This document shows, piece by piece, positions 1 to 54,709 of a DNA stretch of 54,709 bases; within the stretch, counting starts at the first letter, position 1; each line of letters begins with the position of its first letter. The notes beneath the pieces were generated by a model. It did no database searches. It was not told the DNA's origin and worked only from the letters and a program-made list of their open reading frames with translations. The translations under genes and the position numbers were made by a program. The stretch comes from a virus, in the IMG/VR virus record IMGVR_UViG_3300021962_008580, positions 1-54,709 of that record. One strand, 5' to 3'.

Positions 1-417
1 ACGTTTCCAAAGATTATCGTTTGAATATCCACATTCTGTCTTTAGCCTTTCACACAATCCTACCAGATATTCTACTTCACCAAGCATCTTCTTTGATTGG
101 TTGATACCATAAGAAATCTTGGCGTGATTTTTCATCATGTCGCTTTCTTTAAAATTACGATAACGACTACGACCTTCCTCCATTACTCCAGAACCACGGC
201 GTATAGTAAGTGTTTCGCCTTCACCAACCGTAGTATCATCCGTGTCTTCTTTTCCAACTACTTTACCACCTGGCATAGAACGTTCTGCTGTTTTCTTTTT
301 ACTCTTGTGACCACGAAATGCGGCAGGAGTCATATATCCAGCAACAGCACCAGTAGCTGTCATTTCTTCAATGACTTCTTCTACAAGTTCACGAATGATT
401 TGTTTGGTGTCTTTCAT
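1..417 (-). CDS. Conserved phage protein, 3' end beyond window (prohead-core position)
   Basis: The ATG is at 417 and 139 codons are readable before the left edge cuts the gene, so this is the N-terminal part only. The protein opens with a charged amphipathic helix (IIRELVEEVIEEM), continues with a basic Gly/Lys-rich stretch, and ends in the window with a helical segment containing YGINQSKKMLGEVEYL. The gene follows the 421-729 gene by 3 bases and lies third after the portal gene, where T4 keeps its prohead-core and protease genes (67, 68, 21). I do not recognise a function. The helix contains I-x-E sites of the type cut by T4-like prohead protease, so a capsid-internal or scaffold-associated protein is a reasonable inference. 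No Shine-Dalgarno is obvious, and translation is probably coupled to the upstream gene. Confidence 0.75.
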   Translation of the reverse strand, partial: MKDTKQIIRELVEEVIEEMTATGAVAGYMTPAAFRGHKSKKKTAERSMPGGKVVGKEDTDDTTVGEGETLTIRRGSGVMEEGRSRYRNFKESDMMKNHAKISYGINQSKKMLGEVEYLVGLCERLKTECGYSNDNLWKR

Positions 418-420
418 TGT

Positions 421-729
421 TTAACGTGGATATCCTTCAACTTTTTGTGGAAGATGTCCATACTTTTCGTTGAAAATATCGTATACCAGTCCCCAGAAAT
501 CTTCATCGTAGCTCGTTTTATATCTGACGGCTTTTCTAGCTTGTTTTTCATCCCCACCATTCATACCAACATACCAATCGGTTAAATTTTTGACAACTTG
601 TTGATCAAGTTCTTTCTCGGTCATGTTTTCGTTCGTGTCCTTCATCATGGCTGCATGATATTGAAGTTCCCCTTGAGATACTTCTTCAATGGTTTCTCTG
701 ATTAGTTGTTTGAGTTCGTTGCGTGTCAT
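421..729 (-). CDS. Small conserved phage protein, possible prohead-core component
   Basis: This is a 102-residue protein. It begins with the charged amphipathic helix LKQLIRETIEEV, very like the start of the next gene downstream, and continues as a soluble acidic protein rich in Trp, Tyr and Asp (DWYVGMNGGD, DEDFWGLVYDIF). No signal peptide or membrane segment is visible. It sits between the 737-1612 gene (7-base gap) and the partial gene at the left edge (3-base gap), all reading away from the portal. In T4 this position holds small prohead-core genes, but I see no sequence match to gp67 or gp68. Function unknown. The ATG at 729 follows the upstream stop so closely that coupled translation is likely. 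Confidence 0.75.
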   Translation of the reverse strand: MTRNELKQLIRETIEEVSQGELQYHAAMMKDTNENMTEKELDQQVVKNLTDWYVGMNGGDEKQARKAVRYKTSYDEDFWGLVYDIFNEKYGHLPQKVEGYPR

Positions 730-736
730 ATGTGTA

Positions 737-1612
737 TTATTTGATATTTTTTAGTTCTTTGATGAGTTCATAACTCAACATAAGAGCCATGATTTGATTT
801 TCTTTTACAAGGGTTCCTTTGGTGATTTTGTCCAACTGATTGAGTGTTTCATCAAGTTTGATTCTAACAACATCATTATCAATCTTGGTTTTTAATTCAG
901 AGATTTGTTTACGAACTTCTGGAACTTCGGCGTTGATATATTCACGTAGAGAGTTGGTATTGCTTACATTGTTGATATATTCACGAATAAGAACCTTTTG
1001 TTTGTCGTCCAATCCCTTGTATTTTTCGTTAAATGAATCGACCAACAACTTATAGGCCAACAGACGAACGTCTTCATTTTGCTGTTGATAAACCTTGACC
1101 AGATCCTTCTTTTCTTCTTCGCTGACAAGTCTTGTTGGGGTCTTTGATATCAACATGCTTTCTGTGATACAAGTACGAGCTTTGAATACTTCTCTTGGAT
1201 CACATACTACATCGTTTACGTTTTCTTCAAATACCTTGTATATACTGGCGAGAAGTTTATAGTTTGATATGCTTCCCTTCAAAAAGTCATCGATTGGATA
1301 ACTTTCTCTGATTTCTTTGATCAATTCATACTTTTGCTGATTTAACAGTCGTTCATCCAATTTCTTGCGGGTTTTGATTATTGTTTCAAGCAATCTGTCC
1401 GCAGAGAGTTGATCTTTGACCTTGTCTTCTAAAATGATACGATATAAGCGATTCTCTTTTCCAAGCTCGGTAGACTCGGTGAAATATTTACGAAGGATAT
1501 AATTGGCTTTAGACTCGTCTTTGCCAGATAAAATGTCAGCCGTTACCTGGCGGACCAAGAGCTCGAACAAAATTCCGGCGTTCTTGAATTTAGAATGCTT
1601 GAGTTTCTTCAT
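737..1612 (-). CDS. Conserved phage protein downstream of portal
   Basis: This is a 291-residue, mostly helical and highly charged protein. It starts with a basic segment (MKKLKHSKFKNAG) followed by ILFELLVRQVTADIL and ends in a long charged helix with ELKTKIDNDVVRIKLDETL. I recognise the N-terminal pattern as typical of a family found beside the portal gene in aquatic T4-like phages, but I know no proven function. The gene order terminase, portal, then this gene places it where T4 encodes prohead core and scaffold proteins, so a head-assembly role is inferred. The coding-strand motif TATATTTATA lies 10 bases before the ATG, making this the likely first gene of a unit with the 421-729 gene and the partial gene at the left edge. 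Confidence 0.8.
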   Translation of the reverse strand: MKKLKHSKFKNAGILFELLVRQVTADILSGKDESKANYILRKYFTESTELGKENRLYRIILEDKVKDQLSADRLLETIIKTRKKLDERLLNQQKYELIKEIRESYPIDDFLKGSISNYKLLASIYKVFEENVNDVVCDPREVFKARTCITESMLISKTPTRLVSEEEKKDLVKVYQQQNEDVRLLAYKLLVDSFNEKYKGLDDKQKVLIREYINNVSNTNSLREYINAEVPEVRKQISELKTKIDNDVVRIKLDETLNQLDKITKGTLVKENQIMALMLSYELIKELKNIK

Positions 1613-1622
1613 ACAATTTAGT

Positions 1623-1632
1623 TATAAATATA
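1623..1632 (-). promoter_or_regulatory. Candidate late-promoter element TATATTTATA
   Basis: The coding-strand decamer ends 10 bases before the ATG of the 737-1612 gene, in the 54-base gap after the portal gene. It is one of nine such elements in this window. Confidence 0.55.
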
Positions 1633-1666
1633 TTATACAATGATAAAAACGACGGATTATATATGT

Positions 1667-3517
1667 TTATTCAGAAATGATGTTATCCTCGTCCATCATT
1701 GATTTCTCTTCCGATATTATTTTTTTGCTTGTTTTATTATATCTTTTTTGAAGAGCAGTTTTTATATTCTTCAAATCTTCATCCAAAGACAACGCAGATC
1801 CTCTATAATTGTGTCGTATAGATCTGTCCGATTTGGACTTTTCGTGATTTTCTTTGCTTCCAAGCGGATCTTCTCCAAAGTTCTTTTCGTGATTTGATGT
1901 ATACTTTTCTTTGTTTCCTGTTTGATCACGATTTCCACGTTCACGATCCTTGCGCGTTTCTTCTTCAAGAGGAGGAAGACCTTCTTCTCCCCCACCACCT
2001 TCTCCACCAGTGTCTCCACCACCAAGATCAGAAGTTTCTCCACCGTCTGATTTTTGATTGGTTGTGGCCGGGTCATTTCCTTCGTCTTGAATTTGAGTTC
2101 TACGCCATTTTTCTTTCTTATCTTTGATAATTTCATCTTCAAGGGATTCTACCTCTTCTGATGACATACTAAATAATTTGTTATAAATCCATTTTCTACT
2201 GAACATTTCGGCTTCTATCATGTCCGAAGCTACACTCATCTTTTCTTGCCATATACTGATTTTTTCTTGTTCAAAGATGGTCGATGGATTACTTAGTTCC
2301 AATTGGAAATCTACCAACGAAGCGTCTTGATATCCTTGTACATACAAGTGAACAATAGCGATCTTGGTCAGTTCGGACACAAGAATACGTTGAATACGTC
2401 CAATCGTTCTACTAAAACGAACGTCTTCTGCTGCTAGAGTAGCTTTACCAGAAATACTTTCATCATATCCAAGAAACGCCTTTGGAATCTTTAGAGCTGA
2501 CATCATCTTGTTGCGAACATATTCAAGATCGTCAATACCAGTAAAGTCCATACCGGGCAAGGTATCAATCTTGGTACCACTATCTCCACCACGAACTGGT
2601 AGATAAAAGTCTTCTACCATGTTGTTCAAGTTGAAACGAAGGTTATAATCTCCAGTACGTTCGTCTACATAAGGAACCTTCTTGACCTGAGATATTATCT
2701 TTTGCATCGCTGCATCAATCTCGGAAGGAGGAAGATTTCCAACATCGATCTGGAATATGCGTTTTTCTGGAGCACGCATGATACGATGGATTAACATAGC
2801 GTCTTCCATCAAGCTCAACTGCTTCCATACACGACGTGCTGGTTCAACCATCGACTTACCATATGGTAAAAAGTTACTATCACTCAACAATCTAAAATGG
2901 GCAATTTCAAAGTTTTCATATTCCATACCACCACCAAGACCGTCGTGTTGGAACTTTACATAATTAATGTTTTTGGGGTCAGCGCCTTCAACACGGGTAA
3001 TTTCGTATGGGCTGATTGGATGAACGAGATATACACCATATTCTGGAGAAATTTCCAATCTTAGGAAAAAATCACCATATTTGCACATATTACGGGTCCA
3101 AGACCACAAGTTGAATTCAACGTTAAGAATGTCATTGAACAAATTATCAAGAATTTTCTTTATGTTTTCGTTTTGAGAACGAATGGTTAGAACATTACCA
3201 AATTCACTCGGAACCAAGCATTCATCGGAGTATATATCCAAAGCTGAAGCGATGATAGGATCCATATCCATAACATCATAATCTCTGAACAATTCCAACC
3301 TAGCGGCCTGATAGGCCATCGACATATCACGGTTGTGTAGATTATATGTACTACTTCTTAAACGATTAAAACGATCACGCAAACTGTTTCTGTCGGTTGC
3401 GTATTGAATTTCATCCGTGTCTACTATCTTCAGGTTCTTGCCACCCACATTACGAACAATTACGTCCGTACTGAACATTTTCTTCAGTTTATTGAATAGG
3501 TTTTTTGTATCTGCCAT
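1667..3517 (-). CDS. gp20: Portal vertex protein (T4 gp20-like)
   Basis: The portal forms the dodecameric ring at one capsid vertex through which DNA is packaged and ejected, and it docks the terminase and the neck. The 616-residue protein has the T4-type portal core. Examples are MSMAYQAARLELFRDYDVMD near residue 65, the helix with MLIHRIMRAPEKRIFQIDVG near residue 240, and AFLGYDESISGKATLAAEDV near residue 350. The C-terminal 150 residues are a low-complexity tail (Gly/Glu-rich, then Asn/Lys/Glu-rich) longer than expected for T4 gp20 at about 524 residues. It follows the large terminase gene with a 74-base gap that contains the TATATTTATA motif, suggesting its own late start. Identification is by motif recall and gene order. 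Confidence 0.95.
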   Translation of the reverse strand: MADTKNLFNKLKKMFSTDVIVRNVGGKNLKIVDTDEIQYATDRNSLRDRFNRLRSSTYNLHNRDMSMAYQAARLELFRDYDVMDMDPIIASALDIYSDECLVPSEFGNVLTIRSQNENIKKILDNLFNDILNVEFNLWSWTRNMCKYGDFFLRLEISPEYGVYLVHPISPYEITRVEGADPKNINYVKFQHDGLGGGMEYENFEIAHFRLLSDSNFLPYGKSMVEPARRVWKQLSLMEDAMLIHRIMRAPEKRIFQIDVGNLPPSEIDAAMQKIISQVKKVPYVDERTGDYNLRFNLNNMVEDFYLPVRGGDSGTKIDTLPGMDFTGIDDLEYVRNKMMSALKIPKAFLGYDESISGKATLAAEDVRFSRTIGRIQRILVSELTKIAIVHLYVQGYQDASLVDFQLELSNPSTIFEQEKISIWQEKMSVASDMIEAEMFSRKWIYNKLFSMSSEEVESLEDEIIKDKKEKWRRTQIQDEGNDPATTNQKSDGGETSDLGGGDTGGEGGGGEEGLPPLEEETRKDRERGNRDQTGNKEKYTSNHEKNFGEDPLGSKENHEKSKSDRSIRHNYRGSALSLDEDLKNIKTALQKRYNKTSKKIISEEKSMMDEDNIISE

Positions 3518-3550
3518 AAGTTTATCTGTATATATATGGGGCGACTAATA

Positions 3551-3560
3551 TATAAATATA
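3551..3560 (-). promoter_or_regulatory. Candidate late-promoter element TATATTTATA
   Basis: The decamer lies in the 74-base gap between terminase and portal, ending 33 bases before the portal ATG. It would allow portal expression separate from terminase. Confidence 0.55.
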
Positions 3561-3591
3561 CATCGGTAGTATTTTTATATACATAATATCG

Positions 3592-5229
3592 TTACTTCTG
3601 TATAAGCCACCGCAAATCCACCTTTTCTCCCCCACGAATATGCATTTCCCACGAATCTTTTGCTATTCCATATACATTATCTGTTTTACCTGTCATCAAA
3701 GGTTTAAAGTTGCTTTTTATATTATCGTTGGAGGAAGAACCTAATCTTGTTAATATAGTTTTCATTATAGTGTCGCTGTCTTTACGAAGACGTAATGCAA
3801 CGTCTCTGATCCATAGTGCTATACCCATTGCCATAACAAGGTCATCGTTGTATCCATCCATAGCTTCAGCTTTAGCACTAACGCCCGTGGATTTCCATAT
3901 AAAAACGTTAAGTTCTTCTACAAGACGGTTGCTATGAACTATAACTTCTTTATTTCTAAAATAACTTTCAAGTTTTGATATAACAAGTGGACGAGTTTTG
4001 TTGGAAGTTGTAAAGCCGGGAGTCATTTTTTTCTCTTGAGCGTTTATTTTGTTTGTCATCTGATTTTCAACGTCCACATATTGAAGATCTGATGAACTAT
4101 AAAACAAATTCTGATAGTTTCCGTCTATTACTTCTTGTATTACTGCCCAACCAACGTTTGCGTTTTCTATAACAAGTAACGCATTATTGTACTCAGTTGC
4201 CATTGTCATCAACGCTCTGGCATAATCCTTGGTAGGAAGCTTTCCTTTGTATTCTGCCACTTGTTCCATTGTTTCTATTTCAAGTATTTGAGCGGCACTA
4301 AAGTCTGACGAATCTCCGCGAGCAACGTCGGCTGAAACCATATACGATTTACCTGGTTCTGGATATTTGAATATCCAATATCCTTTGTCTATTCCACGCT
4401 TTTCAATAGGTTCACAAACGTGGGTTTTACTATACCACTCAAGAACGGGTATATCAACAACGGTGTTACCAGATGTACTAAATTCACAATCACATTCTTG
4501 AGAAGCTCCCTTTTCTCCAGATAATTTGGTTTGTTCATCACGCCATTTTTGATCACGCTCTGGGTGAAGATGCCAAGGTAAACGAATACGGTTCATGTCG
4601 TTCAAACTTTGCTCAGACTCTACCCAAAGCTTATGGAAGAAATTTCCTACGCCGTTTGGAGTAGAAAGAATAATTGCCTTACCGCCGGTGGACAATGTGT
4701 ATTGGGCAGACAACCATATTTCTTCAATACCATCAATAAACGCAGCTTCGTCAATGATTAACAGAGACAAGGCGGAAGAACGACCAGATGTGCCAGCACT
4801 GGATGCGGCTTTGATCTGAGATCCATTCTTTAACTTTAGTGATAGTCGATTGTCTTCCACCGCGGGAACCTTTAACCAACTTGGTAGATTATCATTTCCA
4901 AAACGAACCTTGGTAACAATAGCTTTGGATGTTTCCTGAGTAATGCTCAAACACAATATTTCTTTGTCGCTATGAAAGGTCATTAACCAAAGAGCATATC
5001 CTGCCACCAACGTGGTAATACCCATTTGTCTGGATTTTAAAATTATGTTTTGATTGTGTTTTACGAAATCTTCCAGCGCTCCATCTTGAAACGGAAATGT
5101 AAGAAACGGAAGCGTACCGCGAGTAGGATGTTGGATCTTCACATACTTCTTCATGAAATATATCGGATCCTTCAAGCACTTGGCGTACTCGATTTTCATT
5201 ATATCTTTAATGTTCTTAGTTTCCGCCAT
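3592..5229 (-). CDS. gp17: Large terminase subunit (T4 gp17-like ATPase-nuclease)
   Basis: This is the motor that packages concatemeric DNA through the portal and cuts it at headful. The N-terminal ATPase shows a Walker A-like SRQMGITT at residues 66-73, a Walker B LLIIDEAAF with D160/E161, and a coupling motif LSTPNG near 190. The C-terminal RNase H-like nuclease shows D301 in SADVARGDSSDF, E355 in LLVIENAN, and a late acidic pair in YNDDLVMAMG. The 545-residue length is somewhat shorter than T4 gp17 (610). The start at 5229 lies 14 bases inside the end of the 5216-5614 gene, so the two are probably translationally coupled. The small terminase subunit (gp16) is not recognisable in this window. 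Confidence 0.95.
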   Translation of the reverse strand: MAETKNIKDIMKIEYAKCLKDPIYFMKKYVKIQHPTRGTLPFLTFPFQDGALEDFVKHNQNIILKSRQMGITTLVAGYALWLMTFHSDKEILCLSITQETSKAIVTKVRFGNDNLPSWLKVPAVEDNRLSLKLKNGSQIKAASSAGTSGRSSALSLLIIDEAAFIDGIEEIWLSAQYTLSTGGKAIILSTPNGVGNFFHKLWVESEQSLNDMNRIRLPWHLHPERDQKWRDEQTKLSGEKGASQECDCEFSTSGNTVVDIPVLEWYSKTHVCEPIEKRGIDKGYWIFKYPEPGKSYMVSADVARGDSSDFSAAQILEIETMEQVAEYKGKLPTKDYARALMTMATEYNNALLVIENANVGWAVIQEVIDGNYQNLFYSSSDLQYVDVENQMTNKINAQEKKMTPGFTTSNKTRPLVISKLESYFRNKEVIVHSNRLVEELNVFIWKSTGVSAKAEAMDGYNDDLVMAMGIALWIRDVALRLRKDSDTIMKTILTRLGSSSNDNIKSNFKPLMTGKTDNVYGIAKDSWEMHIRGGEKVDLRWLIQK

Positions 5230-5614
5230 AAAAATTTAAAAATTTGTATCTAGCATATAATGGATGTGAATGTCCAATGTAAACAATATCTGGTATAGAA
5301 CCATTTACGCTTTTTCTGAATTGTTTTGCGGATAGGTCCAGTATCTTTCCCTCAATTTCAACCCAATCGTGGTTTACAGAATATTCATCTTGACCATCCC
5401 AATCGTCGCAGTCCATATACTTTTCAGCGTCTGGTTCGTCTAAAATGAAATTTCCGACTATATGCTTAGCGTTTACCCCGCGGGCATTCAACTCTTTGGT
5501 TAAATCCTTGGCAATAAGCTCGCACGCACCTTTTACATTTGGGTATTTTTGAATTATCCTCTGAGAAATACCAGAAATTATATTGTCTTTAGATAAGAGT
5601 TCTGCTAAATTCAT
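5216..5614 (-). CDS. Transglutaminase/papain-like fold protein, putative
   Basis: This is a 132-residue protein. An N-terminal helix carries C31 in VKGACELIAKDLTKEL. A later strand has H82 in VNHDWVEIEGKILDLSAKQF, with D93 following. The order Cys at a helix start, His, then Asp in a WVExxGxxxD context matches the catalytic triad layout of transglutaminase-like and related cysteine hydrolase families. This is an inference from residue pattern, not a proven homology. No signal peptide is visible. Its 3' end overlaps the terminase start by 14 bases, and it lies 26 bases downstream of the glycan cassette. It could be a protease or amidase acting in head maturation, or an enzyme modifying host or virion proteins. 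An inactive structural role is also possible. Confidence 0.6.
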   Translation of the reverse strand: MNLAELLSKDNIISGISQRIIQKYPNVKGACELIAKDLTKELNARGVNAKHIVGNFILDEPDAEKYMDCDDWDGQDEYSVNHDWVEIEGKILDLSAKQFRKSVNGSIPDIVYIGHSHPLYARYKFLNFYGGN

Positions 5615-5640
5615 CTTATCTATATATATCTGAAATTTTA

Positions 5641-6522
5641 TTATATTGACGAGATATTCTCGCTTTTTATATCTCTAATACATTGGTCTATTTTTTCTTT
5701 GACCATTTCAAATGATATTTCTTTTGTGCATTCGAAGTTCTTGTTTCTGGGACACCACATCCATCCCATAGTACTCAATTTTAAGCACGTGTCATCTATC
5801 GTATCATCATTTAAACAACCATGACATACACTTTTGTTTATTACACGATAGCACCCGGCGTTAAATTCATTGGACTCTTCTGTACACCCGGATATTACTA
5901 TCGCTTTCTTTTTCATAGAAAAAGCAATCCAAGACAACCCCGAACTTAAACCCATAAAGAAGCTACAATTTTTAATCTGCTCCATTCTGTATTCAATAGG
6001 ATAATTTCCAGTTTCATTTATAGCACCCGAAGGAATATGATTCCATTTTACTCCTCCTTTACCAAACACCTCATCTCTATCTATAGCAAGAACATCATAT
6101 CCCAATTTTTTTAGGTATCGCACAACCTTATCCCAACCTGAATTATTATTCCAATATTTCATTTGAGCGGTGGATTGTACACTTATACATACATATTTTT
6201 TCTTCTTATTGAATTTTATTGGATTATTTGCTTTTAATTTTGGAATAATTTCCACATAATCCAAATCTAATTGCTTACATGCAACCTTTTGAAGATTGAA
6301 TCCTGGTTTGAACAACATGTATAATTTATGATGTACATCAGACTGAACATCTTGAGTTTTGGGTATAAATTTTACATTTTCATTGTCTGTATCAAATAAG
6401 TTATGCCATTTTGTTTTGACATATACCGTTCCGCCGTGCTTTTTTTGATACACATCGGGATATGGAGAAAACGCGATGTTATCTCCAAGACTTTCTGTAA
6501 CAAATTCTATTAGTGTGACCAT
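5641..6522 (-). CDS. TibC-like protein O-heptosyltransferase (BAHT-type), short form
   Basis: This is a 293-residue GT-B type glycosyltransferase resembling the bacterial autotransporter heptosyltransferases (TibC, Aah), which transfer heptose from ADP-heptose to serines of adhesins. Visible signatures are SLGDNIAF at the N-terminus, VCISVQSTAQMKYWN at residues 111-125 with GWDKVVRYLKKLGYDVLAID after it, FFMGLSSGLSW near 190-198, and cysteines C233, C236, C257 and C265. Known family members bind iron through a four-Cys motif. A near-identical motif set occurs in the 10450-12993 protein. I chose the ATG at 6522, which shares one base with the upstream stop. A longer reading from 6567 adds a 15-residue Cys/Lys-rich leader that does not fit the family. 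Donor and acceptor cannot be proved from sequence. Confidence 0.8.
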   Translation of the reverse strand: MVTLIEFVTESLGDNIAFSPYPDVYQKKHGGTVYVKTKWHNLFDTDNENVKFIPKTQDVQSDVHHKLYMLFKPGFNLQKVACKQLDLDYVEIIPKLKANNPIKFNKKKKYVCISVQSTAQMKYWNNNSGWDKVVRYLKKLGYDVLAIDRDEVFGKGGVKWNHIPSGAINETGNYPIEYRMEQIKNCSFFMGLSSGLSWIAFSMKKKAIVISGCTEESNEFNAGCYRVINKSVCHGCLNDDTIDDTCLKLSTMGWMWCPRNKNFECTKEISFEMVKEKIDQCIRDIKSENISSI

Positions 6523-7253
6523 TATATAATTGAAACTCCTCTTTGTCTTACAACTTTGCTCGCACATTCGTTTGCAAACTTGATAGACTGAATAATATCT
6601 TTACTTCTGCTATATTCTATAACAAGACCAGCCATGAACGAATCTCCGGCTCCAGATACATCTATGACATCCTGTTGCTCTACAGGATATCTGACCCCGT
6701 GATAATAGCAACCATCTTCTCCGCTTGTCTTGATGATTTTTTCTTCAAGATCTGGAGTTATGCTTGCCTCGGACCTGCTATATTCGTGATTATTGATTTT
6801 GATAAAAGTGACATTCTTTGCCCAAGGACCAAGAATTTTCTTTGTGTCCAAGAAAACAGAATTGTGATTTTTTGAAATGGTTTCTATGTCTTCTTCTGTA
6901 AGAAACCCTTTATCATAATCAGAAACAATAATGTGTTCATAATCATAATTCATGGAATCTATGTTTATGCGTTTGATTTCTTCGGCAGAATCCAATCTAA
7001 AAAACATATGATTGGTCGCCTTATGAATATATCTGGTTTTGGTTATATTGTACCAGTTTGGATTGGTTACTATATCACAATCGTCAACCATTGTCTTGAT
7101 GTTGCGATATACATTCTTAGCCATACCGGGATTGTCGTTTTGATCTATGATCTTTAGAACTGGTACTGGCTTATCTGGGCACATTCTGTTTGCGGAGCAG
7201 TATGCATGTACGTCTCTGCAACTATCACCGATTACTAATATTCTTTTTTTCAT
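6522..7253 (-). CDS. PfkB-family sugar kinase, HldE/RfaE N-domain-like
   Basis: This is a 243-residue ribokinase-fold kinase. Its start, ILVIGDSCRDVHAYCSANRM followed by CPDKPVPVLK, follows the pattern of heptose-7-phosphate kinases (GDxxxDxY...P.APVPV). NPGMAKNV at 41-48 corresponds to the GGAANVA segment. VSDYDKGFL at 110-118 matches the SDYxKG motif. DVSGAGDSF at 198-206 is the anion hole with catalytic Asp204. In the known pathway the HldE kinase domain makes heptose-1,7-bisphosphate on the way to ADP-heptose, the donor used by TibC-like enzymes such as the next gene. It is shorter than the usual kinase domain (about 315 residues), and no cytidylyltransferase-type domain is attached. The ATG at 7253 overlaps the upstream TGA by one base, and a TTG one codon earlier is less likely. 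Another sugar substrate is possible. Confidence 0.8.
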   Translation of the reverse strand: MKKRILVIGDSCRDVHAYCSANRMCPDKPVPVLKIIDQNDNPGMAKNVYRNIKTMVDDCDIVTNPNWYNITKTRYIHKATNHMFFRLDSAEEIKRINIDSMNYDYEHIIVSDYDKGFLTEEDIETISKNHNSVFLDTKKILGPWAKNVTFIKINNHEYSRSEASITPDLEEKIIKTSGEDGCYYHGVRYPVEQQDVIDVSGAGDSFMAGLVIEYSRSKDIIQSIKFANECASKVVRQRGVSII

Positions 7254-8446
7254 CAAAATAGAGTTTTCTTTTCAACAATCATAGAAGGTCTGGAAGAAGC
7301 GATAGCTTTTCTATATGCTTCAAGCATCTCTTCACCGTTCTTTGGTACGTATATTGGGAAAGTGACCATCTTCTTGAATCCTTCTGTAAAGTCCTGTGAA
7401 TGTGTAGGACCAGAATAGAATGGACCGCCGTCGGCAACAACGGTCTTTAGAATAACTGGACACTTATATTCTCCGTGAGAAATACGTTCGATATAGTTGA
7501 TATGGTTGATGATAGCGTCCGCAGCCACCAACATAAAGTCGTGACGTTCAATATAAACGACTGGACGATAACCCTCAAACGACATACCGATAGCCAATCC
7601 AGTCATCAAGTTTTCGGCAACTGGAGTTTCTATCTTCTTTTCATCCGGTACAAATACGGTGGTACCCATAGCGTTTCCATAAACGACGTTGTAACCAATG
7701 AAAACTGAATTTTGTTGTCCGATCTCTGTCATAGCCTTGATGACAGCGTCCTTGTATGAAATCTTTTCTGTTGTGATCGGAGGCAGAACTTCTGGAGCCA
7801 GATGTGGGAAATATTCCGCATCTGTCTTTTGCTTCATCTTGGAGATATCAATTCGTTCGTTGATACGAGCGTGAGGATATGTGATCTCGTACTTGTATCT
7901 TCTGACACAGCTCGGGAACATTTCCTCAAGTGACTTACCCCAACGAACAGTCTTTGGAGTTTCAACAGAACGGTTGTTGTCTTCGATGATGAATGTGCAA
8001 GGAAGATCAAAACCACTTACATATCTGGCAGCTTCAAATAGATGGCCAGAATCTTCTGTTCCGTCACCAACAAAACACCACACTCTTTGCTTTGAACCCT
8101 TCTTCTTTAGAGCAAGAGCGATACCGGCAGAAATAGCGGGAGTACCGCCGATGATAGCTGATGTAAAGAAGTTGAGCTTTCTGTCAAAGATGAACATGCT
8201 TCGTCCGTTGAGAATACGATCCTTGACGGTTTCTCTTGGAATACCAGACAAGATGGCATGATAATGGTTTCTGTGATTGGAGATGACATAATCACCTTCA
8301 TTCATTTCATTGAAGATATCAATAAGTTGGTCCTCGTTGCCACCGGAAAGGTGAAAAAGGAATGGAAGCTTGCACTCTTTGTATAGAGTTACAATCTCAT
8401 TCTCAAAATTGATCAGGTCTTGTTTGGTCAGGTTTGTTTTTTTCAT
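7253..8446 (-). CDS. Thiamine-diphosphate enzyme, fused E1-alpha/beta or transketolase-like, no C-terminal domain
   Basis: This is a 397-residue ThDP-dependent enzyme. Residues 1-200 are an E1-alpha/transketolase PP domain with the ThDP motif GDG (127-129) ending at NN (157-158). Residues 225-397 are an E1-beta-like pyrimidine domain with a conserved Glu in ETPVAENLMTGLAIG (E278 is the likely cofactor-activating residue) and HSQDF at 349-353. The protein stops where the family's pyrimidine domain normally ends, so the transketolase C-terminal domain is missing. Such enzymes transfer two-carbon units or decarboxylate 2-oxo acids. The true substrate here is unknown. Its place before an HldE-like kinase makes a seven-carbon sugar precursor an attractive but unproven product. 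It lies one base after the dehydrogenase gene and overlaps the kinase gene by one base. Confidence 0.8.
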   Translation of the reverse strand: MKKTNLTKQDLINFENEIVTLYKECKLPFLFHLSGGNEDQLIDIFNEMNEGDYVISNHRNHYHAILSGIPRETVKDRILNGRSMFIFDRKLNFFTSAIIGGTPAISAGIALALKKKGSKQRVWCFVGDGTEDSGHLFEAARYVSGFDLPCTFIIEDNNRSVETPKTVRWGKSLEEMFPSCVRRYKYEITYPHARINERIDISKMKQKTDAEYFPHLAPEVLPPITTEKISYKDAVIKAMTEIGQQNSVFIGYNVVYGNAMGTTVFVPDEKKIETPVAENLMTGLAIGMSFEGYRPVVYIERHDFMLVAADAIINHINYIERISHGEYKCPVILKTVVADGGPFYSGPTHSQDFTEGFKKMVTFPIYVPKNGEEMLEAYRKAIASSRPSMIVEKKTLF

Positions 8447-8447
8447 A

Positions 8448-9461
8448 TTAAATGTCTATCATTATTCTTCCACTTGAACCAGACTTCAACATTGAAACGG
8501 CAAGATTGATGTCTGACAAAGAATATCTATGAGTTACAAGGTGTTGAAGATTAATTTTATTGTTTTTATAAAGATTAATATATCTTGGGATATCAACGTC
8601 AGGATCAAATCCACCGGCTTGGGTTGTTCTGATGGACTGTCCGTTTGTGGAGAATAGTTTGCCTGGGTTGTTTATAGCCAAAGAAGAGCCAGGCTTTGGT
8701 TGTGCTACAAGAATGCATCTACCTTGTTCCGACATAGTCTCCAACAACTGTGAAAGAAGCTGTAGGATGCCTGTGGTATCTATGATACAATCAAATTTCA
8801 TCTTCTTGACAGTTTCTATATCTTCTTCCGAATGAAGGAAGGTTCCGCCATTCTTTTCGACCATAGACTTTTTATCTTTGTTGATATCCATGCCCCAGAC
8901 CAAAGCGTGAGAAAGATGGGAGGCGTAGATACAATTTAGACCAACTCCGCCGCAACCCAATACAAGAACTCTTTCACCAAACTTGATATTAGCATCTTTG
9001 TTTACTACGCTGAACCCAGTGGATATACCACAACCAAGAAGAGCAGCGAAATCGTTGCTGATATCTTGATCAATCTTTGTTATTCTGTTTTCTGATACAA
9101 CCGAGTATTCTGACAATGTGGTTATTTTACCACCAGACATACTTCTGCCATTCCAATTATATTGTGGGAAGTTAGCTTCAATACCAGATGCTTTTCTCCA
9201 ATGCAATACTACCTTGTCACCAACTTTGACTTTTGATACTCCTGGTCCAGTCTTTTCTACCAAACCACATCCTTCGTGACCGACAAGATGGGGCATAAAC
9301 TTCTCATTCCCCTTGAGCCCAGCAATTTCTTGTAGTTGTGCTCCACACAATCCACTTACAAGAACCTTTACAAGCACTTGCCCATATTCAAGATTGACTG
9401 GAAGATTGACTTCATCCACAACCAACGGTTCATTTTTCTTTACAAGTATTGCTGCTTTCAT
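8448..9461 (-). CDS. Zinc-type medium-chain dehydrogenase/reductase
   Basis: This is a 337-residue MDR-family alcohol or polyol dehydrogenase. Catalytic zinc ligands are predicted at C39 (SGLCGAQ), H62/E63 (GHEGCG) and C144 (LLGCGISTG). The NAD(P)-binding Rossmann turn is LGCGGVGLN at 168-176, followed by an acidic DIN near 197. The lobe that normally carries four structural-zinc cysteines (about residues 88-105) has none here, so a structural zinc is probably absent. The family oxidises alcohols or reduces carbonyls. In this cassette it may act on a sugar or on the aldehyde/ketone made by the neighbouring ThDP enzyme, which is inference from context. Its start overlaps the upstream methyltransferase stop as ATGA, and its stop is one base before the next ATG. 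Confidence 0.85.
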   Translation of the reverse strand: MKAAILVKKNEPLVVDEVNLPVNLEYGQVLVKVLVSGLCGAQLQEIAGLKGNEKFMPHLVGHEGCGLVEKTGPGVSKVKVGDKVVLHWRKASGIEANFPQYNWNGRSMSGGKITTLSEYSVVSENRITKIDQDISNDFAALLGCGISTGFSVVNKDANIKFGERVLVLGCGGVGLNCIYASHLSHALVWGMDINKDKKSMVEKNGGTFLHSEEDIETVKKMKFDCIIDTTGILQLLSQLLETMSEQGRCILVAQPKPGSSLAINNPGKLFSTNGQSIRTTQAGGFDPDVDIPRYINLYKNNKINLQHLVTHRYSLSDINLAVSMLKSGSSGRIMIDI

Positions 9462-10453
9462 CCTTTTTTCTTTCCGTATATAACGCCCTTGAGGTCACAC
9501 AAAGTATACCAAGATTCAAACGCTAAGTTCAAGCATTTGACATCAAATCCGGCTGCTATCAATTTATCAACTATGAATTGGGTTCTGTGATTTTCGTTAT
9601 GATGAAATTCGATCAAAACTTGGTCTATGTTCTTCAAATCCTCGACGGATAAGCTATTAAATATGTCATATTCATATCCTTCTATATCCAACTTCCAAAG
9701 ATTGATTTTTTCACACTTTGTTTTTTTAATCAAGCTTTTCAAAGATATGCATTCCACGGTCACCGGCCTAGCGTCGCCAACCATATTTTCGGTATCATAT
9801 TTTTTTTGATTATCTATCTGAAATGAATTTAGTGTGGTTTTATCCGTGAAATAAAATTGCTTCTGTCCATCTTGAGTGTCTAAAGCCACATTATATCTTT
9901 CAACTCTGGTGTCGAATGTTCTGTCTAAAATATAATATGATGGAGATGGCTCTAAACAAACAACTTTGCTTGCTTTTCTCTTTAAGCAATAGTCGGCAAA
10001 AGTTCCACAACTTGCTCCAACGTCAAATACAACATCGCCTTCTTGAACAATATTGTTCAAAAACGAATTATTGTAGAAATCGAGATATTGGATGTAAAAA
10101 CAGTCAGATACGTTTAGATCGCTTGAATCATCCGAGTAAAAATATTTTGGAGTAGGTCTATCAACAATTTTTATTTCAGAACTAAAAAGTTTTACTCCAT
10201 TTTCATACAAGGAAAAAATAAAACCTGTGAAGTCTGTGTTAAGTAATTTAACTCTGCTTGTTGGAGAAACAAAATAATTTACTCCGGCTGTAATTTCCAC
10301 ATCTTTCCAATAAAAGCATGTTAAATTGGAAGTTCTTTCTTTTAAAACAATGGTTACTTTTTTAAAAGATTTGGTTAAAACAAAGTTTAATTTGTTTTCA
10401 TCTTTTTCAAAGCTCCAAGATAAATTTATTGCTGTTTCGGTGGATTCACTCAT
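9458..10453 (-). CDS. FkbM-family SAM-dependent methyltransferase with N-terminal beta domain
   Basis: This is a 331-residue protein. Residues 1-100 are a strand-rich region resembling the N-terminal region of the neighbouring 847-residue protein. Residues about 115-331 are an FkbM-type Rossmann methyltransferase with the SAM loop VVFDVGASCGTFADYC near 141-156, a second motif CLEPSPSYY near 167, and KLDIEGYEYDIF in the second half. FkbM enzymes methylate hydroxyls on sugars and polyketides, so O-methylation of a glycan or glycan precursor is the likely role. Both ends overlap neighbouring genes by four bases (ATGA), which supports coordinated synthesis with the cassette. The exact methylated position cannot be deduced. 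Confidence 0.85.
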   Translation of the reverse strand: MSESTETAINLSWSFEKDENKLNFVLTKSFKKVTIVLKERTSNLTCFYWKDVEITAGVNYFVSPTSRVKLLNTDFTGFIFSLYENGVKLFSSEIKIVDRPTPKYFYSDDSSDLNVSDCFYIQYLDFYNNSFLNNIVQEGDVVFDVGASCGTFADYCLKRKASKVVCLEPSPSYYILDRTFDTRVERYNVALDTQDGQKQFYFTDKTTLNSFQIDNQKKYDTENMVGDARPVTVECISLKSLIKKTKCEKINLWKLDIEGYEYDIFNSLSVEDLKNIDQVLIEFHHNENHRTQFIVDKLIAAGFDVKCLNLAFESWYTLCDLKGVIYGKKKG

Positions 10454-12993
10454 TTGATGTTCCTAATTTCTATAGATGATGTAATATACTGACTCTTTGA
10501 TTGTATTAAGTCAAGAATTAATGATGCAATTTGTTGAGAATCCATAAGATCTGAATAGTTTAGTCTATTTTCCGTCATTTTTGTTTTCATGGCACCTACA
10601 TAAATATCCACCACCTTGATTTTTGAATTCTTCTGATTTATTGAAAGTGAAGAACCAAAACCAGAAAGTCCGAACTTTGATGCACAATATACAGATTCAT
10701 TATAGTTTGGTTGTTTTCCGGCCAACGAGTTTATATTGATTATCCAACCAGATTGATTGGTAAGAGTCAAATGTTTATAAAGATATTTGGAAAGAAGCAT
10801 AGGAGCTACAAGATTTACGTTTATGATTTCTTGTATTCTTTGATCTGAAACATCCATAATACCATCTCCACAATATATTCCAGCATTATTTATCAAACAG
10901 TTGATGTTGTTTTTGACAATGTATTCTTCCATTTTTTGAACACTGTTGATGTCAGAAAAATTACAAAATTCATATTTGTTGTTTTGGTTGTTGCGATTTG
11001 CTTGACCATAAAACTGAACGTTTCTGTTGGAACATTCTTTTTCAAGAGATTGGCCCAATCCACCCGATATTCCCGTCACCAATATTTTTGGAAAATTTTG
11101 TTTGATTGAAATGTTTGTATCTTCCACCAATCCATCTCGAACGTCTATATAAACCAAAACTTCGGTGTATTTATTCAAAAAGTCTGGGTTAAATAAATCC
11201 CACTTGATGTCTGTTCTAGCCGTAAAATCATAAACTTTGTAATTCTTGAATCGTCTCAGATAATTGTCTCTGAAGTTTGCGAATTTTTCTTTAAATCCAT
11301 TCGGACCAAGATGCCATTCACCAGCTATCTTTTTTACGTTCTTGGTTAACCAATCAAAATTCTCATCGGTGAAAATATCATACTCTCCTCCTTCACAATC
11401 GATCTTTAGAAAATCGATTTTATCTATGTTATTTTCTTTAATTAAGTCGGAGAACGTGATGGTGTTAAAATCTTCGGTTATTTTGAACGTCAATCCATTT
11501 TTAATAGATTGGCGTTTGTAAGATATTCCCACGTTCAATAACGTGTGTGGAGCACCTTTGAGTTTATTCTTGATGGTTTCTTGTCTTGAAGCTCCTGGTT
11601 CCAACGTCAATATTTTCTTAGGTTTTCTTTTTGAAGCAGCATAAGAGAACCAACCAAGAAATCCTCCTATATCAACGACTATATCGTCTTTTTCAACCTT
11701 GAAGAATTTTTCATATACGGTACCTTCTTTTTTAAAGAACTCTTCGTATATGATATATTTTTCTTTGGCACTTATGTCTTTTTCTTCTTCGACATATTCA
11801 AGTTCTTTTCTATAATCCAAATCAATGACATCGTTTATTTTTTTGATGACCATCTCCGGAGTTATTTCCTTGGTACATTCAAAATTTTTGTTTCTCGGGC
11901 AAAAATCCCATTTTGATTTGTCAAATGGTATTTCGTTGGCACAACCGTGGCAAACGTTTTTATTCATTCCAACTCTAAATGGACTATAAAATTCAGTCCA
12001 GACATCGCTGATACCAGAAATCATTATTACAGGAGTACCAACCGACCAAGACAACCAAGATAAACCAGAAGTCAATCCTATGAAGAATTCAGCCCCTGCG
12101 ACTTGGTTTATTCTTTCTTCTATAGGAAAATCTCCGGTTTTATCAATTGCTCCTTCTGGTATAGAGTTTTGATAGTTTTCCGTTCCAAAAACTTTGTACT
12201 TGTCTATACACCAAACCTCATAGCCAAGACCGTTGAGATATTTGATTACTTCATCCCATCCGCCCTTTCTGTTCCAGTATTTGTATTGAGCGGTGCTTTG
12301 TGTAGCGATACATACATACTTTTTTCCATCGTTGTATGTTTTATTAAATTTTAATTTTGGCTTTATTTCCATTTCTCCAAAACCAAGAATGCTTGGAGCG
12401 ATGGAAGATAAAGACAACTGTTTCGGATCGTGGAAAATTTTTCCTTGCCAATCTTCGTAATAATATCCCAATCTATAAGATGCATAGTAAGAAAGATCAG
12501 AGTCGGTTGATGATAAAAACTTTATATTTGGGTAATTTTCTTTGAATATTTTATTCCAAGTGGGATCAAATACCACACAACTTAATTCACAGTTGTGTTT
12601 TTTCTGAAAGGCGTCAATCGCTCCAATGTATGCAAGCAAATCTCCCATAGAGTTTGTGTCGCATGTAATCTTTACTCTCTTTCCTTTTAGATTGAATATT
12701 GTCTCCTTTACTATTTCGTTTCCGCATTTGACAACAATTTTCCAATTGAAAAAATATCTCATGCTTGGAGAAGACCACATTCCATTCTTTATTTTTGTGG
12801 AATATATGTTTTTTCCATTCGAGTTATCAATAAAATCTATGGAATATTCTTTTTCCACATTTCCTACTATCTCGACTTTGGCTCCTTCTATGAAAGAAAT
12901 TTTAATTTCATTTTTATTTTCATCCACCGATTTATCATATGGACGCCAAACCGGCTTGGTTTCGTTGTATATTCTTGTTAAAGTTTGTTTCAT
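10450..12993 (-). CDS. Three-domain fusion: TibC-like heptosyltransferase, FkbM methyltransferase, SDR
   Basis: This is an 847-residue protein. Residues 1-100 form a beta-rich N-terminal region. Residues about 103-395 are a TibC-like GT with VCIATQSTAQYKYWN (227-241), FFIGLTSGLSW (303-313) and cysteines C348, C351, C365 and C373. Residues about 410-620 are an FkbM methyltransferase with DIVVDIGGFLGWFS (437-450) and KIDCEGGEYDIF (530-541). Residues about 633-847 are a short-chain dehydrogenase with TGISGGLG (640-647), NNAG (702-705), Ser756 and YCASK (Y769, K773), so the SDR catalytic residues are intact. The domain order suggests transfer, methylation and oxidation or reduction of one glycan on a single scaffold. 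The start overlaps the upstream GT4 stop and the end overlaps the next ATG, each by four bases. The FkbM boundaries are approximate. Confidence 0.85.
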   Translation of the reverse strand: MKQTLTRIYNETKPVWRPYDKSVDENKNEIKISFIEGAKVEIVGNVEKEYSIDFIDNSNGKNIYSTKIKNGMWSSPSMRYFFNWKIVVKCGNEIVKETIFNLKGKRVKITCDTNSMGDLLAYIGAIDAFQKKHNCELSCVVFDPTWNKIFKENYPNIKFLSSTDSDLSYYASYRLGYYYEDWQGKIFHDPKQLSLSSIAPSILGFGEMEIKPKLKFNKTYNDGKKYVCIATQSTAQYKYWNRKGGWDEVIKYLNGLGYEVWCIDKYKVFGTENYQNSIPEGAIDKTGDFPIEERINQVAGAEFFIGLTSGLSWLSWSVGTPVIMISGISDVWTEFYSPFRVGMNKNVCHGCANEIPFDKSKWDFCPRNKNFECTKEITPEMVIKKINDVIDLDYRKELEYVEEEKDISAKEKYIIYEEFFKKEGTVYEKFFKVEKDDIVVDIGGFLGWFSYAASKRKPKKILTLEPGASRQETIKNKLKGAPHTLLNVGISYKRQSIKNGLTFKITEDFNTITFSDLIKENNIDKIDFLKIDCEGGEYDIFTDENFDWLTKNVKKIAGEWHLGPNGFKEKFANFRDNYLRRFKNYKVYDFTARTDIKWDLFNPDFLNKYTEVLVYIDVRDGLVEDTNISIKQNFPKILVTGISGGLGQSLEKECSNRNVQFYGQANRNNQNNKYEFCNFSDINSVQKMEEYIVKNNINCLINNAGIYCGDGIMDVSDQRIQEIINVNLVAPMLLSKYLYKHLTLTNQSGWIININSLAGKQPNYNESVYCASKFGLSGFGSSLSINQKNSKIKVVDIYVGAMKTKMTENRLNYSDLMDSQQIASLILDLIQSKSQYITSSIEIRNIK

Positions 12994-15119
12994 TTGATAT
13001 TTAAAAGTTTTTTGATTAGTTTAATATTCTCCGTTGGATTATTTGTGACCAAATAATTAACTTCATCATACTTGTCATACATACCTTGATATGTGTGAAG
13101 ATTGTGTATTAGAGACGGCAATCCCCAAGAAATGGATTCTTTTATTACAATTGGAGATGTTTCCATGATAGAAGTAAATACCATGAGATCCGCGGCTTGA
13201 TAAAACTTTTCAACGTCGTTTCTTTCTCCCCATATTAAACAGTTTGGGGGAAGGTTTGCCATTAACGGTTTCCAATAATCCTCAAAGTTCCCAGCCTGAT
13301 TTCCTATGAAATGAAACTTTATTTTTTCATTGATAAGAGACCTTGCGTATTCTATCAATTCACCCTGATTTTTTCCTTTGGTGAAAAGTCCAACGTTTAT
13401 AACGTGTTTATATCCATCCAAAAAGTTTAATTCTTCTTTATATTTCTTTTTGTCTGGTTTCATTTTTACGACCGGATATTCTACTATTTCGGCCGGAACA
13501 CCATGTTCCTTGAACATATCAACCTGTTGTTGACATACAAATAGGTATTTGTCTGGGAAAAACTTTTTGTCTTTTGGATTAAAATATATTCCGTGGGAAG
13601 TTTCAAATATAGTATATCTTCTGTTTTCTGAGTATATCTTTTTTGCTATGTCCTTAGAAATATATTCTTCCGAGAATTCCTCCAGATGAATTACGTCTGG
13701 ATCAATTTCTTCAATTATGTCCAACAGCTTCTCTTTAGGTAAATCCTGCAATCTATAAAATTTGTCTTTTAATAGATCGACTATTCTATTTCTTTGAACC
13801 ACATAAAAGGTTGCCACTTGGTCATATTCTACACAATATACATCAAAATCGTCCATCAAAAGTCTAATCTTTTTCTCAAGATATTGCGGCATTCCTCCAG
13901 TCGATAGATGGGGAGTAATAAACAAAATTCTCTTTTTTCTTGGTTTGTTATACTTCTCCAAAAAGTTTTTAATCTTTTCGTGTCCAATTTTTCCGACGTT
14001 TTCCCATTCAAATTTTTCTCGAATTTCTTTGGAGTCAATAAGGGCTTTTTCTTTGTATTGTTTGTAGTTTGTATAAACATCTCTGAATACTTCCGACAAG
14101 TGATTCCAATCTGGCTCATAATAATTTCCAGAGTTTTCTACTGTATTTGGGATTTCTCCTGCTATTTTGACAGGGTGCCCCTTTCCACTTGCAAATTCCA
14201 ACTGAGCCGAACAATCCGAATATATGGAAGGAGTTCCACATGCCATCGCCTCAATCAGAGGAAGGTTCCAACCTTCGCCTCTTGAACATGACACAAACAC
14301 ATGTCCTTTTCTCAAGAATTTTATATAGTCTTCTCTAGAAGGGAAGTGAACAACCTTAACTCTTGGATCTTCAAAACCAAAGGCCTTTAATCTTTCTTCG
14401 GTTGATTTGTATTTGTCATCTGGAAATGGATTGTCCACGGAAAGAATAAAATCCACTGGCTCATCTTTTCCAAAAGTTTTAAGAAATGTTTCTATTATTT
14501 CTTGTGTAGCTTTTCTATGGCTCCATCTACCAAATATTATAAATTTGAATCTACCATCAGCGTAATGTTCATCAAATGATACATCTTTTGGATAAAAAGT
14601 TTTAGAATCTACTCCGGCTGGAACAACCTGTATTTTGTCTGCTTTATATCCTTGAGCAATCATGCATTCTTTTTGCCAAGTGCTGGCTGTCCAAAATTCG
14701 TCAAATGTTTTTGCCTGCTCAAAAAACGCAGGTGGAAGAAGGGTCGATTCCCAAACAGTATAAGCTATCTTCGGACGGCTGTATGTTTCAAAAAAATAGT
14801 GGTGAGGAACAATGTCAGCCACAATCTGAACATCCATAGGTTCGGTACTTGGTCTTTTTCGATATATCGGAAAATTTACCAGCTTTCCACCATCTCCCCA
14901 CAACGACTGGACATTAATAAGCCTCTTATCTAAATCGGTAAGATATTTTTCTTCCGTGTGAGGATCTTCGCTCATTCCCTTCCAATTTTTTCCGACGGTA
15001 AAATTTCTAATTTTAACATCGCAATTTTTTGAAAGAGATCTGAAAAAATCTCTAAAGTGATTGTTTATTCCGGTATTACCTATATACGAAGTGTGTCCAA
15101 ATACTTTTATTTCATTCAT
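12990..15119 (-). CDS. Tandem GT4-type glycosyltransferase (two catalytic domains)
   Basis: This is a 709-residue protein with two GT-B/GT4 glycosyltransferase units. The first (residues 1-392) has HTSYIGNTGINNH at the start, VVPAGVD (165-171), FGRWSHRKA (196-204) and an E-x7-E motif at E282/E290 in RGEGWNLPLIEAMACGTP. The second begins at about 397 with RILFITPHLSTGGMPQYLE and has NVGLFTKGKNQGEL and a second E-x7-E in METSPIVIKE. Such enzymes retain anomeric configuration and use nucleotide sugars, and paired GT4 units often build alternating linkages. It is the first gene of the seven-gene cassette and overlaps the next gene by four bases. No TATATTTATA motif is present in the 32-base gap upstream, so read-through from the 15152-15793 gene is likely. 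Confidence 0.9.
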   Translation of the reverse strand: MNEIKVFGHTSYIGNTGINNHFRDFFRSLSKNCDVKIRNFTVGKNWKGMSEDPHTEEKYLTDLDKRLINVQSLWGDGGKLVNFPIYRKRPSTEPMDVQIVADIVPHHYFFETYSRPKIAYTVWESTLLPPAFFEQAKTFDEFWTASTWQKECMIAQGYKADKIQVVPAGVDSKTFYPKDVSFDEHYADGRFKFIIFGRWSHRKATQEIIETFLKTFGKDEPVDFILSVDNPFPDDKYKSTEERLKAFGFEDPRVKVVHFPSREDYIKFLRKGHVFVSCSRGEGWNLPLIEAMACGTPSIYSDCSAQLEFASGKGHPVKIAGEIPNTVENSGNYYEPDWNHLSEVFRDVYTNYKQYKEKALIDSKEIREKFEWENVGKIGHEKIKNFLEKYNKPRKKRILFITPHLSTGGMPQYLEKKIRLLMDDFDVYCVEYDQVATFYVVQRNRIVDLLKDKFYRLQDLPKEKLLDIIEEIDPDVIHLEEFSEEYISKDIAKKIYSENRRYTIFETSHGIYFNPKDKKFFPDKYLFVCQQQVDMFKEHGVPAEIVEYPVVKMKPDKKKYKEELNFLDGYKHVINVGLFTKGKNQGELIEYARSLINEKIKFHFIGNQAGNFEDYWKPLMANLPPNCLIWGERNDVEKFYQAADLMVFTSIMETSPIVIKESISWGLPSLIHNLHTYQGMYDKYDEVNYLVTNNPTENIKLIKKLLNIK

Positions 15120-15151
15120 ACTAAAGAATATATAAAATTGTTAAAATTGTG

Positions 15152-15793
15152 TCAATCTGTTTTTTTCATTACTTTTTCAATTTCCGCGTTTACCTTTTTT
15201 AGTTCTTTTTCTGCGGACTTTATTTTTTTGAGGCAAGTTACAAAATCTTTTTTTACATTTTCAAGAAGTTCGCCACGAGCTTCGTTGCTCCATTCTTCAA
15301 CCATACCAGTTTGGTTTGCGTAAGTGATTGTTTTTGAATCTTCACTTTCCAAATAATCTTTGCCTTCTTTGAGCTTTTGTCTAATATCATTCAGATAAGA
15401 CAATTCGTTCTCAATAAGCTTCTTTGTTTCATATAACTTGAATTGACCTTTGATACGAAGCTGAGTTTCTTCTTCAACTAAGCAATCCAAGCACTTCTTG
15501 GTCTTATAGTACATCTTACGATCTTGTCTTGTACCCCAACGAATTTCACGACCACAACAAGAACACTTTTCATTCATTTCTTCACGAATGATGTCCATAA
15601 CGCGAGTAACGGTTTGCGGACCATTAGCGGTTTGTATCCAGTTTTTACCACTGGAATCTGTCCAAGTTTCTCCCTCTTTGCGAATGATATACTTGTCTTT
15701 GTCTCCTACATAACCTACTTGAATGAACGGACGTTCTCCATCCAAATAACCTTTTACAATATCAATATTGCTTTTACTTTGGGCTCTTTTCAT
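15152..15793 (-). CDS. Conserved phage protein with CxxC zinc ribbon and coiled coil
   Basis: This is a 213-residue basic protein. The N-terminal 75 residues include RPFIQVGYVGDKDKYIIRK and TVTRVMDIIREEM. A four-Cys cluster follows (CSCC, then CLDC about 25 residues later), most likely one zinc ribbon. The C-terminal half is a charged coiled coil rich in Lys and Glu. This looks like a conserved family of large T4-like phages, but I know no assigned function. A role in nucleic-acid binding or virion assembly is possible. It lies 28 bases after the nucleotidyltransferase fusion gene, and the gap carries a small inverted repeat directly before the ATG at 15793. Confidence 0.75.
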   Translation of the reverse strand: MKRAQSKSNIDIVKGYLDGERPFIQVGYVGDKDKYIIRKEGETWTDSSGKNWIQTANGPQTVTRVMDIIREEMNEKCSCCGREIRWGTRQDRKMYYKTKKCLDCLVEEETQLRIKGQFKLYETKKLIENELSYLNDIRQKLKEGKDYLESEDSKTITYANQTGMVEEWSNEARGELLENVKKDFVTCLKKIKSAEKELKKVNAEIEKVMKKTD

Positions 15794-15821
15794 AATAACC
15801 TTTGTTGGTTATATATATGAA

Positions 15822-18716
15822 TCAACCCGAGGTTTCTTGTGAAGATTTTATTCTTTTATCTAACAACATTCTTAATAGATAAATCGTGTACGCATCACCT
15901 TGATATGGTGGTTTTTCAATAGCATTTGAGATATTATCAATCTTCTTTTGTAAAAAATCCAGTTGATTTTCTGTCTTTTCTATAGTATCTGGATCTACTT
16001 CTTTAGCTTTTTTTATCTTTTCCCATTCTGTCTTAGTAGCCTGAAACTCTTTCTTAGCAGAACCGATAACCTCATTTGCTCTCGATCTGACCGCTGCGGG
16101 AGACATATCAACTGTAGTTTTTAGTTGATTATATACTTCAAGAGCAATTTTGTTGGCGGATTCGTCGTCCGTAACTTGTCCTACTCTTTGTTTAGCAGCG
16201 GCTACAGCTTTGTTGAGTGTAGCAGCGTGTGATGTGGTCAAACCAAGCACTTTGGTCAAAAAATCTCCGTCTAATACCTTTTCAGTGTTTCCAGCAGCTT
16301 TTCTTGTTCCCCAAGTCTTTTCAGCGATCTTGTGAAAGATTTCAGATGTTCCTTTTATAAAAATGGGTTCGTCTGGTAGGTCTATTTTTAATACAACTCC
16401 CTCAACTGGATATTGACGAGAAGCGTCCGAACTGAGGAAGGTATTTATTCTTTCAGCGTATTGATTCAACACCCCTTGCATTTGTTCTTTAATTTTACGT
16501 ATAATTTTTTTAAGTGTATCTTTTTCTGGACTTTCTTTTCTACTTCTTAACAAAGCCTCCGCCTCTTTCAATTTGTTTGGACTTGCTACAAGCTTTTGTA
16601 TACCAGAAAGATTAAACACAAGTCCCTCACGACTTAGTGAACCATGTTTGTTGATGTTGTATATCTTCCATTCTGGATCATCTGGAGACTCTAATTCTTG
16701 TACTACCGTATTATCTTCTCCATGCTTTTCACAAACGGCACTAAAACACACAAACGCTCCCTTGTTTCCAAGTTTGGATTTGTTATATTTGGTGGAAGCA
16801 AACACAATATCTCCAAGTTCGTCACCCTTGTGAGTCAATACTGGGAACATTTCGGACGACACCTTGAATGCTCCATGTTTCTTTTTGACGGCTTGAAGTT
16901 TATTCTGAAAAGGTTTGTATGAGTTTAAGAAATTTAAAGCTTCATAAAAATGAACCGTGAAGGGATTGTTTAATTTATCGGCATTTGAAATAGTCACCTC
17001 TCCACTGTTCGCCGACTCTACAAAAAATTGTCCTTGAGCGTTCAATCCCCATTTACAAGGAGAACCGTCTAACTTTTCGGTGACGGACGCTTGATCCGTA
17101 ACCGCCAAGTTCATCTTTCCTTGTTTTACCAATGGTTGTATCTTTTGAAGAAAACTTAAAAACTCCGTGTCAGACATTTCGTTGGCACCAGAGAATCGTT
17201 GAATAGATAGTTTCGCTTCTCCAAGATTTTCTTCGTTCAACTTTGGATGTAGAAGATCTGGTTCAGATTGTTGATTCTTTGCCAATGTTTCCTTGTATGC
17301 ATCAACAATTTCTTTTCTGAGTTGTGGGAATTTGAAATCTTTTGATTTAAACAGATTATATACCTTTTCAAATGTATCTATGTCTTTGAACGATTTGTCT
17401 TCACCAAACAAGAACTTGGCTACAAAGTCCATATCTGTTGACTTTAACTCTCTACTTACTTCTTTACGTTTTCCCTTTGCGTCAATTGTAAACTTTTGTA
17501 GGAAAAATCCTTCCGCTGGACTTAGCATATACTTTTGCTTTAATCCTCCTGGACCAGCATCTTCGATGATTTTTGAGAATATCTCAGCGATGAATATGTT
17601 TCTGAATTTTGCCTTATATTCACTTTCTGGAGCACCCGAGTAGAACTTTTCTCTCCAAGATCTTACTCCAAGCATAACGTCTACTTGAGCATAAGGAATT
17701 TTCTTTGGATCTTCGGTTCCGTCTTGATTTATGAACTTTTGATTGACTGCTTTTCCAAGAAGGTGAAATTGATTTAACCCCTTGGCCGACTTGGCTCCGG
17801 GTATTTTCTTTGGTATAGCATCAAACAACTCATCTTTGGTGGCAGTTGGAGGAAGTTTTAGAAACTTCAACATATCAGCCGTATCGATGGCTATATCAAT
17901 GTCTCCAAGCAAAGGTTTGGTGAAATTTCCTATTTTGGAATATGGAACTTTGGACAGTCCATTATCCTTCAATACATTTTGAATTGTTGGATCAAGGTTT
18001 TCTCTTTTGACCTTGGTGACTTCTTCGTCAAAAATATTACCGCCTTCTTCAAGTTTTTTCTTGGCGGGTTTTTCTGGTGGTACATAACCAGAAGCTTCTT
18101 TAAATTTATTAGAAAGCATTTGAGCGATCTTTGGATCATACCATCCAAATATCTTCTTGAACGTTTCTTCCGATGGATCTGTTGCGATCATATTTCTGAT
18201 CTCGGTTCCGCTCAATTCCATTCCATCGACTTTAAGAGAAAAGTGAGGAACTATAATCAAATATCCATGTTTGGTAAAATCTTGAAGATTGTCTTTATTT
18301 TGTTCGTAAAATTGAAGATATGCTGGAGAACCGTCTTTTTTAACTCCACCCACTTTGAATCTGTCAGCGTCCTTTTTACCAAAACCAAATACCACCGCTG
18401 ATCCGTCTGGAAGTAAATCAAGCACTTCTGTTGCGGTATATGGACTCTTTGTTTGTATGATTTTGTCAGCGGGAACTCCATACTTAACCCACACGGCTTT
18501 CTTTTCTGCAAAATTTAATGGACTATCTGGAAGTTCCACCTTGTCGGTGGTTGCTACATATACCTTATCTTTACCAAACTTATCAGCTAACCATTTATAT
18601 GCTTGATAATGATGTGGGCCAGCGGGATGAAAACGACCTGGATAAATCGCGTATACGTCTTTTCCAACAACTTCGGTGTATACTTCTTCTATGATTTTCT
18701 CTATTAGGTCGTTCAT
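15822..18716 (-). CDS. Triple nucleotidyltransferase fusion (HxGH-type, Pol-beta-type, RNA/DNA-ligase-type), putative
   Basis: This is a 964-residue protein from the ATG at 18716. Residues about 18-200 resemble HxGH-type adenylyl/cytidylyltransferases (YAIYPGRFHPAGPHHYQAYK near 21-40, SGTEIRNMI near 170). Residues about 240-400 resemble Pol-beta-type nucleotidyltransferases (GDIDIAID near 268, a third Asp in AQVDVMLG). Residues about 535-850 resemble the adenylyltransferase core of ATP-dependent ligases: KLDGS near 547 as motif I, later FKVSSEMF, VEGVVLKID and FIKGTSEIF. The C-terminus is helical and coiled. RNA repair, end modification or cofactor synthesis are all possible. An ATG at 18755 would overlap the fibre stop as ATGA, but 18716 begins with the amphipathic helix LIEKIIEEV shared by other genes here and follows TATATTTATA, so I prefer it moderately. 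Confidence 0.75.
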   Translation of the reverse strand: MNDLIEKIIEEVYTEVVGKDVYAIYPGRFHPAGPHHYQAYKWLADKFGKDKVYVATTDKVELPDSPLNFAEKKAVWVKYGVPADKIIQTKSPYTATEVLDLLPDGSAVVFGFGKKDADRFKVGGVKKDGSPAYLQFYEQNKDNLQDFTKHGYLIIVPHFSLKVDGMELSGTEIRNMIATDPSEETFKKIFGWYDPKIAQMLSNKFKEASGYVPPEKPAKKKLEEGGNIFDEEVTKVKRENLDPTIQNVLKDNGLSKVPYSKIGNFTKPLLGDIDIAIDTADMLKFLKLPPTATKDELFDAIPKKIPGAKSAKGLNQFHLLGKAVNQKFINQDGTEDPKKIPYAQVDVMLGVRSWREKFYSGAPESEYKAKFRNIFIAEIFSKIIEDAGPGGLKQKYMLSPAEGFFLQKFTIDAKGKRKEVSRELKSTDMDFVAKFLFGEDKSFKDIDTFEKVYNLFKSKDFKFPQLRKEIVDAYKETLAKNQQSEPDLLHPKLNEENLGEAKLSIQRFSGANEMSDTEFLSFLQKIQPLVKQGKMNLAVTDQASVTEKLDGSPCKWGLNAQGQFFVESANSGEVTISNADKLNNPFTVHFYEALNFLNSYKPFQNKLQAVKKKHGAFKVSSEMFPVLTHKGDELGDIVFASTKYNKSKLGNKGAFVCFSAVCEKHGEDNTVVQELESPDDPEWKIYNINKHGSLSREGLVFNLSGIQKLVASPNKLKEAEALLRSRKESPEKDTLKKIIRKIKEQMQGVLNQYAERINTFLSSDASRQYPVEGVVLKIDLPDEPIFIKGTSEIFHKIAEKTWGTRKAAGNTEKVLDGDFLTKVLGLTTSHAATLNKAVAAAKQRVGQVTDDESANKIALEVYNQLKTTVDMSPAAVRSRANEVIGSAKKEFQATKTEWEKIKKAKEVDPDTIEKTENQLDFLQKKIDNISNAIEKPPYQGDAYTIYLLRMLLDKRIKSSQETSG

Positions 18717-18721
18717 ATTAT

Positions 18722-18731
18722 TATAAATATA
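18722..18731 (-). promoter_or_regulatory. Candidate late-promoter element TATATTTATA
   Basis: The decamer ends 5 bases before the preferred ATG (18716) of the nucleotidyltransferase fusion and 21 bases past the fibre stop. If it is a promoter, the transcript would be nearly leaderless. Confidence 0.45.
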
Positions 18732-18751
18732 TATGACAGTACATAATCGTG

Positions 18752-21700
18752 TCATTTTTTACTCAAAGTTTCAAGTTGATTTTCAAGTTTCTCGATACGA
18801 TCTTGCTGAGCTTTGATTGCTTCAATAAGTAGAGGAACAAGCTTCTCGTAACGTACTGTCATGTACTTTTCATCGATTGGTGCTGGTGCAACAATTTCTG
18901 GAAGAATTGCGTTGACTTCTTGGGCAGATACACCGACCTCTCGTTTCTTTTTATATCCCAAGGAGACCGCGATGTCATTTGCTTCAAAATAAAACCCAGA
19001 CAGCGCTTTAACTTTCTCAATTGGATTTTCAATCGGACCAATCTTTGTCTTCAAACGTTCGTCGGAATAATAAGCGGTTATGTTGTCTGTGGCACGAATT
19101 TCGCCGGTGGTTCCGGATGGGGAAGTCCCAACGCCCAGCGAATTTGTTATACGTGATGATCCACTTACAACAAATGAACCTGTAATTATTGTGTCTCCAT
19201 TAACATCCAATAATGAATTTGGATCTAGTTTTCCCACACCTATTCTACCAGAAGTTTCAAACAAAACTGAACTGTTTATTACATTTGTGGCTGAAGAAAA
19301 CTTGGCTATATATCCAGAGGTTCCAGAGTTTGCAACGGATGTTCCAGAAGACCCGCTGGTTCCAGAAGAACCGTTTGTGCCCGCTCCTCCATTTACTCCA
19401 CTCGTCCCACTTGTTCCGGATGCTCCACTTGACCCGCTTGTGCCGGAAGATCCAGACGTACCGTTTGTTCCAGAAGATCCGCTACTTCCGGAAGTTCCAC
19501 TTGTTCCACTTAGACCAGAAGTTCCACTGGTTCCAGATGCTCCGCTTGATCCGGATGTACCGGACGAACCACTAGTACCGGAAGATCCGTTTGTTCCACT
19601 TGTGCCAGAGGTTCCACTGCTACCACTTGTTCCACTCGCTCCAGAAGAACCAGACGTTCCAGATGTACCACTGCTTCCGCTTGTGCCAGAAGTACCGCTT
19701 GATCCGCTTAATCCAGACGTACCGCTTGTTCCAGACGCTCCACTCGTGCCAGATGTGCCAGAGCTTCCAGATGTACCGCTTGTACCGGATGTTCCACTAG
19801 AACCACTTGTACCAGAAGAACCGGAAGTACCGGACGATCCGCTTGTTCCACTTACTCCAGATGTACCACTTGTACCAGATGCGCCGCTTGTTCCGGAGGT
19901 ACCACTGCTTCCACTGGTTCCACTGGTTCCGTTTGTGCCTGAGGTACCATTTGTTCCAGAAGTTCCATTGGTACCAGATGTACCATTTGTGCCGGACGTT
20001 CCATTGGTGCCCGAAGTTCCGTTTGTTCCACTGGACCCACTAGTTCCAGAAGACCCGCTTGTACCATTTGTTCCACTTGATCCGCTGGTGCCAGACGAGC
20101 CACTAGTACCATTAGTACCGCTTGTTCCGTTGGTGCCACTCGAACCATTTGTTCCAGAAGATCCGCTTGTTCCTGATGTTCCACTAGAACCGCTCGTTCC
20201 ATTTGTGCCGCTGGTACCGTTGGTTCCACTGGTTCCATTTGTTCCAGATGACCCGTTGGTGCCACTGGTGCCGTTGGTTCCTGACGTTCCATTGGTTCCA
20301 CTGGTTCCATTTGTTCCAGATGATCCGTTTGTACCGCTTGTGCCATTTGTTCCCGAAGTTCCGTTTGCTCCACTTGATCCAGACGTTCCTGAAGAACCGC
20401 TGGTTCCGTTGGTACCAGAAGACCCGCTTGTTCCAGAGGATCCGCTTGTACCACTTGTTCCGTTTGTTCCAGATGTTCCGCTGGTACCGGAGTTTCCAGA
20501 AGAGCCAGATGTACCACTGGTTCCAGAATTTCCAGAGGTACCCGATGTTCCATTTGTTCCCGAAGATCCAGATGTGCCACTTGACCCGTTAGACCCACTT
20601 GTTCCACTCGATCCGCTAGAACCATTGGTACCAGACGTTCCACTCGTACCACTATTGCCGCTTGTTCCCGATGTACCGCTTGAACCACTAGTTCCCGATG
20701 CTCCAGATGACCCGCTTGTGCCGCTTGTTCCAGAAGTTCCCGACGATCCGCTTGTACCGTTCGTACCAGAAGTTCCATTTGTTCCCGAAGTTCCATTTGT
20801 ACCGCTTGTTCCATTTGTCCCAGAAGTTCCATTTGTTCCAGATGTTCCACTGGTGCCGGAGTTTCCAGAAGAACCAGACGTTCCGCTAGAACCGCTGCTT
20901 CCCGAAGTTCCGCTGGTACCTCTGGTTCCAGATGTGCCGCTTGTACCAGATGTTCCACTTATTCCACTGGTGCCGCTCGTTCCACCGCCCAAAGAATTTA
21001 ATGCGTAGCTGGCCGTAATTGCATAAGACGCCGTACCAAATAAAGATCCAGTGATACCGGCTGATACTCCAAGAGAACCAGTTATCACAGCACTTCCGCT
21101 GACATCAAATACAGCGCTAGGATTTGTTTTTCTTATACCAATTCTACCTCCACCGGTTAAAACCATCATATCTTCGTAATCGGTTTCTCCCCCTCCACGA
21201 TTTACGTAGAATTTCAATTGACCACCCCAATCACCAGGATTCAATCCAGTACTGGTCGTATCATATAAACCAGAAATTCCGGCATATCTCCAATTTGGTG
21301 TAGCGGGAATTGCTACAGACAATGGATCATAACCACTGAATGTAATTTTTCCTCCTGTTCCATTGGCTGTGTTATAATTGTGAAGATTCAACATGTCAGC
21401 AACGGAATTGCTTGAAGTATACAAAGTTTCCATTACTCCAGGGCGTGTAATTGTGTCTCCAATCGTTATATATTTTCCATCATCAAATATGGCACTTCCA
21501 GCTATATTATTTGAACCAGAATTATAATATCCCACAGCCAAACTATTTTCTGCGACGTTGTTTGTAGCAATATTGTATCTGGAGCTAGATTCCATGTATA
21601 CATGTTTCGTTCCACCTCTAAACACATTATTTGATACTACGTTGGCAGATCCGGTATATCCTCCAATATAAATTGATTTTCCTGTTCCGGCATTAAACAA

Positions 21701-24700
21701 TGTGTTACTTGTTATCGTACTTTCATACATGTTCAAACCATTAATCAACGTTGCGGTTGTATCTGCTATAATAAGATTATTGCTAATATAACAAGATTCA
21801 ACGTTTTTTAGAACTATTGAATCCCCGCTGTTTCTAGCATCAATATGGCTGTTTAATATAGAAACAAGAGCAACACGCCCAGCAATATTTCTTCCAGCCC
21901 AGTCGGTTCCAGCAATTCCGGTAAATGCGGCGTTGCCATCGACATAGATCCCACACGTCACAGGAACAAACAATAACTGAGAAAAGGTCATTCCTTCCGT
22001 GTTCATTCCCGCCGCGGTATAATCTACGGTATTTATTTTTATACCCGTGTTCCAATGATTGAATTGACTTTGGTTTACAGAAGAATTTACGCAAAGTCTT
22101 TTAAATTCAAGTCCAGTACCAACCCAACCACTTCCAGTCGGGTTTCCATGAAAGAAACATCTATCTATTCTTGTATTCCAAGCCGATTCTACGGTTACAG
22201 CTTTTAACCAATAATTTGAATTATCAAATGATAAAACTTGAACACCCGATAAATCAACGGAAACATTTTCGTGTTGAGATGTACTAGTTGTTCCATATGT
22301 TATGTCAATTGCAGATCCCGAAATTGCCGTGGCCGCGTGAAATCCAAGATCTCTTATAGCCACTTGATAAACGGAATCGGACGTAGTACCATTATCCATA
22401 TTGAATTTTATGGCCGTGTCATTTCCCGTCTGTTTTATTATAGATACATTGGCACTATTTCCAAACAAAGCTATATCACAACTTGGATTACTTGTTAATT
22501 GTAATGCGCCCGTAATTACATATACTCCATCAGGAAAGTAAACCGATCCTGTTTTTACAGCCTGAGAAGCAGAAATTGCGGTCTGAATAGCCGTGGTGTC
22601 ATTTGTAACACCATTCCCCGTTGCCCCATAGTCTTTAACATTAAAATAGGAAGTATCTGCTGATTTTAATGCATATGAAGCTGTTCCAAATAAAGATCCT
22701 GTTATTCCGTTTAAAACATCCAAAGATCCAGATATTTTCACACTTCCCGTCATCATAAAACTGCCACTGATGTCAAGTGTGGCTTGTGGAGATGTTTTAT
22801 TTATTCCCACATATGTGCCAGCATCAAATATTATAGATTCTGTAGAAGTTTGATTTGCCGCATATTTTACAACATAGTTTAATGATCCTGATATAGCCAA
22901 GGAGGTGCCGCTTGTGCCAGAAGTTCCGCTTGCACCATTTGTTCCAGATGATCCATTTGTTCCACTTGTTCCATTAGTACCACTCGAACCATTTGTTCCC
23001 GAGGATCCACTTGTTCCAGATGAACCAGATGTACCATTAGCTCCACTACTTCCAGATGTACCAGAGCTCCCAGATGTACCGCTTGTGCCAGAAGAACCAC
23101 TTTGTCCAGAAGTTCCACTTGTTCCTGAAGAACCAGACGTACCGCTTGTACCAGATGTACCACTTTGTCCAGATGTACCGCTTGTTCCCGATCCTCCATT
23201 TACTCCACTTGATCCACTGGTTCCAGAAGAACCGCTTGTTCCAGATGTTCCACTCGAACCAGAAGAACCACTTGTGCCAGAACTTCCCGATAGTCCGCTG
23301 GTTCCAGAAGACCCGCTTGTTCCAGATGTTCCGCTAGACCCAGAAGTTCCATTGGTACCGCTGGTTCCACTCGTACCAGATGCACCACTCGTTCCACTTG
23401 AACCAGACGTTCCATTTACTCCGCTTGTACCGCTTGTACCGCTTAAACCGCTTGTTCCAGATGAACCGGATGTTCCACTTGTTCCAGAAGTGCCAGACAA
23501 TCCATCCGTTCCAGATGTGCCATTTGTACCGCTTGACCCAGATGTTCCGTTTGTTCCAGATGTTCCGTTTGTTCCCGATGTGCCATTTGTTCCAGAAGTT
23601 CCGTTAGTTCCTGATGTACCGTTTGTACCACTTGAGCCAGATGTTCCAGAAGATCCATTTGTTCCACTCGTTCCAGAAGTGCCGCTACTTCCAGAGGTTC
23701 CACTGAAGCCACTGGTTCCAGAAGATCCAGAAGTTCCACTAGAACCATTTGTTCCCGATGTTCCATCAGTTCCACTGCTACCAGAAGTGCCGTTAGAACC
23801 ATTAGATCCAGAAGTACCACTTGTTCCGCTAGAACCATTGGTACCAGACGTTCCACTCGTACCACTATTTCCGCTTGTTCCTGATGTTCCAGATGAACCG
23901 CTTGCGCCGCTTGTTCCACTTGTGCCAGAAGTTCCCGACGATCCGCTTGTACCGTTCGTACCAGAAGTTCCATTCGTTCCGCTGGTACCATTAGTTCCTG
24001 ACGTGCCATTTGTTCCTGAAGTACCATTTGTGCCACTGGTACCATTGGTTCCGGATGTTCCGTTTGTCCCAGATGTTCCATTCGTTCCGCTGGTACCGTT
24101 GGTTCCAGATGTTCCATTAGATCCGTCAATCCCAGAAGTTCCTGATGTTCCACTCGAACCATTACTACCACTTATTCCGCTTGTACCGTTTGTTCCCGAA
24201 GTTCCAGATGTTCCACTAGACCCGTTAATACCAGATGTACCACTTGTACCCGAAGTTCCGTTTGTACCAGAAGAACCAGAAGTTCCACTCGAACCATTTG
24301 TTCCACTGGCGCCGCTTGTTCCAGAAGTTCCGTCTACTCCTGATGTACCACTGGTTCCAGACGATCCAGAAGTACCAGAACTGCCACTTGTACCCGACGA
24401 ACCATTTGTTCCAGAACTACCACTGGTTCCTGAGGATCCGCTACTTCCATTTGTACCCGACGTTCCAGAAGTTCCGCTGGTTCCAGATGTAGACGTATAT
24501 GCCGCCGAGGCAACTCCTATATTTTTTACGTTTACTATAATTGAAGGAGCCGCGGGAGCATTATATGGATCCGGTGGATTTGTTCTGGCCGGAATTGCTG
24601 TTATTTGAGTATACTGTGTTGATGCCGCCATCATCAACTCAATATAATCACCTTGTAACGCATCTACGATGATGCTTACAAACGGAAGCTGCAATACAGA

Positions 24701-27700
24701 GTTCGATACCAGTTTAAAATATGAGTCGCTTCTTGGAATATCTGTTCCGTTCTTTCTTACCCACCAGTGAACAGTTGAGTCCGTTCCTTGAGTTTTTTCT
24801 ACTTGTGGAGAAAAAGAAAATTCGTATATTCCAGAATGCCCAAAAGTTATTTTTGAATTATCCACCACCGATATTCCATTTTCTATTTCAACGGCGTTAT
24901 AAGTAATGGACATAGTAACGTCTGCGCCAGGCACAACCTGATCTTGGTCGCTACTATATTGAGCATAGTAGTTTACCACTTCTACACCAGATGTACCGCT
25001 GGTTCCCGAAGTACCATTTATACCACTGGTTCCGCTAGTTCCGGAACTTCCATTTGTACCACTGGTTCCGTTTGTGCCTGATGCCCCCGACACTCCAGAT
25101 GAACCAGACGTTCCGCTACTTCCGCTTGTACCACTACTACCACTTGTGCCAGAACTTCCATTTGTACCACTGGTTCCGTTTGTACCAGAGATTCCACTAG
25201 ATCCAGATGAACCATTGGTTCCTGAAGTCCCACTTGTACCGCTTGTTCCACTTTCACCGCTTGTGCCAGAAGTTCCACTATTGCCTGAGCTTCCTGAAGT
25301 TCCGTTTGTTCCCGATGAACCAGAAGACCCACTGGTTCCAGAAGAGCCGTTTGTTCCACTACTGCCATTTGACCCAGAACTTCCACTTGTACCGTTTGCT
25401 CCGGACGTTCCAGATGAGCCTGAACTTCCATCTATTCCGCTTGTGCCTGAACTACCACTGGTGCCATCAATTCCACTGGTTCCTGATGATCCGTTTGTAC
25501 CACTCGAACCATTGGTACCAGAAGTTCCACTTGTTCCGGATGAGCCGGAGCTTCCACCAGTTCCGCTTGTGCCCGAACTGCCACTAGTACCTCCAGTACC
25601 ACTGGTTCCGCTGGTTCCGCTGGTTCCTGATGAACCGTTTGTGCCACTTGTGCCATTGGTACCGCTTGTTCCATTTGTCCCAGAACTTCCACTACTTCCA
25701 GACGATCCACTGGTACCACTACTTCCAGATGATCCGCTAGTTCCACTGGTACCAGATGAACCACTAGTTCCATGTGATCCAGAAGTTCCTGATGAACCAT
25801 TTGTTCCTGATGAACCACTAGTTCCAGATGTTCCTCTGGTGCCAGAAGTTCCCGAAGAACCGCTGGTTCCAGAGGTTCCTCCACCACCTCCGCCACTTGT
25901 TCCGGAGGTTCCAGAGGTTCCAGAAGATCCACCCGCTCCTCCGCCCCCTCCTGTTTGAATACTCAGTCCATCAACATCGACAAAAAATTTCTTGTTTAAT
26001 GGAAGATATGTGTGGTTGTATTTAAAATTGTATGAGTTTTCTCCGTAAGCCAAATTTCCATTTGAGTCATATAGTTCAACATCTATTTCAAATAACTCAT
26101 TTTTTACCGTGTTTGGAATAGGAACATTTGCTGAAAAAACGTCTGGAGAATATCCAACAGAATGATATGGTTTTATTGAAACTTGAGAAAGATTCCATCC
26201 ACCGGCAACAGGAACAATCTTTATTGTTCCAAATTGTGTATTTGGTACAAAGAAAGAGCTGGTATAAAGTTCATTAGCACCATAATTGTAAGAGTTATCA
26301 ATATAACCTATTTGTGTTATTTCTTCTCCGCTCAAGAAATAAACATACAATTGAGAAGAATCGGTATTTGCGGATTGCCCTCTCACCCTCATAGAAAACT
26401 GATACAAACTATTTTCTATTAGTTTTATCGGGTTACTATTATGTACACTACCAGCTAGCAAGTTTTCTTGAGAACTTCCATATGCTGAAAGTAATGAAGG
26501 AACATCGTATGAGGCCGTAGGATATGGAAGTTTACTGTTGAACGCCTCGGTATCTCCATACCAATACGAATTGGATAATAACGTTGGAGAAACATATGCG
26601 GAAGTTCTGGACGGTTCAGCTACATTATCCTTGAATATAACATAATCGGTTTTAGAAGTGTTGGAAGAGTGTGATATAGAAACCCCATCTATCAACACAT
26701 CGTTTGATTGATTGAAAGTAAATGATCCATTTTTTAACCAATACTGGTCGGTATACGCCTGAGAATAAAATTCGCCTGGTTTTCCATGAAACGCGTTATC
26801 AAAATCTGTGGTCTTGATGCACTCTTGAGGTTCTATTCTTCCTTCCACCAGTAATGTTTTACTTTGGGGAGTGTTTAAGCTTCTTCCATATATCTTGTAT
26901 GAAGAAACTTGACCGCAAAGAGCACGTAAATTTCTTACTTCTATATGAGCGTAAGCTTTTACCGCCGCGACACTGGCTGAAACATAAGATCTTGGTAAAG
27001 TAAACGGTATATCTTTGTATATTATCTCATAATTTCCAGAACTGATACTCAGAACATAAAAATTTTTCTTGAAATAACTATTTTGTTTATTTGGATCATT
27101 TTCCGAAACATAATTTCGAATGTTTGTGAGATCATTTTTTGCGTATTGAGAATTTTGATTTGTTCTACCAATCAAATCCGAAACCGTTGAAAATGGAATG
27201 GATATAAGTAATGCATTCTCACTAACTATACGTTTAATTTTGGCTATGAAATCTGTATCAAGAGGTCCGTTGTATTCTATTTCATTGTTTCCTTGATCCG
27301 AATACAAAAATTTTGTAACATTTATATCTTTTACTCGAATATTTTCTCCTTCCATCGCAGAAGAAAATGCGGTTCCACCTTGTCTGTAAATTTGATATAT
27401 TACTTCATCTCCTTGAGGATCGTAATCTCCGTTGCTGTTCTTTTTTGGAGTTACCGCGTTGGAATAAAAAGAACCTGAAGCAACAGAAAACGGTTGTGAT
27501 GGATATTCTGGAACTTTATGAAGAACGGGAGTAACGGTCAGTGTTGGGTAATCAAAAAATCTTACTTGAGATTTTGTTGAAAACTTGGTGTCAATTGCGA
27601 CGTTTCTTCTCCAGATAATAGTACCAGTTGGAAGAGGGGAGCTTGCTGGAGCTTGTAATAATGGTCCGTTCTGATTGTCGGAGACCTTGTATGGAACGTT

Positions 27701-28042
27701 TTGATAATATTCAAAACTTCCTGTATATGTTCCGAGATCAACTCCCTGTGCCGAAACCTCTATATACCCAAAACCAGGTTCAACATTTTCTGGAATTTTT
27801 GTATAATACGTGGTTCCAAGAGTTGTTGACTCTCCATATTTGGCATCCTTAGCTTTGGATGTCTGAGTAAAAAGTTCTACATTTTTTGATGTATAAACCT
27901 TTACCGAAATGCTTGAATTTGGCAGTATTCTTTTGGAAGGATTTACTACAAAAGAATTTTTGCCCGCACCAAAAACACCATCGAAATCTGTTATAAAAAA
28001 GAAGTCGTTGGATTGTGGATCTGTGTCTATAATATCTGCCAT
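18752..28042 (-). CDS. Giant tail fibre/spike with Gly-X-Y repeats, beta-helix and S74 chaperone
   Basis: This is a 3,096-residue host-contact protein. Residues 1-697 are probably baseplate-attaching and strand-rich. Three Gly-X-Y blocks follow at 698-1018, 1187-1714 and 2352-2902, almost entirely Gly-(Thr/Ser)-(Ser/Asn) and without proline. Between the first two is a C1q/TNF-like beta-sandwich candidate (about 1025-1165). Between the last two is a pectate-lyase-like beta-helix starting near 1795 with NVKDYGATGNGVTND, the type found in tailspikes that bind or cleave polysaccharide. The C-terminal 104 residues are a Peptidase_S74 intramolecular chaperone. SDERLK at 2993-2998 carries the Ser and Lys of the self-cleavage motif, and a trimerising coiled coil ends the chain. 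Trimeric assembly is expected from the family. The start codon sits in an inverted repeat. Confidence 0.93.
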   Translation of the reverse strand: MADIIDTDPQSNDFFFITDFDGVFGAGKNSFVVNPSKRILPNSSISVKVYTSKNVELFTQTSKAKDAKYGESTTLGTTYYTKIPENVEPGFGYIEVSAQGVDLGTYTGSFEYYQNVPYKVSDNQNGPLLQAPASSPLPTGTIIWRRNVAIDTKFSTKSQVRFFDYPTLTVTPVLHKVPEYPSQPFSVASGSFYSNAVTPKKNSNGDYDPQGDEVIYQIYRQGGTAFSSAMEGENIRVKDINVTKFLYSDQGNNEIEYNGPLDTDFIAKIKRIVSENALLISIPFSTVSDLIGRTNQNSQYAKNDLTNIRNYVSENDPNKQNSYFKKNFYVLSISSGNYEIIYKDIPFTLPRSYVSASVAAVKAYAHIEVRNLRALCGQVSSYKIYGRSLNTPQSKTLLVEGRIEPQECIKTTDFDNAFHGKPGEFYSQAYTDQYWLKNGSFTFNQSNDVLIDGVSISHSSNTSKTDYVIFKDNVAEPSRTSAYVSPTLLSNSYWYGDTEAFNSKLPYPTASYDVPSLLSAYGSSQENLLAGSVHNSNPIKLIENSLYQFSMRVRGQSANTDSSQLYVYFLSGEEITQIGYIDNSYNYGANELYTSSFFVPNTQFGTIKIVPVAGGWNLSQVSIKPYHSVGYSPDVFSANVPIPNTVKNELFEIDVELYDSNGNLAYGENSYNFKYNHTYLPLNKKFFVDVDGLSIQTGGGGGAGGSSGTSGTSGTSGGGGGGTSGTSGSSGTSGTRGTSGTSGSSGTNGSSGTSGSHGTSGSSGTSGTSGSSGSSGTSGSSGSSGSSGTNGTSGTNGTSGTNGSSGTSGTSGTSGTGGTSGSSGTSGTGGSSGSSGTSGTSGTNGSSGTNGSSGTSGIDGTSGSSGTSGIDGSSGSSGTSGANGTSGSSGSNGSSGTNGSSGTSGSSGSSGTNGTSGSSGNSGTSGTSGESGTSGTSGTSGTNGSSGSSGISGTNGTSGTNGSSGTSGSSGTSGSSGTSGSSGVSGASGTNGTSGTNGSSGTSGTSGINGTSGTSGTSGVEVVNYYAQYSSDQDQVVPGADVTMSITYNAVEIENGISVVDNSKITFGHSGIYEFSFSPQVEKTQGTDSTVHWWVRKNGTDIPRSDSYFKLVSNSVLQLPFVSIIVDALQGDYIELMMAASTQYTQITAIPARTNPPDPYNAPAAPSIIVNVKNIGVASAAYTSTSGTSGTSGTSGTNGSSGSSGTSGSSGTNGSSGTSGSSGTSGSSGTSGTSGVDGTSGTSGASGTNGSSGTSGSSGTNGTSGTSGTSGINGSSGTSGTSGTNGTSGISGSNGSSGTSGTSGIDGSNGTSGTNGTSGTNGTSGTNGTSGTNGTSGTNGTSGTNGTSGTNGTSGTNGTSGTNGTSGSSGTSGTSGTSGASGSSGTSGTSGNSGTSGTSGTNGSSGTSGTSGSNGSNGTSGSSGTDGTSGTNGSSGTSGSSGTSGFSGTSGSSGTSGTSGTNGSSGTSGSSGTNGTSGTNGTSGTNGTSGTNGTSGTNGTSGSSGTNGTSGTDGLSGTSGTSGTSGSSGTSGLSGTSGTSGVNGTSGSSGTSGASGTSGTSGTNGTSGSSGTSGTSGSSGTSGLSGSSGTSGSSGSSGTSGTSGSSGTSGSSGVNGGSGTSGTSGQSGTSGTSGTSGSSGTSGTSGQSGSSGTSGTSGSSGTSGSSGANGTSGSSGTSGSSGTNGSSGTNGTSGTNGSSGTNGASGTSGTSGTSLAISGSLNYVVKYAANQTSTESIIFDAGTYVGINKTSPQATLDISGSFMMTGSVKISGSLDVLNGITGSLFGTASYALKSADTSYFNVKDYGATGNGVTNDTTAIQTAISASQAVKTGSVYFPDGVYVITGALQLTSNPSCDIALFGNSANVSIIKQTGNDTAIKFNMDNGTTSDSVYQVAIRDLGFHAATAISGSAIDITYGTTSTSQHENVSVDLSGVQVLSFDNSNYWLKAVTVESAWNTRIDRCFFHGNPTGSGWVGTGLEFKRLCVNSSVNQSQFNHWNTGIKINTVDYTAAGMNTEGMTFSQLLFVPVTCGIYVDGNAAFTGIAGTDWAGRNIAGRVALVSILNSHIDARNSGDSIVLKNVESCYISNNLIIADTTATLINGLNMYESTITSNTLFNAGTGKSIYIGGYTGSANVVSNNVFRGGTKHVYMESSSRYNIATNNVAENSLAVGYYNSGSNNIAGSAIFDDGKYITIGDTITRPGVMETLYTSSNSVADMLNLHNYNTANGTGGKITFSGYDPLSVAIPATPNWRYAGISGLYDTTSTGLNPGDWGGQLKFYVNRGGGETDYEDMMVLTGGGRIGIRKTNPSAVFDVSGSAVITGSLGVSAGITGSLFGTASYAITASYALNSLGGGTSGTSGISGTSGTSGTSGTRGTSGTSGSSGSSGTSGSSGNSGTSGTSGTNGTSGTNGTSGTNGTSGTNGTSGTNGTSGSSGTSGTSGTSGSSGASGTSGSSGTSGTSGNSGTSGTSGTNGSSGSSGTSGSNGSSGTSGSSGTNGTSGTSGNSGTSGTSGSSGNSGTSGTSGTNGTSGTSGSSGTSGSSGTNGTSGSSGTSGSSGANGTSGTNGTSGTNGSSGTNGTSGTNGTSGTNGTSGTNGSSGTNGTSGTNGTSGTNGTSGSSGTSGTSGSSGTNGSSGTNGTSGTNGTSGSSGTSGSSGTNGTSGSSGTSGSSGTNGTSGTNGTSGTNGTSGTNGTSGTNGTSGTNGTSGTSGSSGTSGTSGASGTSGTSGVSGTSGSSGTSGSSGTSGSSGTSGTSGTSGSSGTSGTSGASGTSGTSGLSGSSGTSGTSGSSGTSGTSGSSGASGTSGSSGTSGTSGTNGSSGTSGSSGTSGSSGASGTSGTSGLSGTSGTSGSSGSSGTNGTSGSSGTSGSSGASGTSGTSGVNGGAGTNGSSGTSGSSGTSVANSGTSGYIAKFSSATNVINSSVLFETSGRIGVGKLDPNSLLDVNGDTIITGSFVVSGSSRITNSLGVGTSPSGTTGEIRATDNITAYYSDERLKTKIGPIENPIEKVKALSGFYFEANDIAVSLGYKKKREVGVSAQEVNAILPEIVAPAPIDEKYMTVRYEKLVPLLIEAIKAQQDRIEKLENQLETLSKK
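19337..20989 (-). repeat. Collagen-like Gly-X-Y repeat block C in tail fibre
   Basis: This block encodes fibre residues about 2352-2902, between the beta-helix and the C-terminal S74 chaperone. Composition is as in blocks A and B. All four Gly codons and several Thr and Ser codons are mixed, so the DNA repeat is less exact than the protein repeat. Confidence 0.9.
22901..24484 (-). repeat. Collagen-like Gly-X-Y repeat block B in tail fibre
   Basis: This block encodes fibre residues about 1187-1714, the same Gly-(Thr/Ser)-(Ser/Asn) triplets without proline. It contains a long uniform run of the hexapeptide GTNGTS (at least nine in tandem). It separates the C1q-like candidate domain from the beta-helix domain. 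Confidence 0.9.
24988..25951 (-). repeat. Collagen-like Gly-X-Y repeat block A in tail fibre
   Basis: This block encodes fibre residues about 698-1018. Almost every third residue is Gly, mostly in Gly-Thr-Ser, Gly-Ser-Ser and Gly-Thr-Asn triplets, with rare His, Arg, Asp, Glu, Ile and Val and no proline. Two Gly-rich hinges (GGGGGAGG and GGGGGG) mark its N-terminal edge. Confidence 0.9.
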
Positions 28043-28063
28043 AGGTTATATATACGCCTATGG
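28039..28063 (-). promoter_or_regulatory. Inverted repeat enclosing the giant fibre start codon
   Basis: On the coding strand CCATAGG is followed by an 11-base AT-rich loop and CCTATGG. The ATG of the fibre lies inside the second arm. In the mRNA this would form a 7-bp hairpin that could hide the start codon. Regulation is inferred only. Confidence 0.5.
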
Positions 28064-28073
28064 TATAAATATT
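28064..28073 (-). promoter_or_regulatory. Candidate late-promoter element before giant fibre
   Basis: The coding-strand sequence here is AATATTTATA, one base different from the consensus decamer. It ends 21 bases before the fibre ATG and directly precedes the inverted repeat that contains the start codon. Confidence 0.55.
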
Positions 28074-28075
28074 TG

Positions 28076-31000
28076 TCACTTACTATTATCTATCTTACTG
28101 AACCCGTTTTCTTTTTTTATCTCAAGCTGTTTTTCCACCATATCGCGCATAGTATCTAAATGACTTATCACAATAATGAAGTCGAAGTTCGTCTTTAGGT
28201 AATCAAACAAAGCATGGACCATTGCCATATTGTCCGCATCAAGGGCGGAGAAGCCCTCATCTACAAACATAAAGTTCGGGCGTGGTAGGTTACTGATGTT
28301 AATAAGAGCAACTCTCAGTGCCAAAGCTGATATGAACTTTTCCATTCCAGAACACAATTCCAACGGCCATTTGCGATCTTCGTACTTTATATATACGTTG
28401 ACGTTCTTACCATCCGTTTCTATACCCATCGTAAATTCAACAATCTGGGATAGGATGTTATTGACCTCTTGTTCGATCTTGGGAACCGCTTCGGAAATGA
28501 TCTGATAAGGTATTCCGTCCTTACCGATTGAGGTCAAATAATATTGATAAGCAGCGAATTCTTCCTCCGCCTTCTCAGTTTCTTCTATTCTTTTCTTGAG
28601 TGTGGCAATTTGGTCAGAAAACGATACACGTTTACTATATGCTGCCATATACTCGTTGTTGAGGGATTTTTGTTCCGCGTTGACTTTTGATAACAACTCA
28701 CTAAGGCGGTCAATTTCTGTTTGAACCAACTTATTGGTTTCGACCGCTTCTTTGGACTTTTCATACAATTCTATCAACCCAAGAACTTCATCATATCTGG
28801 TTGTTCCTTTTTCTATGAATCTCAAACCGTTGGTATTGCTTAATTCCTTTTCGGTGATTTGATTGGAGATGGAGTCTCTTTGTTTAACAAGATCTAAATA
28901 TTTTTCTCTACTTTCAACGGACGGTATTAGATTTTCTATTTCTTTTTTCAATCCGTCGATAGAATCTTTTAGTTCTTTGGCTTCTTCTTTGTCTGAGACC
29001 AAACTCTCCTTAGCGGACATAGCATCCTTTACAAACACGTTATTACAACAATATTTGCAGTTTGGATCATATTCATGAGTTTCCAGATGTTTAATTTTGG
29101 CAATTTTATTAGCAACGGATGTTTTTAGCTTTTCAAAGGTAGACTCCAGTTTTTCCAGACTCTTGTTCTTTTGATTGTGTTTTACATAATCTTCTTCAAG
29201 CTTATTTCCGTCATAGTTTGAAACCGACCCATCAATTTCAGACTTTTTAGCTTTAAAAGATTCTATCTGACCAGCAATAGTTTTTAATCCAGATTTGGCT
29301 GTCTCCAGTTTATTTTTCAAATCGTCTCTTTCCTTGATAAGACCGTTGATATCAGTTGGAACGTTTTCGAGATTGATTATCTTTTTCTTTTCATCTTGTA
29401 TTTGGTCTTCAAGAGATTTCTTTTGCTGGTTTGATTGATCTTTTTTACCCACCAAATCGGTTATTTTGGCGTTCAATATTTCCGTGCCAGATTCCATATC
29501 CAGTATCTTCTTGGCATTATCTTCTTTATTGAAAGCCTTGATAGCTCCAGACAATTCTTTTGAACCGTTTGAAGCGGCGTTGTTCAGTTCATCGAAAATA
29601 TTTAATCCAATGAATTGGGACAAAAGTTCTTTTCGTTCGGTCTGACCCATGTCGATGAACGAACCTTGGTTTCCTTGGAGAGCAACGGATGTAAGAATAA
29701 AGTCGTCATATGTTCCAAGATAATCTCTTATGATTTCATTGGTACTTCTGCGAGCTTCCGAGTTCAATGAAACTTGTTCATCTCCGTTCAGCTTGTAAAA
29801 ATTGACATCAACTTTGACGTTGTTCTTTTTATCTCTTGCTCCTTTTCGTTCAATGACATAGGTTGTACCATTTATTTCAAATGTAAACTTTCCAGAAAAA
29901 TTCATCTTCTGGGAATTAAGAACGTGAGACGCTTTGAATGCTCTAGCACTCTTGTCAAATATAGTAAAACAAAGAGCATCCATCAACGAAGACTTTCCGC
30001 TCGCATTAGCAGCGAATAATCCATATACATCTCCGAGTTTGGTAAAATCAAGAACGTTGTCTTCACCATAACTGAACATATTACTAAATTCAAGCTTGAT
30101 CGGTTTCCAACGTATTCCTTTGGACTGATCATCTTTTTTCAACGAATCGTTGATTTTCTTGTTGATTTCTTTCACGGATTTCAGCGTATCTTCATCCATT
30201 ACTTCTGGATACTTCTCCTTCAGATATGTTTCTATAAGTTTGTTTTGATAGTCAACGTTTGTGATCTTGTTGAGATTGCCGACGATCTGGGCGTTTACTT
30301 GTTTCTTGAGATCATCTCCGTCAACTCTCATATACACCAAATCCGTGATTTGTCGTGTGTGTCTTATTTCCGCGATGATCTTTTTGACTTCACTTGCCAC
30401 ACTCTCTTTGCATCTTACACGAAGTTTTGGCTTCGATGGCATGGTTGATATGTCTGTGATCAGTTTACCGTCATCAATCTCTATTGTAAAATAACCATAA
30501 TCATTCTGAATTTCAAAATGATCAAATGTTCGGTTGGTTATATCCCAAACCGAAAATCCGTGATTGTCCAAAGTTTCTCCGTGGTTCTGTTGTATAAGAG
30601 AACCCGGATATCTGAAAATAGGACTTTTCTTTTTGCGTAGTCTTACTTTGTCGGTCAAAGAATGATCGTCTACAACTTCCCATTCGTCTGAGTCTGCTGT
30701 CTTGGCAAAAGCTTCCGCTTCTTCAACGGTCTGAACTTTGTCGATATAAAATGTTTGAGCCTTATGAATATCTCCGAGAGCAATTATATCATGTCCTTCA
30801 AAGAAAAGGGTATCTACGACCTTGTTTTCTATTATATATCCGATGTCAGTAAATACACCATGAACTCCTCCGTGGTACAATGCAATCTTTGTATCATATT
30901 GATTTTTGATCTTCTTGGTGATTTTTCCTATCTGGACGTATTTGTCTGGGTCATCAAACACGCTCATATTGTTGAACAGTATGTTTCCACAACCATACAA

Positions 31001-31384
31001 GCCGGTATCTTTCAAATAAAACAATTTGTCGTGATCAAGATTGTCAACCAATGGAGACAAACTATCAAGTCTGGTCTTGTTGGTAAGAAGACAGTCGTGG
31101 TTTCCACTTATAAGAATCGTGGGACGAAGATCTGCCAAAGTCTTCAAAAACTCACTAGCAAGCTGAATAGCTTCTGGGCTGAGATCTATTTTGGAGTGAA
31201 GCAAATCTCCGGCGATAAGAACAATTGTTTTTTCTGGGGTCGTCTTGACATACTTGTAAACCTTGTCGAACGCCTCTCTGTATTCTTCATGTCGTTTCAC
31301 CAAGCGAACATGCACGTCCGCAATGTGTACCATTTTTTCAACTATATCAAATCCTATATCCAGTTTAGTTACTGTATCCGCCAT
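28076..31384 (-). CDS. Fused SbcD-SbcC / Mre11-Rad50 recombination nuclease (T4 gp47-gp46 in one chain)
   Basis: This 1,102-residue protein joins two proteins that T4 makes separately. Residues 1-415 are a gp47/SbcD metallophosphoesterase with DVH (23-25), GD (59-60), GNHD (94-97), H171 and GDIH (204-207). Residues about 425-1102 are a gp46/SbcC ATPase with Walker A AANASGKSS (458-466), a long coiled coil, a zinc hook CKYC near residue 777, signature CSGMEK near 1012, and Walker B FMFVDEG near 1037. The complex resects DNA ends for recombination-dependent replication and host DNA breakdown. The first residue of the P-loop is Ala rather than Gly, still within the [AG]x4GK[ST] consensus. The gene follows the primase by four bases and ends 33 bases before the fibre start. 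Confidence 0.93.
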   Translation of the reverse strand: MADTVTKLDIGFDIVEKMVHIADVHVRLVKRHEEYREAFDKVYKYVKTTPEKTIVLIAGDLLHSKIDLSPEAIQLASEFLKTLADLRPTILISGNHDCLLTNKTRLDSLSPLVDNLDHDKLFYLKDTGLYGCGNILFNNMSVFDDPDKYVQIGKITKKIKNQYDTKIALYHGGVHGVFTDIGYIIENKVVDTLFFEGHDIIALGDIHKAQTFYIDKVQTVEEAEAFAKTADSDEWEVVDDHSLTDKVRLRKKKSPIFRYPGSLIQQNHGETLDNHGFSVWDITNRTFDHFEIQNDYGYFTIEIDDGKLITDISTMPSKPKLRVRCKESVASEVKKIIAEIRHTRQITDLVYMRVDGDDLKKQVNAQIVGNLNKITNVDYQNKLIETYLKEKYPEVMDEDTLKSVKEINKKINDSLKKDDQSKGIRWKPIKLEFSNMFSYGEDNVLDFTKLGDVYGLFAANASGKSSLMDALCFTIFDKSARAFKASHVLNSQKMNFSGKFTFEINGTTYVIERKGARDKKNNVKVDVNFYKLNGDEQVSLNSEARRSTNEIIRDYLGTYDDFILTSVALQGNQGSFIDMGQTERKELLSQFIGLNIFDELNNAASNGSKELSGAIKAFNKEDNAKKILDMESGTEILNAKITDLVGKKDQSNQQKKSLEDQIQDEKKKIINLENVPTDINGLIKERDDLKNKLETAKSGLKTIAGQIESFKAKKSEIDGSVSNYDGNKLEEDYVKHNQKNKSLEKLESTFEKLKTSVANKIAKIKHLETHEYDPNCKYCCNNVFVKDAMSAKESLVSDKEEAKELKDSIDGLKKEIENLIPSVESREKYLDLVKQRDSISNQITEKELSNTNGLRFIEKGTTRYDEVLGLIELYEKSKEAVETNKLVQTEIDRLSELLSKVNAEQKSLNNEYMAAYSKRVSFSDQIATLKKRIEETEKAEEEFAAYQYYLTSIGKDGIPYQIISEAVPKIEQEVNNILSQIVEFTMGIETDGKNVNVYIKYEDRKWPLELCSGMEKFISALALRVALINISNLPRPNFMFVDEGFSALDADNMAMVHALFDYLKTNFDFIIVISHLDTMRDMVEKQLEIKKENGFSKIDNSK

Positions 31385-31388
31385 AAAA

Positions 31389-32366
31389 TTATTTGTTCAA
31401 CTTTAACATCATAAGACCCGAAAAGTCAAGGTAATCCGTTTTATTAATTTCTTCCATAGTTTTTTCAAAACCGAGAACGTTGGGATCTTTTCCTTTTAAT
31501 CTTACAAGCTTCACTTTCTTTCCAAGTGACAAAAGATAATCTGCGATTTCTATGGAACTTTTGAGAGCGTCGTCGTCAAGAACAATGTTAATCTCTGGAC
31601 AACTACTTGCCACAATAGCCGCTTTCAACTTTGGACTCATCGTTTTTCCAAACAACGGAATAGCGTTTCTTTTCAGAGAAATAGCGTCCAAAGCACCTTC
31701 ACACAAATAAATTGGATAAGACAAATCCACCAGATTTTCGAATCCGATTATATCCTTGGAACATTCGCTGTTTTTATATTTGTATGCATTTCCATCATAA
31801 TAACTTCTACAACTGTAGAAATTGAGATTGTTGTCCGCGTCATATGAAGGAAACACCAATCGATCTGCGAATGGTCCCTTACTACAATATCCTATGTTAT
31901 ACTTTATGATATCAGAATTGGTTATCTTTCTTTTCTTGGCGTAAGAACTTGCATGCTTGTATGCAAAACTTCCATCGTTGTTGAAAAGACTTTTGAACTC
32001 ACCGGGAAATGTAAGACCCTCTTTTTCTTCTTCGTTTTCCTTTCCTTCCAAATCAAACAACAATTGATCGTCAAAACTTTCGCTCGGAATATATTTGGGC
32101 TCAGACACCCCAAGAATTTTTTCCAAAGCGTCAAATTCACTGGGATTGGATTTCAGTTTCTTCAGCAAAGAAAATAACCCAATTCCCTTGGCATTACAGG
32201 TCCAACAATGCCATTGGTATGGTTTTTCAACTCTTACCTCTAGCTTGCGTTTATGGTGATTGCAGAACGGGCAGAAATATTGCAGGTTATTGTCCTTGCG
32301 CTTTCTGCCACTTTGTTTAAGTGTTTTGTCTACAAAGGTTGTTAAGTCTAAAATCTTTAACGACAT
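31389..32366 (-). CDS. DnaG-type DNA primase (T4 gp61 counterpart)
   Basis: This is a 325-residue primase that lays RNA primers for lagging-strand synthesis with the phage replicative helicase. An N-terminal zinc-binding domain has C32, C35, C54 and C57 (FCPFCN, HCWTC). The catalytic TOPRIM domain has the conserved Glu in YLCEGALDAIS and the acidic cluster NIVLDDDAL. Between them is the RNA-polymerase-like segment with GPFADRLVFP. The length is close to T4 gp61 (342). It lies in a compact block between the RuvC-like resolvase and the SbcCD fusion, all DNA-metabolism genes, with gaps of 44 and 4 bases. No helicase is present in this window. Confidence 0.9.
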   Translation of the reverse strand: MSLKILDLTTFVDKTLKQSGRKRKDNNLQYFCPFCNHHKRKLEVRVEKPYQWHCWTCNAKGIGLFSLLKKLKSNPSEFDALEKILGVSEPKYIPSESFDDQLLFDLEGKENEEEKEGLTFPGEFKSLFNNDGSFAYKHASSYAKKRKITNSDIIKYNIGYCSKGPFADRLVFPSYDADNNLNFYSCRSYYDGNAYKYKNSECSKDIIGFENLVDLSYPIYLCEGALDAISLKRNAIPLFGKTMSPKLKAAIVASSCPEINIVLDDDALKSSIEIADYLLSLGKKVKLVRLKGKDPNVLGFEKTMEEINKTDYLDFSGLMMLKLNK

Positions 32367-32410
32367 TCAGACAACTACTATACACAAATGGTCGTTTAGG
32401 TCAACTTATA

Positions 32411-32902
32411 TTAACCCGCCAAACTTAACACGATAGCATCATACATATCCTCGTTGCGCTTGTCATCGTTTCCCTTGGTATTTTTTATAATCCAAGGAGT
32501 CATATCATACATTTTTTCTATACTACTTTTTACAAATACCTTTGGCTTTACACCTTTAACTCTAGCCGCTCCCAACGCCCTTTTACGGGCAGTTTGAGCG
32601 TGAATAGACTCTACTTTCACACCATAATGATTTTCAAGTATATAACCAATTACTGCTTTGTTTTTAACCAGTTTGATAATGACTTGCTGTGATGTACCAC
32701 CACCCGCAAATCCAAAGAGGCTTTCTTCGATTATTATCTTTTCAAAAGACTGACCTTTTAAAGTTTCTATTATTAGATCGGATTTATCTTTATATGTTTC
32801 AACTTTGGATATATCAATAAAGCCAGCGTACAATATAGATCCACTTTCTGTTATAGCATATCCACAAGTTGTGGTGCTTAAATCTAGCCCCAACACTTTC
32901 AT
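32411..32902 (-). CDS. RuvC-like Holliday junction resolvase
   Basis: This is a 163-residue RNase H-fold nuclease of the RuvC type. The acidic catalytic set is visible as D7 (LGLDLSTTTCGYA), E59/E60 (IIIEESLFG) and D152/D155 (NEDMYDAIVLSL). The segment GGGTSQQVIIKLVKNKAVIG matches the region where RuvC proteins contact the junction. It would resolve branched DNA before packaging, the job done by endonuclease VII (gp49) in T4. It follows the 32921-33232 gene by 18 bases, and an AAAGG Shine-Dalgarno-like stretch lies upstream of the ATG at 32902. Confidence 0.88.
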   Translation of the reverse strand: MKVLGLDLSTTTCGYAITESGSILYAGFIDISKVETYKDKSDLIIETLKGQSFEKIIIEESLFGFAGGGTSQQVIIKLVKNKAVIGYILENHYGVKVESIHAQTARKRALGAARVKGVKPKVFVKSSIEKMYDMTPWIIKNTKGNDDKRNEDMYDAIVLSLAG

Positions 32903-32920
32903 TTATAACCTTTTATTTTA

Positions 32921-33232
32921 TCAAGCAGAAATACGACCGCCTGGGGCGTATGGCTTATCAACAGGAACTTTCAGCGTATTGGTAGAATACTCCAAAGCGT
33001 TCTCGGTAAAATTTGTTACTCCTTTTTGAGCATTGGTTGTAAATTCCTTTTGGGCCCATTCTTTACCCAGTCCAGCGGGACCATTATTGATCATGTCCGT
33101 TGCTCTAAAAGCAGGAGTTCCGGCATCTTTAGCGCTTCCACCACCAACGTTGGCCAAATCTTTGGAATCGTTGTATCTTGCTTCAAGATTTGTTGTTAAT
33201 GAAGTTCTTTGTATTGAAGGTAGGTCTGGCAT
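32921..33232 (-). CDS. Small hypothetical phage protein
   Basis: This is a 103-residue soluble protein, Gly/Ala/Asn-rich and without signal peptide, membrane segment or recognisable motif. Segments such as DLANVGGGSAKDAGTPAF and LKVPVDKPYAPGGRISA suggest a largely extended chain, perhaps a small virion component. It is the first gene of the block that continues into the RuvC-like, primase and SbcCD genes. It has the clearest translation signal in the window: AGGAGA about 9 bases before the ATG at 33232, and TATATTTATA ending 21 bases before it. Function unknown. Confidence 0.7.
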   Translation of the reverse strand: MPDLPSIQRTSLTTNLEARYNDSKDLANVGGGSAKDAGTPAFRATDMINNGPAGLGKEWAQKEFTTNAQKGVTNFTENALEYSTNTLKVPVDKPYAPGGRISA

Positions 33233-33240
33233 ATATAATT

Positions 33241-33246
33241 TCTCCT
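33241..33246 (-). promoter_or_regulatory. Strong Shine-Dalgarno of the 32921-33232 gene
   Basis: Coding-strand AGGAGA lies about 9 bases before the ATG at 33232. Most other genes in this window lack so clear a ribosome-binding site and rely on stop-start overlaps or AT-rich leaders. Confidence 0.6.
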
Positions 33247-33253
33247 ATTTTAT

Positions 33254-33263
33254 TATAAATATA
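33254..33263 (-). promoter_or_regulatory. Candidate late-promoter element TATATTTATA
   Basis: The decamer ends 21 bases before the ATG at 33232, with AGGAGA between them. This has the clearest promoter-then-ribosome-site layout of the set. Confidence 0.6.
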
Positions 33264-33266
33264 AGG

Positions 33267-36200
33267 TTATGTATCAAAACGGACGATAATATTGATGGGC
33301 CAATCAATTAGATTTTTTATAGGTTTGCCCAACTTTCCTATTGCTACCAACGACCCGTTGGTTTCGTCATATAGACCAATTGTGGTGATATATGGAGCTA
33401 GATAAGATCCTGTAAGGTCATATGACGAAGATGTCTGATAATTGAAGAAGTTTGGATCTACATCAAAGGATTTTTTACCACAATATCTATCAAGATAACT
33501 TATTATATCTTTGACATATCGTCTTGTTGAATTTTCATCGATATACTTTGGAAGTAGGGTTGGGGTTAGTTTGTTAGCGTAATATGCAACCAAAATAGCA
33601 CCGTCCTTGATATCAATTGTTCCGTTTCCATCAATGTCCAATAAACCAGTTTTTACCAGCTTATTTTCTATATAATCAAAAACCTCTTTGGTAAATGTGG
33701 TATATGAACTGCTGGTGAAAAATTCCGTGATTTCGGATTCTAGCAACAATACGTCTTCGGCTTCGGTTTGAAGAAGATCCATTCCCCACCAATCATAATC
33801 ATTCGGAGAATTGGTTTCCAACCCAAGTCCGTTGTCATATAACCTGGATTCATCTTGGAATCTTCTTTTGGTGAGATATTGCATGATGAAATTAACATCA
33901 TATAAATCAAACTTACCATCTTGATTTACATCGAACAGCAAAGGATCGGACACCAAAGAAGTTGGGTTTGTGCTATAATTGAACTCTCCCGGATTTATGG
34001 TTACAAGATATTCGTGCTCAAATATTGTGTGGGTTCCTTGATATTTCATATCAAAACCTCGACTGCCAGAATTGGTGAGTATATGATAATAGTTGGATGA
34101 AGTATTCGTCATTACCGCATATCCATTTCTATAAAACATATTTCCAAGATGTGGATTTTTAGAATAATCATCAAAATCATACACAAATACAGAACCACTA
34201 TAATTGTAAGGAAATGCTGAAGCGGATTGAACGTATGCGTCTATGATTACCGATTGAGAAACTGGGTCGGCGTAGTTGTAAATCGGAGCACCCACGGCCA
34301 AGAAACCATAACCCATCGCCACCGATTTTCCATATACATTGTATGGTTTATTTTCTTCTTTGTTTTGTCTTAGTATAGTTTCTTCGTTCCAATTGCCTAT
34401 ACCAGAATCATATCCATATATGGCCACTCTTCCTAAAACACCGTCTTCACTTCCGATTGATTGATACGAGCTACTTTCCAGTTCAAAGCTAGAAGAGTCC
34501 GAATTGTATGAAACAAGTTTTAACGGAGAATCTGTTTCATAGCTTACCGCGGCTTTTAATCCATCGATAGAAACCGATCTTCCAAAATTATTAACCGTTT
34601 CAAATGTTCTGTTACCAAATGTTTTATTGATCAAATAGAAAGAAGAGCTTGAATCGGCACATGGTCTAAAATTATAGAAGTATACCGCTCCAAGTACTTT
34701 TTCCAAATTTGTGGGAGCACCGTTGTATGGAGTAAATCCTTTGTCAAAATAACTTCCAATTGCCATATTGTCCCCATTCAAAGCAACGGCCATTCCAAAT
34801 CCGTCGTATGGCATTGTTATTTCATTTGCATATTCTGGAGAACTTATTGGTAAATCCCCAAAAGTTTCGTCCCCAACAATTATCATATACTCGGACCAAG
34901 ATGCCGTTGGACAATCATTGACAGAAGCAGAATAATATGAGCAAGTAAATAATGCAGCGTATCCGTTGCTTCCTGTCATATACGTTCCTATCAAAACTCT
35001 GTCATTGTTTGCTTGTAAGCACCATCCAAATTTATCTCCGATTTGACCTATACTGGAAGTCAGTACCGCTTCACGAACCCAAGTATAATTTCCAGATATG
35101 TATGTTGGGACATCCTCTGGAGAATACAATGGCGCCAACGAACTGGTGGAAATATAATCGCATGATCCACTATTCTCATATTTGTATCTTCTATAGATAT
35201 AAACCGAGCCGACTTCACTATTTTCGTATGGAGCACCAATTGCTAAAATGTCATCGTCCAATGAAACGCTTTGACCAAATCTACTTCCGGAATTATCTCC
35301 TGGTATAGTGTTGATGATTCCCCAGTTTTCTATTCCACCTTTATATTTGTCGTATACGTGTACACATCCAGTTTGTAAGCTTCCAGTGGCGGCGTCGTGT
35401 GGTGCTCCAACTGCTAGAAAAGCTTCATCAATGCTGACTGATGTTCCGTAGCCATCATCAATCAAATTGTTCATTGATCCACTTGCTATTACTTGATTTA
35501 CCGTGTCCATGTTTGGACCGTATTCATCAAATATTCCTTCATATGAATGAGGAGAATGTAATCTTCTTACCAATCTGTGCTTATCAAGATTGGTATCGTA
35601 TTTGTACAAAGCGGCATATCCATGCAAGCTTGCTGAAAGGCTAAATACATCCATAGGAGAACCGACGGCTATATATCTGTCCCAAACAGAAACGGATTCT
35701 CCAAAATGTTCTCCAGCCGGTTCAAATATATTGATAGAACCAGATTCATCATAATCCCAAGAACTACTATCTGGAAAATATTCAACTTGAAGACCCATTG
35801 CCATATATTCTTTGGCAGTCTGGGTGGTCAATATTTCCTGAGAAGAATCTGGATAAGTATAAACAAAATATCCGCTCGAAGTATTCCAATAAAACGGAGG
35901 AGGATATGTTTTTACAGCTGGAATTATTTGCTGAGTTCCAAAATGAGAACCAGAAGCATACAAATTGGTAAACCCGTCATCATAAATTTTGTATGTCTGA
36001 TTGAGGTTGGAGTTGTCTGTTATTTGAACCGACTTTGGTCTTATCTTTTCTCCCCAATAGCTGTTCAATATTCTAAATGTGGTTATTCTACCATTTATAT
36101 CTCTTATTTCTTGCCTGCCTGTAAATGGATCCGACCCAGCAACTTCAAGACCAAATACTTCAGCCGGATTATTTTTGTATCTGTAAAACATCGCATCCGT

Positions 36201-36425
36201 GACGTTATATACAACTCTTTTGTATTTTCCGCTTGGATTGATCGGTTCACTCAAACTGAAAGAGTGTTGATATTTGATTCCTTCGTTGATTTCTACAAGA
36301 TTTGAATAATATGTTGAATATCCGTTTGAATCATGTGCTCCTGACACAATGCTTTGTATGTTCCAGTTTTTGAATGTCTGGAATGGTCGAACAGATATAT
36401 CGCCTGCAGAAAACGATTTGATCAT
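33267..36425 (-). CDS. Tail-associated protein with FG-GAP beta-propeller and dockerin-like repeats
   Basis: This is a 1,052-residue virion protein candidate. The region from about 220 to 780 contains at least seven FG-GAP-type repeats, of the form FGxSVSxxxxxxAVGxP (for example FGESVSVWDRYIAVGSP and FGQSVSLDDDILAIGAP), which predict an integrin-like beta-propeller. Two dockerin-like calcium loops follow, DVNQDGKFDLYDVNFIMQYL near 829 and DIDGNGTIDIKDGAILVAYY near 925. The last 65 residues share a module with the 36496-37641 protein (FNY..., then YITTIGLYDETN and ending in IIVRFD). The shared module and the baseplate genes upstream suggest it mounts on the tail and presents an adhesive propeller. 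Partner unknown. A 70-base gap upstream contains a 7-bp inverted repeat. Confidence 0.8.
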   Translation of the reverse strand: MIKSFSAGDISVRPFQTFKNWNIQSIVSGAHDSNGYSTYYSNLVEINEGIKYQHSFSLSEPINPSGKYKRVVYNVTDAMFYRYKNNPAEVFGLEVAGSDPFTGRQEIRDINGRITTFRILNSYWGEKIRPKSVQITDNSNLNQTYKIYDDGFTNLYASGSHFGTQQIIPAVKTYPPPFYWNTSSGYFVYTYPDSSQEILTTQTAKEYMAMGLQVEYFPDSSSWDYDESGSINIFEPAGEHFGESVSVWDRYIAVGSPMDVFSLSASLHGYAALYKYDTNLDKHRLVRRLHSPHSYEGIFDEYGPNMDTVNQVIASGSMNNLIDDGYGTSVSIDEAFLAVGAPHDAATGSLQTGCVHVYDKYKGGIENWGIINTIPGDNSGSRFGQSVSLDDDILAIGAPYENSEVGSVYIYRRYKYENSGSCDYISTSSLAPLYSPEDVPTYISGNYTWVREAVLTSSIGQIGDKFGWCLQANNDRVLIGTYMTGSNGYAALFTCSYYSASVNDCPTASWSEYMIIVGDETFGDLPISSPEYANEITMPYDGFGMAVALNGDNMAIGSYFDKGFTPYNGAPTNLEKVLGAVYFYNFRPCADSSSSFYLINKTFGNRTFETVNNFGRSVSIDGLKAAVSYETDSPLKLVSYNSDSSSFELESSSYQSIGSEDGVLGRVAIYGYDSGIGNWNEETILRQNKEENKPYNVYGKSVAMGYGFLAVGAPIYNYADPVSQSVIIDAYVQSASAFPYNYSGSVFVYDFDDYSKNPHLGNMFYRNGYAVMTNTSSNYYHILTNSGSRGFDMKYQGTHTIFEHEYLVTINPGEFNYSTNPTSLVSDPLLFDVNQDGKFDLYDVNFIMQYLTKRRFQDESRLYDNGLGLETNSPNDYDWWGMDLLQTEAEDVLLLESEITEFFTSSSYTTFTKEVFDYIENKLVKTGLLDIDGNGTIDIKDGAILVAYYANKLTPTLLPKYIDENSTRRYVKDIISYLDRYCGKKSFDVDPNFFNYQTSSSYDLTGSYLAPYITTIGLYDETNGSLVAIGKLGKPIKNLIDWPINIIVRFDT

Positions 36426-36444
36426 ATAACCAATAAATATTCGT

Positions 36445-36469
36445 TTGGATGGGTATTTTTAACATCCAA
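36445..36469. other. 7-bp inverted repeat in a 70-base gap
   Basis: TTGGATG and CATCCAA are separated by 11 bases, between the 36496-37641 and 33267-36425 genes. There is no T-run after either arm, so I do not call a terminator. AATATTTATT, a variant of the promoter-like motif, lies between it and the next ATG. Confidence 0.4.
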
Positions 36470-36495
36470 CCCAATCAATATTCTAATTATTATAA

Positions 36496-37641
36496 TTAGA
36501 AGTCCAAGCGAATACGAATCAGACATTCGTTGGCGAAGTCTTTCAACACTGGTTGACTTAGTTTTGCGACAGCAACAAGATCGTTACTTTCGTTATACAA
36601 TCCAACCGTTGTGACATAAACCTTTGGATCCGTTGAGAAGTCGGCAAATCTTAGTTTACCGATATCTTGAGAACTTGCTGGATTATCTGTGTCGTTGATG
36701 ACGAAAGTAGGATTGTTGGAATAATTGAACTCTTGGTTCTTTACTCTAACAAAGAAATGGCGGGCTGGCACATATTCTGTGACTCTTGCTTGCATTGGAT
36801 ACAGATTGGAGCCCAATCGAATTGAAGTGAATAATAGACTGGACATTTTAGCATATCCACCCGACCATTGATTGTTTAGATAACTTAAATCTGGAGGATT
36901 GTCGGAGGCAGATCCTGTTGGCCCTGTTCTATATCCGTCAACAGCCCCAACCAATTGTTGAATTGATCTTGGATTTAATACAACTATTCCCAAATCCGGA
37001 TACATAGATCCAATAGCTTCATAGTATCTTGTGGCCAAAGAACCGCTTTCAATTGTTCCTTGAATCAAGTTGTACCTCTTACCACCAGTCTCGGTAGTTG
37101 TATTTGGATTGTCTCTTGAGTCATCAATGATTGTAATTGTTCCTTTTGAACCAGACAAAGTCATCTCAAATTGACCAGGATCCAAACGATCTTTGAACTT
37201 TGTACTTCTAAAGTTTACAACATAAATGTCATCCGAATCTATGGATGTTTGATTTCCGGCGATACTGGATGTAGCAAACGAAAACTTAGTATCTCCAGGA
37301 GTCAATAACAAATTGCGGTATTGATTGTATATAGCCTTGGTAGGATACAACAAACTTCCATTTGATGTGTTGGTATCAAACGTAGAAGAACCAGATCCGG
37401 CATAATGTCCAAAAGTCACTGAAAAATATACATCAGCGTCCGGCTGAGTAGAGCCTGTGTCATATACATTCAAATAATACAATCCATTCAAAGGTTCGTA
37501 TGCCGAAGCACTTGGTGTAGCTTGAAGAGAGCTTGTAAAAAATTGACTCCAACTAGTATTACCGTCGCTCCAAATACCAGTAGATACTGGTTGTGTTCTG
37601 CCAGCCACCAAATCCGTAGTTTCAAATGCTTTGAATATCAT
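36496..37641 (-). CDS. Tail/baseplate structural protein
   Basis: This is a 381-residue strand-rich protein, starting with MIFKAFETTDLVAGRTQPVS. The middle has YDTGSTQPDADVYFSVTFGH and KFKDRLDPGQFEMTLSG. The C-terminus has EFNYSNNPTF followed by YVTTVGLYNESNDLVAVAKL and a final IRIRLDF. This C-terminal module recurs in the next gene downstream and is a pattern I associate with structural proteins of aquatic T4-like phages. It follows the 37643-38269 gene by one base, so the pair is probably coupled. A baseplate or tail-fibre-connecting role is inferred from position. I do not recognise a specific T4 equivalent. Confidence 0.8.
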   Translation of the reverse strand: MIFKAFETTDLVAGRTQPVSTGIWSDGNTSWSQFFTSSLQATPSASAYEPLNGLYYLNVYDTGSTQPDADVYFSVTFGHYAGSGSSTFDTNTSNGSLLYPTKAIYNQYRNLLLTPGDTKFSFATSSIAGNQTSIDSDDIYVVNFRSTKFKDRLDPGQFEMTLSGSKGTITIIDDSRDNPNTTTETGGKRYNLIQGTIESGSLATRYYEAIGSMYPDLGIVVLNPRSIQQLVGAVDGYRTGPTGSASDNPPDLSYLNNQWSGGYAKMSSLLFTSIRLGSNLYPMQARVTEYVPARHFFVRVKNQEFNYSNNPTFVINDTDNPASSQDIGKLRFADFSTDPKVYVTTVGLYNESNDLVAVAKLSQPVLKDFANECLIRIRLDF

Positions 37642-37642
37642 A

Positions 37643-38269
37643 TTAGTCAGCGTTTACTGTTACAGGTATTGTGACCGATCCACCACTTTCATTTCCTACG
37701 ATGGTCAATGTGGTAGTGATAGTTTGTGTCAAAGCTGCGTTTGGTACAAAACGGAATCTCAAACCAACAGCCGTTTGAGCAGTTGTTGAGTTTACGTCAC
37801 CAATAAATGTAGGTATGGTTGCTGTGACGTTGCTGGACAGTTGTTCACCAATAATTGTTCCAGCATTCTTGTTAGCCAAAATAGCGGTATATCCAAGAGT
37901 AGTATTGTATGTGGGATTGGTGGCAGGAACAATAACAGATTCTCCAGAATAGTCTTTATTAACATTGATAGAGCTTTGACCAAGAGAAATAACTGGAATA
38001 GATGTTACTCCGGCTGGAAGGGTGACAAGCTTGTATTTCAAAACTTGGGTTTCATCTGTGAAAGCTTCAAACACTGGAGTATTACGAATGGCTAAATCAT
38101 AATAGGCTGAACCTTGAGGATGATTTGGCTGATACAGACGATAATCGATTTCGTCGTCTGCCAACGCAAAAGACGTAATGTTCAATCCTCCCTTAGCGGC
38201 AAGAATTTCTCTTCCTTTTTTGGTCAGGACGGCATCTACGGTGACTATTTCATTGTTAATGTATGCCAT
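37643..38269 (-). CDS. Virion structural protein, beta-sandwich
   Basis: This is a 208-residue protein. Its N-terminus AYINNEIVTVDAVLTKKGRE and then FALADDEIDYRLY is a pattern I associate with virion proteins of aquatic T4-like phages. The C-terminal half is Thr/Val/Ile-rich with alternating strands (TTTLTIVGNESGGSVTIPV), suggesting an Ig-like or jelly-roll fold. No membrane segment is visible. It lies between the large 38321-42991 protein and the 36496-37641 protein, with TATATTTATA ending 15 bases before the ATG, so it probably heads a two-gene late unit. The exact role is unknown. Confidence 0.8.
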   Translation of the reverse strand: MAYINNEIVTVDAVLTKKGREILAAKGGLNITSFALADDEIDYRLYQPNHPQGSAYYDLAIRNTPVFEAFTDETQVLKYKLVTLPAGVTSIPVISLGQSSINVNKDYSGESVIVPATNPTYNTTLGYTAILANKNAGTIIGEQLSSNVTATIPTFIGDVNSTTAQTAVGLRFRFVPNAALTQTITTTLTIVGNESGGSVTIPVTVNAD

Positions 38270-38284
38270 ATATGTGAATTTGAT

Positions 38285-38294
38285 TATAAATATA
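38285..38294 (-). promoter_or_regulatory. Candidate late-promoter element TATATTTATA
   Basis: The decamer ends 15 bases before the ATG of the 37643-38269 structural gene. Confidence 0.55.
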
Positions 38295-38320
38295 TAGAAC
38301 TTTTGGTTTTTTCACTATTT

Positions 38321-41300
38321 TTATGTAGCTTTTGTTTCGACCGGGAAACTGTTATTTAGTAGGCCCGTATTCTCGTCCACGGTAGTTTTTTTATTCTGAC
38401 TACCACGTTTCCACTTCTGAGGACGGTTTTGCTGATCATACGAATTAATTTCCTTTTGAGAAAATACCCTCTTTTTATATTTGTAATGAGTAGGAAAATA
38501 ACCTACCAATCTCTCCGAATTGGCGGGTGTGTTTTGTAAAGAAACCTCTTTTCTATATCTTATTCCACTATTTGCTGTACCAAACAATGCCCCATATGTT
38601 TTATATACGAATTCGTCAAAAATAGAACCGGTAGAATTTGATGATAAAAACTTCAAGTCAAAATATCCGCTTCCACTTGTTGAAGGTGTAAATGATATAC
38701 TTCCGCTGAAATAAAACTCGGTGGCATCAAAATTGGAGCTAAACATTCCATTGTAAGAAACTGAGCCAGAAACATTCGGTACAAAATTTCCACTTACATT
38801 TAATGGTTCTATAATTGTTCCATTATAAACCGATCCAGAAAGAGGAGATTGATCGTTTTGTACCCCCGAAATATTTCCCCACAATACTCCGTTTATAGAA
38901 TGCGATGTATTTTGTAGGCTACTTGTTACTCCGTTGGCTCCAATATCAAAAGATATACTTCCGGAATATGACATAGATACATTTGTTCCTATAACCACAT
39001 ATAATGGATATTCGGTGATTGTTGGTAATTTGGCTATACTTACTTCGTAATATGAACGAGTTATTGTTTGAGCTGTTCCTTCAAAATTGATTTGCTTCTC
39101 ATATTCATTTAGCTGAGATCCAGACAGTGCGTATTTTCTGTAAACTTGGAATGGTTTTTTAACCTTCAAAACATCGGCTCGATAATAATCACCGTTGTAA
39201 TATGTTATGCCAGAATCAGAATATATTACTGAACCATATTCATCCGGAACGTCGGCATATTGTCTATGATTTATATCATTAAGAAGAGTTGTACCGATAG
39301 TTCTTATGTCTATACTCTGGGTGGCATATACCGGATTACTTCCTGTTATACCATATCCCATGTTGTACACAGATCCTGTTGGTATATAGATATTTTCTCT
39401 GACCACCGGCTTTAGTTCGAGCTTCGGTCTTTCCAATATTGATGGTTCTAGCACCAATCCTTCAACCAACTTTGTTCTCGCTGGAACAATTTGCTTGATA
39501 TAAGAGAACATAGATTTGTCAAAATATGACTTAACCATGTTCATGAACGATTGATAATCTATTCTTCCAAGGCCCTGATCAAAGTATATTTCTCTGAATT
39601 TTTCAAATTTCTTGTATGTTCTGTCATATACTGTTCTTGGGTCTCCGATAAGATCTCCAATTTCAAATTGACCAAAGAATTTTAATATCTCTTCATTTTT
39701 TATGTCAATTGGTGAGAAAAATACCCCAAGCTTATTTGAATCTTTTCCCGTCACATTGGACAGCATCAACGAAGAACGAGTTTCTGAAGATAATGGACTT
39801 GTTAAAGTTTGTTCAACATAGTTTATCTTATTGCTTCTGAATCTCGCAGCTCCATACGACGGAACTTGTATCGTTTGTCTTGTACTCTTTTGAACAAATT
39901 GATATGGATATGAGGACTGAGAAATTGGGCAACCATATTGATCATGTGTGACTTCATACACGGTTGAAAAATTGTTTGCTGTAAATGTGGGGAAATCGGT
40001 CCTAAATGCCAAGTTATTCAATGTCAATGCCACACTTGAAGTATACAAATCGATTGGTCTTTCAAATGATATATGCAACAAGTTTTTGTCTACCATCGTT
40101 TCAGCTGAATCCAAATCATATGATCCCTTATATAACACATGGTTGTTGAAACGATCATCGCTCAAAGGAATTTCCCATAGTTTGATTTCATCCAATGTAC
40201 CCCAAAAAGATCCAGTAGATCCTCCCCAATTGTCTCCAAATAATATTTGTCCACCAGATCTGAAAGAATTGTTAAAACTCGAGCTTAATATGATACTTCC
40301 CGTTGATGTAAATACTATTCTTGAATCGTCGGACTTTTTTACAATCAAATCATATTGTATAGGATAGTCGTCAATTGTAGAGGCTGACGCGCTGGCAAGA
40401 TTAAATGAGGAAAGTGGGTCGTTTCTTCTCAATAAAACGTTGTATGTACTTCCGTCAAACAATGGAATTTTTCCTGTTCCAACTGTTTTCACTCCACCAC
40501 TTCCCGTGACACTAAAAAACATCCTTCCCCAATGATCCCCTCTATCCTTTATAACTCCAACATTCCATATATCTGGGCTGCCAGCTACATATATGATTGA
40601 ATTTTCATCGATTTCTTTTTTATCAAAACTGATATTAAATTCTACGCTTTGAACACTTCCCGTCCAAGGGGCTTCAAAATATTCTCCGCTTCCGCTAAAG
40701 TGTGGTTCATATTTGGTTGTTTCAAATATATAATACGACTTATCGGAAGAATCTATCAAACTATCTATACCACCATATTCTTTTATCTTTATAAGATTTT
40801 TTGGAACTCCAAAACATGAAAGAATTGCATTGATCGACGCCTCCGTTCCTTTTGTCTTATAGATAAAAGGAAGTGAATTCAACAATCTTTTCCATATTAT
40901 TTGGTTTCTTTCTTTCTCGGATATGGTTCCAACTTTATTGTATAATGAAGAAGCTGGACTAAAATCCGATTTGGAGAAAGAAGACAATAGCAATGGAAGA
41001 TTTTCTCTGGATATTTCAGGCTCCCACCCCAAAGATTTCAATATTTGGTCCGATATTCCAGAAGAAACTCCGCGATTTACGTCGGCGTCATGATTGTTTT
41101 TTTCAGTAAATTGTTTGATAAAAATTGAAATGTTATCAAAATAATGTCCGATCATTCCTATAAATCTAATATACTCTTCGTTTTCTGTTCCGGTACTTAT
41201 GAATTCAGGAAGATTGTTTATTAAACCACTTTGATTATCTCTGTCATATAATGAAGCTGACGATTCTGTTCCATAAACATTAATGTGCTCATAATACCAA

Positions 41301-42991
41301 TATGGATTATTTTTCAAGAAATTTTCATATCCATCAAACGATCCATATATTTCATTGATTTTATTTTCTATCAGTTCTTTATCTTTTAAATAAAATACAT
41401 CGTCTGGCTGAGATTCTATTTTTTGATTAAGATTGGAAATTTCATTTTCCAAGGATGTTATTTCTTCTCTCTTTGCCGTATATGTGTTTAATCTGTATAC
41501 CGCCGATGAAAAAGTGACAAAATTTTCAAAATATCTATAGTCAATTGTGTCGAGGTATTGGTTTTTAAGCTTTGTGCCCAACTTTGACATCAATTCGTTG
41601 TATAAACTTCCCGTTTCAGAAAGCAATTCTTCATTGGAAACCGTTTCCGTTGAATTTCCTTTACTTCCTATGTTTACATTGAAATTTGGTCCGCGTAGAC
41701 GAATGGTTTCAATGTATTTTTTTGCGTAGTAATAAAGATTTTGAACCAATGGTTGTGAGGCAAACAAGTTCTTTATCAAAAGCGGAGACCCCTTTCCTAT
41801 GGTGTTTGCCAAAGGAGAATTCAATTTGATTATAAGTCTATCATGAAAATTTGGATTGGTAGAAGCAACCAACTTATAATTCATGATCGGAAGCAAAGTT
41901 CCATCGTCAAAACTCAAGTAGTTTTTGAAAAACCCGATATACAAATTGTTGTAGTAAATTTGAATTTGTTGAATTACTGGGAGGAATATATTGGTGTAAT
42001 ATATTTCCGCCAAGAAATTAACTATATCGTTATAGTTGGAAGGTTTATGATTGTTGATGGCGGTCAATTCTCTATCAACGATAAATTGCAAGAATGAATA
42101 ATATACATTTGATATATCTTGGAACGATACAATAGTGTTATAGTTTTCATGTAACCAATTATAAAATTGCTCATATATTCCAAATATTTGTCTCGTATAA
42201 TAGCTTGATCCGTTTGCTAACTTCTTTTCATTACCATAATAAACGTCGGTGATAAAATTGATAGCGTTGATATCTTGACTTCCGGACACACCACTTATAA
42301 ATCCATAATTATACAAAAATGAACTTGCCACCAAAGGATTTGAATTTTTTACTGAAAAATAAATCTTATATAATTCGGGAGACTTTATTCCGTCTATGAG
42401 TTGATCCATCACTTCATTTATTTGAAGAGCTCCTTGAGAATATGTTTGATATTCAGCGTAAAAGTTTATGTCCTTTTCATCAGTGCTGTTTACATCAGTG
42501 TTTGGAATCAATGCTATTTCTGTTCTTGATGGAGAAATTTCATCTATTATCAATCTTCTTGTTGGATCAAAAGAACTCCCAACCACATCTCTGGTTAATT
42601 GTAATACAACTTTGTAATTTCCCTCGTTGATAGACAAATTGTTGAGTTCGTCCGATATATTGAAAAATACGGATTCGGTTGGCTTACCAACTGAAACCAC
42701 ATCGCTGGAAAAGTATTTGTGATTATATGTTACCGTTTCATTTCTTATATTCTTATAAGATCCGGTGAACTCTTTATATTCTCCAAGGATCTTTATCATA
42801 GATCCGGTTATAAGAGAATCGTCCAAAGTATATACATTCAGGCTAAAAAGATCTTTGTCGGATTTTCCAAATGAAAAATTATAAACTTCATAAACGTCCT
42901 TCAGATAGTCCCAATCATTTTTGGACATATAGTATCCCGTCGAAAATGAAGACGAAGATTGTTCTACATATTTGATATCTTCTATGTTCAT
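38321..42991 (-). CDS. Large baseplate/tail protein with LamG-like domain
   Basis: This is a 1,556-residue protein from the ATG at 42991, which overlaps the upstream stop as ATGA. An in-frame ATG at 43072 would run 85 bases into the previous gene and is unlikely. The N-terminal two thirds are helical and mixed, with KELIENKINEIYGSFDGYE and KRLLNSLPFIYKTKGTEASI. The nucleotides about 40110-40730 encode a concanavalin/LamG-like domain (FNISFDKKEIDEN, then GGQILFGDNWGG and LDEIKLWEIPLSDDRF). The C-terminus is strand-rich. In T4, gp6 is followed by the large wedge protein gp7. This protein has that place in the order, but I see no direct gp7 similarity. The LamG-like domain may bind carbohydrate or act as a structural sandwich. 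Confidence 0.82.
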   Translation of the reverse strand: MNIEDIKYVEQSSSSFSTGYYMSKNDWDYLKDVYEVYNFSFGKSDKDLFSLNVYTLDDSLITGSMIKILGEYKEFTGSYKNIRNETVTYNHKYFSSDVVSVGKPTESVFFNISDELNNLSINEGNYKVVLQLTRDVVGSSFDPTRRLIIDEISPSRTEIALIPNTDVNSTDEKDINFYAEYQTYSQGALQINEVMDQLIDGIKSPELYKIYFSVKNSNPLVASSFLYNYGFISGVSGSQDINAINFITDVYYGNEKKLANGSSYYTRQIFGIYEQFYNWLHENYNTIVSFQDISNVYYSFLQFIVDRELTAINNHKPSNYNDIVNFLAEIYYTNIFLPVIQQIQIYYNNLYIGFFKNYLSFDDGTLLPIMNYKLVASTNPNFHDRLIIKLNSPLANTIGKGSPLLIKNLFASQPLVQNLYYYAKKYIETIRLRGPNFNVNIGSKGNSTETVSNEELLSETGSLYNELMSKLGTKLKNQYLDTIDYRYFENFVTFSSAVYRLNTYTAKREEITSLENEISNLNQKIESQPDDVFYLKDKELIENKINEIYGSFDGYENFLKNNPYWYYEHINVYGTESSASLYDRDNQSGLINNLPEFISTGTENEEYIRFIGMIGHYFDNISIFIKQFTEKNNHDADVNRGVSSGISDQILKSLGWEPEISRENLPLLLSSFSKSDFSPASSLYNKVGTISEKERNQIIWKRLLNSLPFIYKTKGTEASINAILSCFGVPKNLIKIKEYGGIDSLIDSSDKSYYIFETTKYEPHFSGSGEYFEAPWTGSVQSVEFNISFDKKEIDENSIIYVAGSPDIWNVGVIKDRGDHWGRMFFSVTGSGGVKTVGTGKIPLFDGSTYNVLLRRNDPLSSFNLASASASTIDDYPIQYDLIVKKSDDSRIVFTSTGSIILSSSFNNSFRSGGQILFGDNWGGSTGSFWGTLDEIKLWEIPLSDDRFNNHVLYKGSYDLDSAETMVDKNLLHISFERPIDLYTSSVALTLNNLAFRTDFPTFTANNFSTVYEVTHDQYGCPISQSSYPYQFVQKSTRQTIQVPSYGAARFRSNKINYVEQTLTSPLSSETRSSLMLSNVTGKDSNKLGVFFSPIDIKNEEILKFFGQFEIGDLIGDPRTVYDRTYKKFEKFREIYFDQGLGRIDYQSFMNMVKSYFDKSMFSYIKQIVPARTKLVEGLVLEPSILERPKLELKPVVRENIYIPTGSVYNMGYGITGSNPVYATQSIDIRTIGTTLLNDINHRQYADVPDEYGSVIYSDSGITYYNGDYYRADVLKVKKPFQVYRKYALSGSQLNEYEKQINFEGTAQTITRSYYEVSIAKLPTITEYPLYVVIGTNVSMSYSGSISFDIGANGVTSSLQNTSHSINGVLWGNISGVQNDQSPLSGSVYNGTIIEPLNVSGNFVPNVSGSVSYNGMFSSNFDATEFYFSGSISFTPSTSGSGYFDLKFLSSNSTGSIFDEFVYKTYGALFGTANSGIRYRKEVSLQNTPANSERLVGYFPTHYKYKKRVFSQKEINSYDQQNRPQKWKRGSQNKKTTVDENTGLLNNSFPVETKAT

Positions 42992-43206
42992 AGCTCCGAA
43001 AATTCTATGTCGTATTTGGTCAAAACCTTTACTGGATTTGTTGGAATATTTTTCAATGGTATTGTAATACAAGTTGAAAACATAGAACCGCTGTTTTCCA
43101 AAATAAGATTATAAGAAGAATCTATATTTGGAGAAATTGATCCAGTTTTGTTAAGACTCAAGACTTCATCTTGAGGATATTTTGCCAAATATGGATTTTC
43201 ATTCAT
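42988..43206 (-). CDS. Small hypothetical protein in baseplate operon
   Basis: This is a 72-residue protein starting MNENPYLAKYPQDEVLSLNK, predicted soluble, with a C-terminal strand pattern (CITIPLKNIPTNPVKVLTKY). The ATG at 43206 overlaps the stop of the 43203-44471 gene as ATGA, and its own stop overlaps the next ATG in the same way. These overlaps at both ends are the best argument that it is real and expressed with its neighbours. The gene order suggests a small baseplate or tail-fibre accessory. Function unknown. Confidence 0.75.
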   Translation of the reverse strand: MNENPYLAKYPQDEVLSLNKTGSISPNIDSSYNLILENSGSMFSTCITIPLKNIPTNPVKVLTKYDIEFSEL

Positions 43207-44471
43207 CGTGTAACCTTAAATGTTGTCGGTATATCAAATGTTTTGATGGAACCGCTTTGTTCAGTTCTTATTTGAACCTTCATATATCTTTCTTGTGGAA
43301 TACCGGTTGTATCTAACATGAAATAATTTCCATTGCTGTCAAAACTTATTCTTGTATAGCAGTCATATGGAATTATATCATCATCGGATTCCGCGTCTCT
43401 TATGCAATAAAAACTTGATGAGGGAAGATAATATGGATAAAGATAATCCGAGAAACGATTGATTGCTCCGGCTGGAGTTGGGTAACTTGCAAATGTCTTG
43501 GTTGGATATCTCTTTCTTGCCGTGATGTCCATTCTGATAATATCCCCGTGTTTGTAAGTTAATGACATGTTTTTCATGTTTACTACAGCATCGTTGGTTT
43601 GAATCAACTCGGCACTTCCGGTGTCAAACCCAGGCAATTCCCAATCAAGTCTAGCGTCGTTCCACGCAACATCGATATATGGAGAATATATAGTGTTGGT
43701 TTCTTTGGAAAAAAATCTCAACGAACCATAGTCAATTGAACTGGTTTCGTCGCTGTGAAGAAGTATCAAACCGTTGTTGATGATCGTTCCAGACAACCAA
43801 GCGTTGACTATAGGAGTGATGTCCATACGAACATCCGAACTCTGGTAATCAAATGATTGAGAACAACCAAACCCTCCCGTGACAGGAGCAATTATAGAAG
43901 ATGTTGGTGGATTATAATCTGGTGGAGAGCATTCTCCCATATTTGGGTACATGGCTGGATTGATGTACACCGGTTCCAGATATCCCGAACCAGAGCTTTT
44001 CATGCTTCCAGAAATCCACCAAACTCCACCACCATTACAATCTGAGGCAAAGCTTGGATACCAATCCTCGTTTCCTCCGTCCGTGAATTTCCAACTTACA
44101 CCGTCGGAATAATCGTTTCCATCAAGTTTATATCCAGTTCCCATAGACCATGATTGAGATATAGGATATGCAGCGAGTGTATAGTTTACTGGAACTTCTA
44201 TCGACTCACAAACTTTCAAAACAAGATAGAATTTTGGATCTATTGGTCTGTCTGGGTCCGAAGAAGCTATAGATTGAGATAGTTCAGCCAAATTAAACTG
44301 AAGAAGTGCCCGAGACAACACCGATCCAAGATTTTCTCCGTCGGTTCCGCAAGCATAATAACTTGTTCTCTTTTCTACCTCAAGTATTTCATCCAACCCA
44401 GTGTTTTTGTACATCAAAACGGGGTTGTTCGAAATGAATGCGTCCTTGGATGGATATAAAAAGTAATGCAT
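43203..44471 (-). CDS. DNRLRE-like domain virion protein
   Basis: This is a 422-residue protein. The N-terminal half follows the DNRLRE/disaggregatase-associated pattern: DAFISN near residue 10, LSRALLQFNLAEL near 52, PISQSWSMGTGYK near 104, GVSWKFTDGG near 123, and DITPIVNAWLSGTIINNGLI near 218. These beta-sandwich domains are found in surface proteins and may bind carbohydrate. The C-terminal half is also strand-rich. It follows the gp6-like gene across a 50-base gap with TATATTTATA, which here sits inside a perfect 8-bp inverted repeat with a 4-base loop. It heads a coupled unit with the 72-residue and 1,556-residue proteins. A peripheral baseplate role is inferred. Confidence 0.75.
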   Translation of the reverse strand: MHYFLYPSKDAFISNNPVLMYKNTGLDEILEVEKRTSYYACGTDGENLGSVLSRALLQFNLAELSQSIASSDPDRPIDPKFYLVLKVCESIEVPVNYTLAAYPISQSWSMGTGYKLDGNDYSDGVSWKFTDGGNEDWYPSFASDCNGGGVWWISGSMKSSGSGYLEPVYINPAMYPNMGECSPPDYNPPTSSIIAPVTGGFGCSQSFDYQSSDVRMDITPIVNAWLSGTIINNGLILLHSDETSSIDYGSLRFFSKETNTIYSPYIDVAWNDARLDWELPGFDTGSAELIQTNDAVVNMKNMSLTYKHGDIIRMDITARKRYPTKTFASYPTPAGAINRFSDYLYPYYLPSSSFYCIRDAESDDDIIPYDCYTRISFDSNGNYFMLDTTGIPQERYMKVQIRTEQSGSIKTFDIPTTFKVTR

Positions 44472-44489
44472 ATCTGAGGTTCTTTGTTA

Positions 44490-44499
44490 TATAAATATA
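44490..44499 (-). promoter_or_regulatory. Candidate late-promoter element TATATTTATA in inverted repeat
   Basis: The decamer ends 18 bases before the ATG of the DNRLRE-like gene. It lies within a perfect 8-bp inverted repeat (TTGTTATA/TATAACAA, 44484-44503, 4-base loop). Confidence 0.55.
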
Positions 44500-44521
44500 A
44501 CAACCAATCAAAAATATACGA

Positions 44522-46408
44522 TTAAAGAACCTTACCGATTATATCTTTTGTTGGGAATTTTACTTCAAAAACCGAAGGATCCAGTGACGGATATACAACC
44601 TTGTCCACGGTAGCTTGTTTGATGTCATATTCATATGGAGAATAATCTCCATCTTTGGCAGTAAGATTATTTATTTTTATATAACTTACAGACTGTACTC
44701 CCTCTACTCTGCTTATTTCAAGCTCCAATCTGCTAAGATTTATTGGTTGACAAAATTGAACATTGTCTATGTTGAAATAATCTTGAACAATAGTCAAACA
44801 ATTGCTCAACACATCTCTTTTATTATAGTTTTTATAAACAACGATACCAAAATCCACTCCAACATTTATGATATACCCATCCAGAATATTTACTGCGTCG
44901 GTGAGCATTCTATATTGATTTAGATAATTTTTTACGTTTTCTTGGATAGCTGGGTTGGATTTTATCAGCTTTTTCTGAGTGTTGTAGCAAAGTATATAAA
45001 GATTTACAGCAAATGGGTTATAATCGTTCATCGTTGTATCGATGGACTGGTCGGCTACAGCATAAGCCTTGGCTATGGATCCATATTTGGACGGCATAGA
45101 ATATGTTCTTACCACATAATCTTGTTGAGTAACAGCTCTGTTTTGTGAGGAATAATTGGCTAAAGCATTATTTCTAATTACATCGTTTGATTCACTTCCA
45201 AGCCCACCAACCGCTGGAACTGGATTGTTCACTTTTATAGATCTACGAATGGTATCCGTCAGAGATTGTTCTAAAGTTGGAAGTTCCGTAATGTCACCGA
45301 AGAACTCAACCGCTGTAACATTACGTATAGTGTTGGTGTTTACATTACTTTCCACACCGCCGCCAACAATATATCTTATGGTCAATGTGGTGTTTGCTGG
45401 AGCTTGACCAAAAGCTTTTGAAGACAGAAAATTGGCTGGATCATATGAAACATTTTCTGTTCTAAAAATGGACTGATTTGAAACGGTATTTACGTTCGGA
45501 ACAATCAACTCATCGTCTTTAACATTTGTTCCTGCTCCAAATTCAATAAAAGTTGTATCATCACCATTTATTCCAGAAACAAATCTTCTTGAGGTTCTTA
45601 AAAATTTCATCAAAAACGGGGCAGTATCTCTATATTTTGACATCACATTGTCATTTTTGAAAAGGTTTTCCGAATCCACCGGTATCAAATCTTGAGCAAG
45701 ATAGTCGGATTCATACCAACGGTTTCCATCAGAATCATATATGTCAACAATGCCAATGAGATTGGTTTCTGCAAATTCAACTCTGTAAAATGCAATAGGA
45801 TCTCCAACCGTTACGGTCTTTGTCAAAATTTGTCCGGCTGACGCATCTACACTCTTTTTCAAAACATAGAAATCTGGCTGTCCAGCTTGATTTCTTTGAT
45901 ATACAGATATTTCCAATGGGTCATTTTTGGTGTCAACGGTGAAATCGACCGGCAAGTTTGTAATAAAACTAACTCCATTGTCGCTGTTGCTTGTCATTCC
46001 AGGCTTAATAATCTGGGCATATGACATATCTGGTACCATCGAACCCGTTTCATCCGTCTTTGATGGTAATATTTGATAAACATCAAGTTTGGTGACGGAT
46101 GGCGTTGTTACCTTTGCTCTATATCCAAGGGATCTCGCGGAATCAATGATGTTTTGTCTTTCTTCAGAATTTACAAGAATAGATTCTTTGAACTGATAAT
46201 CTATGTAATATGACATTACGTCTCCAACATATGCTGACATTTCAATGAACATCATACCTGTCGATGCTTCACTGAAATCCTTATATGTGTTTGGATAATA
46301 GTATTTGGCAAAATCAATCAACGATTGTCTCAACTGGGTAAAATCCTTGTTGAGATATTTGATATCTTTTCGTGTGGGTTGATAAGACTTTGGTGTATCA
46401 AGTATCAT
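44522..46408 (-). CDS. gp6: Baseplate wedge protein (T4 gp6-like, baseplate J family)
   Basis: This is a 628-residue protein of the gp6/baseplate-J type, the core wedge component that forms the ring around the baseplate hub in contractile tails. Diagnostic segments are KYLNKDFTQLRQSLIDFAKY near residue 23, FSEASTGMMFIEMSAYVGDV near 45, NIIDSARSLGYRAK, the central TVEFGAGTN-like region (FIEFGAGTNVKDDELI), and QDYVVRTYSMPSKYGSIAKA near 420. The length matches T4 gp6 (660). It overlaps the gp25 stop by four bases, an arrangement common in T4-like baseplate operons. Confidence 0.93.
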   Translation of the reverse strand: MILDTPKSYQPTRKDIKYLNKDFTQLRQSLIDFAKYYYPNTYKDFSEASTGMMFIEMSAYVGDVMSYYIDYQFKESILVNSEERQNIIDSARSLGYRAKVTTPSVTKLDVYQILPSKTDETGSMVPDMSYAQIIKPGMTSNSDNGVSFITNLPVDFTVDTKNDPLEISVYQRNQAGQPDFYVLKKSVDASAGQILTKTVTVGDPIAFYRVEFAETNLIGIVDIYDSDGNRWYESDYLAQDLIPVDSENLFKNDNVMSKYRDTAPFLMKFLRTSRRFVSGINGDDTTFIEFGAGTNVKDDELIVPNVNTVSNQSIFRTENVSYDPANFLSSKAFGQAPANTTLTIRYIVGGGVESNVNTNTIRNVTAVEFFGDITELPTLEQSLTDTIRRSIKVNNPVPAVGGLGSESNDVIRNNALANYSSQNRAVTQQDYVVRTYSMPSKYGSIAKAYAVADQSIDTTMNDYNPFAVNLYILCYNTQKKLIKSNPAIQENVKNYLNQYRMLTDAVNILDGYIINVGVDFGIVVYKNYNKRDVLSNCLTIVQDYFNIDNVQFCQPINLSRLELEISRVEGVQSVSYIKINNLTAKDGDYSPYEYDIKQATVDKVVYPSLDPSVFEVKFPTKDIIGKVL

Positions 46409-46812
46409 ATATTACCTTGAGCGGTTACTAAAGTTAAATTTTGTGGCGTGGTAATTCCCATAGAATCAACCGTGAAAGATACATCTATTTTGACATAGTT
46501 GTTATCTCTTTCCTGGTCTGTAGAACTCACGGACACGCTTTTGACAGTGACATATGGTAACCATTTTTGAACATCCTTTTTTATTGCTTGTTCTACAATT
46601 CCAGGAAGATCGTCGTTGTTGAATTCAAACAATACATCCCAAAGAGTAGACCCAAAATCAAGATTCAATCTTCTTTCTCCACGTTTAGTGTTTAGAAGCA
46701 AATACAAATTAGCCTTAACTTGATCAACCACATCAAAGCTTTGATTGAAATAACCCTGATCTCCACGTATAAGTGGAAAGGTTAATCCTATTGGTTGACG
46801 GTTAGCAGCCAT
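46405..46812 (-). CDS. gp25: Baseplate wedge protein gp25-like
   Basis: This is a 135-residue GPW/gp25 family protein, which joins the sheath to the baseplate wedge. The family features are LTFPLIRGDQGYFNQSFD near the N-terminus, then VKANLYLLLNTKRGERRLNL and DFGSTLWDVLFEFNND, which contains the conserved RxxxxxFGxxLW pattern. The length is close to T4 gp25 (132). It is followed by the gp6-like gene with a four-base overlap and preceded by the 46815-47258 gene with a two-base gap. Confidence 0.93.
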   Translation of the reverse strand: MAANRQPIGLTFPLIRGDQGYFNQSFDVVDQVKANLYLLLNTKRGERRLNLDFGSTLWDVLFEFNNDDLPGIVEQAIKKDVQKWLPYVTVKSVSVSSTDQERDNNYVKIDVSFTVDSMGITTPQNLTLVTAQGNI

Positions 46813-46814
46813 GA

Positions 46815-47258
46815 TTATGGTCTCTTTGATTTAGCCTTACTTTCTGCGGCTTTCAAAAGAGCTCTGTAATCTTTTTTCAGAGCGTTAGCAACGGCAGCAA
46901 TTTCTTTGTTTTCATTCAATTGCTGAGGAGTCAAATTGTTAAGAACATCAACAGCCGAATTTGTTTCCGCTTCTTGTGGAACTCCGCCCGTTGTCTCATT
47001 CAATACTTGATTAAGAAGTGGGTTCTTGCTATACATTTTTTGAGGTTGTGCAGCCTGCTTTTTTACAGGTTCATCAAGTCCAACATTAAAATTTGGCTTT
47101 TTGGCCGGAGTTACTTCCGTATTTTTTGCTTCTAATATAGCCGCCGAGCTTTCCGTCATCTTTTCTGCCAATACTTCCATCAATAGTTGAGGAAGCGCAT
47201 TATGAACTTCTTCTTTTACAAGGGTTCTTATAATATCAACTAGTTCGTTCTTTTTCAT
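46815..47258 (-). CDS. Hypothetical protein with N-terminal charged helix
   Basis: This is a 147-residue, mostly helical protein. It starts with the amphipathic helix MKKNELVDIIRTLVKEEV, resembling the starts of three other proteins in this window. The middle is low-complexity and Ala/Lys/Pro-rich (linker-like), and the C-terminus is a Lys-rich helix (ALKKDYRALLKAAESKAKSK). No membrane segment or catalytic motif is visible. TATATTTATA ends 15 bases before the ATG, making it the likely first gene of a unit with gp25 and gp6. It may be a virion or assembly protein. Function unknown. Confidence 0.75.
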   Translation of the reverse strand: MKKNELVDIIRTLVKEEVHNALPQLLMEVLAEKMTESSAAILEAKNTEVTPAKKPNFNVGLDEPVKKQAAQPQKMYSKNPLLNQVLNETTGGVPQEAETNSAVDVLNNLTPQQLNENKEIAAVANALKKDYRALLKAAESKAKSKRP

Positions 47259-47273
47259 ATATATGGGTCTTTC

Positions 47274-47283
47274 TATAAATATA
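47274..47283 (-). promoter_or_regulatory. Candidate late-promoter element TATATTTATA
   Basis: The decamer ends 15 bases before the ATG of the 46815-47258 gene, the head of the gp25-gp6 unit. Confidence 0.55.
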
Positions 47284-47290
47284 AACTATT

Positions 47291-49789
47291 TTATGTTTTC
47301 GGTACCATCTTCACGACTTGTATGGTATTAATCTGTATTGTATATGGGTTGTAAGAAACCGTATAATATAAGTCCTTAGCGATTTTTACTTTAGCGACCC
47401 ATCCCGGCCAATCCCAGCTGACTTCGGGAGGGGTTTCTTTTAAATCTTTTACGTTATACTTTTTTTCATTTGAACTTACATAAGTTTCTTCTGTACTCTG
47501 TTGGTCAATTATTATGTTGTTCCCACAACAATATCTAATCTTTCCTGTACTTCCGTCGTCGCTTGAATTTGCCCACATTCTAAAATACGCACCGTCTTTT
47601 GGATTTAACGTGTCCATAGTTCCTGGAGTTGCTGTGATGGTTGGGTATATTTTACCAAAATGATATACAGATACACATTCTTTTATCGCCAACATGTTAA
47701 AAAGAACATCTATCGAAGGAGGCACTGCTTTCGGTATAGTTGCTGTGCCTGTTCCATACGCGGGATTTGAAATTGTAAAATTGACCTCGGAATCGCTCTT
47801 TTTGGATATGAATACTTTATACGGAGATTTTGCAGGTTCCGTGGAAGAAGTTAAAGCTTTTACCTCAAACTGTCCCTCGGCCACATTAGTCAAAAATTTA
47901 TAGAAATCCTCCGTATCCATAGCCAAATAGTCATTTAATGATAAGATTCTATTTTCTGGGTCCGACATCACTTTATCGGTCGCTCCACTGTATGCCATGC
48001 TGAACGTTCCTTTGTAACTTGATATTACATCTTTGACTAATGCTCTGTCTGCCGCAGATACTTTGGCTATATCTTTTTCCATCAAGGCTCGCATCTCCAT
48101 AGAACTCTTTGCTTTAAAAAAACCACTATATTTTTTTTGTATAAAAGTATTCATTTCGAGCATAAACAACTTTCGACTCAAAAGGTCAGTTGAAATATAC
48201 TGTCCGGTTATCTCATTAGATTTATACCTCTCGTTAAGAGCTCTAGCTTCTTCTATTGCATTTGATGAAGTTGCTCCGATTGTATTATATGCTTCTTCCG
48301 CTTTAATATCTGGGGAAGAAATAGATGTCTCCGTTGCCGGAATTGGCTGTGGAGGTGGAACTGATTGTGGACTTTTATTTGCCAAATCATCTATTTCTTG
48401 AACTGTATTTTTTGATAAATCCGGCGGGGTCGTAGAAGCGTCAGATTGAACAGACTGTTGACTAGATGCTATATCTGTAGCTGTGTTTGGTTGAGAGCTC
48501 TGAGATGTCGTTGGTTCGGATCCTTTTGATAATCCAAAAGCATTATTTATTTTGTTGGTCACCAATCCCGTGACCGCGCTTATTCCTATTCCAGCGGCAA
48601 GCCCAGTGAGAGCTTTCTTTCCAGCAGACCCACCAACCATTCCGGCTATTGCTCCTCCAGCGGCGGCCCCAATTCCCGCCATAGGCACTGTACTCCCCAC
48701 CAACGTCGATCCTATTTGTGCACCTATTCCTCCACCAACCGAACCAGCCAAATTTCCAGCAACGCTTTTTAAATTTACAGATTGGCCAGTAAGTTTTCCA
48801 AGAGCGGCTCCCCCAAGAGCTCCTGTTGCCCCACTTGCAATTGTATTTGCAACTCCACCACCCAAAGACGATCCTATTTTTCCAGTAATTTCACTGGCAC
48901 CATTTGATGCCGCTCCTGCTATTCCGCCAACAACCGCACCAATACCCGCTCCTTTGGCAGCATTTGCCAATAAGTTTTTTCCTCCTCCGGATAAAGCTCC
49001 AGCAACGGCTCCAATTCCAGCCCCGCTTAATGCACCACCAAGAGCCCCAGAAGGTTTTAAAGAATTTAATTTATCTTTTAAACCAGACGCTATATCTTTT
49101 TCCTTCGCCAAATCGGTTATACTTTTTCCAGGAGAAAAATCTGAAACTTTGGACATCAAATTTCCAACTGAATTTTGTTGAAATTTTCCAAGGTCCACGC
49201 CTTTTTCCATAACCCCGCTCATCCCTTTGCCCTGTTCTGGAAGTTCTGGGGCGTTTGCCATTACCTTGGCTCTAGCTGCGCCTTTTAAATTATCCATTCC
49301 ACTTTTTACAGAATCGGTAGCTCCTCCCACCCCAGAAGACAATTTACCGATAGCTGCTCCAGCCAGTCCTCCCACAGCGGCTCCACCCAAGGCTGATCCT
49401 AATTTACCTCCACCAAGTTTACTGATCGCTGTACTTGCCAATCCTCCCGCGGCTGCTCCCCCCAACACACTGCCTATTCCTCCACCAGCCAATTTAGCAG
49501 CGGCTCCGCCGGCGGCTCCGCCTATAGCAGATGCACCAACCTTTCCACCAGCAATCTTACCAATTGCGGCACCGGCCAATCCTCCGACCGCTGCTCCTCC
49601 GGCAATATTTCCTAGATTTCCCAACGCACCTGCCGAAGAACCAGCATTTGAAGAAACTCCACCAATCAAATTATCCAGTTTTGGGGCTTGAACCGAAGGT
49701 ATTGAGACGTTGCCAGCATTTTGTACACTATTTGTAAGAGACAAATTTGGTGCCATCGAAGTGGGAGCTGTAAATTTTGGCAATTCCAT
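47291..49789 (-). CDS. Glycine-zipper-rich tail protein
   Basis: This is an 832-residue protein. Residues about 50-425 are dominated by Gly/Ala/Ile repeats such as GGAAVGGLAGAAIGKIAGG, broken by short polar helices. This is the glycine-zipper pattern seen in membrane-inserting segments. Residues 430-500 are a Ser/Thr/Pro-rich linker, and the C-terminal 330 residues look globular (LLSRKLFMLEMNTFIQKKYS near 530, then a strand-rich end). It lies directly after the gp5-like spike gene (3-base gap), so it may be carried in the tail and inserted in the host envelope during DNA entry, or act like a tape-measure. Both are inference. The classical tape-measure coiled coil is not evident. Confidence 0.75.
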   Translation of the reverse strand: MELPKFTAPTSMAPNLSLTNSVQNAGNVSIPSVQAPKLDNLIGGVSSNAGSSAGALGNLGNIAGGAAVGGLAGAAIGKIAGGKVGASAIGGAAGGAAAKLAGGGIGSVLGGAAAGGLASTAISKLGGGKLGSALGGAAVGGLAGAAIGKLSSGVGGATDSVKSGMDNLKGAARAKVMANAPELPEQGKGMSGVMEKGVDLGKFQQNSVGNLMSKVSDFSPGKSITDLAKEKDIASGLKDKLNSLKPSGALGGALSGAGIGAVAGALSGGGKNLLANAAKGAGIGAVVGGIAGAASNGASEITGKIGSSLGGGVANTIASGATGALGGAALGKLTGQSVNLKSVAGNLAGSVGGGIGAQIGSTLVGSTVPMAGIGAAAGGAIAGMVGGSAGKKALTGLAAGIGISAVTGLVTNKINNAFGLSKGSEPTTSQSSQPNTATDIASSQQSVQSDASTTPPDLSKNTVQEIDDLANKSPQSVPPPQPIPATETSISSPDIKAEEAYNTIGATSSNAIEEARALNERYKSNEITGQYISTDLLSRKLFMLEMNTFIQKKYSGFFKAKSSMEMRALMEKDIAKVSAADRALVKDVISSYKGTFSMAYSGATDKVMSDPENRILSLNDYLAMDTEDFYKFLTNVAEGQFEVKALTSSTEPAKSPYKVFISKKSDSEVNFTISNPAYGTGTATIPKAVPPSIDVLFNMLAIKECVSVYHFGKIYPTITATPGTMDTLNPKDGAYFRMWANSSDDGSTGKIRYCCGNNIIIDQQSTEETYVSSNEKKYNVKDLKETPPEVSWDWPGWVAKVKIAKDLYYTVSYNPYTIQINTIQVVKMVPKT

Positions 49790-49792
49790 ATA

Positions 49793-51478
49793 TTATTTTT
49801 TTGATTTTTGAGAATAACCAAAACTATCCGCTTCAACTCTTACCGTTTCGTATTCTTTTTCTATAGCGGAAGGACTTACGGCTACATCCTCTGGAGATTC
49901 TTGTGGAGGTTTTTCGTTTGATTTTCTATCGGAAGAGACCGCAGCAGTACTTGTTTCTGGAGCAAGTTCTCCTCCTGGGAATCCAGGAGCTCCTCCCCCA
50001 CCGACCAAGAAAACTCTTTGACTCATATTCTTCGGAGATTCATCTCTTAGAGCTATAAGTTCTTCTCTAAGCTTTTTCAAAGCATCGACGTGATTTTTCA
50101 TTTTTGACACCCATGCATCTTTTGGTGGTTTTTGCATGTCTTTATGACTATCATCATCGTGAATATGCTTAGCAAGCCATTCTTCGCACAGCTCTATCAT
50201 CCAGTTCGTTTGATTCAATAACCAATTGCACAAACTTATATGCCACAATGTCGTCGTTCTTCCAAGAAGAGCGGGCTCTGCCATTTGATATGCTTCTCCG
50301 AGGAATATCATTGGAGAATTTATAGATGTCATTTCGTTAGTTGTCATTACAATTTGCTTGTGAGCATCTATTGTAAATTCCTCGTCGGTCACCATTGAAA
50401 GACGCTTCTTGGAAAAGTGAAATGTTTCGTTTGCCTTTGATGAAAATATTAGACGATCACTGTTGATGACTATCTGATCACCGTCCAATTTTGGAAATGT
50501 AAATTCTGTACCACCTTCTGGAGAAAACGCCGGTTGTTCTTCCTTTACATCCATCTGATACATAACCTTTTTACAGGTGGTAATGAATTCGGAAACAGTT
50601 TTTCCAGATGTTATATGAATAGAAGAACCATCGTCGTTGATAGACTCGGTAACATACCCTCTCGCTGTAAAACCGGGAGACTCTGGGTCTGTAGAAACTG
50701 GCGCTTGTCGGTTTCTTATTAACGTATATGGATTGCCACCACCTTCTTCATATTCTCCAAGTCCATTGTCATTTTCTCTGTTTGAATCATATGAACCAAA
50801 TCTAACAGACGATCCAAATCTGGATTCTATCAGTGTATCTCCCTCATATCTTTTGAGGGTTCTTATATTTGGATTGAACTTGAAATAACTTCCAACCACT
50901 CCTGTATAATTTTCTCCACCTTCATAGTTCATTTGGGATTGTGGACCCTTCATCGGAACTTCTGGTTGTCCCGCGTATTCATCAAAATTTTGTTCTACCA
51001 ATCCGGCACGTCTTTCAATCGCAAAATCTACATTTGCATTAAGCAATTTCTTTATGTTTATTTTTCTGGTATAATAATATTCGTCCAGATATTTGACAAC
51101 AGCAACGACTTCGTTGAGTAATGGATACTCGGTTATTCCCGTATTTTCCAAAGGACTTGCCCAAAATAAAGTTTCTTTTAACTGTCCTTTTTGGCTATAA
51201 TAAAATCTGAACTTTATTCTACCAATTACTGAATAATCTATTTGGTCTTTGGTTGGCTCTCCACCGGTTATATCTGGTGGAGAATCTTCGGTGGTGAGAT
51301 TATTTTCGTAAAAATATGGATGGTTTTCGTCTAAAATAATATCCAATACCACGGCTGGTTCGAATTCATAAAAATAAACCTTATCTGGTTTATATTCACG
51401 AACAAATCTTTTGGATGCCAAACCGTCTTCTTGAATTCTGGCAGATTCGTAATTTTTTTGTATTACTTCGTATGCCAT
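49793..51478 (-). CDS. gp5: gp5-like baseplate hub/spike protein without lysozyme domain
   Basis: This is a 561-residue protein resembling the baseplate central spike. The N-terminal region has an OB-fold pattern (SVIGRIKFRFYYSQKGQLKE, then LFWASPLENTGITEYPLLNE and VVAVVKYLDEYY). The middle has a strand-repeat region typical of spike beta-helices (SDRLIFSSKANETFHFSKKR, FTIDAHKQIVMTTNEM, SINSPMIFLGE). The lysozyme domain that T4 gp5 carries between OB-fold and beta-helix is not visible, so peptidoglycan digestion must come from another protein. A C-terminal helical and Pro/Ser-rich tail follows. It starts one base after the stop of the 51480-51878 gene. Confident for the spike family, less so for the exact boundaries. 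Confidence 0.8.
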   Translation of the reverse strand: MAYEVIQKNYESARIQEDGLASKRFVREYKPDKVYFYEFEPAVVLDIILDENHPYFYENNLTTEDSPPDITGGEPTKDQIDYSVIGRIKFRFYYSQKGQLKETLFWASPLENTGITEYPLLNEVVAVVKYLDEYYYTRKINIKKLLNANVDFAIERRAGLVEQNFDEYAGQPEVPMKGPQSQMNYEGGENYTGVVGSYFKFNPNIRTLKRYEGDTLIESRFGSSVRFGSYDSNRENDNGLGEYEEGGGNPYTLIRNRQAPVSTDPESPGFTARGYVTESINDDGSSIHITSGKTVSEFITTCKKVMYQMDVKEEQPAFSPEGGTEFTFPKLDGDQIVINSDRLIFSSKANETFHFSKKRLSMVTDEEFTIDAHKQIVMTTNEMTSINSPMIFLGEAYQMAEPALLGRTTTLWHISLCNWLLNQTNWMIELCEEWLAKHIHDDDSHKDMQKPPKDAWVSKMKNHVDALKKLREELIALRDESPKNMSQRVFLVGGGGAPGFPGGELAPETSTAAVSSDRKSNEKPPQESPEDVAVSPSAIEKEYETVRVEADSFGYSQKSKK

Positions 51479-51479
51479 A

Positions 51480-51878
51480 TTACTTCTTTTCTTTATCCTT
51501 GTTTATCTTTTCTTTATCTAGCGGATGAACTGGTTCCTTGGCAGATTTTACAACTTCTTCTACGGTTGACATTAATTGCTTCTTTTCATCTTCGGTAAGT
51601 AGCATCGAACCACCGTCCTCTCCCATCGCTTTACCAGCCATCAATCTTTGGATTATAGCCGCTAGTTTAATGAGTTGTTCGTCGTTTCGTACACCAACAT
51701 CAAAATACTCTTTCAACAACGGCACAATCATTGTAGCGTCGTTTATGGTCTTAATCATTTCACGAAGATCCGTTATCAGAATATCAATCTGATTTTTCTT
51801 CTCTTCCGAGTTCTTTACAATGTCTTTGCAAAGATCGGAAAAATTCTTTCCCTTGAATATTTCAAAATCATTATCCAT
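51480..51878 (-). CDS. Conserved small tail-operon protein
   Basis: This is a 132-residue, mainly helical protein. Segments such as FEIFKGKNFSDLCKDIVKNS and MIKTINDATMIVPLLKEYFD and LIKLAAIIQRLMAGK look like a conserved small family encoded before the spike gene in aquatic T4-like phages. The C-terminus is a Lys/Asp/Glu-rich tail. No signal peptide or catalytic motif is visible. TATATTTATA-type sequence ends only 6 bases before the ATG, so if it is a promoter element the transcript would be almost leaderless. It is one base from the gp5-like gene. A baseplate assembly or chaperone role is possible. Confidence 0.75.
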   Translation of the reverse strand: MDNDFEIFKGKNFSDLCKDIVKNSEEKKNQIDILITDLREMIKTINDATMIVPLLKEYFDVGVRNDEQLIKLAAIIQRLMAGKAMGEDGGSMLLTEDEKKQLMSTVEEVVKSAKEPVHPLDKEKINKDKEKK

Positions 51879-51884
51879 CGTATA

Positions 51885-51892
51885 TATAAATA
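51885..51892 (-). promoter_or_regulatory. Candidate late-promoter element TATTTATA
   Basis: The core octamer ends 6 bases before the ATG of the 51480-51878 gene, which leads the spike unit. The flanking bases differ from the decamer consensus (C-T-A before the octamer core). Confidence 0.5.
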
Positions 51893-51935
51893 GTCCAATG
51901 GACTAGTTTTTGATATTCCCAAAATAGTTTTTATA

Positions 51936-52793
51936 TTAAATGGAATAAGAATCTATAGTTCCTTTTGAAAAGTACTGGTCGGAAATTTCCTTCTGGGCCA
52001 TCTTCATTTTATTAATAACTTTGGTGATGTGTTGTGTCTGACAACCGGCAATGTCTCGGATATACAAATATAATGCCTTTTTATTAAACACATCTATTCT
52101 TCCACTGTTTCTGAATATTTCAATGACCGCATTGGCAATTTCCAAATCTCTATCTTTGGTGAAATACTTGTGTACATTATTTTCCCAAAACACAACCATC
52201 AATTCTATAAACTCTCTTAACTCCGAATCCCTCTTTTGATGTTCAGGCTCAATAACAAACTCTCCCGAATCGCTTGGGTGTTCACATATTTCAATATGCT
52301 TCTTAAATCTTCGGTAATTGCTATTATTGTCTAATATAAACCAATTTTTAGCAACTATACTGAAATAACTGAATGCTTTTCCTTTTCCAGATTCAAATTT
52401 GTCCATATTTGCTACCATATGTGAGATAGCTTGTTTCTGAACTTCTATTGGACTTACGTCCGAATAACTGAATTTAAATGTATTGTATACATTTTCTGCT
52501 ATTTTCTGAAAGGCACCTTGTATTTTTTCATTATATATTCTGTCTTTTTCTCTTGAATCATTTGATTGATTATATTCAATGATGGCCTTCTCTGTTTCTG
52601 AAGTAAAATACACGTTGGATTTAGATTTCTCCCCAACGATTGGTGAAACTTTTGCTTTTTCCACTGGCTTGGTTTTTTCTTTTTTTATTAAAATAACCTT
52701 TTTTGTTTTGGCGACTTTTTTGGTCTTTTGATTTTTTAATTTCTCGTTGACCTTTTTTATTTTCTTGGTCGCTTTTTTTGATTTTTTCTTCAT
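51936..52793 (-). CDS. gp55: Late-transcription sigma factor (T4 gp55-like)
   Basis: This is a 285-residue protein. Residues 1-50 are a very basic Lys-rich extension not present in T4 gp55. Residues about 62-175 match the sigma region-2-like part of gp55 proteins: EKAIIEYNQSND, then QGAFQKIAENVYNTFKFSYS, and KAFSYFSIVAKNWFILDNN, which includes the conserved helix contacting promoter -10 DNA. The C-terminal helical part ends with a helix-turn-helix-like IRDIAGCQTQHITKVINKMK, more than T4 gp55 (185 residues) has. gp55 directs host RNA polymerase to late promoters together with the sliding clamp and gp33, and no gp33 is recognised here. It starts three bases after the 52797-53054 gene. Confidence 0.8.
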   Translation of the reverse strand: MKKKSKKATKKIKKVNEKLKNQKTKKVAKTKKVILIKKEKTKPVEKAKVSPIVGEKSKSNVYFTSETEKAIIEYNQSNDSREKDRIYNEKIQGAFQKIAENVYNTFKFSYSDVSPIEVQKQAISHMVANMDKFESGKGKAFSYFSIVAKNWFILDNNSNYRRFKKHIEICEHPSDSGEFVIEPEHQKRDSELREFIELMVVFWENNVHKYFTKDRDLEIANAVIEIFRNSGRIDVFNKKALYLYIRDIAGCQTQHITKVINKMKMAQKEISDQYFSKGTIDSYSI

Positions 52794-52796
52794 AGG

Positions 52797-53054
52797 TTAT
52801 TTAACTTTTTCGTTGAATTCTTTTGTTATTCTTAATATTTCCGAAAACACGAATCCAACATCATCATCAGATTCGAATAGTTTTCTGTCATCGACCATTT
52901 TTAATTTTTGATATAATCCTTCGGATTCTTGGCGGAAGGTATTAACCCATTCTTCATATACTTCTATTTTCTTTAAAAGATTATAACAAGCGTATGACAG
53001 AGCTCCAATTATAACTCCCAAAAATATAATCAATATAACCATTAATGTGTTCAT
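52797..53054 (-). CDS. Small membrane-anchored protein
   Basis: This is an 85-residue protein with one N-terminal membrane segment (residues 4-22, LMVILIIFLGVIIGALSYA) and a charged helical domain facing one side, ending in DDDVGFVFSEILRITKEFNE. The chosen ATG at 53054 is one base after the upstream stop and puts the membrane segment at the very start. An earlier in-frame start at 53108 would overlap the previous gene and add a less plausible leader. The pattern recurs, as far as I recall, in large T4-like phages beside the late sigma gene. Function unknown. A host-membrane or assembly role is possible. Confidence 0.75.
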   Translation of the reverse strand: MNTLMVILIIFLGVIIGALSYACYNLLKKIEVYEEWVNTFRQESEGLYQKLKMVDDRKLFESDDDVGFVFSEILRITKEFNEKVK

Positions 53055-53055
53055 G

Positions 53056-53238
53056 TTATTCTTCCAAAACCACCGTGTGGTCATTAAAATTTTCGGAATC
53101 ATAACCAAGTTCTTCGTTTATGATTTCTAGAGCTTCTTCTACTTGAATCCATTTTCTTTCATCTAATGCGTTCGCCAATATCTCTCTGATTTCTTCGAGG
53201 ACATCTGGATCGATAGTATCTTTGTCGTGATTTTTCAT
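53056..53238 (-). CDS. Small acidic hypothetical protein
   Basis: This is a 60-residue acidic helical protein (DPDVLEEIREILANALDERK, then EEALEIINEELGYD). The ATG at 53238 overlaps the deformylase stop as ATGA, so I prefer it to an upstream GTG that adds four residues. No membrane segment, Cys or known motif is visible. It lies between the deformylase and the small membrane protein, both within one to four bases, so it probably belongs to a single unit with them and the gp55-like gene. Function unknown. Confidence 0.65.
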   Translation of the reverse strand: MKNHDKDTIDPDVLEEIREILANALDERKWIQVEEALEIINEELGYDSENFNDHTVVLEE

Positions 53239-53849
53239 ATGATTTTCCACCCTTCTTTTACAAGGTCTAGTGCCTTCTTGTACTTTATATATTGAGTTTC
53301 TCCATTTTTTTCCACAACAACCTTGTCATTTCTACCATGTTTTACTGCTTTTTTAACTTCAACCACGGCTCTTACAGAGTCATCCGTCATCAATATTCCT
53401 TCCAAATGATCTATTTCATGCTGAATACATACCGATTCAAGTATTCCATAATCTTCTCCCACCGACTGCTGTGTAACTGGTTCGGTTTCTGGTCCAAATG
53501 GAAGTGGGTTGGCGTGATTTAGTGTGCTTACCACCACTTTCAAATTTCTGATTGTATTGGTTCTTTTGCCAGGCAAACTCAAACAACCTTCTACATATCC
53601 GATCTTCTCTTTGCTTCTTTCAACTACGACGGGGTTCATCAGAATAATCGGAGGATTATCTTTTTTAGCTCTTATGACCGATACGCTTTTTGAAATACCA
53701 ATTTGATTGGCAGAAAGTCCTATTCCATACTTCACTTCATCCAAAGCCTCAATCAGCTTCTTTGCTATCTCTTCACCCTCTTCCACCGAAGATACGGGCG
53801 TTGTCTTTTTTCTTAGATAATTTTTGTCCTTGATTATTTTGTACTTCAT
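53235..53849 (-). CDS. def: Peptide deformylase
   Basis: This is a 204-residue metal-dependent deformylase that removes the formyl group from new protein N-termini. All three family motifs are present: GIGLSANQ (42-49), EGCLS (87-91, metal ligand C89) and HEIDH (144-148, ligands H144 and H148, catalytic E145). A longer-than-usual segment lies between motifs 2 and 3. Phage deformylases are known from aquatic T4-like phages and are thought to support the heavy load of virion protein synthesis. I use the ATG at 53849. A TTG at 53867 would add six residues and lies inside a 9-bp inverted repeat that sits just before this ATG. It overlaps the next gene by four bases. Confidence 0.95.
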   Translation of the reverse strand: MKYKIIKDKNYLRKKTTPVSSVEEGEEIAKKLIEALDEVKYGIGLSANQIGISKSVSVIRAKKDNPPIILMNPVVVERSKEKIGYVEGCLSLPGKRTNTIRNLKVVVSTLNHANPLPFGPETEPVTQQSVGEDYGILESVCIQHEIDHLEGILMTDDSVRAVVEVKKAVKHGRNDKVVVEKNGETQYIKYKKALDLVKEGWKII

Positions 53850-53850
53850 A

Positions 53851-53875
53851 TGTGAATATATTCGCAATATTCACA
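53851..53875. promoter_or_regulatory. 9-bp inverted repeat directly before deformylase start
   Basis: The perfect arms TGTGAATAT and ATATTCACA are separated by 7 bases and end one base before the deformylase ATG. It could be an operator or an mRNA hairpin controlling this gene and the coupled genes behind it. Confidence 0.5.
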
Positions 53876-53920
53876 CATGTATATACACAAATCGTTGAAT
53901 GTCAATATATAATAAATATA

Positions 53921-54709
53921 TTATCTCATCGGACGGCTGAAATGTTCGGTCCTTCTTACCACTGGTGGTGGCGGTGGTGGCTGAATAGGTCTGGCCGGAC
54001 GAACTCTTGGTTGTGGTTCTGTGGGCCCCGACGTATCAGAGGATCCAGAAACTTCAGCTACAGATCCAGAAACTTCAGCTACAGATCCAGAAACTTCAGC
54101 TACAGATCCAGAAACTTCAGCTACAGATGTGGAGTTCTCTTTAAGAGATTTATCATATTTCTCCTCAGGTCCAAAAAATTCTACAACTCCATCAATTTCA
54201 AGAGATGTAAATTCAGAAGAATTGATTTCTTCCGACGATTCCAAAGTCGATGTTAATTTCGGAGTTTCAATTGATTTAGAAACTTCTTCGACCGCAATTT
54301 TGACTGGTTCGGATATCAGAGAAGAGGTTTCTTCAGCTTTAATGGAACCCGTGGTTAAAGATTCTGGCTCTTTAGAAAATGGAAAAGTAAAATTTGATCT
54401 GATAGCTTCCGGTATATGATTTTCTCCACCAAAATTTTGTCTAATAGCTTCCGGTATCTGATTAACTTCGGACATTTCTTTTGGAACCACGACAAACTTG
54501 ATTATTTCTCTGGGAACTTCAACGGTTTTTATGACTTCGACGGTTTTTATTACTTCCACAGGAACTTCGACGGTTTTTATTACTTCCACAGGAACTTCAA
54601 CGGTTTTTATGACTTCTTTTATTATCGCATTTTTTTCTTCTTCTTTTCTTTTTTCTTCTTCTTCTTTTCTTTTTGCTCTTTCCATTTCAACCAAAGAATT
54701 ATAGGCCAA
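53921..54709 (-). CDS. Repetitive, proline-rich C-terminal fragment (5' end beyond window)
   Basis: The reading frame is open to the right edge and its first in-window codon is TTG, so the true start is probably outside. The visible 262 residues begin with a Lys/Glu-rich helix (KRKEEEEKRKEEEKN), then Val-rich repeats (VEVPVEVIKT), a duplicated IPEAIRxNF motif, an acidic Ser/Glu region, four exact copies of SVAEVSG-type heptads, and a Pro/Arg-rich end with a run of seven prolines. It has no recognisable domain and looks like an extended or membrane-spanning structural protein. It lies upstream of the deformylase across a 71-base gap. Function unknown. Confidence 0.6.
   Translation of the reverse strand: MAYNSLVEMERAKRKEEEEKRKEEEKNAIIKEVIKTVEVPVEVIKTVEVPVEVIKTVEVIKTVEVPREIIKFVVVPKEMSEVNQIPEAIRQNFGGENHIPEAIRSNFTFPFSKEPESLTTGSIKAEETSSLISEPVKIAVEEVSKSIETPKLTSTLESSEEINSSEFTSLEIDGVVEFFGPEEKYDKSLKENSTSVAEVSGSVAEVSGSVAEVSGSVAEVSGSSDTSGPTEPQPRVRPARPIQPPPPPPVVRRTEHFSRPMR
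54042..54125 (-). repeat. Four perfect 21-bp tandem repeats
   Basis: The 21-base unit beginning gatccagaaacttcagcta (plus strand) is repeated four times without mismatch. It encodes four exact seven-residue repeats in the partial 53921-54709 protein. Such perfect arrays change copy number easily by slippage. Confidence 0.9.
54513..54616 (-). repeat. 30-bp tandem repeats encoding VEVPVEVIKT
   Basis: A 30-base unit beginning cggtttttattacttccac at 54541 recurs at 54571 with one mismatch, and partial units flank both sides. It encodes the Val-rich decapeptide repeat of the partial protein at the right edge. Confidence 0.85.

Follow-up and report, generated by a model that had tools for sequence, protein, structure and literature searches.

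Does a phage encode a dedicated enzyme system that glycosylates its own fibre? The question is raised by the window analysed here (the whole stretch of DNA, a 54.7-kb fragment of a T4-like phage), in which a sugar cassette lies close to the gene for a giant repetitive fibre. A few bacterial adhesins are known to be O-heptosylated by BAHT enzymes, dodecamers that transfer heptose from ADP-heptose to protein serine, while virion glycosylation is known from a few mycobacteriophages. Phage glycosyltransferases near fibre genes are usually read as modifying LPS or DNA.

A giant repeat fibre precedes a sugar cassette

All the features named in the initial annotation are present where it placed them, on the minus strand. 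In the direction of transcription these begin with the fibre:

18752..28042, minus strand: giant fibre, 3,096 aa, with an N-terminal part (residues 1-700), three Gly-X-Y blocks and a C-terminal Peptidase_S74 chaperone domain
24980..25879, minus strand: Gly-X-Y block 1 (residues 722-1021; GTS/GSS/GTN), proposed acceptor
22901..24484, minus strand: Gly-X-Y block 2 (residues 1187-1714), proposed acceptor
19337..20983, minus strand: Gly-X-Y block 3 (residues 2354-2902), proposed acceptor
18890..19066, minus strand: Peptidase_S74 (chaperone of endosialidase) domain of the fibre (Pfam, E 3.7e-9)

The fibre contains 452 Gly-X-Y triplets in uninterrupted runs, the kind of long unbroken tract that defines collagen-like fibres; these make up 1,356 residues, close to the roughly 1,400 first estimated, and consist mostly of GTS (216), GSS (109) and GTN (72). 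The tract holds 472 serines and 292 threonines and, as the initial annotation had described, no proline, and its match to Pfam Collagen (PF01391; 1.5e-171) is mostly driven by composition. Without proline, the tract need not form a collagen triple helix. A search of the fibre for the strand-loop-strand repeat TIGR04415 gave no match; the bacterial neighbours used as positive controls did match.

The fibre lies ahead of the cassette and is co-directional with it, with two further co-directional ORFs (15822-18755 and 15152-15793) in between and gaps of at most 32 bp. Promoter and terminator scans of the window returned matches at chance level only and are uninformative on co-transcription; a tRNA scan of the window found none and an Rfam search gave no match. 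The cassette itself comprises:

12990..15119, minus strand: tandem GT4-GT4 glycosyltransferase, proposed to extend the glycan
11806..12993, minus strand: TibC/BAHT domain 1, part of an 847-aa fusion, with N-terminal beta-barrel, catalytic Asp and iron-finger Cys
11119..11799, minus strand: FkbM methyltransferase domain of the 847-aa fusion
10450..11118, minus strand: short-chain dehydrogenase (SDR) domain of the 847-aa fusion
9458..10453, minus strand: FkbM-family methyltransferase
8448..9461, minus strand: zinc alcohol dehydrogenase (ADH)-like enzyme, also found in cyanophage sugar cassettes
7253..8446, minus strand: TPP-dependent E1/transketolase-like enzyme with intact GDG...NN motif
6522..7256, minus strand: PfkB kinase resembling RfaE domain I (heptose 7-phosphate kinase), 244 aa
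5641..6567, minus strand: TibC/BAHT protein 2, 308 aa, without the N-terminal beta-barrel; catalytic and iron-finger residues all kept

Two cassette proteins belong to the TibC family

The two TibC/Aah-like domains, with their QSTAQ signature and four-Cys cluster, stood up to scrutiny by profile, motif and fold. Against TIGR04414 (autotransporter O-heptosyltransferase, BAHT), which has a curated cut-off of 200 bits, the 847-aa ORF (10450-12993) scored 318.8 bits over residues 24-388, the remainder being the FkbM and dehydrogenase domains, and the 308-aa ORF (5641-6567) scored 202.8 bits, or 196.6 if scored on the genome match. For scale, a scan of one bacterial class (369 genomes) gave just two above the cut-off, many weak matches staying at about 17-35 bits. 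The motifs QSTAQMKYW and QSTAQYKYW were found, and in alignment both enzymes keep the equivalents of TibC Asp110, Thr226, Lys230, Arg286, Trp305 and Cys339/342/358/370. In TibC, Asp110 is the catalytic base, and Thr226, Lys230, Arg286 and Trp305 are donor residues (PMC4358343). The two window enzymes thus carry a four-Cys iron finger, predicted to bind iron, and its four cysteines recur in 103/103 phage homologues, a set gathered with patterns biased towards the last two. The adenine-contacting Arg286 is retained in 56/103, a figure that depends on the alignment, and donors may therefore vary.

For both enzymes TibC is the top PDB match, ahead of WaaC/WaaF, by sequence as well as by fold, and comparison of their predicted structures with TibC gave E-values of 1e-39 and 1e-20 and TM-scores of 0.82-0.86 and 0.62-0.76. 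The initial annotation had raised an LPS heptosyltransferase identity (GT9, WaaC/WaaF) as the result that would count against it; the outcome was the opposite, this identity being ruled out by the TIGR04414 scores and by a fold closer to TibC than to WaaC/WaaF (about 1e-11 to 1e-5), with a weak Pfam GT9 match. The beta-barrel is present in protein 1, where the model and the TibC match span the full length, and is missing from protein 2, whose ORF is too short to hold one. Because TibC is inactive without its beta-barrel, protein 2 may be unable to work alone.

Which sugar the cassette might supply

The kinase, first described as HldE-like, matches RfaE domain I (1e-29) and a solved D-beta-D-heptose 7-phosphate kinase (1.2e-9). 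At 244 aa against 315 positions it is short, and it reaches 103.7 bits against an equivalog cut-off of 345, so that the resemblance held and the functional assignment did not: judged by its sequence, it is a relative of HldE/RfaE domain I that is not assignable as a heptose 7-phosphate kinase. The cassette has no recognisable phosphoheptose isomerase, phosphatase or adenylyltransferase gene. We considered the 977-aa ORF (15822-18755) as the missing heptose adenylyltransferase and dropped it, since its N-terminus is NMN-adenylyltransferase-like and the gene is kept near TerL in relatives both with and without a sugar cassette.

Heptose is suggested as the sugar because an RfaE-I-like kinase recurs near GT4-TibC genes, adjoining them in ten other contigs, and because in cyanophages P-TIM68 and S-SM2 the same ADH-E1-kinase set, with an E1/transketolase-like enzyme 60-62% identical to that of the window, lies next to genes annotated as phosphoheptose isomerase, nucleotidyltransferase and epimerase. 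In most of the related loci TibC is partnered by a GT4, either as a separate gene or in a fusion. It is possible, if rather doubtful, that the enzymes glycosylate the GTS fibre with a different ADP- or NDP-sugar, which the TPP enzyme would make or modify together with the dehydrogenases and the kinase. The presence of sugar-modifying enzymes outside the heptose route, the variability of Arg286 among phage relatives and a short kinase below its equivalog cut-off would fit such a donor; the recurrent kinases, the cyanophage isomerase, and the retention of Arg286 and the other TibC donor contacts in both window enzymes speak for heptose instead.

The enzyme family and the repeat co-occur in viral contigs

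The survey of related phages that the initial annotation called for was strongly positive when run with controls. TIGR04414 was detected in 20/37 viral contigs selected for GTS tracts alone (10/11 among those above 100 kb), against 0/45 random viral contigs (Fisher 3e-9) and 0/34 contigs with Gly-Pro collagen-like tracts (Fisher 8e-8), the latter control ruling out a generic link of the enzyme to any collagen-like fibre. Conversely, GTS tracts were present in 29/44 TibC contigs or records and 0/45 random ones. The partner is missing in 17/37 GTS contigs and 15/44 TibC contigs, many of which are fragments, and the 636-kb LR756504 has TibC and lacks the GTS pattern. Among close TerL relatives, TibC was found in 20/26 and GTS tracts in 6, a test that is uninformative because the contigs are short. 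At least 573 IMG/VR stretches encode a relative.

The two genes also lie close together. In 10/15 contigs above 60 kb they are at most 5 kb apart, where 2-4 would be expected (P 0.001 to 2e-6, depending on assumptions), and the gap falls below 200 bp in L047, L048, L068, L069, L073, L084, L085, L425, L429, L432 and L433; in the window itself two genes separate the fibre from the first glycosyltransferase.

The pairing in bacterial genomes

The pairing extends beyond phages. In Methylobacter, Methylomicrobium and other genomes, the genes for TibC relatives sit at a distance of 20-180 bp from genes for unrelated (GTS)n proteins that are secreted; in the Methylomicrobium pair (L447), TibC occupies 5833-7095 and a (GTS)17 protein 7211-7921. 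In methanotroph genomes the enzymes beside GTS proteins are of the same subgroup as the phage enzymes, while classical BAHTs adjoin strand-loop-strand autotransporters. Across 201 genomes of the methanotrophs' order, the GTS pattern occurs in 5/12 genomes with TIGR04414 and 3/189 others (P 1.6e-5).

These loci bear on two other explanations. That the co-occurrence reflects only the shared descent or habitat of one large T4-like phage group, with no enzyme-substrate relation, is in our view quite improbable: many loci do come from T4-like relatives with similar TerL, and labels are clustered on the TibC tree, but adjacency appears on separate branches (at least six changes by parsimony, though only two are forced by the starred branches), in a 735-kb megaphage, in Microcystis phage Mel-JY01, whose GTS fibre is encoded immediately upstream of a GT4-TibC gene, and in bacteria with otherwise unrelated GTS proteins. 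An artefact of lineage is weakened as a cause by these bacterial loci and separate branches. We also think it unlikely that the cassette remodels the host surface (LPS or capsule), the fibre being nearby by coincidence or tied to it only through receptor blocking. Pelagimyophage glycosyltransferase clusters near tail-fibre genes have been read as O-antigen modification (PMC7029224), and cyanophage copies of the sugar genes sit away from structural genes; TIGR04414, however, is a protein heptosyltransferase family, not WaaC/WaaF-like, and such remodelling would account poorly for enzyme genes that sit tightly against GTS fibre genes in many phages, and in bacteria against genes for secreted GTS proteins, or for the lack of BAHTs in Gly-Pro-fibre contigs.

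A model for fibre glycosylation

Since enzyme family and repeat co-occur across many viral contigs and unrelated bacteria, the GTS repeat is probably the sugar acceptor of this BAHT subgroup. Family and fold, co-occurrence and the bacterial loci together support the original reading that the phage glycosylates its own fibre, and we consider it likely that it encodes a protein O-glycosylation system for this purpose, with the glycan, its sites and the sugar as proposed below. In the scheme that we infer, including the modified residue, the heptose, the order of steps and the benefit, TibC-family enzymes, one with a beta-barrel and one a barrel-less paralogue, would recognise Gly-Thr-Ser-type tracts and modify their serine (possibly threonine) hydroxyls with a sugar that is most likely heptose, or a derivative of it, supplied in ADP-activated form. 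The tandem GT4 would next lengthen the glycan. Making or decorating the sugar would fall to the kinase, the TPP enzyme, the dehydrogenases and the FkbM methyltransferases. As benefits, the initial annotation proposed that fibre glycans could stiffen the repeat, shield it from proteases or mimic the host surface. Whether (Gly-Thr/Ser-Ser/Asn)n serves generally as a portable code for acceptors, by which the BAHT subgroup densely O-heptosylates phage fibres and unrelated secreted bacterial proteins to give a glycan-stiffened, proline-free fibre, we regard as evenly balanced.

If the model holds, large environmental phages of a widespread class use BAHT enzymes to glycosylate giant repeat fibres, an anonymous low-complexity repeat acquires biochemical meaning as a glycan attachment track, and phage glycosyltransferases near fibre genes would be read differently. 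A simple sequence rule would then predict glycosylated proteins, and an acceptor code would imply heavily heptosylated virions in hundreds of uncultured phages, as the IMG/VR count indicates. Cultured phage Mel-JY01 and the methanotroph proteins open this reading to direct test.

Comparison with known systems

A search of the open-access literature, with subscription papers outside its scope, returned nothing relevant on BAHT enzymes in phages or on GTSGTSG phage repeats. Collagen-like phage fibres, bacterial BclA and mimivirus collagen carry Gly-X-Y surface tracts, some of them glycosylated. The window fibre is likewise a Gly-X-Y surface fibre, but its GTS tract is proline-free, and the Gly-Pro phage fibre contigs are those without BAHT. 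Cyanophages S-SM2 and P-TIM68 share the ADH, E1/transketolase-like and RfaE-I-like kinase genes in the same order as the window; unlike the window, their cassettes hold the isomerase, nucleotidyltransferase and epimerase genes, lie away from structural genes and include no TibC relative that we could find.

In the mycobacteriophages Che8, Corndog and Myrna, phage-encoded glycosyltransferases are described as modifying the phages' own virion proteins (Freeman et al. 2023, via PMC12363180), which is the likeness to our model; in the excerpt of that account the targets are capsid and tail-tube proteins rather than repeat fibres, and BAHTs go unmentioned. A close parallel is with the BAHT systems TibC-TibA and Aah-AIDA-I, which act on O-heptosylated self-associating autotransporters: family, fold, active site and iron finger are shared, and there, as in the phage loci, the enzyme gene adjoins a repetitive Ser-rich surface protein. 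The differences are that in phages the enzymes occur as fusions with GT4, FkbM or SDR domains and have GT4 partners, that one phage paralogue lacks the beta-barrel, and that the acceptor, a strand-loop-strand beta-helix in the BAHT systems, would in the phage be a Gly-X-Y GTS fibre tract. Because the fibre lacks TIGR04415, we class the phage enzymes as a variant of the BAHT family with a different proposed acceptor.

Gene organization and the giant fibre

The window (IMG/VR virus record, 54,709 bases) resembles T4 in its structural and replication genes, which include a portal, a terminase, a baseplate wedge, an SbcC-like nuclease and a primase; nearly all window genes lie on the minus strand. 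Between 28,042 and 5,641 all genes run in one direction, with inter-gene gaps of at most 32 bp, in the following order:

18752-28042, minus: 3,096-aa fibre
15822-18755, minus: 977-aa protein, NMN-adenylyltransferase-like at its N-terminus and kept near terminase in relatives
minus: 213-aa protein
5641-15119, minus: sugar-enzyme cassette, including a tandem GT4 (12990-15119), an 847-aa ORF (10450-12993), a kinase (6522-7256) and a 308-aa ORF (5641-6567)

By eye, the middle of the 977-aa protein is nucleotidyltransferase-like, and its KLDG motif is ligase-like.

As the initial annotation had described, the fibre is highly repetitive. It has 452 Gly-X-Y triplets over three blocks (GTS 216, GSS 109, GTN 72); Thr or Ser fills position X in 90% of them, and position Y holds Ser in 79% and Asn in 19%. 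The tracts contain 472 serines, 292 threonines and zero proline. Pfam matches are Collagen and, at the C-terminus, Peptidase_S74. A scan of the fibre for the strand-loop-strand repeat (TIGR04415) found none; the known acceptor of autotransporter heptosyltransferases (BAHTs) is thus missing, and the acceptor must be of another kind. Separately, fibre residues ~1790-2300, between Gly-X-Y blocks, include a stretch beginning VKDYGATGNGVTNDTTAIQ that resembles a tailspike-type beta-helix; Pfam gives no match there at 0.01.

Two TibC-family enzymes

In the 847-aa ORF, TibC, FkbM methyltransferase and short-chain dehydrogenase domains are fused, and the 308-aa ORF is the second TibC protein of the cassette. 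Their proposed likeness to TibC/Aah was confirmed: both pass the TIGR04414 cut-off in a protein scan, their best solved relative by sequence is TibC (6e-62 and 2e-46), and their AlphaFold models (mean pLDDT 90 and 82) match the TibC fold at E 1e-39 and 1e-20, with WaaC and WaaF behind at 1e-11 to 1e-5. Residues important in TibC are the base Asp110, the donor contacts Thr226, Lys230, Arg286 and Trp305, and the iron-finger Cys339/342/358/370 (Yao et al., PMC4358343), and both window enzymes keep equivalents of all of them, including the four-Cys cluster. All of 103 phage homologues keep Lys230, Trp305 and the four cysteines (search patterns were biased toward Cys358 and Cys370); Asp110 is kept in 102 and the adenine-reading Arg286 in 56.

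The 308-aa protein has no N-terminal beta-barrel, and TibC is inactive after deletions within that region. Because at least six other contigs have a full-length TibC gene followed by a close relative of this protein (59-65% identity), the pair is conserved, and a putative TibC heteromer of the two is a reasonable guess.

The predicted sugar

The suggested HldE-like kinase stood in part, being RfaE-I-like but short and under the equivalog cut-off. Ten other contigs have such a kinase next to GT4-TibC, and cyanophages P-TIM68 and S-SM2 carry the ADH, E1/transketolase-like and kinase set beside annotated phosphoheptose isomerase, nucleotidyltransferase and epimerase genes, which together favour heptose or a heptose derivative as the predicted sugar. 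The window alone encodes no full heptose route and would need the host, or genes beyond this fragment, to complete one. By family, the FkbM enzymes suggest methylation, and the GT4 suggests extension of the glycan.

The second GT4 domain of 12990-15119 also weakly matches SdgA (1e-8, far under the cut-off), an O-glycosyltransferase acting on Ser-Asp repeat adhesins. A gene cluster adjoining neck and terminase genes in Synechococcus phage Sf-FS3 (record 97904-107185) combines several prolyl-4-hydroxylase-like genes with RfaE-like kinase, nucleotidyltransferase and phosphoheptose isomerase genes and may be another virion-modification cassette.

Co-occurrence and linkage in viral contigs

Whether the tract is the acceptor was probed through co-occurrence, linkage and loci outside phages. 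The association of BAHT-like genes with GTS-repeat fibres in related phages was borne out. Among 37 contigs picked solely via a DNA pattern for GTS/GSS tracts, and kept if they reached 20 kb and about 50 of these triplets, 20 encode TIGR04414 (19 above cut-off), as do 10 of the 11 exceeding 100 kb, against 0/45 contigs chosen by random 14-mer and 0/34 bearing Gly-Pro collagen-like tracts. Reciprocally, GTS tracts occur in 29/44 TibC contigs or records versus 0/45 random contigs. Since viral records are mostly fragments, absence of a partner carries little weight.

The genes are also close together: of 15 GTS contigs >60 kb, 10 have a TibC gene no more than 5 kb away from a GTS ORF (~2-4 expected), and the gap is <200 bp in about eleven loci. 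In Mel-JY01 a GTS fibre gene is followed by a small structural gene, a GT4-TibC fusion and then a further GTS ORF, and in the 735-kb LR756501 a GTS ORF adjoins GT4 and GT4-TibC genes. On the TibC tree, parsimony puts the changes in adjacency at about six, but only two of these are required by well-supported branches. P values assume independent contigs, which related contigs are not, and the strongest answer to this objection is the bacterial loci described below. L446 and L450, two contigs assigned to a Rickettsiaceae MAG and another bacterial MAG, are phage-like (GTS fibre; tail-sheath-like protein) with phage-type TibC genes, and their bacterial assignment is probably a binning error.

The pairing in bacteria

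Genes of the same TibC subgroup also occur in bacterial genomes, among them Methylobacter and Methylomicrobium. There, 20-180 bp separate them from genes for small GTS-tract proteins that are secreted or lipoprotein-like and that beyond the tract have no visible similarity to phage fibres. GTS/GSS-tract proteins beside TibC-family genes are:

L443: 4917-5795
L447: 7211-7921
L448: 4527-4916 and 7270-7896
L493: 3058-3807
L494: 3185-3925

These methanotroph and gammaproteobacterial proteins are secreted or lipoprotein-like, carry (GTS)n or (GSS)n tracts and represent the phage pairing in bacterial form. Across 201 genomes of the order of Methylobacter and Methylomicrobium, TIGR04414 occurs in 12, the GTS pattern in 8 and both in 5 (P 1.6e-5).

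The initial observation is confirmed. Co-occurrence, linkage and the bacterial loci support and extend the prediction that the phage glycosylates its own fibre: on these sequence comparisons, phages and bacteria alike would have BAHT family members whose proposed acceptor type is new as far as open-access papers go. The four of the 201 genomes that carry classical BAHTs (~655 bits) are without the GTS pattern; two neighbours of classical BAHTs in that order were tested, and both have TIGR04415 autotransporter repeats instead; the two BAHT subgroups thus sort with two acceptor types.
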